Shown here: in pieces, positions 1 to 64,000 of the stretch
How positions within the stretch are numbered: the stretch's first letter is position 1
Layout: each line of letters opens with the position of its first letter
From: Asterias amurensis
Taxonomy: Eukaryota; Echinodermata; Asteroidea; Forcipulatida; Asteriidae
DNA length: 64,000 nt
Direction of reading: 5' to 3'
Assembly: GCF_032118995.1 (NCBI RefSeq)
Contig: NC_092666.1
Span: forward strand, 13,280,501 to 13,344,500
Notes under the pieces: model-generated
What the model saw: the letters and a program-made list of their open reading frames with translations, nothing else
Databases searched by the model: none
What the model was told of the DNA's origin: nothing
Made by a program: the position numbers and the translations under genes

Positions 1-32
1 AATTTATGGATTCATTTTAATTTTCAAAGGAA

Positions 33-575
33 TTTTAATTACCAGTCTCATCACTTGGTGTATCTCAACATTATGCATAAAATAACAAACCTGTGAAAAT
101 TTGAGCTCAACTAATATTTGTCGTTGAAGTTGTGAGTGAATAATGAAAAAAAAAACACCCTTGTCGCACAAGTTGTGTGCTTTTAGATGCATTGAATTCG
201 AGACCTGAGGTCTCGAACTCAATTCAAACATTTTTGGTGAGAAACTACTTCTTTTTCAAAAACTACGTTACAGTTATAGAGTAATAATATTACGAAAGAC
301 CACGGAAGTCAACGGTTTTTTTTCCAGTTTTTAAAATGGTTTATTCGTCCGAATAAAGCCAATTAATATTTGTCGTTGAAGTTGTGAGTGAATAATGAAA
401 ACAGAAACACCCTTGTCGCACAAGTTGTGTGGTTTTAGATGCATTTAATTTGAGACCTGATGTCTCAAACTCAATTCAAACATTTTAGTGAGAAACTACT
501 TCTTTTTCAAAACTACGTTACAGTTATAGAGTAATAATATTACGAAAGACTACGGAAGTCAACGGTTTTTTCCCC
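33..575. repeat. Degenerate family A MITE remnants in the U4 spacer
   Basis: Two overlapping degenerate pieces (about 33-320 and 361-575) resemble the family A element seen intact elsewhere in the window. Both contain the hairpin GAGACCTGA..TCTC and the stretch CTTGTCGCACAAGTTGTGTG. The tail TTACGAAAGACYACGGAAGTCAACGG appears in both, at about 295 and 540, so this part of the spacer is itself duplicated. Short open frames inside are a by-product of the repeat and are not called as genes. Confidence 0.6.
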
Positions 576-583
576 TACTAAAT

Positions 584-592
584 CCTGACTTT
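584..592 (-). promoter_or_regulatory. snRNA 3' box of U4 copy 1
   Basis: On the minus strand this reads AAAGTCAGG, just past the end of U4 copy 1. It differs by one base from the metazoan snRNA 3' box core AAARNNAGA and sits in the same place after all three U4 copies. Confidence 0.55.
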
Positions 593-602
593 TATTTCAT
601 AA

Positions 603-748
603 CAAGTCTCCGTAGAGACTTTTTAAAAATTGCATAAGCCGACGGTATTTCACGTCGTCATTGCGGGGTATTGGGATAAGTTTTCAACTAGCAATAATCG
701 CACCTCGGTTAAACCTCATTGGTTACGATATCGCCTCTGCGCAAAGAT
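603..748 (-). ncRNA. U4: U4 spliceosomal snRNA, copy 1
   Basis: The minus strand reads as a full-length U4 snRNA of about 146 nt. It starts ATCTTTGCGCAG and continues with the U6-pairing stem II/stem I region containing CCAATGAGGTTT and GCGATTATTGCTA. CCCAATACCCCGC and TGACGACGTG follow, then the Sm site AATTTTTAA, and a terminal hairpin with stem AGTCTC/GAGACT around TACG. U4 pairs with U6 in the tri-snRNP of the major spliceosome. The ends are placed by comparison with known U4 and may be off by a few bases. A 3' box lies downstream and a block shared with the other copies lies upstream, so this copy is probably functional. Confidence 0.93.
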
Positions 749-788
749 AACTTTAATACAGTTTGATGATGCATTGGATATCAAGCAC

Positions 789-820
789 TACCCCGTTGTG
801 TTATGGTGTTAACAAAATAA
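789..820 (-). promoter_or_regulatory. Candidate snRNA proximal sequence element, U4 copy 1
   Basis: This block lies about 41-72 bp upstream of the U4 start, where animal snRNA PSEs sit. Copy 2 has it unchanged and copy 3 has it with a few substitutions. Its core on the plus strand is ACCCCGTTGTG followed by GGTGTTAACAAAA. It is called from position and conservation among copies only. Confidence 0.45.
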
Positions 821-969
821 TGTGTGTGAACGTTTGTGTAACGTAGGCCATACGTCAGCGGTTCACGTATTTCACAGAATGAGTGCGTCTGATTTCTTCC
901 TTCATGGCCTGCTGAGCCATGTTTGGGTATGACAACATTAATTTAACCACTTTTAATCAAAATAATCAC

Positions 970-1345
970 AGAAGGTAATGGTGACAGACTTCCCTTGAAA
1001 TATTATTCCATGAATGCTTTACTTTTTGAGAAAACGTTAAAACAATTATCAACTCTCGATATCGAGAATAACGGATTTATTTAAAACACATTTCATGACA
1101 CGGCGAAACGTGCGGAGGAAACAAGGGTGGGTTTTCCCGTTATTTACTCCCGACTCCGATGACCGATTGAGCCTAAATTTTCACAGGTTTGTTATCTTAT
1201 ATATAAGTTGTGATACACGAAGTGTGGGCCTTTGGACATTACTGTTTACCGATGTTGTGCGGTTGCTTTAATACACTTTAAATAATTCATGTAGACCTAT
1301 ACTAAAAAAAAAAAAACTATTACAAGCAAGTTTAGTTCTGTGCGT
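970..1345 (+). repeat. Inverted-repeat spacer element, arm 1
   Basis: This ~375-bp stretch recurs in reverse complement at about 2100-2490. Shared landmarks are GACTTCCCTTGAAATA, CTCGATATCGAGAAT, GACTCCGATGACCGA and TGATACACGAAGTGTGGGCC. It contains CCTAAATTTTCACAGG, which resembles the inner part of family A, so it may be a distant relative. The two arms lie in neighbouring U4 spacers and point opposite ways. Confidence 0.7.
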
Positions 1346-1606
1346 TATAAAAATTTTAAAAACCTATTTGTTTATACTACCTGTATTTTTTATGCTGATA
1401 TTTAATTATTTAATTGCATTTTTAAAACTCGGGTGTAATCCATAAGGGAACTCAAGTTTAACCCGATCACTAATGTTGTTGTTGTTGTTGTTGTTTTGTG
1501 TTTCATTAGTTCGAAAGTGACCAGTTTTACCAGTGATATCCCAAAGGAATTACAGAGTAATAATAATTATTACGAAAGACGAGAAGTCAACAGTTAATTC
1601 CTAAAT

Positions 1607-1615
1607 CCTGACTTT
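1607..1615 (-). promoter_or_regulatory. snRNA 3' box of U4 copy 2
   Basis: On the minus strand this reads AAAGTCAGG and follows U4 copy 2 by about a dozen bases. It is the same variant as at copy 1 and is one base from AAARNNAGA. Confidence 0.55.
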
Positions 1616-1626
1616 TTATTTATTAT

Positions 1627-1771
1627 TGAGTCTCCGTAGAGACTTTTAAAAATTGCATAAGCCGACGGTATTTCACGTCGTCATTGCGGGGTATTGGGAT
1701 AAGTTTTCAACTAGCAATAATCGCACCTCGGTTAAACCTCATAGGTTACGATATCGCCTCTGCGCAAAGAT
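1627..1771 (-). ncRNA. U4: U4 spliceosomal snRNA, copy 2
   Basis: A second full U4 sequence on the minus strand, about 1,024 bp from copy 1. It is nearly identical: same 5' start ATCTTTGCGCAG, U6-pairing region, Sm site AATTTTTAA and terminal hairpin. One visible difference is CCTATGAGG where copy 1 has CCAATGAGG, a single change in the region near the U6-pairing stems. The upstream block is unchanged, so it should be transcribed. Whether the A-to-T change affects U6 pairing cannot be decided here. Confidence 0.92.
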
Positions 1772-1811
1772 AAATGTACGATAGTTTGATGATGCATTGG
1801 ATATCAAGCAC

Positions 1812-1843
1812 TACCCCGTTGTGTTATGGTGTTAACAAAATAA
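1812..1843 (-). promoter_or_regulatory. Candidate snRNA proximal sequence element, U4 copy 2
   Basis: Identical to the block upstream of copy 1 and at the same distance from the U4 start. The identity runs on upstream past ACGTAGGCCATACGTCA. Confidence 0.45.
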
Positions 1844-2099
1844 TGTGTGTGAACGTTTGTGTAACGTAGGCCATACGTCATCGGGTCACGTCTTTTGTCA
1901 GATGAGTGCGTCTGATTTCTTCCTTCATGGCATGCTGAGCCATGTTTGTATTTAGTGGTTGAGTATCATTGGGTTGATACACATTGGATTCTATAATGAC
2001 TTGCATTAATTTAACTACTTTAAAAAAAAAAAAAAAAACATAGTTTGCCATTCACAACAAAGGAAAACACCGCTGTGTAAAAATGTAATGCACTTTAAC

Positions 2100-2490
2100 T
2101 AATTCATGTAGACCTATGCTAAAAAAAAATATAAATAAACTATTACAAGAAAGTTTAGTTCTATGCGTAATTACTTTTTTAAAGCAATTGCACAACAAAG
2201 GTAAACAGTATTGTCCAACTGAGGCCCACACTTCGTGTATCACAATTTCTATATAAAATAACAAGCCTGTGAAAATTTAGGCTCAATTTCGGTCATCGGA
2301 GTCGGGAGAAAATAACAGAAAACCCAACCTTGTTTCCGCACGTTTCCCTGTGTCATGACATGCGTTTAAATTAAATCCGTAATTCTCGATATCGAGAATT
2401 GATAATCGTTTTAATGTAATCTCAAAAAGTAAAGCATTGCATGGAATAATATTATTTCAAGGGAAGTCTTTCACCATTACCCTCTGTAAA
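2100..2490 (-). repeat. Inverted-repeat spacer element, arm 2
   Basis: Reverse-complement copy of the element at 970-1345, in the spacer between U4 copies 2 and 3. It contains GGCCCACACTTCGTGTATCA and ATTCTCGATATCGAGAAT. An A-rich run at about 2022-2038 lies just to its left. Confidence 0.7.
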
Positions 2491-2796
2491 CCCTGTAAGT
2501 TATTTGTAAATCTGTGAACTTTTAATTTTTGTTCTGTTCAGAAAGTGTCATAATTATGGCTTTAAATGTATTTTTTTATACTACCTATATTTTTTATGCT
2601 GATTTTTTAATAGTTTGATTGCAATTTTTAAACTCGGGTTTAAGCCATAAGGGAACTCAAGTTTAACCGTTCACTTGTGTTTGGTTTGTTAGTTAGTCCG
2701 GGTAACCAGTTTTATAAGTGATATCCCAACGGAATTACAGAGTATTAATAATTACTAAAGACCACGAGCAGTCAACAGTTATTTCACACTTTGAAT

Positions 2797-2805
2797 TCTG
2801 ACTTT
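2797..2805 (-). promoter_or_regulatory. snRNA 3' box of U4 copy 3
   Basis: On the minus strand this reads AAAGTCAGA, an exact match to the metazoan 3' box core AAARNNAGA, just downstream of U4 copy 3. Confidence 0.6.
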
Positions 2806-2816
2806 TTATTTATTAT

Positions 2817-2961
2817 TGAGTCTCCGTGGAGACGTTGAAAAATTGCATAAGCCGTCGGTATTTCACGTCGTCATTGCGGGGTATTGGGATAAGTTTTCAA
2901 CTAGCAATAATCGCACCTCGGTTAAACCTCATTGATTACGATATCGCCTCTGCGCAAAGAC
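2817..2961 (-). ncRNA. U4: U4 spliceosomal snRNA, copy 3
   Basis: Third U4 sequence on the minus strand, about 1,190 bp from copy 2 and the most divergent. The start reads GTCTTTGCGCAG. The loop region is ATACCGACGGC, and the Sm site is AATTTTTCA. The terminal hairpin reads GTCTCCACGGAGAC. The U6-pairing region is intact. It may be a variant U4 or an early pseudogene. Its exact 3' box and its retained upstream block favour a transcribed variant. Confidence 0.88.
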
Positions 2962-3000
2962 AACCCGTCAACGGTTTGATGATGCATACGATATAAGCAG

Positions 3001-3032
3001 TACACCGTTGTATATACGGTGCTAACAAAAAT
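3001..3032 (-). promoter_or_regulatory. Candidate snRNA proximal sequence element, U4 copy 3
   Basis: Same position relative to the U4 start as in copies 1 and 2. CACCGTTGTATATACGGTG is followed by CTAACAAAA. In this copy the core reads as an inverted repeat, ACCGT..ACGGT. Confidence 0.45.
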
Positions 3033-3657
3033 AATTGAGAGTGGACGTTTGCCTAACGTAGGCTAAACGTCTTTTACAGATGAGTGCGTCCAAACAAACA
3101 AGGGAAGACACAAAAGAAGGTGCCGTGTGTCCTTTGGTGTCTTACTCTATGATGGAATCGACCAATAATTTTGAGCAACTAATCATAATGTTAAGAGTAA
3201 ATGGTCTTTGACAATTACCAACAGTGTCCATTAAAGTGAACAATATTATTGGTCCAATCCGTATTCCTTTTCAATCACAGACAAATCTCAATCAATTAAA
3301 AGATGGAATTCTTTTGGAGTTGAAATGATTTTGATAACAATTTAAAGGATCTTTTACTCTTTGCCAAAGTTCTTTTGCAATTATGTAATTTACAAAATGG
3401 AAACCATGAATTGACATACCTTTTTTTCTCGCTTCAAACTCTGCAGAGTGCAACTTCAAACTTGGTCTGGTTTTTTGGGTGGCCATGTGGTGCAGATGAG
3501 AAAGTCTAAAAAGCGTGCTAGCGCCACCAAGTGGCAATAGTTGGAAAGTACACAGATCTCGAATCGAAACATTTTCCGCGCGCTAGCAGCCATGTAATGC
3601 TAGCAATGAGTTGACTTGCCGTCGTTTCTTCATCAATGTCGGTGTCGGTGAACAAAG

Positions 3658-4786
3658 ATGGCGTGGAACCTTCCAGAGAGTGCAGAGATAATGAAGCTCC
3701 AAGAAGTTATCGACAGTGCTTCACAGCTCAACGGGAAGGCAGTACGTTTGATTGCTAAGTGAGTAGGTTTTTGACGAATCGTGTTTACACAGCCGTCGAT
3801 TTCACAAAACTCTTCCTAACTTAAGATTAATCTTAGGACTTTATATGAAGAACCCTGCACTGTAGCACGCAGACCTTAAGATTAATCCTAGGTTAGGACG
3901 AGTTACTCGTCCTAACTCGAGATAAGACAAGTCCTAACTCTTTGTGAAATCGACAACTGTTTCGTCGTGATAAAACACATCAGTCTCGTACGACATTCAC
4001 TGTAGTCGACTGCATCATCATGAACAATATTGATACTCATTGTATTAACAAAAAGGGATCAGACTATTTGTCCTTCTAGCCTCGTTTTGGTGGCATAGAG
4101 ATAAACAACAAAATGGTTGTATTGATCCCCCAAAACTAAAAAGGAAACTCATCATCGCAAAGCCAGCCCCATAAATTGAGTGGCTAGCCCAACTTCATTT
4201 TGGACATTGTACTTCTGTCTGTGTGGTCAAGCGTAATAATTGGAACACGCAATCTGAGAAATGTGTCTGACAGTATAAACTTTTCTTGTTCAAATTTTGT
4301 GGGATATATATTTTTTTTTCCGTAACATCTTGCTTTGAAATGAAATGATAAAGCTGCTGTACGTTTAACATGCGTGGTCTACTATACATGTAAATCTAAT
4401 ATTCATAAGTTTGTTTTTAATGCCATTACTTTTGTAACTACTAAAGGTACGTACACACCTTCTCTTTATAAATTCATTTCAGATTAGACACATACGACTG
4501 TGTAAAGCAACGAGCGACCCTATGCAGCATTGACCGTCAGCACAATCAGCGCTTTCTACTGGATACTCGCTTCATCGAACCATTTCATGCCAGACCAGGC
4601 TCTGTCTTCCAGTTTATTGGGGAGCTTGACTCTGCATCGTCAAATAACCAACCAGTCCTAAGGGCCAGAGTTGTACGATGTGTAGATGGCATGGATGTGG
4701 CAATGTACAATAAGGCGTTAGATGCACAGAGAAAGTTTTTTAAGAGTAGAGAGACGACTGATGCAGTGGGGAGTATGCAGACATGA
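3658..4786 (+). CDS. TEN1: TEN1, CST telomere-maintenance complex subunit (2 exons)
   Basis: Exons 3658-3758 and 4483-4786 join in frame (33 codons plus 2 nt, then 1 nt plus 101 codons) to give 134 aa. The donor is AA|GTGAGT and the acceptor TTTCATTTCAG. TEN1 is the small OB-fold subunit of the CTC1-STN1-TEN1 complex, which binds telomeric single-stranded DNA and helps DNA polymerase alpha fill in the C-strand. The evidence is the run of TEN1 landmarks in exon 2: QRATLCSID, FIEPFHARPGSVFQFIGEL and RARVVRCVDGMD. They line up with vertebrate TEN1, which has VEPFHA..GS, GEL and V..RV..C..GM. The length matches the family. The start ATG was chosen because it opens a frame with no in-frame ATG upstream and lies ~100 bp before the donor. 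The intron carries a family E foldback. Short upstream ATGs (3592, 3597, 3635) could temper translation if they are transcribed. Confidence 0.9.
3792..3954. repeat. Family E foldback element in the TEN1 intron
   Basis: A palindromic element starting CCGTCGATTTCAC and ending GTGAAATCGAC. Inside, TCCTAACTTAAGATTAATC and related TTAGGAC/GTCCTAA blocks pair with each other. Four further copies lie in this window. Confidence 0.75.
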
Positions 4787-4961
4787 GTTTAAGTGCTTTT
4801 TAGGAGAGGTTTACCTTTGGTAATTACTCCCGATCCAAACTAAATGATAGCTCCGGATGCCTGACAGATTGCCCAGCAAGGCTGAAGTTATAGATGTCTT
4901 GACTTGATGTCTTGACTTGATCTTCTCAGAGACCTTTGGCAGGTTGCCACCGTCATTATCA

Positions 4962-5150
4962 TCAGTTAGCGTCATGCATTTCTGCACTAGGTGCCTGACT
5001 GGTGAGAAGCTTCCAAATAGACCGATCTTGAGCTGCTACTTCTGCCTCCTCCAAAGACCACCCAGTGCCCAGTCTGGAGAGGTCCCTCTGGGTAACATTT
5101 GTCCATGTTGTCATAGGGCGCCCTCGTCTGCGTTTCCTGCGGGTTGGTAT
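4962..5150 (-). pseudogene. 3' stub of a non-LTR retrotransposon reverse transcriptase
   Basis: The minus strand translates to RRRGRPMTTW, then DLSRLG, then SLEEAEVAAQDRSIWKLL, then a stop. This is the conserved C-terminal tail of many LINE reverse transcriptases (RGRP.TTW....E.DL......W..A...A.DR..W). Only the last ~60 codons remain, with no upstream polymerase motifs, so it is a dead 5'-truncated copy. It lies just downstream of TEN1 on the opposite strand. Confidence 0.75.
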
Positions 5151-5184
5151 TAAGTTGTAGAGTTGTTTAGTGAAATAATAGACT

Positions 5185-5405
5185 CTATATAGACGATGTG
5201 ACCTATGTTTACATTTAAACCACCCTCTGTTGACAAAACACTGTACAAGTCATGTTTTGCCGGGCAAAAAGATGCGTAGTCATTGTAAGATTTTGTGTAC
5301 TTTCTAGCTGGCGGCCAAAACACGAAGGTTTTGCCCGGCGGTATGCGCGCGAATCATGTTATGGTTTTCAAGTGATGTCAGAGGTCACATCGTCTATAGT
5401 TGACA
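5185..5405. mobile_element. Family H foldback element, copy 1
   Basis: The ends TATAGACGATGTGACCT and AGGTCACATCGTCTATAG are inverted repeats. Internally, GTTTTGCCGGGCAAAA and AAGGTTTTGCCCGGCGG also pair. A second copy with the same ends lies at 59867-60204. Confidence 0.65.
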
Positions 5406-5459
5406 CTACTCGGACCGAACTCAGCTCAAGACATTGTGACTACGGGTTTTTGCAATGCT

Positions 5460-7500
5460 AGAAATTCGTTGCCATCCAGGCTGATTCTAAGCAGCACGAA
5501 CAGCCTGATCATGTTGTAGGCCGATGTTGTAGAGCTTGTCACGTCCAATGCCATCTTAAGCATACAACCAATCTAAGACCCTACCTTTAACATTTGCCTA
5601 AATAAACAGCAGAAATAAGAAAACAATTTATACACAACTTTATTTTTGCAATATTTTATTCAGTACCGTTAAAGTTACAGTAGTACTTACTTTGTCTTTA
5701 AAAAAACATACTTAAAACCATCTAAGTACTGTAGGCTACTTAAAAAAAAAAAAAAATCATTTTATTCAAAAAGGCCTAGCATTGGTTTAGGGTGAAACTA
5801 TCACTTCAGCAACAATTTCTTGTGAAAATATAATAAATTACTCAATCTAGATGGTTTAGCCAATAATTGATCTAATTGTTATTTTATATAAAAATATTTT
5901 TCATACAAATACATTTTCGTCTTCCCTGGAATTTCATCTATGAAAGGGCAAGTACATTTTTATTTTGCAAATGGCACTTCTATTACGACGTCTATGGTAA
6001 ACTTTTGAAGGGGCACCGAAGCCAAGACCAGTGGTTTGGCCAAATTCCTTTCCTTCTACAAAAATGATCGTCACTTTCTGGTATATCGACTTGCAACAGG
6101 TAGATGACGCCCATCAACTTATAATTATTTTATCTTTTACAATGACAATGATGAAGTACATAACATTAATTGTTAAAACAGTTATGAAATTTATTTAAAT
6201 TAAAGTGGTTATAATATCGATAACTATACAGCATTTTTACGGCACACTTTATAGTAAAAGTACTAAATGTTGCAGGTTTTTGAAGAACCAAAGTTAAAAA
6301 GTATTATCAAATTTATTAGATGATGCATAAATGCTACTACTAATGTTTAATATTTACACAGGAGATAATTATACGTTACTGATTCAAACGACACTTTTAA
6401 CCATATCTTGATAAAATTAAAGACCAAGTTACAATGCACGAACAAATTCATGTAAGTTCTCTTAAGTCCAGCAGTTGAGATCTTTTCCAAACATTTCAAA
6501 AGATTTACCACGACAACCAACTACATCCAAACTTCTCAATTCTACACCAGCTCCTAAAAGTTCAGCAAAATGTTATATTTTAGAAATATTTTGAGTCCAG
6601 CAACAACATTTCTGGTCCAGTGACACTACTGAGCTCCAAGCGAATATTTTCTCAGAAGGTTAGCCCTGCACTCTCGTAGAGTTTTTATCCAATCTTCAAA
6701 ATAAGATCCCCATTAAAATGTATTTACAATAAGTAAACTTTTACCTCTACCAAAAGTTACCTTAAAATAATTCGAAAATAAGTTTAAAAATTCATAATGT
6801 ATAAATAAAATCATTAAACAAGTTGTTACTTGACAAATAATTACGTGAAAATATTTGAAAGCATGCAATGATACATGTAATACTTCAAAACTATCTATAC
6901 ATTCAAAGGATAATCAAATGTTAAAATTTAAATATATATTGTCATTCAGAGTGTGGTCATAAAATCAACCAATCAATTAAAGTTTTGAAAATTTTTACGA
7001 TAAATTCTTTAAAAAATAGATTTGCGAAGTTGATAAAAAAATTGAAACCTGGAAACTGCTTCCATTAGGGCTGGTTTCCTGAAGCATCTTTTTAAAAGCA
7101 TAAAAAGTAGCTAAGAACAACAAAAATATGCCTACTGAAACAAGGTTACCAGCCAAAACACCATTTCAAATGCACCATCTTTGGCTGGTATCCTGCTAAT
7201 TTTTGGCTTGGCATTAAACTGATTAGCATTACAGAAATTGGGTACAGTAAGGAGCAAAGATAGGGGGTGTGTTTGGAAGCCAATTGGCCAACTGTTTTTT
7301 TTCTTTTGGGGTAATATTATGGAAGTCAGTTTGCCAACTTTCCCTAGGGATAAAAATTGTATGAAAATTAAAAATTCCTTTAAAAATGTAACAATTTCCT
7401 TTGGGTGTAGAAATGAAGCTTTCAAAATGAACAGAATATTACATTTTAGAGATTTTCAGACTCTCAAAATAATTACAAATAGATATCTGAAGGTCTGGGC
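5460..7500. other. AT-rich interval without a recognised gene
   Basis: No exon-like frame with splice signals and no RNA gene was recognised. The DNA is strongly AT-rich from about 5,600 to 7,060. A CAAGGTTACCAGCCAAAA / TTTGGCTGGTATCCTG pair at 7140-7190 looks like a decayed family F foldback. Confidence 0.5.
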
Positions 7501-7507
7501 TTAATTT

Positions 7508-8048
7508 CATAGAACGGCTTAAAGCAACATAATGCTTACTAGAATTAGATTACCTGCCAAACAACTATGTCACATGTAACATTAGAGACTGGTATCCTGC
7601 TCATTTCTGTTAATAACATACAATTGTTTAAAAAGCAATATTCTCTGCTTAAAGACACTGACAATATTAGTAATTATCAAAGACTAGTCTTCTCACTTGG
7701 TGTATCTCAACATATGCATAAAAAACAAACCTGTGTAAATGTAAGCTCAATCGGTCGGCAAAGTTGCAAGATAATGAAAGAAAAACCACCCTTGTCACAC
7801 GAAGTTGTGTGCTTTCAGATGCTTGATTTTGAGACCTCAAATTCTGAGGTCTCGAAATCAAACTCATGGAAAATTACTGTTTTCTCGAAAACTACGTCAC
7901 TTCAGAGGGAGCCGTTTCTCACAATGTTTTATACTATCAACCTCTCCCCATTACTCATTACCAAGTAAGATTTTATGCTTATAATTATTTTGAGTAATCA
8001 CCAATAGTGTCCACTACCTTTAAGCAGCTCTATGAAATTGGACCCTGG
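7508..8048. mobile_element. Family F element split by a family A insertion
   Basis: The flanks read TTCATAGAACGGCTTAAAGC on the left and TAAGCAGCTCTATGAAATTG on the right, which are the two ends of a family F foldback. The DNA between them (7649-8023) is a family A element, so A jumped into F. Confidence 0.75.
7649..8023 (+). mobile_element. Family A MITE (TTAA-flanked), nested in family F
   Basis: It starts TTAAAGACACTGACAATA and ends CAATAGTGTCCACTACCTTTAA, with TTAA on both sides. The middle has the family A hairpin GAGACCTCAAATTC..GAGGTCTC, then CACGAAGTTGTGTGC and TTCTCACAATGTTTTATA. Open frames on both strands are a consequence of the palindromic structure and are not genes. Confidence 0.85.
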
Positions 8049-8049
8049 T

Positions 8050-9050
8050 CAAAACAAGACTGTTCATCTCTGTGATGGCAAGTTTGCATCTTTCGTGAAA
8101 ATGTGAAGGCACTGGGGGACTACGGACGGATTACGTTCTTATCAATTTGAGATCTTTGAAAATTGGCCGACTAAAGAACTAACAAATATCTTGGTTCTTG
8201 TAAAATCAAACAATCTTAAAAATTAAAACCATATTTATGTCTTAGGCACCTCAACAATTTAAAAGAAAAATTTTAACGATTTTAAAATAAAAACACATTG
8301 TAAACCTTTGTAATAAGTTTATACAAAATGTCTTATAATGTAGTACACAATATAACGAAAATTCAACTGCTATAAGAGGTGGTAAACACACAAGTACAGA
8401 TACACAAATCTAATAATTAAATATGGATGACGTCATCGTATTTACAAAAAAGAATGACCTTTGACATTGTGGTAGCTAATCATTTGATTGTCTCAAGAAC
8501 AATGGGAATTTAAAATTACTAATTATAATCAAGTAAAAAAAAGGCATCCTTTACAAATATTAGTTTCTCTCCACAAATTCTACTAAAATCATGTATCTTT
8601 AAAAATGTTACTTTAAAACCAATACACACGTACGTGTCCTATTTTATTTACAATAAATATTTAACACTCGTTTCAGACAGGCCTGCCAGAGTTGCACTGA
8701 ACCAAATAGATCAGGAACGACCCTAGGTATACCCAAATTAATGTTGGTTTCAGACAGGCAAACTTAACTAAAACATTTACATTGGGTTTGGCTCATGACA
8801 AGATCGACGTCTGAAACCAAGGCGCTTCATAGTCGTTCCGATTGACTGCAACTGTTGATTTTTCTCTTTCTAGGGAACATCCAGTCACTCCTAACTGTTT
8901 CAGACGTCAAGCTTTTCATGTACTTAATTCAGAATTTAGTTCGGCGCGACTCTGGAGCACCAGTCTGAAACGGGTAAGTGATAAAGGAGACACAAGCTTC
9001 ACAGGGCAACCGCGAAGGTGTCGTCGCCCTCTTGCCAGTGAGATTTGCTT
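8050..9050. other. Interval without a recognised gene
   Basis: AT-rich to about 8,640. It then holds short repeats of GTTTCAGACAGGC and CGTCTGAAACCAA between 8,670 and 8,970, which look like one or two decayed elements. It lies just downstream of the nuclear IkB stop codon and should contain that gene's 3' UTR, which was not delimited. Confidence 0.4.
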
Positions 9051-10486
9051 TTACCGCTTGTGATGTTCCCTGCCGTGGAGCTGATGCTTGACCTGGAAAA
9101 ACAGAACGAGATCACGCATTAACCCTTCCACTCTTGGTATTATTCTCAAGTTAACTTAAGGGCACTGGATACCTTAGATAATTATCAAAGACCAGTCTTC
9201 TCAACATATGCATAAAATAACAAACCTGTGAAAGGTTGTAAAGCTGTTAAGTCGAAAATACAGCTTTACAAATTTCTGGGCTAAGCAAAATATAAGTGGG
9301 GCACCAGTCACAACAATGTTAACTTAATGGAAATTTGGCTGGTAACCTGTTTTGTAATCAAGACTTCAGCGGTTCTCATGCCAGACCAAATTACTTGAAA
9401 AAGCCATACTCGAGCTCGCCATCTGGCGACGGAGTAAATGATTACGCATGCTTAGCAGGTTTTTTGTGCTGACGGGCTTAATGAAATCAAGCCCAGATGA
9501 GCAAACAAACACCTACCTGACAATGTTCACGGCGCACCAAGTCGCACGGTTTCTCGTTAGCGTCATTACTGATGCTGACATTGGCGCCCCTACTCATTAA
9601 CGCCCCTACGATATGCAGGATGTGGGCCTCTGGTATGCACCGCCCAACGATAAGATGGAGGGCAGTGTTGCCGTTGTACATCTTGGCGTTGACCAGTTTA
9701 CTGGTGTCCTGACACTCATCTAACAGGATCGTGATCAAGTCCATCTTCTGAAGTTCCACTGCGTAATGGAGGGCGGTCTTACCGCTCTGGTCATCCTGAA
9801 AGATCAGAAAAGAAATAATCATATTAATTTTTGGTTTTACCCATATACACCGATGTGTGTTAGCACCGTTTACTCAGTAATTTCCCGAGTTTCCTGTGAA
9901 AAAAACTCACAGGCATACTACTCGGGTGGGATTCAAACCTTTACAGTTCTAGAGGTGCCATACCAACTAGCCCACCGGGTTGCCCGGTAGCTAGAGGCAG
10001 TTTGAATCCTATGGATATTTCTTAAGGGCCACACCTTTCATCTATGTACCTAAGGTGCACATGGACCATTTTTATCTTAAGGTCGAAGGGTGAAGCAAGG
10101 TTGGGGCAGACTTTTTTTTAGAGGAGACTAATTTGATTATGACGACACTTGGGTGTCGGTGCCGTGTGGATAAGAGCACCTAACTCAAGCTCTGGTGGTT
10201 CTGTTCAGCAGAGTGTGGGTTTGAATCCCAGTCGTGACACCCGGTCCCTGGGCAAGACACTTAACTATAATTGCTTCTCTCCACTCAGGGGTAAATGGGT
10301 ACCTGTGAGGGCAGAGATGGCTCTTGTGATTGGTTTAGCAGAGTAGCGCATATATTGCCACAGGCTGTATACTCCCCAGGGAGTTGAGATGGTTTAAGGA
10401 ATGATTTTGGGCCCAGTGACCAGGGGTAATAATGTTGGAAGCGCTTTGAGAAGCCCTCAGGTGTGAAAAGTGCTATATAGAAACTG

Positions 10487-10524
<38 letters not shown>

Positions 10525-13500
10525 TTACTGGGAACATGGGGTTGGCGTTGCTCATAAGAAGTACTCTGACTACCTCTGCACAATTGACCGATTCGCTGTG
10601 TGCCTCAATGGCAACCATCAGGGCAGTCTTACCTACAACGATAAAGAGATTAAAATCAAATCAGGTTAAATATAATTGCAAGACGAGCGTGGATTGTGTA
10701 TTTGTTATCACCATGCGTGACAGATTTTGTGAGCATTCCCACTGCAAAGTTAAAAAACTAACAACCCTTGTGCGACATGAAAGTGATATGACGAATTGGT
10801 AATCCTGATCACCTTAGTTGGACAAGATAGCACCCACAATAGCATGCGCTGTATGGGCATTTTCACCTAAGATGTCGTTCAATAAACAAGGATTCCTTTC
10901 ACACGATGTTGTAGCCCACGTCCTTGGTCAAAACTTCCACTAGTGTAAGATTTTGTCATAGGTCCGGACCTCAGACAAAATGTAGCAATGTTAGACAAGA
11001 TTTAACAAGGGACCATGGACACTCCAAATATTATTGTCCTTTGACAAGAGGTGCATTTTGTAAAAATGTTACAACCATGTTACAATTTAGCAAGGGACCC
11101 TTGCTAAATTGCTCTCGTGTGAAAGGGGCTTTAGGTGTCCGTTACCAAGGAGCAAATACAGTCGTGCCCTTGCCCTTGTAAAAAAAGAAGCATACAGACA
11201 TGCAACCTCATCAAACTTACCGTCAAAGTTGGTTTGGTCAAATAAGGCACTGAACTCCAGGAAGCTGCATCGGCTGTATGTCATACAGCGAATGATGGTC
11301 TAAAAAAAGCAACAAGAAAATAGAACGAAAGTAAGTATTGTTTGAAGCTCTGCATGGTGTGGATAAGTAAGAAAGAAGAAACTATAAATAAATAGTTAAA
11401 GACACTGGACACTATTGGTAGTTGTCAAAGACCAGTCTTCTCACTTCGTGTTTCTCAACATATTGTATGCATAAAATAACAAACATGTGAAAATTTGAGC
11501 TCAATTGGTCGTCGAAGTTGCGAGATAAAAATGAAAGAAAAAATGCCCTTGTCACACGAAGTTGTGTGCTTTCAGATGCTTGATTTCAAGGCGTCAAATT
11601 TTAATTCTGAGGTCTCGAAATCAAGTTAGTGAAAAATTACTTATTTTTCTAAAATTAAGTTTCTCACAATGTTAAATACAATCAACAGCTCTCCATTACT
11701 TGTTACCAAGTAAGTTTTTATGCTTAAAATTATTTTTGAGTTATTACAAATAGTGTCCACTGCCTTTAAAATCTCTCACACAAAAGAGATTTACACATGG
11801 TTGTACCCTCAAGTTCACTGTTTATTTATAGTTTCTTGCTGAGAAAATAGAAACTCTTTTTATAACAAACAATCGTAATGGTCTAAGATTAAACTTAAAT
11901 CAAAACTGACGAAAAAAGTACCAGTTATTCTTTTACATTATGTAAACTACATTTTATTTCGTTTCGGTTTCATTCATCGAAACAAAACGTCAGAACAACT
12001 AAAAACTGGTTATAGAATGGTTAACAGTGAAAAAAATAAATAATAAATAATAATAGCTAATTCTTATATAGCGCATTTCATAACTGAAAGAAATACCAAT
12101 GCGCTTTACAAAAAACAAAAGGCAAATAATAAAGCAACCAATTAACAAAAAACATACTAACAAAAGCATACAAAAGCTAAACAAATTATGCTAAAAAATT
12201 AATTACATTGACAGTTAAAATTAAAATTAATAGTCTTAAATAACACAAATATTGCCTCCATGCCCCCTGGTCATTGCCTTGGTGCCCTTGAAAGGTTCCA
12301 GTAGAAATTTATAATTTCCTCATAGATCGGTTAAAGGAACACGTTGCCTTGGATCGGATGAGTTGCTATAACTGAGCGTTTATAACCGTTTTTTATAAAA
12401 TGCATATGGTTGGAAAGATGTTTTAAAAGTAGAATACAATTATTCACACAAGTTTGCCTCAAAATTGCGTGGTTTTCCTTTTACTGCCAAACTAACACGG
12501 TCGGCCATTTATGGGATTGACTCCCATAAATGGCCTACCGTGTTAGTCGACGAGGTTAAAGGAAAACCGTGCAATTTCGAGGCATGTTGGTGTGGGTCAT
12601 TGTATTCTACTTTTACAACATCTTTCTACCCATATGTAATTTATACAAAACACAAACGCTTTTCAAAGACCAACTCGCCCGATCCAAGGCAACGTGTTCC
12701 TTTAAATGCCTTGGTGCCCTTGCCCTTACCTTGACGGCCTCTGTATATCCCATCATAGCCGCAGCATGAAGGGGCGTGTTACCGTCCATGTTACCGATTC
12801 CCAGGTTGGCACCGGAACTTATTAGGCTCTGTGTAAGGATGTCCAACTTGCAAACCACGGATAAATATAGCGGAGTCTGTGGAGTATAAAAATTACACAT
12901 ATTATTTCAAAATGACTCAAAATCCACAAAAAGAAAATTTCATACAACTGCAGAGGCACAAAATGTAGCTATTAAAAGCTTAAAGGAACATTACAGAATT
13001 GGGTTCTGCTAGCAAGAGAAATTGCTTGCAGTGTAAGCATTTTATGTAATCCACCATATACATCAACTGACAAACCTGTAGAAGTTTGGGATCGATCGGA
13101 CATCCAGGTCACGAGAAAATAGTGAAAAAATGATTACACGTTTTGCATGAAATTGATGCAAACACAAAAATGGAATCAAACGCTCACTGAGCGATAAACT
13201 CCAAACGCAAAGTTAGATTACTTATTTCTCATCAAATATGATATTTCAGGCAGAAATAATTCAAGGGATGTTTTCTACTATCATCATCATTAGATCGTGT
13301 AAGTTTGATGTAAATCTGTGATCTTCATCAAAATTATGAAGTCCTGAAGTCTTGTAACATTTGAGTGAGAAAGTATTACTTTCTCGAAAAAACGTTACTT
13401 CAGAGTGAGCTGTTTCTCATAATGTTTTATTGTATCAACAGCTCTCCATTGATCGTTACTAAGTAAGTAATGATTTGAGGCCCATTGGCCAGGGATAGTA

Positions 13501-16500
13501 ATGTTGGAAGCGCTTTGAGACGCCCTTCGGGTGTGAAAAGCGCTATACATAAAAACTGGTTATTATTATTATTATAACGAAACTTGTTGGAGTTGAGCAT
13601 TTTTAAGAAAGTGGGAAAATGCCAAGAAGCGGAGACACTCACCTGCTGGAGGTTGTTCAGGAGATCTAGAGACCTCTTCTCCATCCACAGACGCTCAATT
13701 ATCGCAACGGACAAAGCCACTTGGTCTTTGCATATAGCTAGATGAAGAACACTGTAGTACAATGAGAAGCAATTTCATTTTTGTGAATATTTTTGGTTTT
13801 TTTCATTTGGAAGGGTCTGCCCTGTGGTCAGATTTACATTAAACTTACTCAGTTTGAAGATAATGATTGTTGAAAGCTTCCCTTTCACACAATGTCACAC
13901 AAATAGTTTTTGTTTCAGTTTTAGCATGTAAAACATATTTACCAGTTATGGTATTAATACCATATTATTTGTGTGACTTGTTTTACTCATTTTTTAAAAA
14001 CTACAGCACCTCAGCAAGTAATATTTTAAGGTAAAGCTTTCTACTACAGTATCTTCAAACCGTGTGAGTTTAATTTAAATCTTTGGACATCGAGTTTTGT
14101 GTCCAAAAAAGAGTACCCAAATCCTTCACACCATTTTTTTAAGTAAAAGTAAGAAAAATTGACTTTTAAAAGAATGATGAACAATGTCTTCAAGAAAACT
14201 AAAGGGGTATGATAGGCTGCTGGAAAAAAAAGGGAATTTTCTTTTACTATGATCGCAAAGCGTGAAAGCTTGCGAGCGCAAAAGCTTGCAGGTACGAAAC
14301 CTGCTTGCATACATTTATCTTTGGTTTGGAAAGCTCTTCTATGCATTGTGAGGTCGTCCATATGGTTTTATCTTCATTTTCTAATGAAAGTAATAAAGAA
14401 TAATTTTAAAAGAATTTGTTTTAAGGGGTAAAAAAAAACTTAAAAAATGATTTCCGGTTAAAAACGTGCCGGGGCTATCTTGAACTAAATCAGGCAAGGT
14501 GCCATAATTATGAAGCTGGTCATTGGAACAAAGGACGACTATCATAGAGATTTGAAATTTACCCAATCAATTTCCCATAATTGTCAGGTTTATTTGATAT
14601 CTGAAATAAAAAGTCGTATCCCCCTAAGGTGATCCCCTGGCTGCCGCTTCCTAAATTGTATAGTAAACTTGGGTGTGATCCCTGGCTACACAGCAGTTAA
14701 GGGGCCTACATGTTGAACGGCTTCTGACTTGCACCCCAAATTTGACAAAATAGGGAGACCACCAACATAAGGGATAGATGGCTTAGTCGGTCTACAGGTT
14801 AAAATTAAAGTTCGCAGTTTTAACCCAACATTTGTATTTTATAACAAATTTTCCCAGTCAGTTTCCCTTGTGGTTTATTGACTTGAAAAAGGAAAAGAAA
14901 AAAATATTTGAACCTACGTGTCTCGGTCTTTGTCTGCATACAGTATGTCCTTGACAGTTTTTTCTGCCACCAAAGCCTTGTACAATTCTAACTCCTCCAT
15001 GTATGGCGTGACACCCGCTTGATAAACCTGGTTCGGGGTGTGCTGGTGGGTGCCAAAGGAACCTGGGATGACTTCAGTCGGAGGGCTCAGTGGGGCCATA
15101 TGGGCATAAGGATCAACCTGATAAATGGATGGGGCCAAGTCTTGGAAGAATTGGGGCGGACTCTGAGATGGGTCCGAGGGTTTCATGAGCATTCTTTCGA
15201 TTTCTTGAATCTTCTTTTCTTCCTCTTGTTTATTTGGAGCTCGGGGGGCGAAGGAAGACCTGTCTTGGACAGTCATCGTGCCGGCCGTCATGCCCATTTG
15301 GATGTTGTACGTGGGGCTCTCTGGGGGTAGGGACTCCCCGGGGGAGCCTATGTTTGAGGAATCGGGTGTCCACGGTGAGGCGTCTGGCACCCGCTGGAAA
15401 GGCGATCCTTGCGGGTCATGGTACGGGGAATGTTGGGGGCTCATCGACGACCCCACACTAGGTGCTGTTTGCTCTGCGAACGGGGAGTGCTGTGGGCTGT
15501 AACTCGACGCCACGCTCGGCGCTGTCTGCCACGGAGACTGAGGTGACGGAAGGAAGTCCATCAGACTGCTGTTTTGCATCGGTTCTTCGTTCTCCATCGG
15601 AGACTTGACGGATTCTTCGTCGCTCGTCATGCTGTCGATCATGTCTGTGATGGATTCTGGGGTCAGAGGGTCGGGCCAACAGACCTCAACCGGCTGCCCG
15701 GTGCTCTCGACTGGTACCTTCTGCTGAGGGGGCTGATATGTCAGACCGCCTCTGCTTAAATCATTCATGGGATAGCTCTGAGGGTGGGGGGACAGGGCAT
15801 TCTGAGCTAATTGGCTCTGTTTAGATTGTGCAATAACAGGTCCTTGAACCATGTGCACTGTGCCGGGGCGATTCATGAAAATGGGCATGTAGTTCCCCTG
15901 ACCGGGCGGACTCACTACACTTGGCCTGAAAGCCTTATTAAATGATGGAAGGACGTTGGTTTGAAAATTCGGTTGGGCTACTTGCGTCCGTCCAGGCTGC
16001 GCTGCAGCATAGTGAGAATGCTGACTCTGTTGAAATCCCCCGAAGTTGTAGTGAGTGTTCGACGTCAAGTTCATACCGTCTTGTCTTCCCATATTGTTAA
16101 TACCCCTGGATATCAACCTAGACCGTCCAGACTCTTCTTTGCCTTTAGACTTAGACTCTTGAGCCTTCTCACCATCATCAAGGTTCAAGTTGTTTTGAAG
16201 ACTCTGTGTGAGTGAGGCAATGTCTGCAACTGTCTTCTTGGCTTCCTCCTCAGCCTTCACTTTCTCCTTCTTCAGATCGCAAGCATCGGATGAAACGTCT
16301 TCTGTTGCTTCATTCCTCCTGGTGTCCACTTTGTTCACTTGGGGTTTATCCTCTGAAGAACTCTGTTCTGGTTGGCTGTCATCTTTTCCGATATCTTGTT
16401 TCTTAACTTCCCTCGCTTTAGCGTCATCTTTTTGTCCATCTTCGTTTCCGATCATATTTTCCTTCGCCTTTTCTTGGGGCTTCAGCTCCACGTCCACTCG

Positions 16501-19500
16501 CTTCCCATCCTTGGAGACTTCCTTCAAAGGATCTTCACTCTTCTTTTCTTCGGTTTGCGATTCATCAAATACTTGCTCTTCCCGGGGCGACTCCTTGCAG
16601 ACTTGCAGCGCTGCCGGCGCACTGACCTTGCGAGTGGGTAAGTGCGTTTCTTTCGTCTCGCAAGAACTAGAGACGCTCCTCTGTTTTCTTACACGAAGCT
16701 CTTCAACATCCAAAATCAGTAATTCAAAGATCTCACACTCTGATTTTATCTGTCCATCAGTTTTAGTGGCCTGACGAGGCTTCGCATCTCCAGAGACTTT
16801 AAAGTCCTTTATTTTTCCAATTTTATGATCTTCACGCTGGAGATGTCTGTGGACTGAAAGATGTGCTTCTTTTGCCATCTTAGCTTTTGCCTCCTCTATT
16901 GTCCGTCCGACAATGCTTTTTTTGTTGTAACCATGGTGATTCGTCTGAAGCTCTCCGTCAGTAGGAGGTGGCGACTGTGTCGCGGAGGAAGGGTTGCAAG
17001 GCATTTTGACTGGATGCTCCGCCTTACCTGCATTGAGAAATTTCAAAAGATGAAAAAAATAAGTGAATTAACTAAAATGAAGTGCTCACAGATTTCTTCA
17101 TGACAAAAGAACAACTAGTTGGTATGACACTGAGCCCTCTGGAATTGCAAGGGTCGTGGGTTTGAATCCCACCTGAGTAATATGTCTGTCATTTTTTCAC
17201 AGAACTTGGGAAAGTACTGAGTATACATGTACAGTGCTAACACACATCGGCGCAATGGGTGAAAAACAAAAATTAATATTTATTATCCCCGATACAAATT
17301 TAACATTATTTAACACATAGTTTATTTTCCAGTTAAAACTAACCTTACCAAAATAGTTCATTTCAGGATTAACAATCAATTTCCAGTTACCTATGTGGGA
17401 CTATTTTCATTTACAAAAAACAATCTATGACTCAATATTTAAGTTGTAGCCTGAACAGATAATAATCAAAGTGGTAACTCCAACAAGTTACTCTACATTG
17501 TGTAATACACCTTTCGTACAAAGTAATTTAGACTACTACAATCACAAACTGCCACACTTCAAAAACGACACACTCACATTAAAGGAACACGTTGCCTTGG
17601 AGCGGACGAGTTGGTCTATAAAAAGCGTTTGTAACCGTTTGTTATAAAATACATGTTGGAAAGACGTTTTAAAAGTAGAATACAATGACCCACACAAATT
17701 TGCCTCGAAATTGCGTGGTTTTCCTTTTACTTTGCGAACTAACACGGTCGGCCATTTATGGGAGTCAAAAATTTGACTCCCATAAATGGCCGACCGTGTT
17801 AGTCGATGAGGTAAAAGGAAAACTGTGCAATTTCGAGGCATGTTTGTGTGGATCATTGTTTTCTACTTTTACAACAACTTTCCAACCAAATGCATTTTAT
17901 AAAAAAACAGTTACAAATGCTTTTTATAGACCAACTGTCCGATCCAAGGCAATGTATTCCTTTAAAAGCAGGTTAAAAGAACTGGCTCTGTTCAAGGCTG
18001 TTCTGATAACAGGTTTCAAGCAACATAGCTGACGCCTACAACGAATTATTAAAATAACATCAGAGCATCAGAGCAATCATGCGTCATTGTCACTCATGCT
18101 CCAGGGTTTGCACAGGGTATGCCCCTCTGAACAACCTCACAAATGTAGACAATTTGACCCCCCCCCCCAACAAAAAACGACAGCCTACTTCCTTGAACGC
18201 TTCACAAACAGACAAAGATCACCTCTGTATGAGACAATTGAACCTTTAATCCCTGGACCATAGAGGGACTTCCCCTTCCAAAGCCCTCTCTAAAATAGTA
18301 TTATCAGCATGTGAATGTAAGGCTAGAGTTGGGAGGGAAAATCCACAAGATAGCTGAAAGCTGAACGTATTTACTGGACCAGAATGTTGCTTAGTACTTA
18401 TTTAACTTCCAGCTTACATACCTGCATTGACCCAGGGATAATATAGATCTAGTCGTTTCTTTTAAACTACAGCCCTACTATGACACCCCACTTCCCATCA
18501 TAAAGCCTCTTCCCATAAAGCCAGCTGTGAGGTTAATGGTTTTGTTGTTTTAATTTAGGCCTGTACCAACCCTGACAGGGCCCTGTTCTTATGGGATCTT
18601 CCAAAGACTGACCATGTAGCACGTCATGTAGCAATCCCAACTGTGTGGTTGGACCTGAAACTATTGAGCAGATTATTTGTTGTACAACCTTTGGAATCTG
18701 CTGATAAGAAGCGCTTACCAAAGAAGGAAGTGAGATTGGGCATTGAAACAAAATCCTTTTAAAGGCAAAGTGTCCTTTGCGTTTTGGAACTGTTTGTTGT
18801 TTTAAAGACACTGGACACTATTGGTAATTGTCAAAGACCAGTCTTCTCATTTGGTTTATCTCAACAATGCACAAAATAACAAACCTGTGAAAATTTGAGC
18901 TCAATTGGTTGGCAAAGTTAGTGAGATAATAACGAAAGAAAAAAAAACGCCCTTGTCACACGAAGTTGTGTGTTTTTAGATGGTTGATTTCAAGACCTCA
19001 AATTCTAAATCTGAGGTCTCGAAATCTAATTCGTAGAAAGATACTTCTTTCTCGGAAACTAGGTCACTTCAGAGGGAGCCGTTTCTCACAATGTTTTATA
19101 CTATCAAACATCTTCCCATTACTCGTCACCCAGTAAGGTTTTATGCTAATAACTATTTTGGGTAATTATCAATAGTGTCCACTGCCTTTAATCCTACATA
19201 AAACTAACCATTTTATTTCAAAAGGTAATACATGTATATTTCTCAAAATGTACAAAGCGTGCTGCACGCCGTAAATTAGTTCTTAGGATTGTTTCGTCTG
19301 ACATTTACAAAATGTCTAGTGTGGTTACATTACATGTTATGAAGAAAGAAATCTATCAGCATGGGGGGTATACTGTGGAATTGAAAAAGATTAACGTGTA
19401 TTGGACAATTGTGAAAAATTAATCAAGCATTATGTAGGCCTAAAGTCACGATTCCTTAATTATTTCTGGCTTTATGCCAACATTGAAGGCAGACAAAGTG

Positions 19501-21298
19501 ACCACTCAGTGCTAGTGTTGTTTTGTGTTTTCAATGGGATTTTGTGCATCATACATTTGTTTGGGAATATGTTTTTGATTGCTGCAATGGAAGCACATGA
19601 ATAGTCTTTCAATAAACCCAGGGCACATACAGCAGCTGTCATGGTGCCCTGTACTTTTGCTGTTAGGCCAAATAACAAAAAATATCAGTTGATCGCCCAG
19701 ATTTTTCAAAAAAGAGGAGGATGAGGGCCTTACTATTTTTTGTCAAGATGGACGCTAAGTATTTCAAATCAAACAGGCCACCAGTTCTTCAGTTTGAATC
19801 AACCGCAAACTTATTTATACCAATTAGTTGCACGAGGACCTGTGTTAACAGTAACACTAACAGGGTCGGATAACAATATTTTATTTTTTTTACTACAAAA
19901 ATCGAAAAATAGTAAATAGTAAAAAAAAAGGATGCAACCCCAAAAAAGGATGCAGGCAGGGACGATCGCATGAAGTATAACTCTACTAAATGAACCAGAA
20001 GTACCTGAGCATAGAATTTGACTTAAATTTAAAAGTAGAAAAATTGCAGTCAAATGGAATATCAATTGCCAAATCAAAATACAAGACACTGTGATTCATT
20101 GATGAAACATGGAAATGCCACCACCGCACAATTCTACTTTTTAAAGTTGACAATGGAGGTAGATATGCAAATGGAGTTAGAAATACTAAAACTTCAAGTA
20201 ATACAATTACAACCACACACAGTTAGAGTCCACCTTTTGGGCCAAGTGTTTGTTGTTGATGTTGGCTACTCTTTAAACATCAGACTTATCATAGTCGCCA
20301 TATACTCCTAAACTATTTGAGGTTCGTTTCGCTATTGTTCGTGGAGTGTAGTTGCAATAACGTAACCCTCCTCCCGACGGCATAGGTGGCCTCCGGCTCC
20401 GCTGTCGGGAGGAGGGTACGTTAAATTGCAACTAAGCCGGAGTAAAGACAATATCGAAACAAACCTCATACATAGTTCTGGCTAGGAAATTAGTTAGGAG
20501 TAGTCGCCATGCACCACCATGATAAAGACTGATTTTAAAAAGAGAGCCATATAATAAACAGCCCAGGGATTTCCCAGCCCAACAACAACGTGAGCAGGTA
20601 ACCCAGTAAACTGGGCCGCTGTACTCCTTTTTTCGAAATGTTTTAATTAACGATCGTGCTAATGTAATAGTAATAACATATAATGGCAAAATTTATATTA
20701 AAAAAAGAGTACAGTCACTGACATTGTGACAGTGCCCGAGATACTGTGTCTAGTCATTGCTCTATGACTAAACCATGCAAAAGCAACTGGGTGACCTAGA
20801 GTCGAGAAGATTTTTTTGTTGTGCAACTTTATAGAACAATACAAACACACTAAACTACCACTTCAGTTTGGTGCGCAGTTGACATTAGCAGTTTTTAACA
20901 AGTTTTAATAACCACAACACACACACAGAAATCCTGTATAATAGCCCACCTTCGTATATAGCTCTCTTTGATTATAAAATCAACATATGAACAGCCCAAC
21001 AAGGTGGCTACTCTGTCCTTTCTCTATGCTAACACTAACAGCCACAATGCAATATGGGTGACCACAGGAGAGATTGACATCATAGATTTGTTGTTGTGTA
21101 ACACACAATTCGTGCACTAACTAAATACAGAGTGTAGACATACTCACAATACGACAGTGAACATGTAAGTAAAATATCATGTACGAAATGGTACTCACCA
21201 ACTTTATCCTGAATATTTTGTTGTTTGACTCTGCTGAGCCTTTCGTCTTTAACTTCAGTGTTCCAATCCTTCTTGTTCGTGACTTGTACCGATGGCAT
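9051..21298 (-). CDS. NFKBIZ-like: Nuclear IkB protein, IkappaB-zeta/Bcl-3 class (8 exons)
   Basis: Exons in order: 21298-21199, 17027-14918, 13751-13643, 12876-12730, 11299-11221, 10632-10529, 9795-9517, 9092-9051. All junctions keep frame and have GT-AG ends, giving 989 aa. Residues 1-736 are low-complexity and probably disordered. They include a Lys/Glu-rich stretch and a Pro/Ser/Gln region with a 19-residue tandem repeat (QTAPSV..S.SPQHSP.). Residues ~737-975 are ankyrin repeats: DRDTVLHLAICKDQ, GNMDGNTPLHAAAMMG, GKTALMVAIEAHS, SGKTALHYAVELQ and NAKMYNGNTALHL. The last two follow the vertebrate IkappaB-zeta C-terminus closely. Such proteins bind NF-kappaB p50 in the nucleus and switch target genes on or off. 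I saw no DSGxxS degron of cytoplasmic IkBs. Bcl-3 and IkBNS are alternatives; the class is surer than the exact orthology. Confidence 0.87.
9161..9236 (+). repeat. Truncated family A fragment
   Basis: Begins AAGGGCACTGGATACC and continues through TTATCAAAGACCAGTCTTCTC to AACAAACCTGTGAAA, then stops. It lies in the last intron of the nuclear IkB gene. A decayed family F stretch (TTTGGCTGGTAACCTG) follows. Confidence 0.6.
9843..10010 (-). mobile_element. tRNA-derived SINE, type 1
   Basis: The minus strand has an A-box-like stretch (GGGCTAGTTGGTATGGC) and a B-box-like stretch (GGTTTGAATCCCACC), spaced as in a tRNA. A second copy on the plus strand lies near 17112-17262, and both end in a stretch with AGTACTGAGTA or ACTGAGTAAACGG. 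Confidence 0.6.
10142..10523 (+). mobile_element. tRNA-derived SINE, type 2, with (ATT)n tail
   Basis: The head reads GATAAGAGCACCTAACTCAAG then GTGGGTTTGAATCCCAG (A- and B-box-like). The body contains CTGTATACTCCCCAGGGAG, and the 3' end reads GCGCTTTGAG..GTGCTATATAGAAA followed by ATT repeats to about 10,523. The tail stops a few bases from the splice donor of nuclear IkB exon 6 (exon end 10529). Confidence 0.75.
11396..11769 (+). mobile_element. Family A MITE (TTAA-flanked)
   Basis: Starts TTAAAGACACTGGACACTA and ends AATAGTGTCCACTGCCTTTAA. It sits inside an older foldback whose halves read AAACTATAAATAAATAG (left) and TTATTTATAGTTTC (right, about 11,822), related to the element at 34538. 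Confidence 0.85.
12245..12729. mobile_element. Family G element split by family B, touching a splice donor
   Basis: Left part (12245-12330): GCCTCCATGCCCCCTGGTC to TTCCTCATAG. Right part (12706-12729): ATGCCTTGGTGCCCTTGCCC. Both match consecutive parts of the family G copies at 26938 and 32717. The right part runs up to the splice donor of nuclear IkB exon 4 (exon end 12730). Confidence 0.6.
12331..12705. mobile_element. Family B foldback MITE (TTAA-flanked)
   Basis: Starts TTAAAGGAACACGTTGCC and ends GGCAACGTGTTCCTTTAA. The whole element folds back on itself. At the centre CGGTCGGCCATTTATGGG faces CCCATAAATGGCCTACCG, and further out AATTGCGTGGTTTTCC faces GGAAAACCGTGCAATT. Confidence 0.88.
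12980..13350 (+). mobile_element. Family D MITE, copy 1
   Basis: Starts TTAAAGGAACATTACAGAA. The interior (GATCGATCGGACATCCAGG, CGCTCACTGAGCGATAAAC, AAGGGATGTTTTCTACTA) matches copy 2 at 53005-53386. The right end is decayed and runs into a family A remnant. Confidence 0.75.
13365..13577 (+). repeat. Family A tail fragment joined to a SINE type 2 3' end
   Basis: 13365-13468 matches the second half of family A (TTCTCATAATGTTTTAT, CTCTCCATTGATCGTTAC). From 13469 it matches the 3' end of SINE type 2 (TTGGAAGCGCTTTGAGA, GCGCTATACATAAAAACTGG) with a short ATT tail. Confidence 0.65.
13825..14115. mobile_element. Family C foldback, decayed copy
   Basis: GATTTACATTAAACTTACTC and GTTGAAAGCTTCCCTTTCA at the left face AAGCTTTCTACTACAGTATC and TGTGAGTTTAATTTAAATC at the right, with CTACAGCACCTCAGCAAG between. 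It matches the fuller copies at 51721 and 55558. Confidence 0.6.
17110..17280 (+). mobile_element. tRNA-derived SINE, type 1, second copy
   Basis: CTAGTTGGTATGACACTGAG then GTGGGTTTGAATCCCACC, followed by GTACTGAGTATACATG. Same type as the minus-strand copy at 9843-10010. It lies in the first intron of the nuclear IkB gene. Confidence 0.6.
17579..17965. mobile_element. Family B foldback MITE (TTAA-flanked)
   Basis: Starts TTAAAGGAACACGTTGCC and ends GCAATGTATTCCTTTAA. The central palindrome is CGGTCGGCCATTTATGGG / CCCATAAATGGCCGACCG around GTCAAAAATTTGAC. Frames open on both strands are palindrome artefacts. Confidence 0.88.
18802..19191 (+). mobile_element. Family A MITE (TTAA-flanked)
   Basis: Starts TTAAAGACACTGGACACTA and ends CAATAGTGTCCACTGCCTTTAA (inverted), with the family A core CACGAAGTTGTGTG and the GAGACC/GGTCTC hairpin arms. 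It lies in the first intron of the nuclear IkB gene. Confidence 0.88.
20319..20466. mobile_element. Single-copy foldback element
   Basis: The arms pair from GAGGTTCGTTTCG..AGTTGCAATAACGTA on the left to TACGTTAAATTGCAACT..CGAAACAAACCTC on the right. A GC-rich centre pairs CCTCCTCCCGACGGC with GTCGGGAGGAGG. No other copy was seen here. Confidence 0.65.
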
Positions 21299-21493
21299 AA
21301 TGAAGGTTTGCAACCGGAACTAGCCTTAATATAACACCGAAGGAAATGTACCTATACGAAACCTGTATCAGTGAACAAAAAAATGGTTTTCAGACGCCCA
21401 AACACGGAACTATCCAGTGCTGAGTTGTTGCAGGTTGTGCTTTGCATGCTGTAGTTTTGTGATGACGCAGATACAAGCTAAGCGCCTCATCTG

Positions 21494-21498
21494 ATTGG
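21494..21498 (-). promoter_or_regulatory. CCAAT box upstream of the nuclear IkB gene
   Basis: CCAAT on the minus strand (GGCCAATCAG context), in the same direction as the gene and about 200 bp before its start codon. The transcription start is unknown, so its role is inferred from position. Confidence 0.35.
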
Positions 21499-21544
21499 CC
21501 ATTGCGCCAACCTCATGAATAATTCATAAGATGGGATTTTTTTA

Positions 21545-21554
21545 GGGGTTTTCC
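21545..21554 (+). promoter_or_regulatory. kappaB-like site upstream of the nuclear IkB gene
   Basis: GGGGTTTTCC fits the NF-kappaB consensus GGGRNNYYCC at every position. It lies about 250 bp upstream of the start codon. Vertebrate NFKBIZ is itself an NF-kappaB target, so a kappaB site here would be expected. A 10-bp match can occur by chance. Confidence 0.45.
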
Positions 21555-22510
21555 CTTTCTTTCCCTCATGACCAAATGTAGATCAACAGCCTTTGTCTGT
21601 CCTTGCTCTATGGTCTGTCTTTGTTAACTGTCGACCTCCCCAGTTCCGACAACGACAATAATATAACACAGAATTGATGAATAAACCTGAACTATTGTAA
21701 AACAGGGTGATTTGTTGGTGCAGAATTATAATTTGCAAACAAGAATTTATTAACTCGGTCTTTTGTGTTAAAAATACTGCGCTGTGCTTATTCGTTCATC
21801 ATCAGTTTCATCATCTATGGGGGTACGTCGGGGGGAGGGGCTTTAGATTTTGCGGTCAGAACAGACATGTACAGGGGAAATTAATGCGCAGGTCTTTCAG
21901 AGGTGACGATCAAATTTCTAAATTACCCGAACCAACGATTGTCATCTTAACAATTGCTACCCAAAAAAGGTCATGACTATTTTGAGGACATTCAAAATTT
22001 CTCACTGACGCTGCTCAGCGAGCAATGGAGCGTGATTTATAGTGCATTCAAGAATCATTCATTTTGCTACCACCTCCATTCTCAACCACCCAAGTCACAG
22101 TCAGGCTTAGCACAAAAAACAAAGCAAACACGTCAGTGCAGTCAGTGCATTCTACGAGTTTTAGAATATTAATCCCATAAAAGGACACATCATGCATGGA
22201 ACCCTTTGTTGCGGCGTTGTGGTAAACGTAGACGTCCACTAACTATAAAGCTCATTATTTTGCTGTTTTTGTTTATACATGTTATAGGTGCTACACCCTG
22301 TGTAGTCAACCCATATTGCAAAAGCTAAATTTAGTACATGCGCCATAACCGCATGTTGATATAAAACAAATCGCGTAGATTCTTTTACTGAAACGACCGC
22401 TAATGCGAGCTCAGAGATACGTAGAAACTTAACCGATTAGTGACTGACGTCATTCTTCTAATGCGCATGACGTCAGTTCAAAAAAGGAAATATACCACGT
22501 GTTCCCGAAA

Positions 22511-22913
22511 ATGCACTGGACACTATTGGTAATTACTCAAAATACTAACAGTTAGCTAGAAACTTACTTGGTAAAGAGCAATGGAGAGCTGTTGATAGTA
22601 TAATACATTTTGAGAAAACGGCTCCCTCATCTGGAGTAAAATAGTTTTTGTTTTAAAGGGGGTAACTTCTCACTAAAGTAATTGAATCTGATAAAATACT
22701 TCACTTCAGGCCTGAAGCCTTTTATTTTCTTTCTTTAGTCTCTTGCAACCTTGATGACCAATCGGGCCCAAATTTTCACAGGTTTGTTATTGTATGTTTA
22801 TGCTGTTGTAATTGCCTGCAAAGGATGATTTAGGTTTTTTAAATTGAATTGAATAGAATGTTGCAATACACCAAGTGAGAATAACAACAATTTCGCAAAA
22901 AGTGTCCAGTGCC
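22511..22913 (-). mobile_element. Diverged family A MITE
   Basis: Starts GCACTGGACACTATTGGTAA and ends AAAAGTGTCCAGTGC. The order of landmarks is reversed relative to the 18802 copy. The middle is altered by small insertions and the TTAA flanks are lost. Confidence 0.7.
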
Positions 22914-22917
22914 GCAG

Positions 22918-23130
22918 AGGCAGTGGACACTATTGATAACAATGACTCAAAATAATTATTAGCATAACAACTTGGTTACAAGCAATGGGGAGAGGTTGGT
23001 AGTGTAAGACATTGTGAGAAACGGCTCCCTCTGAATTGACATAGTTTTCGAGAAAGAAGCAACTTTCCACGAATTTGGTTTTGAGACCTCAGATAAATTT
23101 GAGGTCTCGAAATCAAGCATCTGATTATTT
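22918..23130 (-). mobile_element. Half of a family A MITE, cut by a LINE 3' end
   Basis: Starts GGCAGTGGACACTATTGATA and runs through GAGAAACGGCTCCCTC to GAGGTCTCGAAATCAAGC, then ends where the LINE stub at 23141 begins. It lies directly after the previous copy. Confidence 0.7.
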
Positions 23131-23140
23131 TTAACAGTTG

Positions 23141-23337
23141 GGGGATCGTGCCTTTTCTATTGCAGCACCTAGGATGTGGAATAGAATGTAAGATGTGGAA
23201 TCATCTTCCGCAGAACATCAGGCAATCTTCTTCATTAGCAAATTTCAAAGCTTTGCATAAATCTCATCTTTTTTTTCAAAAGCCTACTGTACGGCGATAT
23301 GAGCAACGATTGTTGAATTGGCGCCTTATAAATTAAA

Positions 23338-23381
<44 letters not shown>

Positions 23382-23384
23382 GAA
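23141..23384 (+). pseudogene. 3' stub of a non-LTR retrotransposon with (ATTG)n tail
   Basis: The frame gives MWNHLPQNIRQSSSLANFK then LHKSHLF, the WNSLP..IR...S...FK..L...LF motif near the C-terminus of CR1/Jockey-type reverse transcriptases. The stub ends in about ten GATT units. A simple-repeat 3' tail is typical of this group. Everything upstream of the last ~60 codons is missing. Confidence 0.7.
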
Positions 23385-23803
23385 TCAAACACAAAATTTA
23401 ACAATACTCTGTACAGTTGCTTTATTCAATGTATACTAAAAACTCAATTATTTCATCAATTTACTTATAAATAAACATGAGGAAAACAGAAAGTTTTACC
23501 AGAAATAATTACTATTGTCGAGATCGAACGCAGACAGTGACAGTCTTTCATTTTGAAATTAAACTCTATTAAAGCAAAAAGCACATGTACAAATGGGAGT
23601 GGTACACTAATTGTTTTTTATCCAGATTTAAAAAGATCAACAGAGACACACATTATTCTAAAAGAAAAACCCATTTAAACTTGGAAAATGATCAATTCAC
23701 CCTGAACAAATGTATTCAAAAAGCTGCAACCTTTTTGAATCGTTTGTCTTTATGAAAACAAAAGTAAACAGATTAAGCTTGATGCTTTGGTTTTTAAAGG
23801 GCC

Positions 23804-23974
23804 AGCCGTAAATTTCACAAAGAGTTAGGACTCGTCTTATCTCGAGTTAGGACGAGTAACTCTTTCTAACTTAGGACTAATCTTAAGGTCTGCATGCAAC
23901 AGTGCAGGGTTGGGACTCGTCTTAAGTCCTAAGATTAGTCTTGAGTTAGGAAGAGTTTTGTGAAATCGCCGGCA
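23804..23974. repeat. Family E foldback element
   Basis: Starts AGCCGTAAATTTCACAAAGAG and ends GTTTTGTGAAATCGCCGGC, with TTAGGACGAGTAACTC and matching inverted blocks inside. It lies between the USF stop codon and the nuclear IkB promoter. Confidence 0.75.
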
Positions 23975-25140
23975 GGAACCCCAAGTCATTATCATTGGTT
24001 AAGGGCACCTCTATGAGGAATATTCTACTTGTGGGGCACCAAGGCAATGACCAGGGGCAACGATGGCATTGCCTCCACTATCTCCACTAAAGGGCAACAG
24101 GGCTCAACTTCATAAGCCTGTAAGCACAATAACTTGCTATGCACAGAAAATTATCGCTTAACAAAAAAATAGGTTTAAAATGAAGTTAAATTACATTTGC
24201 TTAGCAAATAAATATATGTGAAGCAGTATTTTCTGCTTAACAGCTTTATGAGATTGGACCCATGCATGAGACAGTAAATGTTAGCAGTACAAACTTTACA
24301 TTAGAAAGAATTGCATGTTTATATAGTGGATGCCTATCTGGAAAAGGATTTTCTTTTGAAATGTTGAAAGAGCTGTCATTTCAACCCAGTAAAACCAGGA
24401 ATTATTTCGAAATTTGAGAAGGTAAAACAACAAAAGTGTAACTATTTTTCCGCCAACATCGGAAGACAAAGTTCCATTACTTTCCAGTGAAATTCTAAAT
24501 TAGATTGTGTAAACAATAACTTTTCCTTTTAATAACGTTTCATAAAACTTAATATTTACACTGACATGGTATTCATGTCCCCTTCCGATCTTCCGTCAAA
24601 GAATCTTTCAAATCAGACGTGGAGCAGGAATGTTTCTACTTGTGAAACTATTTTTGAAACATCAGACTGGTGGATCCATTTCATGGACTTTTTAATCACT
24701 TTTATCCGCTATCATTACAAATAGAGATGCACTGTTGTTACTCTGATGGGGAGAGTCTATAAAACCTTCACTGAAAACAAACTGTGCCCCTAAAATTGAA
24801 CTGTATGATAAAAAATCTGAGTGAGTGAAAAAAGGAGAGGACCTTACATAAATAATTACAAGATATGGTGTAGCAGTTCATCTTCAATGGACACTGATTT
24901 GCTCCTTGAGAACGTCACCTGAAATCGACCTCTCGATCGCAGTGCAATCATCTTCTTTAACAGTTTGTCTTCCATACAGATGAGACAGTGGAAGCGCAAA
25001 TAGTCTGGTTTCTTTTCACTTCTCATTGCTATAATGAACATTGCAGTCAGGGCTACAGACACATTATGGCAACCTCAAGATGTGTGTTTATAAATACAAA
25101 AAAAAAACGCACGGATGGTTTCTACGGTTTTTCGTTTGTT

Positions 25141-28100
25141 TTAGGAATTGTCCATTGCTACACTCACTATCTCAATGCCGTGTTGCTGTAACTGTGTCCT
25201 CAACAATGTGTTTTCATTCTTCAACTCTTCCACCTGTTGCCGTAGTAACTCGTTATCGACGGAGACACGCTCGTGCTCTTTCACCGTGTCTGCCATGCGT
25301 GCGTTGGAGGATCTTAATTCATTGATGAAGTCGCAGGTTTTTGAGAGAATACCACCTTTGCTCTGGATTAAAAAAACAAGCAAAAAGTCAGCAATCAGCA
25401 AAAATATTCAGATCCACTGACCAAGTCAATGTATACCTACTGGCAAAATTTTAACCCTACAAAATCAGAGTTGCCTTAGGGTGATCCCCTGGCAAAGATA
25501 CTGCCAAAAAAGGGAAACTGCCAACATAGGGCTAGAACAATAATAAAAATAGTAATAATAATAGTTATTCAGGCAATCACATTTACAAGCTCAGTTGGTT
25601 GAGCACCGGCACGTTAATCCGGAGGTCCTTTGTTCAAATCCTGCACTAGTAAATTTATTCTTTGTTCAACTCAAAATCTCTTTGTAAAAAACGGCTGCAT
25701 ACCTGTGACTTGGACTGGTCCGTTGCACAATCAGGCACGAGTTTTGAAAGTCTGACAATCCAATTATTTATCTTGTCTCGTCTTCTTCGTTCCACTTCAT
25801 TATGTGTCGCTCTTCGTCTGTCGTCTCTTGCAGTACGTGCTCCGTCGATTTTACTGTTGGAATAAAGTGAACACAAATCAAAAAAATAATCATAGACAGA
25901 CTAAATAAAGTGTTCTGAGACACAGAAATTGAAATGATTTAAAAGTTCACAGAGGGTTCAGCTCTTGCAGTTCGCGCTCCATTGATTCTACCGTTAGAAT
26001 AAATTGAACACACAAATCAAGAACAACATGCAGAAACAAACCAAAAGCAGTTTGAGAAACTGAAATTATTTTGACTTAAAAGCACGTGTTTACAGCTGTA
26101 TACTCCCCAGGGAGCTGAGATGGTTTAAGAAATGAATTAAATGACCCAGTGACAAAGGGGGAGCTTTGATGAAGAGTTAAATCTTACGGAGCAAAGGAAT
26201 GAGTTCGAGGAGCTATTGTTCTCTGTGCAGCTCCTTGGAGGACATCTTGTGGTGACATCATCACGTAGAACTGACCTGTGAATAAATGACATAGTTGGTT
26301 GTTACAAACAGAGCATAACAAAAAGAGGCCAGCCGTCGATTTCACCAAACTCTTCCTAACTTAGGATTAATCTTAGGACTTAGGACAAGTTCAGTTCCAT
26401 ATCCAAATACGTAGGACGTATTAAACCCATCCTAAGTTAGGACGGGTTACTCGTCCTAACTTGAGATAGGATTGATCCTAGCGTTTCGTGAAATCGGCCG
26501 CAGGGAGAGCAAAGACGTTAGGAGTCGGGGAGAGGGTAGACACCATGGCTAGATTTTTGGGGGGAAACCCCACAAGACCACAGAATTGAAGTGAGAAGAA
26601 AAAATCCCGTTATACAGATTAAGATTTGAACTGTTTGAATTTGAAAAAGCACTACGAGAAGATTGATCTCATTTGTATGTATTGTGGGCAAGTAGTCTTC
26701 AATAATTAACAGAATTATATTTATCAAATGGACAGTGAACATTTGAATGCAAACACAATACTGCTGGACTTGTCCAGTTGGGTGTTTACTGGCACTGCGA
26801 TAAAATCACTGGCCTCAGGCGTCTGATCCAGAGTTAAAGGAACATGTTGCCTTGGATCGGGCGAGTTGGTCCATGAAAAGCGTTTGAAACCGTTTGTTAT
26901 AAAATCGATATGGTTAGAAAGATGTTTTAAAAGTAGACAGGCCTGACACTTCACGGAGGCAACGAAGGCGATTGCCTCCGTTGCCCCTTGCCATTGCCTT
27001 GGTGCCCTTGAAATGCTCCAGTAGAAATTTACAATTTCCTCATAGGGTGCCCTTTGCCAAAGAGAAAATGCCTTAGTGCCCTTGCCCTTTCAAAAACGAA
27101 GCATACAGGCCCGAGTAGAATATAATGATCCACACAAACAAGCCTCGAAATTGCGTGGTTTTCCTTTTACTTTGCATACTAACCTGGTCGACCATTTTAT
27201 GGAGTCAAAAACTTGACTCCATAAAATGGCATTCCGTGTTAGTTCACAGCATATAAAAAAACCATGCAATTTCGAGCCATATTTGTGTCGAACGCTATAT
27301 GCTACTTTGAAACATCTTTCTAACCATATCGATTTCATAACAAATGTTTCAAACGCTTTTCCTGGACCAATTTGACCGATGCAAGGCAACGTGTCCCTTT
27401 AATCTCGAGCCCTGTGACAAATGTGTGAGGGGGGTACGAGGATTGAGCCTTACCTCCAGCTGGGTTGGCGTTGGCTAACGTCGACTCTGTCTGCTGGGTG
27501 ATGACGGTAGGATCGGTAGCGACGGCCGACGTTGGGAAGTACGTGAATCTCGTCTCACCAGATTGGTTATCCGATGTCGGGCTGTCTCCATTACTAAACG
27601 GACTCTGGATGACCTGAACGACATCAGGAGAAACGGCATTAAAAAATGGTATCGTAGAAAAATTACACCAGTGACAAGAAATAGCGGCACTTTTTGGTTT
27701 TGGCTTTAAGGACCTTGTCACACGAGGCAACTTTTACAGGCAGCTTGGAGGCAACCAACTGCACTGCATGCTACGTGTACCGCATCACTTTGATAGCATG
27801 TGTAATATTTCAAACAATGTCTAACGAGCCCCAAGAAAGGTATGTGAATTATCAAATGTGAATACGCCTTTTCTTTTTGAGATTGCCTGGAACTGGTTGC
27901 CTGTAAATTGCCTCGTGTGACCTTATTTGATTGTGAAAAAGCACTATATAAAAACCCTCTACCTACAAAGTTACCCCTACTATTTTTAAATACTTGATTA
28001 TGCAAAAGTATCTTTTACTCATTATGTTTTAAAAATATCTCTTGGTTTCTCTACCCTATACCATGTATACCATCTACATGTAGAAACACTGTTCCAAAGT

Positions 28101-31100
28101 TGAATGGCCAGGCTTAATTTTATCATCTACTGTAATACATTTGACAAATCAACCAAGAAACCCTGAGAACAAGACTTCACCTCCAATTACTGGGGGTGCG
28201 TTCGATAAGCTTCCCTGGGTCGACCCCGCAGTGCTCACTCGGTTGAGCCCCTGACAAGAGCTTATTGAACGATCACACTTGCCCTCTCGTGGTGACAACA
28301 TGCACCTCAGGTCATTCCCAAGTGACCCACTCTACCAGCAGGGCACTGGGGGCTGACCCGGGTGAGCCCATTCAAAGCTATTCGAACGTACCGGGGCAGA
28401 CCGGGGTCGACCCAGGGAAGCTAAACCAACGCACGCACCATAATTGTAAACTATTGAGAATTTTGCCCAAGTGACAATCATTTTATCAATAAACTTGTAA
28501 TGGCCACACACAGTGGGACAAGATTGGCCGATGGAGTTTCAAAACACGAAGTATCTTCATCCAGTTTAACAATAATTAAAGCTGCTGTTCCTCAATAAAA
28601 AATATCAAGAATGAAGTATGACTCATTAGAACTGATCTTGTAGGAAACTAGTCTTCAATCTGTCTTGGATGCCTTCAAGATAAGCCTGGGAGTTCCTATG
28701 AGGCATCACACAGCTATATTTAGACGGGAAAGGCAGATTTCCTATGTATTGTCCAAAATATCCTAAATAAAAATCTCGTTTTCCCAAAGAAGGGGGGAGG
28801 GGGTTCTCCACAGTACTTTTAAGGTAGAACAAATTTGTGAGACTCTTAAATAGCTTATGTACCCAAATAGAATGATGACTTAAGTTATCTCTGAAATTTT
28901 AACTGTTTTTTTTGCTCTTTTTTTTATACTTTCGGTTGGGTCCGCCACACTTGAGTTCTTTTTGTATTTTAGGGCCCCGGCTGGTCTGGCACAATGCTAA
29001 AACTATCAAACTTTGGGCAGTGGCTAGTGGGTATTTCAAGTCCTGACTGGACTTATTTGGTTAATGGACTTATACTGGTCCACTGTTAAAATACTGGACT
29101 CTGGCCAGGGCCCAATTTCATAGAACTGCTGAGCACATAAAATTTGCTAAGCATGAAATTTCTTCCTTGACAATAACAGGATCACCAACCAAATTTCCGC
29201 GTGATTTTCAGGATAAGCAAACAGCAACTGAATATCAGTAACAAGCAATATGCAACAAATGGAAATATGGTTGGTAATCCTGTTTTTCAAAGGAAGAAAT
29301 TTCATGCAAAGCAATTATTTTTGCTTAGCAACTCTATGAAATTGGGCCCTGTGATCTAGTAGGTATATCAAGCCCTGACTGGACATGTTCACTTGTGGGT
29401 TTACTGGCCCAAACCTTAAACTACTAGATACTGGCCAACTTTCCAGTGGGCATTTTACTCTTGTTCAGCTGATGAAGGGTTACTGACCTAATGCCAAAAC
29501 TTTTGGCCTCCACCCAGTGGGTCAGTGGCTATTTCAAACCCATTACTCATGACACAAATTAGACCAATTTCTGACTCCTGTCTTCATAGCAAGACAAGTA
29601 CACCGTGGACACGCCCACATTTCTCCCTTTCCATTTTACTTAAAGGAACACGTTGCCTTGGATTAATCGAGTTGGTCTTTGAAAAGCATTTGTAACCGTT
29701 TGTTATAAAATGCATATAATTAACACACAAGAATCACTCGAAATTGCGTGGTTTTCCTTTTAACTCGTCGACTAACACGGTTGCCATTTAAGGGAGTCAA
29801 ATTTTTGACTCCCATAAATGGCCGACCTTGTTAGTTCGCAAAGTTAAAGGAAAACCACGCAATTCCGAGGCAAATTTGTGTGGATCATTGTATTCTACTT
29901 TTAAATCATCTTTCTAACTATATGCATTTTATAACAAACGGTTACAAACGCTTTTCAAAGACCAACTGGACCGATCCAAGGCAACGTGTTCTTTTAATTT
30001 AGTCTGGTTGTGAAGCCAAGGAGTCTCAGAAAAGCAAACTTGATCACTGTAGTAGACAAGAACCCAATGGGGAGAGGAAAAGAAAGGAAGAAAGTTCCAA
30101 TTCTAGATTTGGAAGAAAAACCCAATAGAATTACTCTAGAGAAAACCGACGTAGTCAGGTAGGGACTCAAAACCCAATTCACTTAGTACCCCCGGAGAGA
30201 TTCGAACCAGAGTCCTAGAAGTAGAAGGCAAGGAAAAAGAGCACTACGTCAACCCGACCTCCCTGACTCAACCACTGACAGAAGGAAAGAAACTTATGAT
30301 CCCAGCTTTCAAAGAGAGCAAAATAAAAGTGTAAATTTCTCCGGTGGCGGATCAGTGGTTGGGTGGAGCATGTTGTTATGAATCACCATGTGACTGTAAT
30401 TTGGCAGGAAAATGTCCGTCCATCAAAATAATTGGGCTTTTCCCGAAAGGCCTAAAGCGGAGATATCGCAGATGAGGTTTTGGTTTTTTAATGAGATGGG
30501 ATTTTCATACAAGAATAGGTGATTAAGTGATTTGGATCTTTGACTTATCTATGATAACATGTTTGTTAGATAAAAAAGTCATTGTGTAATGAACACTCTA
30601 GTCAATGGGATTTGAGGCATTGTAAGGTGAAGTATCAATGTAAAACTGGTTTGCGGTAACATCATCTACTTGCTAGGTAGGTTTTGTTCCTTAAACAGAA
30701 CTTGTCTTGCATTCTACTATCGCAGAGTAGATTTTACGGAAATTGGAAGTAGATAAAGCCTTACGGCCATTTGCAGCCGCTCTGGGCCTTTCTGTACGAG
30801 TCATTTGATACCATGATGGTCTCTTAAGGGTGAAGGGAAGGGGGAGGAACGGGAGGAGAGGGGAACTAAAGGGATATAGCCCCCGTGCATTGATGAGTTG
30901 TGCTCGCTTGAAAGGCTATCATTGGCTGAGAGTCGTGCGCAGCACGCACACGCGTGTATTGTTTGTCATCAGAGATGGTGGTCAATGACGTCATATGCAA
31001 TCCATCTTCTTTTACTTCATGCAAGTCGCCAGACACACAAGGCCTGAAGGCCACTTCAAGGTGTGGGCTACAATTATTTTTGTCCAGAGGCCGTTGCCAC

Positions 31101-34100
31101 CTACTCCTAGGGCTGAACCAGGGTTACTCCTTTTGCTGGACAATATCAACTTTGGTGGCTGCCTCGCTACTTTTAAGGGATGATGCGTCAAAGGAGGGTT
31201 GGAAAGGGTGCCGGGGAGAAGAAACTAACCTGGGTAACTGCTTGGGCACCTTGAGGGAATGATGTTGTTGTGACTACATTGACTGCGGGATTACTGTTAT
31301 TTGCATCGGGATCAACTTGGACGACTCGATACGTTACTTGACTCTGTCCATTACTGTCTGTTCTGAATTGATACTACAGAATAGAAAACATTGCGGAACA
31401 TCGTTAACTCCAATTTACTGTGTATGACAAATGTTGTAGTTTGGATCTGTTTGATTTGTGCCTATGGATACAGCCCTGATAACTCTCAGAGGCAACTTGG
31501 AACAATGGGAGACTTTGGAACGCTAGGTGGCAGCAGACTTACCAGGTAAATTTCCATTGTTAACGTAGTTCTGAGCATGCGGACATGACCGAGAACAATG
31601 GATTTTACCTGGTAAGTCTGCTGCCACCAAGCGTCCCAAAAGTCTTTCAGTGCCTTCATTGCTTGCCCTGGTGCCCCTTGAAATGTTCAAGTAGAAATTG
31701 GGCTGTGAATAGATCAAAAGTTGTTAACTCTAAAATGAGATTAAAAAATTAGCTGTTGCAAACTGTTTAGCAGCCAGATTAATGGCCAGACTAGAAAGAC
31801 TCTACTAGTGTTGAAATGTCAAGTGGTCATTAAAAGCACTGGACACTTTTGGTAATTACTCAACATAATTGTTAGCATAAAAACTTACTTAATAATGAGC
31901 AATGATGGAGAGCTGTTCATAGTATAAAACATTGTGAGGAACGGCTCCCTCTGAAGTAACGTAGTTTTTGAGAAAGAAGTAATTTCTCAGTAAAATATTT
32001 GAATGATTTCAAGACCTCACGAGTGAGGTCTCGAAATCAAGCATAGAAGCACACAACTTCGTGTGACAAGGGTGTTTTTTTTTCTTCCATAATTATCTCG
32101 CAACTTCAACGACAAATTGAGTTCAAATTTTCACAGGTTTGTTATTTTGTGCATGTTGAGATACACCAAGTGAGAAGACTGGTCTTTGACAATATTGTTA
32201 AATCCTAAAATGTGAAACTCATCAGGTAAGTTTTTTTTTTAAATAAAGTGTGTTTCCTGCATCCGAAAAGTAGGAGAGACTGTGAACTTACAATGTTATC
32301 TGCTGAAAAAGCTCCTGAGTTGGCGATAACTGTTGGGTCATCGGAGGCTGATCCCATATCTCCTGTAAAAAAAATTTTTTAAATAAACAAAATACTTAAA
32401 AGCCAGTTAACTTGCATTTTGAAGTCTAATTTGGAGATTGGTATGCGAAATTCACTAATGGAACAAGACCACTTCCAGAAGCCGTCATGTTTGCGGTCAA
32501 TGATAATGTAACTTAAGGAGGGTTTCCCTTAACTTTTGCTTTTACTCGCCGGCCGGACGAGTCAACCAAAACTTTGAGTCTCCAACAAGTTTTTTTTCAC
32601 TAGCCCACGTGTACAAAAATGCACACAACTTCGCATATCAGACTTGAAGTTGAAAGTCAAAGCCGCGAGCTCAGACGTTGGTAAAAAGTCATTTTTGTCA
32701 AGTCCAAGTCAAAGACAGCCCTGACACTTCATGGAGGCAACAAATCGAGTTGCCTCCATGCCCCCTGGTCATTGCCTTGAAATGCTCTCAGTAGAAATTG
32801 ACAGTTTCTTGATAGGATGCCCTTTACCAAGGAAAAAATGCCTTGGTGCCTACACTGCCTTAAAAGCCCTTTCAAAAATTAAGTACCTGCCAAGTCAAGT
32901 CACAAGTCAATGATGAAAGTTACAAGTCAAGTCACAAATAAAAAAATAGCGACTCTAAAAGACTTGAGAAGTCACATGATTCAACCACTCTGAGTATTAA
33001 ACATCGTTTCCACTTACCGTCATCCTTTCCCTGTAGCTCTTGGTCACTTTTGTCGTGTCCACTGAAAAAGAAAAAAATCATATGAAAAAAAAAATCAAAG
33101 CTTAACATTTTTTCGATGTGACAAAGTTTTCATTATTACCCAAGAACCATTTTCAAAATCTTCTTACACTTTTTCACACTCAAAATATTTTCTATAATTT
33201 GTCCGATGTAAGTGGCGAGTAAGTAGCAGAATATATTCCTTCATTTTTTATCTCTAAATCAAAATAAAAACCACAAAATATATGGCTTTAAGATATTGTC
33301 AATAAAACAGTCAATTTGTAGAGACCAGTAAGCCAAAATAATAATACCTGTTAATTTCACCATTTACAGCCATTATTTTGATCATAAAATACTCTTGTTC
33401 ACGACTGGTGCAAAAAAATGAGAGGTTCTTAACGTCTTGACCTCCAAGCTCACATCTCCAACAGCAAGTTGAAAATGATGGCTCACAATCAAATGATCCG
33501 ATAAATAAGTTACATTCGGCGTCTCAGAAACCATTCTTGTTGGGCCGCGTCTGGTCGCAGTCTCATCAAATTTGATACATTCATGCTTCGTTAGGACAAC
33601 GTGACCCGAGCCTAAGAATACCAGATAAGTCATAATTTCTTCTATTTTTACGCCGCGAAGGGTACAGTCATCAAATGTTCTTAAAATAGTTTTGTACTAC
33701 TTGAAGTATTGGCATAATTTTCTCAAGGGTAGCTGAAAAGGGTTTTTTTCCCGCCTGCAAAGCTCCTTGGCTGTGTTCACTTACTACAGGAAGTGTGTCA
33801 TTACAACCCACCTCCAACTGAATGAAGTCACTGCTTTGCTGGTAGTTGATTGGCTAAGATGAGGCAATTGTAACTTTGGGTTGGACCATTGTCATACTCA
33901 AAGGGGTGATTGGTTTTAGTGTCTGTGCTCACTTATTACTACAGGAAGTGTGTCATTACAACCCACCTCCCACTAAATGAAGTCAACTGCTTTGCTGGTA
34001 GATGATTGGTTAAGATGAGACATTCATAACTTTGGGTGGCACCATTATAGGGAATGAGGGGTGATTGGTTAAGTAATCTAATAAGACATTCAGGACGTGA

Positions 34101-37100
34101 TGCACATTGTAGAGCTGAATGGTAATGACCACCTGACTGAGTCCCTACTCACATGTGACTGTGAATGGGAGAGTGAGGTTTAATCTCTAGGCAATTAAAA
34201 ACCCTGCCATCGTAGACAAGTCTTCACCTTACACTCCAGAGTTAGCGATAAGGACAAGGTTCACTGACTCACAGGAGAAATTCAACCTATTTATTAGTTC
34301 TAGGATAAGACCTAGACCGAATTAGCGGCTACAGCTACGGCTAGATTTCCTATGCGTTGAGGTATAGGACGTCCTTAGCAACACCCTTAGCAACAGCCGT
34401 AGCCACCAATTCAAATTTGGCCTAAGAGTGGGGAAGTCCTCTGATACACATCTTATCGCTCCACACAGTGAAGAGAAAATGAACAGACTCTGAACTAAAC
34501 GGTGTTTGAAGCTTTGCATGGTGTGGAGAATAATTAAGTGTAACTATAAATATAACTATTAATAGTAAACTTGCAGGTACAACCATGAGTAAAATCTCTT
34601 TTGAAGGAGTGGTGGCTCTGAAAAGAGCCAGTTTGGCCTTGATGTTTCGAACAGTATACTCTGCTCGTCTTCAGGAGACGAGCAAAGTATACTGTTCGAA
34701 ACGTCGAAACCAACCCAGCTCTTTTCAGAGCCAGCACTCCTTTAAAAGAGATTTTACTCATATGGTTGTACCCGCAACTTTACTGTTCATATTTATATTT
34801 ATAGTTACTCTTAGATTCTGAATTAAAGCCCTGTCATACTTCCTGTGAAAGCAAATTTTTTCTGTCACAAATTCACAAAAAATTCACTTCGCATTCACAG
34901 GAAGTATGAACCGGGCTTAACCTGTGTGCCAAGCATCAAAAGCGCAGCAACTGTCACAATTCCCCCCCCCCTCCCCCCTGTCCCCAAGAAGTGAAAAACT
35001 TGCTAGGCATCTTTGTGAAGGGAGTTTAAGGTAATTGAGAGTGCTTTGTATCATACAAATAGGTTTTTTGAAACCTATTTGTATGGTAAAACATTTTTTT
35101 ACTGCAGTGGGGAGGGAGGGGGGAATGTGGAGTTTTGTTGCTGTGTGGGCACCACACTCCCAAGTTCAGGACACATGGCGACAGTGTTGCATGGCGATTG
35201 TGCCACTATACTGTGTGTCCCCCCCCCCCCCCCCCCCCCCGGCTTTATCCGAGAGGAGATCGGTGAGCACTCTTAACCCCTTGAACATGACACGGCATCA
35301 CAATGTGAAGCCCCTGATGGTAACACGTTAAAAGTTACAAGTCAAGTTTCACTGACTATTATTAGATCCTTGCCATTTGCCTGGCAGAGCACACTTTTAG
35401 TTTTTTTGGGGCAAGTCATCTATTGCCCGGCCTCTCTCTCTCTCTAGTTGACCGAGGTCGGAATCATGTTGAGGCTCGCCCATCCCTGTCGATCTCTCAT
35501 TAGGTTGGGAAGATCAGCTGGAAGCACCCTGATGTCCCTAGCAATTACATCTCTATAGCTGTGCTTTTGTCTTCCCCTGTTTCTCCTCCCATGTTCTGGT
35601 GACCAGGTGATAAGCTGAGAGACAGGTTCTTTGGTGTTTCTGTAAGAGTGCCCTACGAGTCTCAGACGATTGCCATGCATATTTATTGTTATCTTATTTT
35701 TATTTTATTCAACATCCAACAGCGCAGTTACCAGTTACAGGACAAATAAAAATATTTTTCGAGTGAATGATAAATGTTCAAAACTGCAGCTTCAGAACCA
35801 TATTCCTCACAACACTTCAATTAGAATTGTTTAATTCTTGTTTAAAGGCAGTGGATACTAATTTTTTGTGTGTAAATACTCAAAATAATTATCAGCATAA
35901 AACCCTAATTGGTAACGAGTAATGGGGTGAGGTTGATAGTATAAAACATTGTGAGAAACGGCTCCCTCTGAAGTGACGTAGATTTCGAGAAAGAAGTAAT
36001 TTTCCGCGAATTTTATTTCGAGACCTCAGATTTAGAATTTGAGGTCTCAAAATCAAACATCTAAAAGCACACAACTTCGTGTGACAAGGATGCTTTTTTC
36101 TTTCAAAATTATCTCCCAACTTCGATGACCGATTGAGCTCAAATTTTCACAGGTTGGTTATTTTATGCATATGTTGAGATACACCAAGTGAGAAGACTGG
36201 TCTTTGACAAGTACCAATACTATTGGCAATAGTGTCCAGTGTCTTTAATGTAGCTTGAAACATGGCTGTAAAGCAAACCCCTGCCAACAACATACATGTA
36301 GACAGTGCCTCCTGCCTTTCTCGGCGGTGGATGGATGTCTCCCTCATGGACTCTGTTGACTGATCAGGCTCACCCAATCTCTTGCTTTTATATTTTGTTT
36401 ACCTTTGGCAGCGAGTGTAATTTTTATTCTTTTTTTTTTTGGGGGGGGGGGGGGTTGAGGATTGTAAGATTCGTGAAAATCTTGTCTGCCATTAGTGCTG
36501 TCACATATTTTTGATCAACATTTATTTTCAATCCCCCATTTCAAGTCTTGTTTACCATTAGATCATAGACCCATTCTGGGGCAAAATAGAAATAGGCCTA
36601 CTACTTAAAAAAAAACAAAAAAAAGGGACATCTTTGATGCCAACTTATTTTAGAAGGAGTACAGCATCCCCGCATGGAGGTAGAATCGGTCTAGTTTACC
36701 ACATCAGTTCTGTTTTATAAAAAAGTGGCAGCCAGGTTAAAGGTTTGACTTTTTTCCCATCTGAGTCTGAAGTTTCAGATGGAATCAATCAATGGAATCA
36801 ATTCAACAAAGAGTAAGACCAAAAATGCAAAAATAATTCCAAACTTGTCACAAACCCCAAGCATGCCAAGTACAAAAACAAGGTCATCAAATACGTTTCG
36901 TTGACTAAATTATAAAGTTATTTTTTTCAAAAATATATATATATATAATATATATATTTTTTTAAGCTGCAAATGCAAATGACCGGTTTATTATTATTTA
37001 TTTAAAAACTATTTTTGCCTAAAAATGTAGAACTATCTGGATATATAACAAATAAAACATTGTCCCTTATTAATTATTGATCATTATTATTAATATTAGC

Positions 37101-37413
37101 ACGGAAACCAATGTTTCTTTTTAATCACGAATTACTCAAAAAATCAAACTTCACGACCCGCAACTTTTACATCCAACATGTCAATCAAATGCAGAGGGAA
37201 AAAAACGAACGCACAACCACAAGAAATATTTAAACGCACCCAAATGCCGATGCAGCAGCTCGCCCGTCGCAAAAACCCAACTCACTTCCAACATCGAGAA
37301 AAAGGTTTCCGAATTTTCTCCCCAAAATTCCCTTAATATCTCCTCAGTTTCTATAGGAAACTAATCACTCATGGTTCTTACCTAGGCTCCAGAGCTTGTT
37401 CTAACATATCCAT
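25141..37413 (-). CDS. USF2-like: USF upstream stimulatory factor, bHLH-leucine zipper (8 exons)
   Basis: Exons in order: 37413-37382, 33061-33018, 32362-32292, 31373-31230, 27613-27454, 26275-26188, 25853-25703, 25362-25141. All GT-AG and in frame, 303 aa. USF proteins bind CACGTG E-boxes as dimers and activate transcription. The N-terminus MDMLEQALEP resembles vertebrate USF2. Next come YQFRTDSNGQSQVTYRVVQV (50-69) and the USF-specific region GETRFTYFP (~116-124). QFYVMMSPQDVLQ (~152-164) follows. The bHLH (~190-250) contains HNEVERRRRDKINNWIVRL, with the His, Glu and Arg that contact the E-box. The leucine zipper (~258-295) is NELLRQQVEELKNENTLL. The motifs settle family and domain order; the USF1/USF2 split may be vertebrate-specific, so an invertebrate USF is the safest name. 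The first intron is over 4 kb. Confidence 0.95.
25575..25650 (+). repeat. tRNA-like fragment
   Basis: CTCAGTTGGTTGAGCACC followed by TTTGTTCAAATCCTGC resembles tRNA A- and B-boxes. No full cloverleaf with a matching acceptor stem was found, so it is more likely a SINE head or tRNA pseudogene than a tRNA gene. It lies in a USF intron. Confidence 0.45.
26330..26502. repeat. Family E foldback element in a USF intron
   Basis: Starts CCAGCCGTCGATTTCACC and ends TTTCGTGAAATCGGCCGC, with ACTTAGGATTAATCTTAGG and its partners inside. Confidence 0.75.
26834..27402. mobile_element. Family B foldback MITE carrying a nested family G element
   Basis: Starts TTAAAGGAACATGTTGCC and ends GCAACGTGTCCCTTTAA. 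The central palindrome around GTCAAAAACTTGAC is intact. One arm is interrupted at 26938-27119 by a family G element, making this copy ~180 bp longer than the others. Confidence 0.85.
26938..27119 (+). mobile_element. Family G element nested in family B
   Basis: Bounded by AGTAGA on both sides, a likely 6-bp target duplication. It begins CAGGCCTGACACTTCACGG, ends AAGCATACAGGCCCG, and contains GATTGCCTCCGTTGCCCC and ATGCCTTAGTGCCCTTGCCC. It matches 32717-32884. Confidence 0.65.
28193..28440. mobile_element. Foldback element with GC-rich ends
   Basis: GGTGCGTTCGATAAGCTTCC and CTGGGTCGACCCCG on the left face CGGGGTCGACCCAGGGAAGC and ACGCACGCACC on the right. One copy seen. It lies in a USF intron. 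Confidence 0.65.
29106..29351. mobile_element. Family F foldback element, complete
   Basis: Starts CAGGGCCCAATTTCATAG and ends CTATGAAATTGGGCCCTG. Inside, ATTTCTTCCTTGACAATAAC faces its partner near 29290-29310, and ATATGGTTGGTAATCC faces GGATCACCAACC. Starts of the CAGGG type resemble hAT termini, but no clear 8-bp duplication was seen. Confidence 0.8.
29640..29997. mobile_element. Family B foldback MITE (TTAA-flanked)
   Basis: Starts TTAAAGGAACACGTTGCC and ends GGCAACGTGTTCTTTTAA, with the usual ATTGCGTGGTTTTCC / GGAAAACCACGCAATT arms and a GTCAAATTTTTGAC centre. It lies in a USF intron. Confidence 0.87.
31508..31646. repeat. Short foldback
   Basis: GACTTTGGAACGCTAGGTGG and CAGCAGACTTACCAGGTAAA face TTTACCTGGTAAGTCTGCTG and CCACCAAGCGTCCC. 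The loop is about 50 bp. It lies in a USF intron. Confidence 0.65.
31830..32201 (-). mobile_element. Family A MITE
   Basis: Starts TTAAAAGCACTGGACACT and ends GGTCTTTGACAATATTGTTAA, with a TTAA at each end although the right terminal repeat has decayed. The core ACTTCGTGTGACAAGG is present. It lies in a USF intron. Confidence 0.78.
32717..32884 (+). mobile_element. Family G element, second copy
   Basis: Begins CAGCCCTGACACTTCATGG and contains GAGTTGCCTCCATGCCCCC, TTTCTTGATAGGATGCCC and AATGCCTTGGTGCC. It matches the nested copy at 26938. Confidence 0.6.
33772..34078 (+). repeat. Tandem duplication of ~155 bp
   Basis: GGAAGTGTGTCATTACAACC, CTGCTTTGCTGGTAG and GGGGTGATTGG occur in the same order in both halves (about 33772-33918 and 33930-34078). 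It lies in the first USF intron, and no coding meaning is apparent. Confidence 0.7.
34538..34812. mobile_element. Long foldback element
   Basis: AACTATAAATATAACTATT and AGTAAAATCTCTTTTGAAGG on the left face TTAAAAGAGATTTTACTCA and ATATTTATAGTTAC on the right. The centre is CTGCTCGTCTTCAGGAGACG. Long frames on both strands follow from the palindrome. A half copy split by family A lies at 11373-11836. Confidence 0.75.
35444..35690 (-). pseudogene. 3' stub of a non-LTR retrotransposon reverse transcriptase
   Basis: The minus strand gives RLRLVGHSYR, WSPEHGRRNRGRQKHSYRD, then DRQGWASLN. This is the RL.W.GH......W.P...RRRGR....W..........DR..W motif seen near the C-terminus of LINE reverse transcriptases. 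No polymerase core was found upstream, so it is a dead fragment. Confidence 0.7.
35842..36248 (-). mobile_element. Family A MITE (TTAA-flanked)
   Basis: Starts TTAAAGGCAGTGGATACTA, ends AATAGTGTCCAGTGTCTTTAA, and has the hairpin GAGACCTCAGATTTAG / GAATTTGAGGTCTC. It lies in the first USF intron. Confidence 0.87.
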
Positions 37414-37838
37414 GTGGATTTGCCGAAACTTAGGACTGCAAACGAATCAGGGATGCTGGACAAAGTCACGGGGCCAAACACTGGGTCATGTGGGTGTACA
37501 TGTGACATTGGATAAAAAGAAAATGGCTGACGTTTTTCAACGTTCCCATTCTACAGCGTATGTTCGTGTACTTTGGTATAGGGTGATTTTAGATCCTCAT
37601 ATCAATCCGCGATGTCTCAATTTCTTCAAGAAAGGTAGCATTCTGTTCATGGTTTCATTGAACAATGTGATCAACCACAAATTATTTACCAGATAATTGT
37701 ATAACTTGGAATTATTCTGGTTTTTGAGGCATCGTTTTGGGATCTATATTACATTGCGTAGGGTGATTGGCGATGTATCTGGGACGTGATGCGGTTGACC
37801 GTTCAGCAGTTCGACAACGCTCGGTTGTACCACCTGAT

Positions 37839-37848
37839 ATTGGCCAAT
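37839..37848. promoter_or_regulatory. CCAAT palindrome upstream of USF
   Basis: ATTGGCCAAT presents a CCAAT box on both strands, ~430 bp upstream of the USF start codon. It is followed directly by TCACATGA, a near E-box. Confidence 0.4.
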
Positions 37849-37883
37849 CACATGACAGGGATCCTGGCGTTGTCACACACGTA

Positions 37884-37889
37884 CACGTG
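37884..37889. promoter_or_regulatory. CACGTG E-box upstream of USF
   Basis: A perfect CACGTG palindrome, the optimal USF binding site, ~470 bp upstream of the USF start codon. It sits within ACGTACACGTGGACGTG. Autoregulation is possible but inferred. Confidence 0.45.
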
Positions 37890-39162
37890 GACGTGACCTA
37901 AATCAAACACTTTTCTGGGTTTCCACAAACCCAGCCTTGGAATGCTCGTACAAGCCGAAGGTTTGAGACATGATGTCGGGAGTGGGTCGGGAGGGGCCAG
38001 GCAGGCAGTGATGTTGGGATGGGCGGGGTTTTGAGGCTCATATCCAGAACAGTAGAGGGCCTAGATATTTTGTACAAATATTTTGATCATTATTTATACG
38101 AGACAGCTAATTAGGTCCGTCTGCTAAATTTAATAAGCAATAGGCATAATATTAGACCACTACCTCAGAATAGATTTATTTAGAAAGAAGTAAAAAATAC
38201 GTCAGACAAACAATAAACAGAGAGCCAGAGAAAAAAAAATACATTCTCCGATACTTCACAAATACCTTTATTTTAACCAAACACTGAGATCCGAAACCAG
38301 CGAAATAAAAAAAGTAACGGGATGACTTGTGATAAAATAATTTATAGAGGGCCCTCTCACGTCACTGTCTTCTTCCCCAAACACAACACACAGTGACGTG
38401 TCACCCGACATCACCCGCAGGTAAACAATCAATCACAGACTCGTTTTATTCATGATCCATGACTCCTAAAAAAGTATGTAACAATATTAAATGGCAAAAT
38501 AAAATTGTTTGGTTGAAGTTAAAAAAAAATAAAAATAAATGCAGACAACTACGGGTGGCAGTCCTCCACGTCCCCGTGAGTTAGACTTGATTCAAGTCCC
38601 GTTCTCGTGTGAGAGGTCCCATAAGCATCGCGCCAATTATAGCAAACAAGCCATTCTTGCAATGATACTGGATGGAGACTTGGGTTGAGTCAAGTCTGTG
38701 GTGGTGGGTTCTGCTCGGCCGACTGAAGCCTACAGTACATATTGTATGTTTATGTTTTAAATTTGGATTTTTAGACTCTTTTTATGAGAGGGGGGGGGGT
38801 CTCCTCCCCCTCTCCTGGTCCTGTTTTCCCGTAATAAAAACTTTTGCAGCTTAACGGTTGGCCATCACACGCATGGTTTTGGTTACTAAATCGCGGGCCA
38901 GTGTGAGGAGCGGTGTTTACATGAAGAATAACACTTCAACTTTTAACAGTAGGCTAGCTCTAGATTTAATCGTGGCAAAACTGACAGATGAATTCAATCA
39001 TCATGATACCACAATCTTATGTTTTGTTCCTACTCAATGTCAACTAAACCGAGGCTGCATGATAGGACAAATTAATAGGCTGGCACAAATAGTTTTGAGA
39101 TGGCAAAAAGGAATTAAACATTATTTCAGTTTCTCTCTCCAGGAAAGGTTGTTCGTTTTCTC

Positions 39163-39976
39163 TCAAGCGCATTCTAATGCGCATTGATACTTCCTAATCA
39201 AAATATGCCCGATATAATCCCGCCCAAGTTCAAACATAACGTTAGCCAATTCAACGGCTGTTTCATGGGGAGCGTTCATTTTCAAACTCTTCGCCCGCCA
39301 GTCTCTCAGGGCAGCAAACAGTCGCTCATTCGGAGGGAAACCTCTTTCGATGCTGCCGATTCGAAATTCAGGGAGACCAAGTGCTACCGCCACCATGCGC
39401 CAGTCTGTAGAAAGGGTGCCGGCTATTTGAAGTAGTTCTTGGTCACTGATGGGTCCTTTAAGAAAAAGGAAAAAAATTAATAAGTATAGGTTGAATTTTG
39501 TTTGGTAAGATATGACACTTTTGTAAAAAATATTGATTGGACTTCTTCCATTAGGAAGGGTTGATGATCGAAAATGTATGAACACAATGTTTGGTTTTAA
39601 ATCAACTAGATTTACTACATTTATTATACAACTATTATGATGGCTTGAGAAATAATTCATTCCTTCAAAGACTGCCGCATTGTGAACAAAACATTTGCTT
39701 TTATGTAATTCCTTTTTGTTTAGATGAGTCGTTTTACAAAAAACATCCACCGATGGTTGGGGTATAAATAACATCTGTGAACAACACAACTTTTAAAACG
39801 TTAACCTATCAAAGTGATGTTGTTGTTGCTGTTGTTTTAGTTGTAAATTTGCTTGTTTTTTTGCTTCGTCTAAAATAATGTGTAATTACTTTTCCCACAC
39901 ACTCACCTATAGGCGCCTGTAACGGCACATCAGAGCAAATTCTGTAGTACGTTGTCGGGTCCCCGTAGCCTGGCAT
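39163..39976 (-). CDS. Small death-domain protein (2 exons)
   Basis: Exons 39976-39907 and 39455-39163 join in frame (donor ATAG|GTGAGT, acceptor TTTCTTAAAG) to give 120 aa. Residues ~26-105 read as a death domain: DQELLQIAGTLSTDWRMVAV, then ALGLPEFRIGSIERG, AALRDWRAKS, and TAVELANVMFELGRDYIGHIL. This is the L..IA..L..DW..VA..LGL...RI..I pattern with the helix-5 tryptophan in LRDW. Death domains pair with each other in receptor, inflammasome and NF-kappaB signalling. No receptor, caspase or kinase part is visible. It may be a free-standing adaptor or inhibitor, or the 3' part of a longer gene. An in-frame stop lies just before the ATG, so either that ATG is the start or CCAG|GATG is a splice acceptor. 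I do not recognise a specific orthologue. Confidence 0.7.
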
Positions 39977-39981
39977 CCTGG

Positions 39982-39990
39982 TTTATAAAA
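39982..39990 (-). promoter_or_regulatory. TATA-like box next to the death-domain gene
   Basis: TTTATAAAA on the plus strand, TTTTATAAA on the minus. It lies only ~8 bp upstream of the proposed start codon. A working TATA box would place transcription start inside the first exon, after that ATG, so it is either not used or the exon model needs changing. Confidence 0.25.
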
Positions 39991-39991
39991 A

Positions 39992-39999
39992 TGACGTCA
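39992..39999. promoter_or_regulatory. Perfect cAMP-response-type element
   Basis: TGACGTCA, the full palindromic CRE/ATF site, with a second near-match TGACGTGA ten bases further upstream. It sits just upstream of the death-domain exon. Confidence 0.45.
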
Positions 40000-40149
40000 C
40001 TGTGACGTGAGGTTCTTATTGGTAATGGTATACTGTGAAGGGATAAATACAAACGAATATTTAACGACTTGTTAAATTTTGGTTGATTTACAATGAGTTG
40101 TGGATATATGACTGAATATTTCACCAGAAGCTAATGCCCCGTTTACAAA

Positions 40150-43100
40150 CACCGACAGTCTGTACCCTGCCACTGTGTCCCAAAAAAGCCATATAATCCA
40201 CGCATGAATTCTTAATGGTAGAATTCATTAATAATAACAATGAACGAAATTGCAGGATTGTGATTCAAGATAGGTCTACCACGAATCAGTTCAGAAACTC
40301 TGAATAAGTTTCCCGTAACCTTCCAAAAGTCCAACAGTGAACCGTTTCAGTAACTTTCATAACAATAGAACAGCAAAATTAATGTTTCACAAACTTTGTC
40401 AGAAATAAGTTTTGTCAGAGCAAAAGACATTCTAAACTTCGCCAGAACGTTTGTCAGGGACCTGAAACTAAAACTTGTTCAATCATCATCACCATCACCT
40501 TGTAGCTTGGAAATCATGAAAACAAGACCAGAAACTGGCACTCAAAAAAAAAAAAAAACCAAGATTGCAAAGAAATTCCGGATTGTTAAAGCAGGAGACT
40601 CACCTCACACGCACCTGTAAAGCTTAGACGGGTACTTTTCTCGGCTGAAAAAATGCTCAGATAAAATAACTTTTAAACACTCAAGACAAATTCCTCCACC
40701 GTAGGAACTCTTAAATACAGCTTAAACATTCGAACAGCACCAGTCAAATAAAAACTGTCTAAATTCGAAAATTTAGCGGTTTTTTTCGTGTAGAGTCTTG
40801 CTTGTGTGTGAACGTATTTGACGAGAAGGACCTTTGAATTTGTATGCGACACACATGCTGGAAAATAGCGCGTTGCGATGTAAACAACTTTTGGGTAGTC
40901 ATGTGTTGTTTGATTAGGGTGTGTGCACAATGGTAAAAATGCCCTTTGCCCTGCCTCGCTGAGCCGATTATAACAGGCTTCAGAATCCAGAGTGTTTGAT
41001 GAACGGTTTTACTCAAAGAATTGGGTGTTAGTGGAATACAAAAATCAATCATTTGGAGACAGGCGGGTTGAGGTCAGCATATCGCATAGTATCGACAACT
41101 GATGAAGTTTAACTCTGAAGAAAAAAAAAAAAAAAATGGCCCGACGTGTCGCACTTTGGCCGAGTACTTCTCGATCGTTGTTTTTGTTGAAAAGTGTCTA
41201 GCCTTCGAGATATACTCTGCTATTATGGGGGTCGAGAAAAAAAATGGCCCGACGTGTCGGCCTTTGGCCGACTACTTCTCGATCGTTGTTTTTGTTGAAA
41301 AGTGTCTAGCCTTCGAGATATACTCTGCTATTATGGGGTCGAAACTTCAGGACATTATCTATTTTTTCCATTTTGCTCCATAGTTCGTTTTGGTTGGTTA
41401 GCAGCTTGCAACAGCTGATTCTGTTTTCTCATGAGTTTTAATTACAACCAACTACAACTAATAAGAAGGCCCCCACACCCTTAACGAAAGATACTATTTT
41501 ATGAACATAGTACTCATTGCAAAGAAAATGTATGCATGATTGAGTGAGTTTTTAAAACTTGAATTTAAAGTTCTGTACCCAGTCCAAATACTGTCAAAAA
41601 TATTATTTTCTGGGTGAGTCACGACGAGTTTACAATGCTTTTCAAGACAATGAATAATCACAAACTGCAACAACAAATTTAAGTAGTTCATCGGTTATTT
41701 AATTAATATGCAAGTTGGAGTGCATAGAATTCATTGAAACAGTAACAGTTGACAAAACAATACGAGTGTGATTTCAGTGTGTGCGGAAAAAAAATAAACA
41801 AATGAAAGTAAGATCTAGAATTACAATGTCTGAAAACGTAGTTCAAGAAAACATCACTTTCCATCCTAGAATTATGTCCAAGAAATAAACCACGAACTCC
41901 CAAACCAGGAACAACCAAACTACCAAGATGTTTTATGGTATTTTGTTGTTCCATTTTGGTTTGATCAAATACCGTGGTCAATTAAAAAAGGGCATCTCAA
42001 AATAATCAACTTGACAGAAGAAGAATTCCATTCCACAGGGTATTATCTGAACTCTTTTCCACTTCAGAAAAGCTCATTTTGAAAAGAGACAATTTGGAAA
42101 ATTGTACTTCTGTGTCTGATACACTCTTAGATTTGCGTGTACCTGTTTGGTGTTTTTCTATTCCCTTCTTCTCACAAAATATTAAAACAGATAAGTCATT
42201 TTTGAAAAATTCCAAGATATTATTTAGATTTTTTTCTTTTTGACAAGACAATCTTCTAGGTGAAATAAGAGATCTTCACAATGCAGGTGAGGTTAATTCC
42301 AAACCAGAATGACGCTATCTGTCAAAAATAGACTGGTGCCAAAAGATGTTATGCCACTCTGCTCTGTGATCTTACATCATACCACAGGGAACCTGATGGT
42401 GTGTGAAGACTAATTATAGAAGTGACTTTCTCTGTTGTTGCGGTTCCTAACACTAAGTGACAAACACATTAAAAACGCATACATAACGAAAAATAAGTAG
42501 AGGTAATTTATTTGAATAGTTCTACAAAGCGCACACGCTAACCCCAGGGTGACCCCCTTGTGTTTACTCAGGTAGTAGTTGGTAGCCAAGGCTTTATACC
42601 AAACCAAGGCCAGCTCTGTCCGGACCCCCTCCCTCCCGCCAATATATGAAAGCAAAGATGACCACGCGCAGACACACTGGTTCCTCCATCCTACCATCTC
42701 TCAGATTAGCGTGCTTGTAAAAACTTATCCACATACATGACCTCTGTAAACTGACAACTAAAAAAAAACCATGGAGGCAGTCCAATTTAATTTAATGCTT
42801 CCAGTAAATATCAACGCTGTGTCGTCAATCAAAATGTGAGCATGAATCAGAAATCACTGAGATCTTAAAACAATGATCTGAATCAATTTGGATCAATCTC
42901 TGATAATTCTCAAAAAAAAGTTGCTTCTTGATATTTTATCCTGACCCGACCTGAAATCCAACACAGCAAAGATTTGTTCAAAACAAAAATAACACTAATA
43001 GTTCCGGTTGATAAATTATTGCAATTTACCCACTGATTCACTCACTCAGATAACCCAAACTCTAGTCCCTCACTCACTCTACTACCTCTTCACTAAATTA

Positions 43101-43400
43101 AAACCTTACAGCTAAACATCATCAGATTCAACCTTCATTTCCACTGATCCCTAGGTCTAAATCAGAACCTCTCAACCCACCCTCTTTAAAGTGGCGGGCA
43201 TACCACCACTCCCCACCCCAACAATGCATTACACATAACCTAAACCTCACAACCCTGTCACAGATCTAGTCGCCCCCGACCTATAAAAACAAACCATGCT
43301 GGCAGCATGATGACATAATACGGGAATCCCCTAGTCGATGCGTCACATGATTGTGAAATGAAGGTCAAATGCAGACCATCCCTGAGAAGATGAGAGCGGA
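40150..43400. other. Interval without a recognised gene
   Basis: No spliced coding pattern or RNA gene was recognised. It contains poly-A runs, the small tandem duplication at 41121-41340 and unremarkable AT-rich DNA. Confidence 0.5.
41121..41340 (+). repeat. Two tandem copies of a ~107-bp unit
   Basis: Each unit runs from an A-rich stretch through ATGGCCCGACGTGTCG, GTACTTCTCGATCG or CTACTTCTCGATCG, and AGCCTTCGAGATATACTCTG to TATTATGGGG. The units are almost identical, implying a recent duplication. The open frame through both is repetitive and matches no known protein. Confidence 0.85.
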
Positions 43401-43406
43401 CAGCAT

Positions 43407-43700
43407 GACACGCCCAGGCCTGGATAGACATGCCCAGGCATGGACACGCCAAGGCCTGGACATGCCCAAGCCAGAACACGCCAAGGACTGGACACGCCCA
43501 TGCCTAGACACGCCCCATCCTGGATACGCCCATGCCTAGACACGCCCCATCCTGGATACGCCCAAGCATGGCTCACCAAGGCCTGGACATGCCCAAGCCT
43601 GGACACGCCAAGGACTGGACACGCCAAAGCCTGGACACGCCAAGGACTGGACACGCCAAAGCCTGGAGACATCCAGTCCTGGACATGCCCAGATCTGGAC
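43407..43700. repeat. 15-bp minisatellite
   Basis: About 19 imperfect copies of a 15-bp unit such as GACACGCCAAGGCCTG, with variants GACATGCCCAAGCCTG and GACACGCCCCATCCTG. Because 15 is a multiple of three, frames stay open on both strands (GHAQARTRQGLDTP-like). These are not genes. Confidence 0.9.
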
Positions 43701-43799
43701 TCTTTAAAGTGCATGCAATAGACAGGATGAGAGATTTTATGAAATTGGAATTCCAATACTCATCAAATCTAGAAAAATCGCACACACGTGTCCCTACTA

Positions 43800-44566
43800 C
43801 CTACTAACTGAAAACCAGTGGAAATAGAATACAATTGTGATTGGTAATCAATAAATAAAAACTATTATAGGCTGTACAATTCAAAACAATATATACATAC
43901 ATTTATACACAAATATACAAAATTATTTACAGTATTTAAACAATTTTTTGGTAATAAAAATGGTATTCAATTGTTGCAAGGTTTAACGACAAGATGAATG
44001 GTTCAAAAGAGAGATTTTTTGTTTATGAAATAATAACTTGCCTGTTGGTAAAAATTAAACTGAATTATAGCGAGGGATTATTTAAATGTGTCACATTGCA
44101 GGTCCTGTAAATTAAACAACCCCTTTAAACTTTTTTGATCTTCAAGTTCAGATTTTTATACAGATATTTTTAATACATGACAAATAATGCTGAAAAGGTG
44201 AAATTATTTGGACGGATTTTTAAATGAAAAACCTTGGCGACCTACACCCAGATATCAGTAAAAAATCACTATAAAAAATATGCTACTTACTTAATTTAAA
44301 TATATGTTAATTATCTTATTTAAATAAATTACTGTTATATTGAAGAGATTTACAGTCTGTTTGAAAAGACTGTATAGTGAATATTCAGGGTATGGGTCAC
44401 CCATAAGAACCAACGAGAAATAAATCTCAGAGATATTCCGATAGAATAAATCTACCGAACTAAATGAATAAGAAATGCTGAAAAAGTATGTGTTTTTTTA
44501 ACCAAATACCTGAAGAAGGTACAAATTGTGTATTGAAACACAGCAAACCTATAGATTGAAAATTAA
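43800..44566. other. AT-rich interval without a recognised gene
   Basis: Mostly A/T with no splice-bounded frame, terminal repeats or RNA-like sequence that I could identify. Confidence 0.5.
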
Positions 44567-46650
44567 TTTTTACTTAGACTTTTGTATTTTTTAATGATTA
44601 TAAATCATTTAATTATTACTTAAAATCTAAACTATGACCATTCTGAAACTCAGTCAGAAACTAAATGCATACCCATTTATCAGGAACTACTCGTCCATGG
44701 CATTCACACGGTCAGAAATGTATCCATGGCAACAGACAGAAATCAACAACGTAAAAGGAAAAGCCTGCCCAATCACACCATGTAGTGGAACCATAATATC
44801 CGGTACCCAGACTCCAATCACTAGATCTAATGCTATCTGGCTGTCATTTTCTCGGCTCCATGACGAGAAAAAGGCTGACACAGCCAGGTGGCCTTTCATT
44901 GAGTCTGGTACCCACTCTTCTATGATCTTATCTAATCCATCCACTGCATGACAGCATGTTTGAACAGCATGGAACCCAGTCTGTTGATATGAAATACAGA
45001 ACGCTTGGTGAATGTTTCACTCATAGTCGTCTCCCAAGCAGTTGAATAACGACAACAAAAAATAACAGAAAGTAAGGGAGAACTGTTGGTTAAAGAGAAC
45101 TATGCATCGCCTCTGGCCCATCCAACATCAGAGAGGGACTTCGCGAGCAAACTAATTTCCAGACGGCTTTAAACTTATTTTAATTATCTATGGAATGAAA
45201 TAAGGCGATAGACGACGAAAACAATCGGATAAATGAACAAGACTAAAATATTTAAAAAGTAATTTTTACTCAGACCTTTTTTTTTTAATTTTTTTTAATG
45301 ACTATAAATCATTAAAATTGTTGCTTAAAAACTAAACTATGACCATTCTGAAACTCAGTCAGAAACTAAATGCATACCCATTTATCAGGAACTACTCGTC
45401 CATGGCATTCACACGGTCAGAACTGTATCCATGGCAACAGACAGAAATCAACAACGTAAAAGGAAAAGCCTGCCCAATCACACCATGTAGTGGAACTATA
45501 ATATCCGGTACCCAGACTCCAATCACTAGATCTTATGCTATCTGGCTGTCATTTCCTCGGCTCCATGCCGAGAAAAAGGCTGACACAGCCAGGTGGCCTT
45601 TACAGTGAGTCTGGTACCCACTCTTCTATAGATTTTATCTTATCCATCCACTACATGACAGCATGTTTGAACAGCATGGAACCCAGTCTGCTGATATGAA
45701 ATACAGAACGCTTGGTGAATGTTTCACTCGTAGTCGTCTCCCAAGCAGTTGAATAACGACAACAAAAAATAACGGAAAGTAAGGAAGAACTGTTGGTTAA
45801 AGAGAACTATGCACCGCCTCTGGCCCATCCAACATCAGAGAGGGACTTCGCGGGCAAACTAATTTCCAGACGGCTTTAAAATTATTTTAATTATCTATGG
45901 AATGAAATAAGGCGATAGACGACGAAAACAATCGGATAAATGAACAAGACTAAAATATTTAAAAAGTAATTTTTACTCAGACCTTTTTTTTTTTTTTTTT
46001 TTTTAATGACTATAAATCATTAAAATTGTTACTTAAAAACTAAACTATGACCATTCTGAAACTCAGTCAGAAACTAAATGCATACCCATTTATCAGGAAC
46101 TACTCGTCCATGGCATTCACACGGTCAGAAATGTATCCATGGCAACAGACAGAAATCAACAACGTAAAAGGAAAAGCCTGCCCAATCACACCATGTAGTG
46201 GAACTATAATATCCGGTACCCAGACTCCAATCACTAGATCTTATGCTATCTGGCTGTCATTTTCTCGGCTCCATGCCGAGCAAAATGGCTGACACAGCCA
46301 GGTGCCTTTACATCGAGTCTGGTACCCACTCTTCTATTGATCTTTTCTAATCCATCCACTACACAAATGGCATGATTGAACAGCAAGAAACCAGTCTGCT
46401 GATATGAAATACAGAACGCTTGGTGAATGTTTCACTCATAGTCGTCTCCCAAGCAGTTGAATAACGACAACAAAAAATAACGGAAAGTAAGGAAGAACTG
46501 TTGGTTAAAGAGAACTATGCACCGCCTCTGGCCCATCCAACATCAGAGAGGGACTTCGCGGGCAAACTAATTTCCAGACGGCTTTAAACTTATTTTAATT
46601 ATCTATGGATGAAATGATTAGACAGACGAAGAAACAATTGGACAAAATGA
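44567..46650. repeat. Tandem triplication of a ~705-bp unit
   Basis: Units start near 44567, 45266 and 45973; the markers ATGACCATTCTGAAACTCAG lie at 44634, 45339 and 46047 (spacings 705 and 708). The third unit ends early, near 46610. Copies differ by a few point changes, by A/T run length, and by small indels near the GAGTCTGGTACCCACTC motif. On the plus strand the frame from TATGACCATTCTG stays open for 80-105 codons in all three. On the minus strand copy 1 alone has an open frame of ~98 codons following a good acceptor (TTTCATATCAACAG); copies 2 and 3 have a stop there. I do not recognise either product. A decayed gene fragment or a satellite seed are both possible. Confidence 0.9.
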
Positions 46651-46659
46651 AGACAGACA

Positions 46660-48200
46660 AAAAGAGCTGAAATGTGAGGGCTTCAAAAACTGATCGACTT
46701 CCAATAACGATAAAGGGTTACTCTAGGAATGACCTTTGACCGCATATTGACCCATGACCTTATTAAGCAATTTGAGGAATCAAGATCTTTTTGGATGGTC
46801 AAGTGAGATCAAGGTGATGTTGAATCCTGATAATAAAAAAAAAACGGTAAAGGGTGAAAAATGGTCTTTTCTGTTCCCAATACCTAATTTTTCCAAAACT
46901 CATTACTCTGTATTTTGAAACTTTTACGATTTCATTTTTTTGGGCGATATTCCTGGAGGTACCTAGGCCTTGTCAATCATTGTTCTCAGGTCAAAAGGTC
47001 ACAGACAAACGCAGAATGGGAGCCATATTTTCTGATTTTTGTTTAAAAGTGCGATGGGAAGAACAGCGAACCAAGGACAAACATCCGAATAGACCCAATA
47101 GAGAGGCAATCTAAATTTAGATTGCGAGTTCTAAAAGGCTTGAGGATATTAACAACAAGAAAGTGACCGGGCGACAAACTGTGAAGTTTGACGCAATTGT
47201 CACTTGCTCCCCCCGGAGACAGAATATACAAACACCCCATCAGAAACAAAAACTAATCGCCCCAACCGCAGAAATCCCCTGAACAAGAATTGTCCACTTT
47301 GACCTTTGACCTTGTTAAGACTGACAACCGATTTCGTCCGACTATCCTACGTAGAGTTTTCAAAAGAACTTTTTGATATAGAACAACAGCCTGTACACAA
47401 GTGAGGTCCTGGGCTGTGCAGACTGTATGACAAGCTCTACGACAGGACATTCATTGCAGATCGTACTTGCAAAAAACTCCAGGAACATCAGATTTTTTTT
47501 GTTAAGTACTTTTGTTTGATTGGCTACACGCATTTGATATCTGGGTATAGGTCTTTAAAACTAAAACAATTGAATACCATGTGAATATTTAAATACTTAG
47601 ATTAAAAATGATTTACAATAAAACCTCCATCGAGTTTTGCCCCCCGACAAAAAAACCACAAACACATTTCTTAATTCCCCAAAATTAAGAATGTATCGCT
47701 TCTCGATACAGGTTGATTATCTGTTTCATATAAAAAGTATCTTAAATAATTCAAGAGGGTATACCTCTCCCTCAGAAGAGTGGATTTGCCCACGATGAAT
47801 GGTGTGGACTCCTCCATTTGATGCCAGAGGGGTGAGGCATACAAGAGAGGGGAGCGAGAGAGAGAGTTGGCACAGTGGATGAAATTTATCCCGACTAATT
47901 AATTGGTGAAAGTGACGACTATAATTTTTATAAATGACTAATTGATCACAAGTGATGTTGTGACAAATTAGCAACAGGTGTTCTGCAAGATTAATTAGTG
48001 ATGAAAACAATAGATGACTAATTAATACCAGGTGAGTTAATTAAGAATTAATGAATGAATTTGGTGAATGAAATGAATAAAAAGTTAAAAAAACAGGTGG
48101 GTTTTAAGAGATGATGATTACTGACTTATTATATAGAGGTGGTGATAATTTCTCTCGCTCTCACCCCCTCGCTTGGCAAGATGTGGCTATTGTTCTTTGG
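46660..48200. other. Interval without a recognised gene
   Basis: No coding pattern or repeat was recognised. It should include the USP gene 3' UTR at its right end. TTAATTAAGAATTAATGAAT-like A/T words are frequent near 47,900-48,060. Confidence 0.45.
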
Positions 48201-48210
48201 CTTACTCCTC

Positions 48211-51200
48211 CTACATGGCTTGTTGGTAGAAGAGAACGTATGCATAGGAACTCGGGACATTGGTCTCGGTGATGGTATCAACCCTGCAAAACACACACAC
48301 AAAAAAAACATTAATTTTTCTCTGTGCAATATTTGTCTCTGAGTTGGAAGTTGCTTCGCAGGCTGTGGGAAGCCCCAACTTAGGAACCTTAAGATGTGGG
48401 TTAACAAACCCTAATCATATTATAGTTCTCCACACTAAATATAAGTCGTGGTTTGGCTTCAAATCAAAGACTTGATTCAACCAACAATTTAATTCCATCA
48501 ATCCAATCTTAGTTTAAAGGCAGTGGACACCAACCTGGACACTATTGGTAATTGTCAAAGACTAGCCTTCACAGTTGGTGTATCTCAATATATGTATAAA
48601 ATAACAAACCTGTGAAAATTTGAGCTCAATCTGTCATTGAAGTTGCGAGATAATAATGAAAGAAAAATAACCCTTGTCACACGAAGTTGTGTGCGTTTAA
48701 AAGGTTGATTTCGAGACCTCAAGTTCTAAATCTGAGGTTTCGAAATCAAATTCATGACAAATTACTTCTTTCGCAAAAACTATGGCACTTCAGAGGCAGC
48801 CGTTTCTCACAATGTTTTATACCATCAACCTCTCCCCATTACTGGTCACCAAGAAAGGTTTTATGCTAGTAATTATTTTGAGTAGTTACCAATAGTGTCC
48901 ACTGTCTTTAAGGGGCCAGGCTCAATACCAGAGTCCTAAACACTTGGATATAACCAAGAGCCAAGTACTAGGGAGCAGATGCACTGCATGTTGGATGGGG
49001 GCACCCGACCCACCCAAGCCATGGGGTTAAAGAGGTACCAGCCCCTCTTGGGGATGCAAAACGGGGAGACACCACCGGCAAAATAAGCCAATTTTATTAG
49101 CGTCTAAGCAATTTTGCATTCAGCTACAATAGAGTGGAGTATTTTGGAGGTTATGATGGGACAGCCTCTGGCCATTTCGGTGGGCAGTGGGGGCCTGCAA
49201 TGGGTACCAGTGAATCCCCTCACTTACCTACTATCGTCATATATATGCCACTTGCTGGTGCTCAGATGCTTGGCATATGCGATGTAGTGACCCCCCAACA
49301 TTGATCCTGAATGCTGTGAGACTCCGCCCAGATTGTAGTCCCCATGTCTACGGTTCAAATCTCCCTCACCTGGGAACAAAAATTTTAAAATATCTTGTCA
49401 GTTAAAAAATATATGTGAGAAGACATGTTATTAAACAAAAAATATTTTTTAGGGGAAAGTTGTTAGTTGCAAATTCTAGTTATATTTTTGCTTTTGTTTT
49501 TTAGGAAAGAAACAAGAGTTCTGTTTTCGCACAGCTGTAACCAATAACTGTTTCAGTCATTGGCCTGTTAATTTACCAATGGCCAATTCAACCAAAACAG
49601 TTATTGGTTACGACCGCCAAAACATAACCAAGATACTAGTTTTGCTGGCATTAAAAGCAAATCACTGGTTGAGAGGTTAATCAAGTCAAAAGTCAAAGGC
49701 TGAGTTTATGTTTTAAAGGCAGTGGACACTATTGATAATTACTCAAAATAATTATTAGCATAAAACCTTAATTGGTAACGAGTAATGGGGAGAGATTGAG
49801 AGTATAAAACATTGTGAGAAACGGCTCCCTCTGAATTGAAGCAGTTTTCGAGAAAAAAGTAATTTTCCACGAATTTGATTTCGAGACCTCAGATTAAGAA
49901 TTTGAGGTCTCGAAATCAAGCATCTGAAAGCACACAACTTCATGTGACAAGGGTGTTTTTTCTTTCATTATTATCTTGCAACTTCGACGATCAATTGAGC
50001 TCAAATTTTCACAGGTTTTTTTGTATGCATATGTTGAGATCCACCAAGTGAGAAGACTGGTCTTTTACAATTACCAATAGTGTTCAGGGTCTTTAAATCA
50101 AAAGCTTAAACCAGCTGAAGTGGTAGTTAGAAAATTAGAAGTGTTTGATTCTTAGCTCCAAGGGTGTACTAGGTTTTTTTTTTTCCTTGAGTGTTAAGCT
50201 GTCACCTTCAAGGAGGTGGTCCCAATCGTACAAGGGTGGCTGGCTGTACGTTTTCCACACTGTTTGGAACATGTCCACCTTGCTGGCCTCGATGTGGCTA
50301 GCACTACCAGACAGTGAGTACATGCAACGGGTAGCTGTGGGTTAGCGTGCACAGCGGAGAGGATGGATGAAGGGAACGAGAAGTAGGAAGATGGAAGAAA
50401 CATGAATGGTGGGGTCAGAGGAAAACATGCAGGGACCATTTTCATAAAGCTGGTAGGCACGACAAGCTTGCTAAGCATAGCATATAGTATGGTTTGCGGT
50501 AACACCATGTAATGATAATCTCTAATTGAACTGGGGTGTTTCCTTTCACTATGCTTTTATAGCAAGTTTGTTGTGCTTACAGGTTTTATGAAATTAATCA
50601 TGTTACGGAGTTAAAAACATAAAGGAAATGTAACAAGCAGATACATATATTCTGGTGAAACAGCAAGAAAATAAACATAGCAGAAAAATGGAACATTGGG
50701 ATTATAATGAGAGATACAATGAACTGAGAAAATGAGTGCCAGAAATTAACACAAACTCAAAACAAAACAAACTAATTATCATGCAAATCGTTAGCAATAT
50801 AGAAAATGACAGCTAAATTCTGCTTAGATTATTTTAGTAATGCTGGGTCAGATTTTACAAAACACCAAGGCTTAACTTAAAGGGGCTGCGTCTTGGGCTG
50901 GGTGAGAGTTCATAAATCAAAGTGCAGCCACAGGCGACATAGCCCCTTTAAAGATGAGCTGTCAATATTGGCACAGGAAGTTTAAAATATTTTACCCCTG
51001 AACTCAGAAGCTGATACAGCATTAAATTAAAAGTCAAATCCTGCTTTATTGGAGACATTTTGCGCTAAACAAGTTTTGTGTGGACCAGACACTTACCTGT
51101 TGTTTCCGAGCAGTACTTTGTCATGTCCAGCCCCTGTACAGGGAAGTTGATGTGAGTGGTCAACTTGGAGCGCAGACCGCTGAATCTTTTCAGATCTGAG

Positions 51201-54200
51201 ATGTTGATTGGTCAAGGAAGTTAACTCTCGTTTAAAAACTGACAAACCACACTCTAATCATCAAAACCTGGGCCCATTTCATAAAACTTGTAGCACAATT
51301 ACTTGCTAAGCACAGAAAACTCTTGCTAAGCAAAAATAGGTTACCAGCCAAACAACCGTACATTTACCCAACTCACTTCTTGCTAAGCAATGGAATTTGC
51401 TAAGCAGAGTTTTCTGGTTGAAACAAAGGAACCAAACTGAGCTAACCACAAAAAAGGATACGAAGCACAAGATGTTTTGGAAAGCGCTGGATTGAAAACC
51501 ATTTGATGAACGGACACTTCTTCTTGCATTTGTCACATGTCTGTTGAGAAAAAAGAAAGAAAAGAGACTCATGTTCTACCCCTCCTTCTACCTGACCATT
51601 CAATTCCCACATCACATTTTGTTTAGGCCCCACCCCCTCCCGAACCCATCGTCGGTAAGGACCCCGTCCTGTACTACTTTGTAGGCCTACCACTGGTTTT
51701 TTATAATTTGTTTTTATTATTTAAAGGATTCTGGAACTTTTTCAAAATATCCACAGATTTACATTTAACTTTAAGTTATATTTATACAGTTTGTAGACAA
51801 TGATAGTGGAAAGCTTCCCTTCAAATATTACTTACTGAGGTGCTGTAGTTGAGAAATGAGAAAAACAAGTTACAAAAAAATGTTCGTCTCAGTGAGATGA
51901 AAATATTTTAGCATGTAAAAACGTATTAACCAGTTATGATATTACACCATAACATACCATAACTGGTTAATACGTTTTTACATGCTAAAGCTAGGACACA
52001 AATTATTTTTGTGACATTGTTTTACTTATTTCTCAAAAACTACAGCACCTCAGTAAGTAATATTTCAAGGGAAGCCTTCTACTATCATTATCTTCAAAAT
52101 TTTTAAGTTTAGTGTAAATCTGTGGACAATGTGTTTTGTTCTAGAAAAAAAAGTACATAGACCCTTTAACCTATACTCGGTATAGTCGGTACTCAGCATA
52201 CTCAGTACTTTACAGGCTTCCGTGAAAGGCAAATCACTCGAGTGGAATTCGAACCCACGACTTTTGCATTGCTAGAGCAGATGTCTTACTGACAGCCCAA
52301 TGACCTACCCCGGTGGCTAGAGGCCATCCAAGGCAATGATTTTTTTACCGATGCAAAAAATTACACCTACATTGAATCAATCGTTTTGTACTGTCCAACT
52401 CGTTGACCTTCACCCTAACCGTTGAGACCTAACCCCGTAATGTTGAGGGACTTACCACCATGTTTTCACCATCCAGTACCTCAGCTTCAGTGAACTTATT
52501 CAGACAGTCCTTGATGTCAAAGGAGTCAGGGTTCTCCCGATCCCAGCTGGTCCTTCTCTGGAAACCGCTTCCTTTCCTCTGAAATCATAATAATAATAAT
52601 AATCAAAACAAAGTTAATACTTGTATTTATATACCTCATATATAGAATCCTCTAATTGGTTAAACATTTGGGCCTAGTCATTATTTTGTAATCACCTTGG
52701 GCCTTTAGTTTTAACTGTGCCCTTCATAGCAGTCAATATTTCTATATCATAAAAGTGTGATCACAATGTGATTTTCCATGTGTCATCGCCTTGTGGTTAA
52801 CAGCACCAACTTCTGGCGTTTTTTGATCTGCAGAGTGTGGGTTCGAATCCCAGTCATGGCACAATTGTGTCTCCGAGCAAGATAATAATAAACCATCATT
52901 TCTTTGTCCTAGTCCTAGGATTGGTAGTGAATGTGAGGTGATATTTTGGCTGGTAACTCTGTACTAGTAAGCATATTTTGGTTGTGCTTAGCCACTTCTT
53001 GTGCCTAAAGGAACATTACAGAATTGGTTTTGCTAGCAAAAAAGTTGCTGGCAGTGTAAGCACTTTATCCACCATATACATAAATTGAAAAACCTGTAGA
53101 AGTTCGAAATCGATCGGCCATCTGGGTCATGAGAGAATAGTGAAAAATCGATTTCAAATTTTGCATTGCATGAATGCCAAAACAAAAACGCATAAAACGC
53201 TCACTGAGCGATAAACTCCATACGCGAAGTTAGATTATTTATTTCTCATCAAATATGACATTGCAGACAGAAATATTTCAAGGGATGTTTTCTACTATCA
53301 TCATCATTAGACCGTGTAAGTTTTATGTAAGTCTGTGATCTTCACAATTTTTGTTTCATACCAATTCTGTAACATTCCTCTAAGCAGCTCTATGAAATTA
53401 GGCCCTGGATTGAATCAAACTTGCCTCTGGTACAGGAACCGAGAGATCCCAGAAGATGTCAAAGGTCACGGAGCGACTCTTGCAGGTTTGACATTCCAAG
53501 GTGCTCTTGAGTTGACCCACAAAGATACGGGAGAAGATGGAGTTATCCCGGGCGCGGTAGCGTTCCCAGTAGATCTCGGCCTTCTCCTCCTCACTATGGA
53601 AACAAGGTGAATCAACGAGTTGTCAGTATTACAAAAGACCTGATGCACATGATGTCATATGAGTAGGGCGCCCTCACCTAGAGGTCAAAAAGCGGCCGTT
53701 TATTGGCCAAACCTGTGCGCTGCGCGTACAAATCTGTACGTTTTTATTGTTTTGTCATTGTTTTACCTCTAAGATGGTGGCTGGATGACGTCAAAGCATT
53801 AAAGGCAGTGGACACTATTGGTAAGTGTCAAAGACTAGCATTCACAGTTGGTGTATCTCAACATAAGCATAAAATAACAAACCTTGTAAAAATTTGAGCT
53901 CAATCAGTCATCGAACTTAATAATAGTAATGAAAGAAAAAACACCCTTGTCACACGAAGTTGTGTGCATACAGATTAATAACACCAAAACTTGTATAGCG
54001 CCCTAATCATGTGTAAACATGCTCTAGGGCGCTGAACATGGAAAAATAGACAAACTAAAACATAAGAAAATACTGAATTATAACAACGGGAGTAAACATT
54101 CTTAAAAACATTCAACAACAAACTTAATCAATAGAAATCCTAAAGTATTAAAAAAGCAATTAGGTCTAAAATCTCAAATGCAAAACATTGTTACACATTG

Positions 54201-57200
54201 CAAGCATTAATAGATGGTTGATTTCCAGACCTCAAGTTCTAAATATGAGGTCTCGAAATCAAATTCGTGGAAAATTACCTCTTTCTCTAAAAATATGGCA
54301 CTTCAGAGGAAGCCGTTTCTCACAATGTTTTATACCATCAACCTCTCCCCATTACTCGTCACCAAGTAAGGTTTTATGCCAATAATTATTTTGAGTAATT
54401 ACCAATAGTGTCCACTGCCTTTAAGGTCTAGAAGGGTTTTCAAAAGAAACCAGTGATCTCTTCTACCTCATCCACTTGACAGTTTCAAACTTCCCCCTAC
54501 AAACAGCATGCTGCTCTACTAAGCAACATGTACGCAACATCAAAATACTGTCATCATCCCCAAATCACACACTTCTCAACATAATAATATTAATAATAAC
54601 CGTATTTATAACGTGCCTTTTGCCAAAGGATACAAAGCGCCAAGTATTATTACTGCAAGGAGTGGGGCGAATTTTGAGATATAAGAACTAATCCTTATGT
54701 AACGGTTTACAAGGTGCTGTGGCGCAATATGCTGCCAATCCAGCCAGGAACACCGGGGCGAACCCCTTCTCTTTTCGATAAGTGCACTGGGTTCTTTTAC
54801 ATGTACATGCGTTAACACAACACATGGGACCAACAGCTTTACATCCCATCCCAAGGACGAAGCAATGGTTATGTGTCTTGCTTAAGGACACAAGTGTCAC
54901 GGCTGGGGATTCGAACCCACACTCTACTGTTGAGAAACACCAGAGTTTGAATTCGGTGCGCTTAACCACTCGACCACGACACTCTCATAATCAGAGATCC
55001 TTCATATCATCCTGTGCTAGGCTCTGGAACTCACTACCTGCTTCTGCCATCGTAGCCCAATCAGCACAGTCTTTCAAATCCAGTGTACGAAAATTGCTTA
55101 ATAACATGCTTAAAATTTATGAAATCTAGCTGTAGTTCAACTATACTACAAGCTATTGTTCACTTAAAGTAGGAAAAAACAATTATAACAAAAATTGTAT
55201 TGTGACATCACACAGTGCCAAGCACTTACAGGAGTGCGTTTTGGCGACCCCAACCAAAAACTGTTTCAGTTGTTGGTTGTTGGTTCTGCTGTTCAGACTG
55301 AACAACAACCGAGTTGTGAGCTCGGTTACCGTTTTGGTTGTGACGTCAGAAACAGTTTTTGGTTGGGGTCGCCAAAACGCATTCCAGGTACGGTATCTGG
55401 GCCCAAACTCATGGGAAGCAGGAAATTCCACACTTACGTCCTGCGTATTTCAAGAGTAAGCAGGGAATGTTTGTTTGTTTGTTTGTGCACGTGTGTACTC
55501 CATGCTACTTAGACTTTCTTCACCTTCTTTGACAATTGCAGAAAGTGTACCCTGCTTTTAAAGGGTCTATGTAACTTATGTAGGACAAAAAACACAATGT
55601 CCACAGATTTACACTAAACTTACACAGTTCGAAGATAATGATAGTAGAAAGCTTCCCTGAAAATATTACGTGCTGAGGTGCTGTAGTTTTTGGGGAATGA
55701 GTAAAACAAGGTCATGAAAATAATTTTCGTCTCATGAGACGAAAATTATTTTAATCATCTACAAACATATTTTCATGACATTGTTTTACTCATTTCTCAA
55801 AAACTACAGCACCTCAGTAAGTAATATTATTTGAAGGGAAGCTTTCCACTATCATTATCTTCAAACCCTGTAAGTTTAATGTAAATCTATGGACATTTTG
55901 AAAAGGTAACCCTAAGTTGATTTGTTACATATCTTTCTTTCATTCGTCCATTTTATTTTTATAAAAACAAAAATTTCAGTTGGTAGTAACTTACGAGATA
56001 TCATCAGGAACGTCAGCCTCTTTAGATTTCTTGCTGCCAGCAGCAGTGTTGGTCTCATCATGAAGTTCACTCAGTAGGTAACGGAGGAACTCCTGTGCAT
56101 CTTGCTGCCTAGAAGCAGAGAAGAGAAGAAAACAAAAACAAAAAAACAGTCAGACTAGGCCCGGAATTACTTAGCAGTTGATTGGCCTACCAGCGCCCAA
56201 TTTCATAGCGCTGCTTAGCAGCCGATTTTGTGCTTACTCTCCGATTTCCATTTCATAGCGCTGCTAACCCTAAGCACAAGAAAAGGCATGCTTACCTTCC
56301 GGTGCTTACCGCACGAAAATAAACGACGTCACAATGCAAATCCATGGAAAACGCACAATATGACCGACCAATTTTTCTGATAACCGGTGAAATAGGCTAA
56401 GGCTTAAGCAAATTTTTCTGCTATACAGTAAGCATGCAAATTTGCTTACCGTTAAGCAGCGCTATGAAATTAGGCCCAGATGACCACACTGATCATTTTC
56501 TTATTTGGCTGAACACATAATTTGCTTTAATAAATTAAACTTAAAAAAAAAGAAAAAAAAGTCCCTTCAAAAGTTTCTCATTTACTCTAAAGATTTTACA
56601 GTGGAAGAAAACCCCTGGCCTGTCAGGCCAGCTGAGTGGTCTAGCGGTCTCAAACACAGGCTCAAGTTCTGTTGTACTACCATTATATAATTTTGAAGGG
56701 AAAACTTTCAAAAAATTAGTTTATACCTTAAACAGCTGCAGATTTCACAGGTTTGTTATTTCATTTATACAGTTGATCACACAAAACATTAAAACTATCA
56801 GAGGCTATTTTGTCAGCTCTAACATACAGCATTCTGCTTTCTGCTATTAAAGGCAGTGGACACTATTGGTAATTGTCAAAGACCAGTACTCACACTTGGT
56901 GTATCTCAACATATGCATAAAATAACAAACCTGTGAAAATTTGAGCTCAATTGGTTATCGAACTTGCGAGATAATAATGAAAGAAAAAAACAGCCTTGTC
57001 ACACGAAGTTCTGTGCGTTTAGATGGTTGATTACGAGACCTCAAGTTTTAAATCTGAGGTCTCGAAATCAAACTCGTGGAAAATTACTTCTTTCTCGAAA
57101 ACTATGGCAAGAGGGAGCCGTTTCTCACAATGTTTTATACCATCAACCTCTCCCCATTACTCGTCACCAAGAAAGGTTTTATGCTAATAAACTTTTTGAG

Positions 57201-60200
57201 TAATTACCAATAGTGTCCACTGCCTTTAAAGTAGGAATTCTCTGTGCTAAGCAAAGTTATGAAACCATGGGCAACTATCCTTGTTGAGGCATGGTGGACT
57301 ATATATGAGTGCCCTGTCTGGTTTGGGTGTATACATACAAATTTACCCTAACCAAACCAGGGCCCAATTTCATAGAGCTGCTATGCACAAAAATTTGCTA
57401 AGCATGAAATATCTTCCTTGATAAAAACAGGATTACCAACCAAATTGTGTTGCATATTGCTTGTTACTGGTACTCAGCTGTTGTTTGCTTATCCTGAAAA
57501 TCTAGTGGAAATTTGGTTGGTAATCCTGTCTTTATCAAGGAAGAAATTTCATGCTAAGCAAATTTGTATGCTTAGCAGCTCTATGAAATTGGGCCCAGGT
57601 GTTAAAGTACAATATGTCTTCCCTATCTGAAAATGGCTATGCAGCTAAACCTTAAAAAACAGCACCCTGCTTTCTGCTAAGTAGGAATTTCCTGTGCTTA
57701 GCAAATTTAAGAAACCATTGGCAATTGTCTTACTTGCTTCCACGGAACTGCTTTGAGATCTTCTGAAAGGCCAAGTGAAGCTTGTTGGGTGCCACAGACT
57801 CTCTCTTCTTGGGCTCCCACAGCTGCTTCATTAAATCCGCAAATCCTGAAGAAAAAAAAATCAGTTTTGGTTTAGTCCAAGCTCCAGCCTACACGCTACA
57901 CTGAGCTAAACTTAAGCTTATTCTGTTCCTGTTCCCTCCTTCGTGTACCATTGAGCCAAGCCCAACTACAAGTTAATCTCCAAGGCAGACTTAAGCAGCA
58001 TCGAGAAACAGAGTCCAGCATTCTCCTGAAGACAATCAGAGCGTACTGATCGAAAAGTTGAGGTGTCAACCATCAGTTCTTTTCAGAACCAACACTTCTC
58101 AAAATAGACATGGTGCTTTCCCGATGAGCCATTTGCGAGTTAGATTTGAATATTGTCTGGTACCTGACATTTCGATTTCTAGCAGAGTCTTTCTCAAATG
58201 ACAACATAACACAATACACGTAAACAGGTATATCAAAGCTGCTAACACTTTCAACTTGCAATAAACAACACTGACCTAATGAGCCATATTTGCTCAAAAC
58301 AGACTTTATTACCACTACTCTGTAACTAAAGCAAGTAATTTTACCAGAAATTCTTTAAATCTAACTTGCAAATGGCTTTCAGATGGTAGCCTAGGGGCCT
58401 TTTTTATTTAGAAAAAAAAAAAAATTTGTTGGGGGGGGTGGGGGGCAGAAGGGCAATCACTCATTTTCAAAGAACCTTTTGACTGGGAATTTATAAAATA
58501 AAATAATGGAGACCTTACCTTTGATGAGGTTTCCCTCACCGGCCGATTTGCGATTGATGTCTCTCAGATAGTCACCAGAGAGGAGGTAATCCTTCAACTC
58601 TCCGATCTGGGCAAGACACTGCAAGATGGAATTCATGTAGCACTGTGGACGCAAGAACAATAACAAACAAAAACAGGAAGCCATGTTAGAGTGAGTGATT
58701 TCTCTTTTGTGTAGCCTATCCAAATGATACACCAGATAAATGTGTCAAATGCACACAACCATATGGTGCTCTGTAGGTGTTTGGCATTTCAGATTCTTCG
58801 ACTCCAATTTGAAGTGACTACAAAATAGAAACCCAATTTTATTTTAACATCAATGGAAAGATCCGACGGAAAGATCCGATAGAAAGATCTGATACTTCTC
58901 TTTCCAATGATTGTAAGCTTGGGTATTGAGGGTGAACATTAACAAATACAGTTTGAACAAATGGCCTTTGTACTCGAGCGACTCTTGTGTGTGTTTTTAT
59001 CTTGGGCAACTAAAGTCACCATCAAGGCCCAAGCAGGGTATAGTGCAGACAACCTCGTCCCCATGGTTTACTTTATTTTCAACCATGTTTACAGGACAGT
59101 TCTTTTCAGAGCTGAGAACTCTCCCGAACCTCCGATTATCTACTCCGCGACAGTAGAATAAAGCAAGACAGTTCTCTAAGAACAAACTCTACCTGGCAAG
59201 AAGATACACACATGGTGTTACCGCAAACCAAATATACATGTTTACAATAGTAACCCCTGGGATGGAAACTCCTTACGACTTTACATTAGAATATGTTCCA
59301 TATTCATAGGTACAGCCAGCCGCCGGCAACCAACAATGTATAAAAAAGCTATTAAACTTGGTACCGTACTACGAGATTATGACGAAGATGTGAATTTCAA
59401 AAAGGAGCCAGACTATTTTAGTTTGCATACGGATCCCCAAATTTTGGATATGCGAATGATCCAATACCAGGGTGAGAGAGCGGTCAACCTTGTAACCGCT
59501 CCACACACCCTGGGGATGAGGTTGAAGTGCAGTCGTACATGTAAAGCACCATTGCAGCTGAAAGGGTGAAGCACCTTATAAAAGCATTTATTTTATTTTG
59601 TATGTTTCAAAGATGTTCCGGCTACTTACGGTGTTGCCCAAGTTGATCAGACCAACCAAGCCTCCTTTGTCAAAGCCGCTGGAGTTGTTTCCTGTTCTTC
59701 CCTGGAATTAGAACAAACGATAGGACGATCCACTTCAGTGATTTACCACAGATACTCCAAATAGTCCTGTTTCTATTTATTTTGTGTTCAAATTTTGACG
59801 TTGAGTTTGATAAACACCTTTCAATTATATTGAGCAATGAAGTACAGTAGGCCTATACCCATAATTATAGACCATGTGACCTTTGTTTACAACAAGTGTG
59901 ACCTTGTACATTCTTGAAGTATTCTGGCAGGCACTGTACTACACTGGTCCAATGGGAAAGTTAACATTTTGTGTCATAATTTCCACATAAATCCAAGAGT
60001 TATGAAAGTAAAAGCTGGACAAGTTTTGAGATGTGCCCCCTTTTATCATATCAAAAGTTGATAAGAATTAGACAGTGCCAATCTCCATAAAATATAAGAT
60101 TTTATGATTTCTTCCATTAGGATGTGTACAAATTGTGCCTGCAGGAAGTCCAGGCTCTGTGGCTCTTTTGTAAACATGTGATGTCATAGGTCACATCGTC

Positions 60201-61892
60201 TATACAATTGAACTAAATATTCTCTTAAAAGTTATACTGGATGACATAAATGCTTGTTTAAATAAAAACAGTATGCTTAATAAACTGTTCTGTGGTGGAT
60301 TTCACAAAGAGTAACTCGTCCTAACTTTAGTTTTAATAACTCCTAAAGAGTCCTAGGACTAGTCCTAAGTTAGGACTATCTTTGTGAAATCGACCCCTGG
60401 TCTTACTAGAACAACTCAGGGGTGGATTTCACAAAGAGTTAAGACTAGTCTTTTTTTTCGAGTTAGGACGAGTTACTCGTCCTAACTTAGGAATAGCCAT
60501 ACGTCTCCTAGGACTAGTCCTAAGTTAGGAGTAGTCCTAACTCTTTGTGAAATCGACCCCTGGGCTAGTAAATATTTTTAATAACAAGCCCTTTGGTCTT
60601 ATGGATTTTTCACTCGAATTCGAGCCCTGGTACATTCAGGCAGTAGAAGGGTAGCCAAACTACTAAAGATACATACGGTGCCAAGAACAGAGTGCTGAGC
60701 TGCTGAGCTGAAGCGTGACTGTCGAACCAACTTCCGATCCTTGTCGCCCTCGCTGTTTGATCTTTCCTGCAGCTTCGCTTTCGCCCGGGCCACGGTGGTG
60801 ATCTCGCTGACTGATCGCTCCTGCATCATGGAGGCATTGCGAGATACAGATGGGATCCGGATGGCGGATGCTGAAGGTTGGGCAGCGTAGGCAAAAGTTG
60901 GCTGTTGTTAAAGGAGAAAAAAATTCCATATATTAATTGATTAGCCAGGGCAAATCTAAGGCTACAGGACGTAACCCGACTCGATCTTTCTTTTGCATGC
61001 TGTGATAAGATGAAATAATAATATTAATAATAACAATAACAATAACAATAACAATAACAATAACAATAACAATAACAATAACAATAACAATAACAATAAC
61101 AATAACAATAACAATAACAATAACAATAACAATAACAATAACAATAACAATAACAATAACAATAACAATAACAATAACAATAACAATAACAATAACAATA
61201 ACAATAACAATAACAATAACAATAACAATAACAATAACAATAACAATAACAATAACAATAACAATAACAATAACAATAACAATAACAATAACAATAACAA
61301 TAACAATAACAATAACAATAACAATAACAATAACAATAACAATAACAATAACAATAACAATAACAATAACAATAACAATAACAATAACAATAACAATAAC
61401 AATAACAATAACAATAACAATAACAATAACAATAACAATAACAATAACAATAACAATAACAATAACAATAACAATAACAATAACAATAACAATAACAATA
61501 ACAATAACAATAACAATAACAATAACAATAACAATAACAATAACAATAACAATAACAATAACAATAACAATAACAATAACAATAACAATAACAATAACAA
61601 TAACAATAACAATAACAATAACAATAACAATAACAATAACAATAACAATAACAATAACAATAACAATAACAATAACAATAACAATAACAATAACAATAAC
61701 AATAACAATAACAATAACAATAACAATAACAATAACAATAACAATAACAATAACAATAACAATAACAATAACAATAACAATAACAATAACAATAACAATA
61801 ACAATAACAATAACAATAACAATAACAATAACAATAACAATAACAATAACAATAACAATAACAATAACAATAACAATAACAATAACAATAAC

Positions 61893-61941
<49 letters not shown>

Positions 61942-64000
61942 GTAAGAGGACATGGGTTGAATAACTCACCTCATAACTGCTCGAGTCAGTACTTGAACCG
62001 CGTCCTGTCACCTTGACATGGCTAGCTCTCTCTGGAGGAGAGGCTCCAGGGATGGGCGGACATTTAAGGTCGGCGGAGCCGACCCTTGCCCTTTGACCCA
62101 AACTATAACTGGAGCGCCTGTGAAAAAAAAAGACATGGACTATGACCTCACTGATGAAAAATCAAGGAATTTGATTGTGTGCAAAAAAATGCAGGAAATG
62201 CTTGGCTTCTTTGTGGGCACTCTGACAAAAAGACCAAACCCAAACTCCCAACTCCCCTCGCGTTCTAGTGCCAACCACGCCTACATCCCAAGGGACTGTG
62301 AAAAGGGTAACCCTGTTACAGCCCCAGGAGTAGGTGACAACGTGCCCCTGGTGGCAGTTTACAACAGGCCCCTGGTGGCAGTTTATTTTGAGTCGATAAC
62401 CCTAATCAGTAAGGCTCCCTCATTTTGAATATGTGATGTTAGGCGATATCTCACACCAAAAAAAGTGTTTTCTGGTCTGCTCTACCAGCCATGCTCCTAG
62501 TGGATGATACTATGTCTACATCCTTACTGACTGTGCAGAGAGTAACCCTGTTTCAGCCTTACAAGTAGGTGGCAACATGCTCACTTCACGACTTCTCATA
62601 AAAAAAAAGATACTTGAGAAAACAAATTCTCAAGCTTCCAATCTTACCTGCTAGCAGTCGATGACCCAGGCGACAGAGACCCGGACGTATCCTCAAACTG
62701 CAGATTATCAACGCCATCGTAAAGATCCTCAATGCTGTGGAAACGGCGAGTAGTCAGCTGTCGACGAGAAAACGGTGGATTATGCGATGTAACCTGACAA
62801 CAAAGAACATGAGAAAATGAAAAGACCGAAGACACTGCTTGATAATGCAAAAGAAATATTCAAAGTTTACAACAATTTCAAATCAAACCTGTTGACAAAG
62901 AAAAACATTATGTGATGAAAAGACAGAAGACTGCTTGTGCAATGATGACATAAAATATTAAAAATTTACAAACATTTATAACAATTCAGGCCTTGAACTT
63001 TGTTCTTGAAGGGGCACAGCATTTTTTCTCTAGTAAGGGGCACTTCTAAGAGGAACATGTCAATTTGCAATGGCACTCTGCAAAAGGCACCGCAGCAAAA
63101 TCACAGGGCACCATGGTAATTGCTGTGGGTGCCGTGGATTATTTCAAGACCTGACATTCATAAGATTTGGAAGGTGAAAGTGAAACTGGTCACTGTGGTG
63201 GTTGGAGTGCTTGGCACCATTCTAAAAGTACTGGGGAAACATCTAGACGAAATAGGCCCAACTCTGGAGGTAGAACTGTTACAGGAGGCGCGCGGGGCAG
63301 GAGGAAAATTGCTGTGCCCCTTCATAAACAAAACACAAGGCCTGGGCCCAATTCCATAGAGCTGCTAAGCACTTAAATTTGCTTAGCATGAAATTTCTTC
63401 CTTGATAAAAACAGGTTTACCTACCACATTTCCACTTGTTGCATACTTTTTGTTACTGGTATTCAGCTGTTGTTTGCTCATCCTGAAAATCATGTGGAAA
63501 TTTGGTTGGCAATCCTGTTTTTATCGAGGTAGAAATTCCATGCTAAGCAAATTTTTGTGCTTAGCAGCTCTATGAAATTGAGCCCTGGTCATCATAGATT
63601 GTCCGCAAGCTACAGGCAAGCGAGGGCACCTTTGGCAGCCAGCCACATCGACCCATTTTTTCATGGAATCAGAGCCAGAGATTGGAAGTGAGAGATTTTT
63701 TTTTTGTGGAGGGAGGAAAACCGGATGGCCTGGAGAAAAACACTGACATTGTAGAGAGCCAAGGCACAGCTCTACTCACATGCCATAGCCAGGGATCCAA
63801 CCAGAGCCACATCGGCAAGATGGAGGTGAACGCTTTATGCGCAACCCCTAATGATTCCACCCCAAAAGATGTTGCAATACAAAACTTACATTATCCATTG
63901 CTCTTCCAAAGAATTTTTTTTCCATGACTAGAAAAAGAACACAATTACAATTTAAGCACATGTGCTGAGTTTTCTTACCTCGGTTTGTGGGTGTACTGCA
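48211..64000 (-). CDS. USP2-like: USP2/USP21-type ubiquitin carboxyl-terminal hydrolase, 5' end missing
   Basis: Visible exons in order: 64000-63979, 62793-62648, 62117-61970, 60901-60677, 59701-59630, 58642-58519, 57845-57734, 56108-55995, 53593-53425, 52578-52456, 51540-51462, 51195-51097, 49369-49228, 48283-48211. They keep frame for 548 aa; the gene continues past the window. The enzyme cleaves ubiquitin from substrates. The Cys box is GLINLGNT|CYMNSILQCL, with the catalytic Cys (visible residue 205) as first codon of an exon. QQDAQEFLRYLL follows, then FVGQLKSTLECQTC and VTCDKCKKKC, the two CxxC arms of a zinc ribbon. IQRFPKHLVLHLKRFS is next. The His box is GGHYIAYAKH (His 505), with the third triad position in YDDS (Asp 522, where human USP2 has Asn). 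It ends AYVLFYQQAM. The Ser/Arg-rich N-terminal ~200 residues are not recognisable. The intron after 53425 begins GC (AG|GCAAGT), a known minor donor class. Confidence 0.92.
48514..48911 (+). mobile_element. Family A MITE (TTAA-flanked)
   Basis: Starts TTAAAGGCAGTGGACACC, then repeats part of the end (CTGGACACTATTGG), a small internal duplication. Ends AATAGTGTCCACTGTCTTTAA. It lies in the last USP intron. Confidence 0.87.
49713..50096 (-). mobile_element. Family A MITE (TTAA-flanked)
   Basis: Starts TTAAAGGCAGTGGACACTA, ends AATAGTGTTCAGGGTCTTTAA, with a complete interior. A mirrored pair CCAATAACTGTTTC / CCAAAACAGTTATTGG lies just to its left (49530-49615). Confidence 0.87.
51268..51417. 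repeat. Family F half element
   Basis: CTGGGCCCATTTCATAAAAC then CTTGCTAAGCACAG and GGTTACCAGCCAAAC. The second half is not convincing. It lies in a USP intron. Confidence 0.5.
51721..52169. mobile_element. Family C foldback MITE (TTAA-flanked)
   Basis: TTAA at both ends. Starts TTAAAGGATTCTGGAAC and ends ACATAGACCCTTTAA. Arms: ACTTACTGAGGTGCTGTAG faces CTACAGCACCTCAGTAAG, and GTATTAACCAGTTATG faces CATAACTGGTTAATAC. Confidence 0.78.
52172..52330 (-). mobile_element. tRNA-derived SINE fragment
   Basis: The minus strand has TAGGTCATTGGGCTGTCAG (A-box-like) and GTGGGTTCGAATTCCACTCG (B-box-like). It directly abuts the family C element. Confidence 0.55.
52775..52905 (+). mobile_element. SINE type 2 head
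   Basis: GCCTTGTGGTTAACAGCACC then GTGGGTTCGAATCCCAGTC and TCCGAGCAAGATAATAATA. It matches the head of the copy at 10142 and is truncated after it. Confidence 0.55.
53005..53386 (+). mobile_element. Family D MITE, copy 2, nested in family F
   Basis: Starts CTAAAGGAACATTACAGAA and ends TTCTGTAACATTCCTCTAA, a good terminal inverted repeat with one TTAA base lost at each side. The flanking GTGCTTAGCCAC and GCAGCTCTATGAAATTAGGC belong to a family F element. Confidence 0.78.
53799..54424 (+). mobile_element. Family A MITE with a nested insertion
   Basis: Starts TTAAAGGCAGTGGACACTA and ends AATAGTGTCCACTGCCTTTAA. It is ~240 bp longer than other copies because of an insertion at 53981-54212. Confidence 0.87.
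53981..54212. mobile_element. Unclassified insertion with a 7-bp target duplication
   Basis: Flanked by ATTAATA on both sides, at the point where other family A copies are uninterrupted. Inside are TTGTATAGCGCCCTAATC and CTCTAGGGCGCTGAACATG. TATAGCGC wording also occurs near 12068 (TATATAGCGCATTTCA), which suggests a SINE-like element. Confidence 0.6.
54470..55130 (+). pseudogene. LINE reverse-transcriptase stub split by a SINE
   Basis: The 3' part gives SSCARLWNSLPASAI then SAQSFKSSVRKLL, the RLWNSLP...FK..L motif of non-LTR retrotransposons. The preceding part (about 54470-54580) is separated from it by the SINE at 54583-54985. It lies in a USP intron. Confidence 0.6.
54583..54985 (-). mobile_element. 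tRNA-derived SINE with ATT tail, full length
   Basis: The minus strand begins GTGTCGTGGTCGAGTGGTTA, a Ser/Leu-type tRNA A-box region. The B-box is GTGGGTTCGAATCCCC. The body contains AACCCAGTGCACTTATCG, and it ends GGCGCTTTGTATCC..ATAAATACGGTTATTATT. This is the most complete SINE in the window. Confidence 0.75.
55231..55387. repeat. Near-perfect foldback
   Basis: GAGTGCGTTTTGGCGACCCC and CAACCAAAAACTGTTTC face GAAACAGTTTTTGGTTG and GGGGTCGCCAAAACGCATTC, with a ~85-bp middle that partly pairs again. It lies in a USP intron. Confidence 0.75.
55558..55916. mobile_element. Family C foldback MITE
   Basis: Starts TTAAAGGGTCTATGTAAC. Arms: GTGCTGAGGTGCTGTAG faces CTACAGCACCTCAGTAAG, and AAAATAATTTTCGTCTCATG faces CATGAGACGAAAATTATTTT. 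The right end is eroded. Confidence 0.75.
56193..56478. mobile_element. Family F variant
   Basis: GCGCCCAATTTCATAGCGCTG on the left and CAGCGCTATGAAATTAGGCCC on the right. The interior differs from other F copies, and the phrase TTTCATAGCGCTGCTTA is partly repeated at 56250. Confidence 0.65.
56847..57229 (+). mobile_element. Family A MITE (TTAA-flanked)
   Basis: Starts TTAAAGGCAGTGGACACTA and ends AATAGTGTCCACTGCCTTTAA with intact interior hairpins. Among the best-preserved copies. Confidence 0.9.
57358..57599. mobile_element. Family F foldback element
   Basis: Starts CAGGGCCCAATTTCATAG and ends CTATGAAATTGGGCCCAGG. Interior arms: TTCCTTGATAAAAACAGG faces CCTGTCTTTATCAAGGAAG. Confidence 0.8.
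59867..60204. mobile_element. Family H element, copy 2
   Basis: Starts TATAGACCATGTGACCTTTG and ends TCATAGGTCACATCGTCTATA. Same ends as 5185-5405 with a different interior. It lies in a USP intron. Confidence 0.6.
60293..60399. repeat. Family E foldback, short copy
   Basis: GTGGATTTCACAAAGAG on the left and CTTTGTGAAATCGACCCC on the right, with TCCTAGGACTAGTCCTAAG inside. The next copy begins 17 bp further on. Confidence 0.75.
60417..60562. repeat. Family E foldback, complete copy
   Basis: Starts CAGGGGTGGATTTCACAAAG and ends CTTTGTGAAATCGACCCCTG. This shows the true family E ends, of the CAGGG type. Confidence 0.78.
61018..61941. repeat. Giant (AACAAT)n hexanucleotide array in a USP intron
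   Basis: Uninterrupted AACAAT units from about 61,030 to 61,895 (~144 copies, ~865 bp), flanked by AAT triplets on both sides. Read on the minus strand it is (ATTGTT)n, giving long Leu or Cys-Tyr frames that are artefacts. It lies between USP exons ending 61970 and starting 60901. The lack of interruptions is striking, although the assembled length may not equal the true length. Confidence 0.97.
62985..63150. repeat. Family G-like fragment
   Basis: CAGGCCTTGAACTTTG, then AAGGGGCACTTCTAAGAGG and CAGGGCACCATGGTAATTGC resemble the tail half of family G or the GGGCACC stretch at 24,003-24,110. The match is partial. Confidence 0.35.
63341..63587. mobile_element. Family F foldback element
   Basis: Starts CCTGGGCCCAATTCCATAG and ends CTATGAAATTGAGCCCTGG, with ATTTCTTCCTTGATAAAAAC facing GTTTTTATCGAGGTAGAAAT. 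It lies in a USP intron near the right edge. Confidence 0.78.

What the first reader, a model, noticed from the sequence alone, without database searches (positions are those of the whole stretch)
7649..57229. Four MITE families share TTAA duplications and TTAAAGG ends: a Kolobok/T2-like superfamily
Families A (TTAAAGGCAGTGGACAC), B (TTAAAGGAACACGTTGCC), C (TTAAAGGGTCTATG) and D (TTAAAGGAACATTACAG) differ inside. All begin TTAAAGG or a near variant, and intact copies are bounded by TTAA on both sides. The Xenopus T2 MITEs of the Kolobok superfamily have ends TTAAAGGRR and TTAA duplications. piggyBac also uses TTAA, but its ends usually start CCC. A shared end across unrelated interiors suggests that one transposase family mobilises all of them in this genome.
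Basis: partly seen in the sequence, partly recalled or inferred. Interest (0 to 1): 0.75.

Follow-up and report, generated by a model that had tools for sequence, protein, structure and literature searches.

The report
Kolobok-type TTAA MITEs in a starfish
The short repeats in this starfish window look like small, gene-less jumping elements of the Kolobok kind, present in very many copies, and the same genome holds long Kolobok elements with the same kind of ends and target; it is a known kind of element on a large scale.

Summary
Of 14 two-ended copies of families A-D in the window, 13 have TTAA on both sides; the D copy has CTAA. The interiors are not all unrelated: A, D and C share sequence; only B stands apart. 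The window lies in a 491.5-Mb assembly whose contig sizes match Asterias amurensis. There the A end AGGCAGTGGACAC occurs 37,358 times, 31,864 (85%) of them after TTAA; B has 18,391 and D 1,549 exact TTAA ends (C not counted). A scan of 264 kb that assumes no family found 30 TTAA-bounded inverted-repeat pairs; all 60 ends start with two purines (55 AG), none with CC. A further TTAA family (T) has members of about 0.8 kb with only a THAP frame. Kolobok/T2-like is well supported. Not shown: an autonomous element with the ends of A, B, C or D, hence not that one transposase moves all four. piggyBac genes are present too; their ends could not be read.

The parts
7649..8023 (+). Family A copy, TTAA on both sides; its right flank is a copy of a GGGCCC..TTTCATAGAGCTGC repeat
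11396..11769 (+). Family A copy, TTAA on both sides
18802..19191 (+). Family A copy, TTAA on both sides
35842..36248 (-). Family A copy, TTAA on both sides
48514..48911 (+). Family A copy, TTAA on both sides
49713..50096 (-). Family A copy, TTAA on both sides
53799..54424 (+). Family A copy, TTAA on both sides, interrupted by an unrelated insert between about 53976 and 54202
56847..57229 (+). Family A copy, TTAA on both sides, perfect inverted repeat of 28 bp counting TTAA
12331..12705 (.). Family B copy, palindromic over its whole length (79%), TTAA on both sides
17579..17965 (.). Family B copy, TTAA on both sides
26834..27402 (.). Family B copy with an insert, TTAA on both sides
29640..29997 (.). 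Family B copy, TTAA on both sides
51721..52169 (.). Family C copy, largely palindromic, TTAA on both sides (left end AGGATTCTGG, right end AGGGTCTATG)
55558..55907 (+). Family C copy with one TTAA end only; other end truncated, its place approximate
53005..53383 (+). Family D copy, CTAA on both sides, 23-bp inverted repeat at 87%; right flank is a GGGCCC repeat copy
12980..13288 (+). Family D copy with one TTAA end only
50877..50951 (.). Possible 75-bp element, TTAA on both sides, ends AGGGGCTGCGTC / AGGGGCTATGTC

Best explanation
Families A-D are non-autonomous Kolobok-superfamily DNA transposons (T2-like MITEs) of a starfish. Shown: inverted ends starting AG(G), TTAA at the borders, very high copy number (A, B, D counted), and long Kolobok elements with the same kind of ends and border in the same genome. 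Inferred: a Kolobok transposase binds the ends through its THAP domain, cuts the MITE out, inserts it at TTAA with a 4-base stagger, and repair duplicates TTAA. Inferred too: A, C, D and the sampled family E are branches of one MITE lineage whose ends have drifted apart, B is a separate lineage, and each family was moved by a Kolobok lineage that recognised its ends.
For: A end: 37,358 copies genome-wide, 31,864 preceded by TTAA; reversed-pattern controls 5 and 0. B end 18,391; of 35 facing pairs among the 100 listed places 16 are exactly 390 bp. Full copies in 264 kb: A 12 of 15 and B 7 of 9 with TTAA on both sides. Scan over 16 palindromic 4-mers: TTAA 30 inverted-repeat pairs, next AATT 11; all 60 TTAA ends start with two purines (background 35%), 55 with AG (background 9%), none with CC (background 3%); they come from about six families and are not independent, and C and D are not among them. 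Long elements: L032 (7,982 bp, TTAA both sides, 221-bp inverted repeat at 97% counting TTAA), L034+L038 (about 8.36 kb, TTAA both sides, ends AGACC), L036 (about 8.33 kb, CTAA left, TTAA right, ends AGGATCCCAGA). L032 and L036 carry THAP, GDGRxDSxG, [ST]DRHxQ, [FY]DVWH, H2CH and SSLESFH in this order; in L034 all but the last were found. Kolobok is described as TTAA target with RR..YY ends (PMC9587614, passages), T2-MITE as TTAA plus AGGRR, and ten X. tropicalis full-length elements as AG-ended (PMC6004289, passages and section 18).
Against: No autonomous element with the ends of A, B, C or D was found. The A and B profiles do not match the three long Kolobok elements (C and D were compared only with the ends of L032 and the left end of L034, no hit better than E 0.05). 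One unoccupied relative of the site of copy 56847-57229 (window 57653-57724, 82% over 76) has no TTAA at the insertion point. The ends of L034 (right) and L036 rest on short inverted repeats (12 of 14 and 13 of 16 bases) and not on a comparison of copies. L036 has a stop in one exon frame. PF20700, tried first as a Kolobok profile, gave nothing here or in 14 controls.
Confidence: 0.9

Rival explanations
1. piggyBac transposases, which also use TTAA, move these MITEs.
For: piggyBac transposase is present: 70 matches to PF13843, several in open frames of over 500 residues. The TTAA target fits.
Against: None of 60 TTAA inverted-repeat ends in 264 kb starts CC. PMC9587614 separates Kolobok from piggyBac by its RR ends (passages). 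AG ends are found on the Kolobok elements of this genome.
Confidence: 0.06
2. TTAA is part of the element end and not a duplicated target.
For: One unoccupied relative without TTAA.
Against: The D copy carries CTAA on both sides, L036 CTAA on one side. The A copy 7649-8023 and the D copy adjoin a repeat; at 49 places with that flank the four bases before it read TTAA 12 times and CTAA 7 times, the A and D copies being one of each, and CTTA 15 times. L032 and a B-like end share one TTAA. No further repeat is seen outside TTAA in the 24 A and B copies printed (by eye).
Confidence: 0.04
3. One single Kolobok transposase moved all four families (a narrower form of the best explanation).
For: Common AGG start and common TTAA border.
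Against: Kolobok lineages 36-54% alike to L032 in the catalytic exon coexist, and those whose ends were found have different ends. A, B and C differ after AGG; B and D share AGGAACA and then differ.
Confidence: 0.15

Closest known systems
T2-MITE family of Xenopus (Kolobok superfamily)
   Same: TTAA border, AGG start, several subfamilies, abundance, Kolobok transposases with THAP in the same genome (PMC6004289: abstract, passages, section 18)
   Different: Other host phylum; A (AGGCA) and both C ends (AGGAT, AGGGT) do not fit AGGRR; B is a palindrome over its whole length and C over most of it
Full-length Kolobok elements of Xenopus tropicalis (Table 5 of PMC6004289, seen as a passage)
   Same: 6.8-13.9 kb, TTAA, AG ends; THAP, DDE and H2CH motifs are described for these transposases
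   Different: In the starfish elements the frames lie in separate exons; no Xenopus sequence was held, so there is no direct alignment
KolobokP (PMC9587614, passages), reported from three echinoderm classes
   Same: Kolobok superfamily, echinoderm host
   Different: KolobokP has long terminal direct repeats, and its solo repeats have duplications of 3-5 bp; L032 has long inverted repeats and TTAA
piggyBac MITEs
   Same: TTAA target
   Different: Ends set apart from the RR ends of Kolobok in PMC9587614; no CC-ended TTAA inverted-repeat pair in 264 kb

Membership tests
Kolobok superfamily (MITE families A-D) | TTAA 4-bp target duplication | tested here: met
   Full copies exact on both sides: A 12 of 15, B 7 of 9, C 1 of 1, D 0 of 1 (CTAA); A end 31,864 of 37,358 after TTAA. 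That TTAA comes from the target rests on a few repeat-internal sites, one of them contrary
Kolobok superfamily (MITE families A-D) | Termini 5'-RR..YY-3' | tested here: met
   A and B: all ends in the scan RR; C and D ends start AGG
Kolobok superfamily (MITE families A-D) | Shared ends with an autonomous Kolobok element | tested here: inconclusive
   No match of the A or B profile to three long Kolobok elements; only a small part of the genome could be read
Kolobok superfamily (elements L032, L034, L036) | DDE transposase with C/DxxH and a zinc finger between DxxH and E | tested here: met
   L032 and L036: D, D, DVWH, H2CH, E in order; L034: the E motif was not found. Read exon by exon, not from a spliced protein; L037 showed none of these catalytic motifs
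Kolobok superfamily (elements L032, L034, L036) | THAP domain | tested here: met
   PF05485 E 6.5e-17 (L032), 2.2e-14 (L034) and 1.4e-11 (L036)
Kolobok superfamily (elements L032, L034, L036) | Placement in a tree of Kolobok transposases | not testable with these tools
   No Kolobok protein set was held; no catalytic exon matched a Pfam family above its cut-off
T2-MITE | TTAA plus terminal AGGRR | tested here: inconclusive
   B and D (AGGAA) and E (AGGGA) fit; A (AGGCA) and both C ends (AGGAT, AGGGT) do not
piggyBac | CC-type ends (taken from the finding and recall) | tested here: not met
   0 of 60 ends; ends of the piggyBac copies themselves were not read

The most novel reading that the evidence does not exclude
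Family T is a miniature Kolobok element that spreads while encoding only the THAP DNA-binding domain, and its protein competes with or retargets the full transposase, so that a non-autonomous element carries its own regulator. T has 3,951 exact TTAA ends genome-wide. Of 33 facing pairs among the 100 listed places, 20 are 547-614 bp and 4 are 802-811 bp. The 809-bp copy in L031 holds a THAP frame 52% identical over 124 residues to the THAP of the long element L032.
Probability: 0.15. Interest if true: 0.6.

Novelty: new member of a known kind. Interest (0 to 1): 0.42.

Why it matters
It ties a very abundant repeat of a starfish genome (A-like sequence covers 5.86% of 200 kb taken at 20 places, B 1.32%) to a transposase superfamily, and suggests that the T2-like state known from frogs has a parallel in echinoderms. 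It gives coexisting Kolobok lineages and MITE families in which end recognition can be tested, and a THAP-only element that may regulate them.

Tried and rejected
PF20700 as a Kolobok profile (a recalled guess): no match in this genome and none in 14 controls, so uninformative. Long-frame THAP genes L029 and L030 were fetched as transposase candidates; by eye they look like THAP plus DDE_Tnp_4 proteins (recalled, not scanned); only their TTAAAG sites were listed, and they were set aside. L033, a second THAP locus, gave no recognisable transposase. L037 gave no ends. Solved structures: no meaningful match to the L032 catalytic exon. A nested insertion of A into B was sought by its two junctions: one right junction on C16, 27 places for the left junction, none on C16, so nothing shown. 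Autonomous partners of A and B: not found. Searches of the open library for Kolobok with sea star, Kolobok with echinoderm, MITE with Asteroidea and TTAA and sea star with MITE or Kolobok-T2 listed no title on starfish TTAA MITEs; apart from PMC9587614, none of the listed papers was opened.

Full report
What was checked. TTAAAGG is in excess in the window: 37 places, 17.14 expected, none of 100 shuffles reached 37. Counting copies with both ends in the window, A has 8, B 4, C 1 and D 1; 13 of these 14 have TTAA on both sides and the D copy has CTAA on both sides. Counting the four border bases, the A copy at 56847 has a perfect 28-bp inverted repeat; D has 23 bp at 87%; B is a palindrome over its whole length (79%) and C over most of it (73%).

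Correction on interiors. A profile of 17 A copies matches D colinearly (profile positions 57-335, E 1e-7; the one-ended D copy E 4e-13, with a further A-like piece beside it, E 5e-23) and C weakly (E 0.0023 and 0.019), and does not match B at E up to 1; the reversed target sequences, included as controls, gave no match. C and D share 103 bp at 74%. A fifth family found in the random sample, E (end AGGGAAGGTACAC), matches A at E 1e-72 and 8e-69 although its ends differ. So A, D and E, and through D also C, look like branches of one lineage with diverged ends; B is separate.

Which genome. The window is G000:C19:13280501-13344500 of a 491,506,623-base assembly in 23 contigs. Contig lengths 38,009,675 and 23,750,475 equal the largest length and the N50 given for Asterias amurensis in PMC10625585 (passages). 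The same passages give DNA transposons as 18.20% of that genome.

Genome-wide ends. AGGCAGTGGACAC occurs 37,358 times, the reversed pattern 5 times; with TTAA before it 31,864 times, reversed 0: 85%. TTAAAGGAACACGTTGCC (B) occurs 18,391 times and TTAAAGGAACATTACAG (D) 1,549 times. C was not counted. In the 100 B places listed, 35 pairs face each other within 1.5 kb and 16 of these are exactly 390 bp; in the first 60 of the 100 A places listed there are 9 such pairs, 8 of 377-397 bp and one of 208 bp. In 200 kb from 20 places A-like sequence covers 5.86% and B 1.32%; in the window 8.31% and 2.32%.

Border. In 264 kb (window plus the 20 stretches), full copies with TTAA exactly on both sides are 12 of 15 for A and 7 of 9 for B; the other five have one changed side. 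The BLAST rule of that count missed five of the eight two-ended A copies and one of the four B copies of the window. A scan that assumes no family, over all 16 palindromic 4-mers, found 30 inverted-repeat pairs bordered by TTAA, against 11 for the next, AATT; 5 of those 11 and all 6 GGCC pairs belong to one other repeat, GGGCCCAATTTCATAGAGC. All 60 TTAA ends start with two purines and 55 with AG; among all 4,070 TTAA sites of the sample, both strands, 35% and 9% do so, and 3% are followed by CC. The 30 pairs come from about six families and some share an end, so they are not independent. C and D are not among them: the two ends of C are too unlike, and the D copy has CTAA.

Empty sites. Joined flanks of 35 copies (19 A, 10 B, 1 C, 1 D, 3 T, L032) were compared with all held sequence; five gave hits across the join. 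The A copy at 7649 and the D copy at 53005 adjoin the GGGCCC repeat. At 49 places with that flank the four bases before it read CTTA 15 times, TTAA 12, CTAA 7 and others 15, the A and D copies being included. Of the six relatives printed for the A site (of 25), the most similar (window 24221-24261, 88%) has one TTAA and the others have TTA or a variant. Against: the one unoccupied relative of the site of copy 56847 has no TTAA (window 57653-57724), which may be a loss or an insertion at another sequence. The other two gave no usable site (L026: its own border and a weak hit; the B copy at 12331: relatives with other sequence at the join). This is support of moderate strength; orthologous sites could not be examined.

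Transposases. THAP (PF05485) gave 150 scored matches of 417 candidates. Around one of them L031 holds an 809-bp element, TTAA on both sides, ends AGGCACCTGG / AGTCACCTGG, with a 174-residue frame in which Pfam finds a THAP domain and nothing else. This end (family T, AGKCACCTGGAA) occurs 3,951 times after TTAA. Of the 4 THAP matches on C1 within the listed range of T ends, 3 lie beside T ends. A 444-bp T copy that lacks most of the THAP region is at L026:3670-4113.

Locus L032, read on its minus strand, holds a 7,982-bp element, positions 179-8160 with TTAA included, with 221-bp inverted ends at 97% that start AGGTTATGAG after TTAA. It carries THAP, GDGRADSPG, SDRHRQ, FDVWH, HIQGVHHGHSELYPNCEH and SSLESFH in this order. 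Its end occurs exactly 3 times in the genome, two of them its own. Its catalytic exon finds 19 stretches, among them C2 (54%), C10 (40 and 41%), C18 (40%), C4 (36%) and a damaged 86% copy on C11. The C10 and C18 loci (L034, L035) are 99.2% identical from a common TTAA|AGACCATGC border, with different sequence outside it; L035 ended before the far end, which is taken as AGACCGTACAAAAT|TTAA in L038 because 12 of its first 14 bases agree with the near end. L036 is bordered by CTAA and TTAA with ends AGGATCCCAGA, the best of a scan (13 of 16 bases, next 10), has a stop in one exon frame and a T element inside. L037 gave no ends. A finger between DxxH and the last catalytic residue is described for almost all Kolobok and as absent in MuDR, P and hAT (PMC9587614, passages). 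No catalytic exon matched a Pfam family above its cut-off (at E up to 1, at E up to 0.01).

Rival. piggyBac transposase is also present, 70 matches. The purine ends and the Kolobok elements argue against it for A-D, but the test stays open.

Reading. The MITEs are most likely non-autonomous Kolobok elements; excision and insertion by a Kolobok transposase, and recognition through THAP, are inferred from the superfamily. Which Kolobok lineage moved A, B, C or D is unknown; the source may be extinct in this genome or lie in the part not read.

Noticed in passing
607-748, 1631-1771, 2821-2961: Three U4 spliceosomal RNA copies on the minus strand, about 1 kb apart.
   Followed up: no
34588-34634: Histone 3' stem-loop match just above the gathering score.
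   Followed up: no
9487-9873, 14914-17067, 39163-39792: Minus-strand frames: one with ankyrin repeats, a long one without Pfam match, and one with a death-domain match below the cut-off; may be one NF-kappaB/IkappaB-like gene (by eye).
   Followed up: no
61014-61945: 932-bp array of a 6/12-bp AATAAC unit at 99%.
   Followed up: no
43427-43700: 16-bp minisatellite GACACGCCAAGGCCTG, 17 copies at 72%.
   Followed up: no
44572-46638: Three direct repeats with spacing 705-708 bp (D3 and D4).
   Followed up: no
57356-57600 and 63341-63591: Another repeat with inverted ends GGGCCCAATTTCATAGAGCTGC, about 200 bp (by eye), 49 end matches in the held sequence; two TTAA elements of the window adjoin copies of it.
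   Followed up: partly
L031:1382-2190, L026:3670-4113: TTAA element family T, mostly 547-614 bp, some 802-811 bp; the 809-bp copy in L031 encodes only a THAP domain.
   Followed up: partly
G000:C4:5366808-6505163: Seven THAP matches of the same partial kind (positions 1-62) within 1.2 Mb.
   Followed up: no
54782-55129: Frame that resembles the C-terminal part of a LINE reverse transcriptase by eye (recalled); no Pfam match.
   Followed up: no
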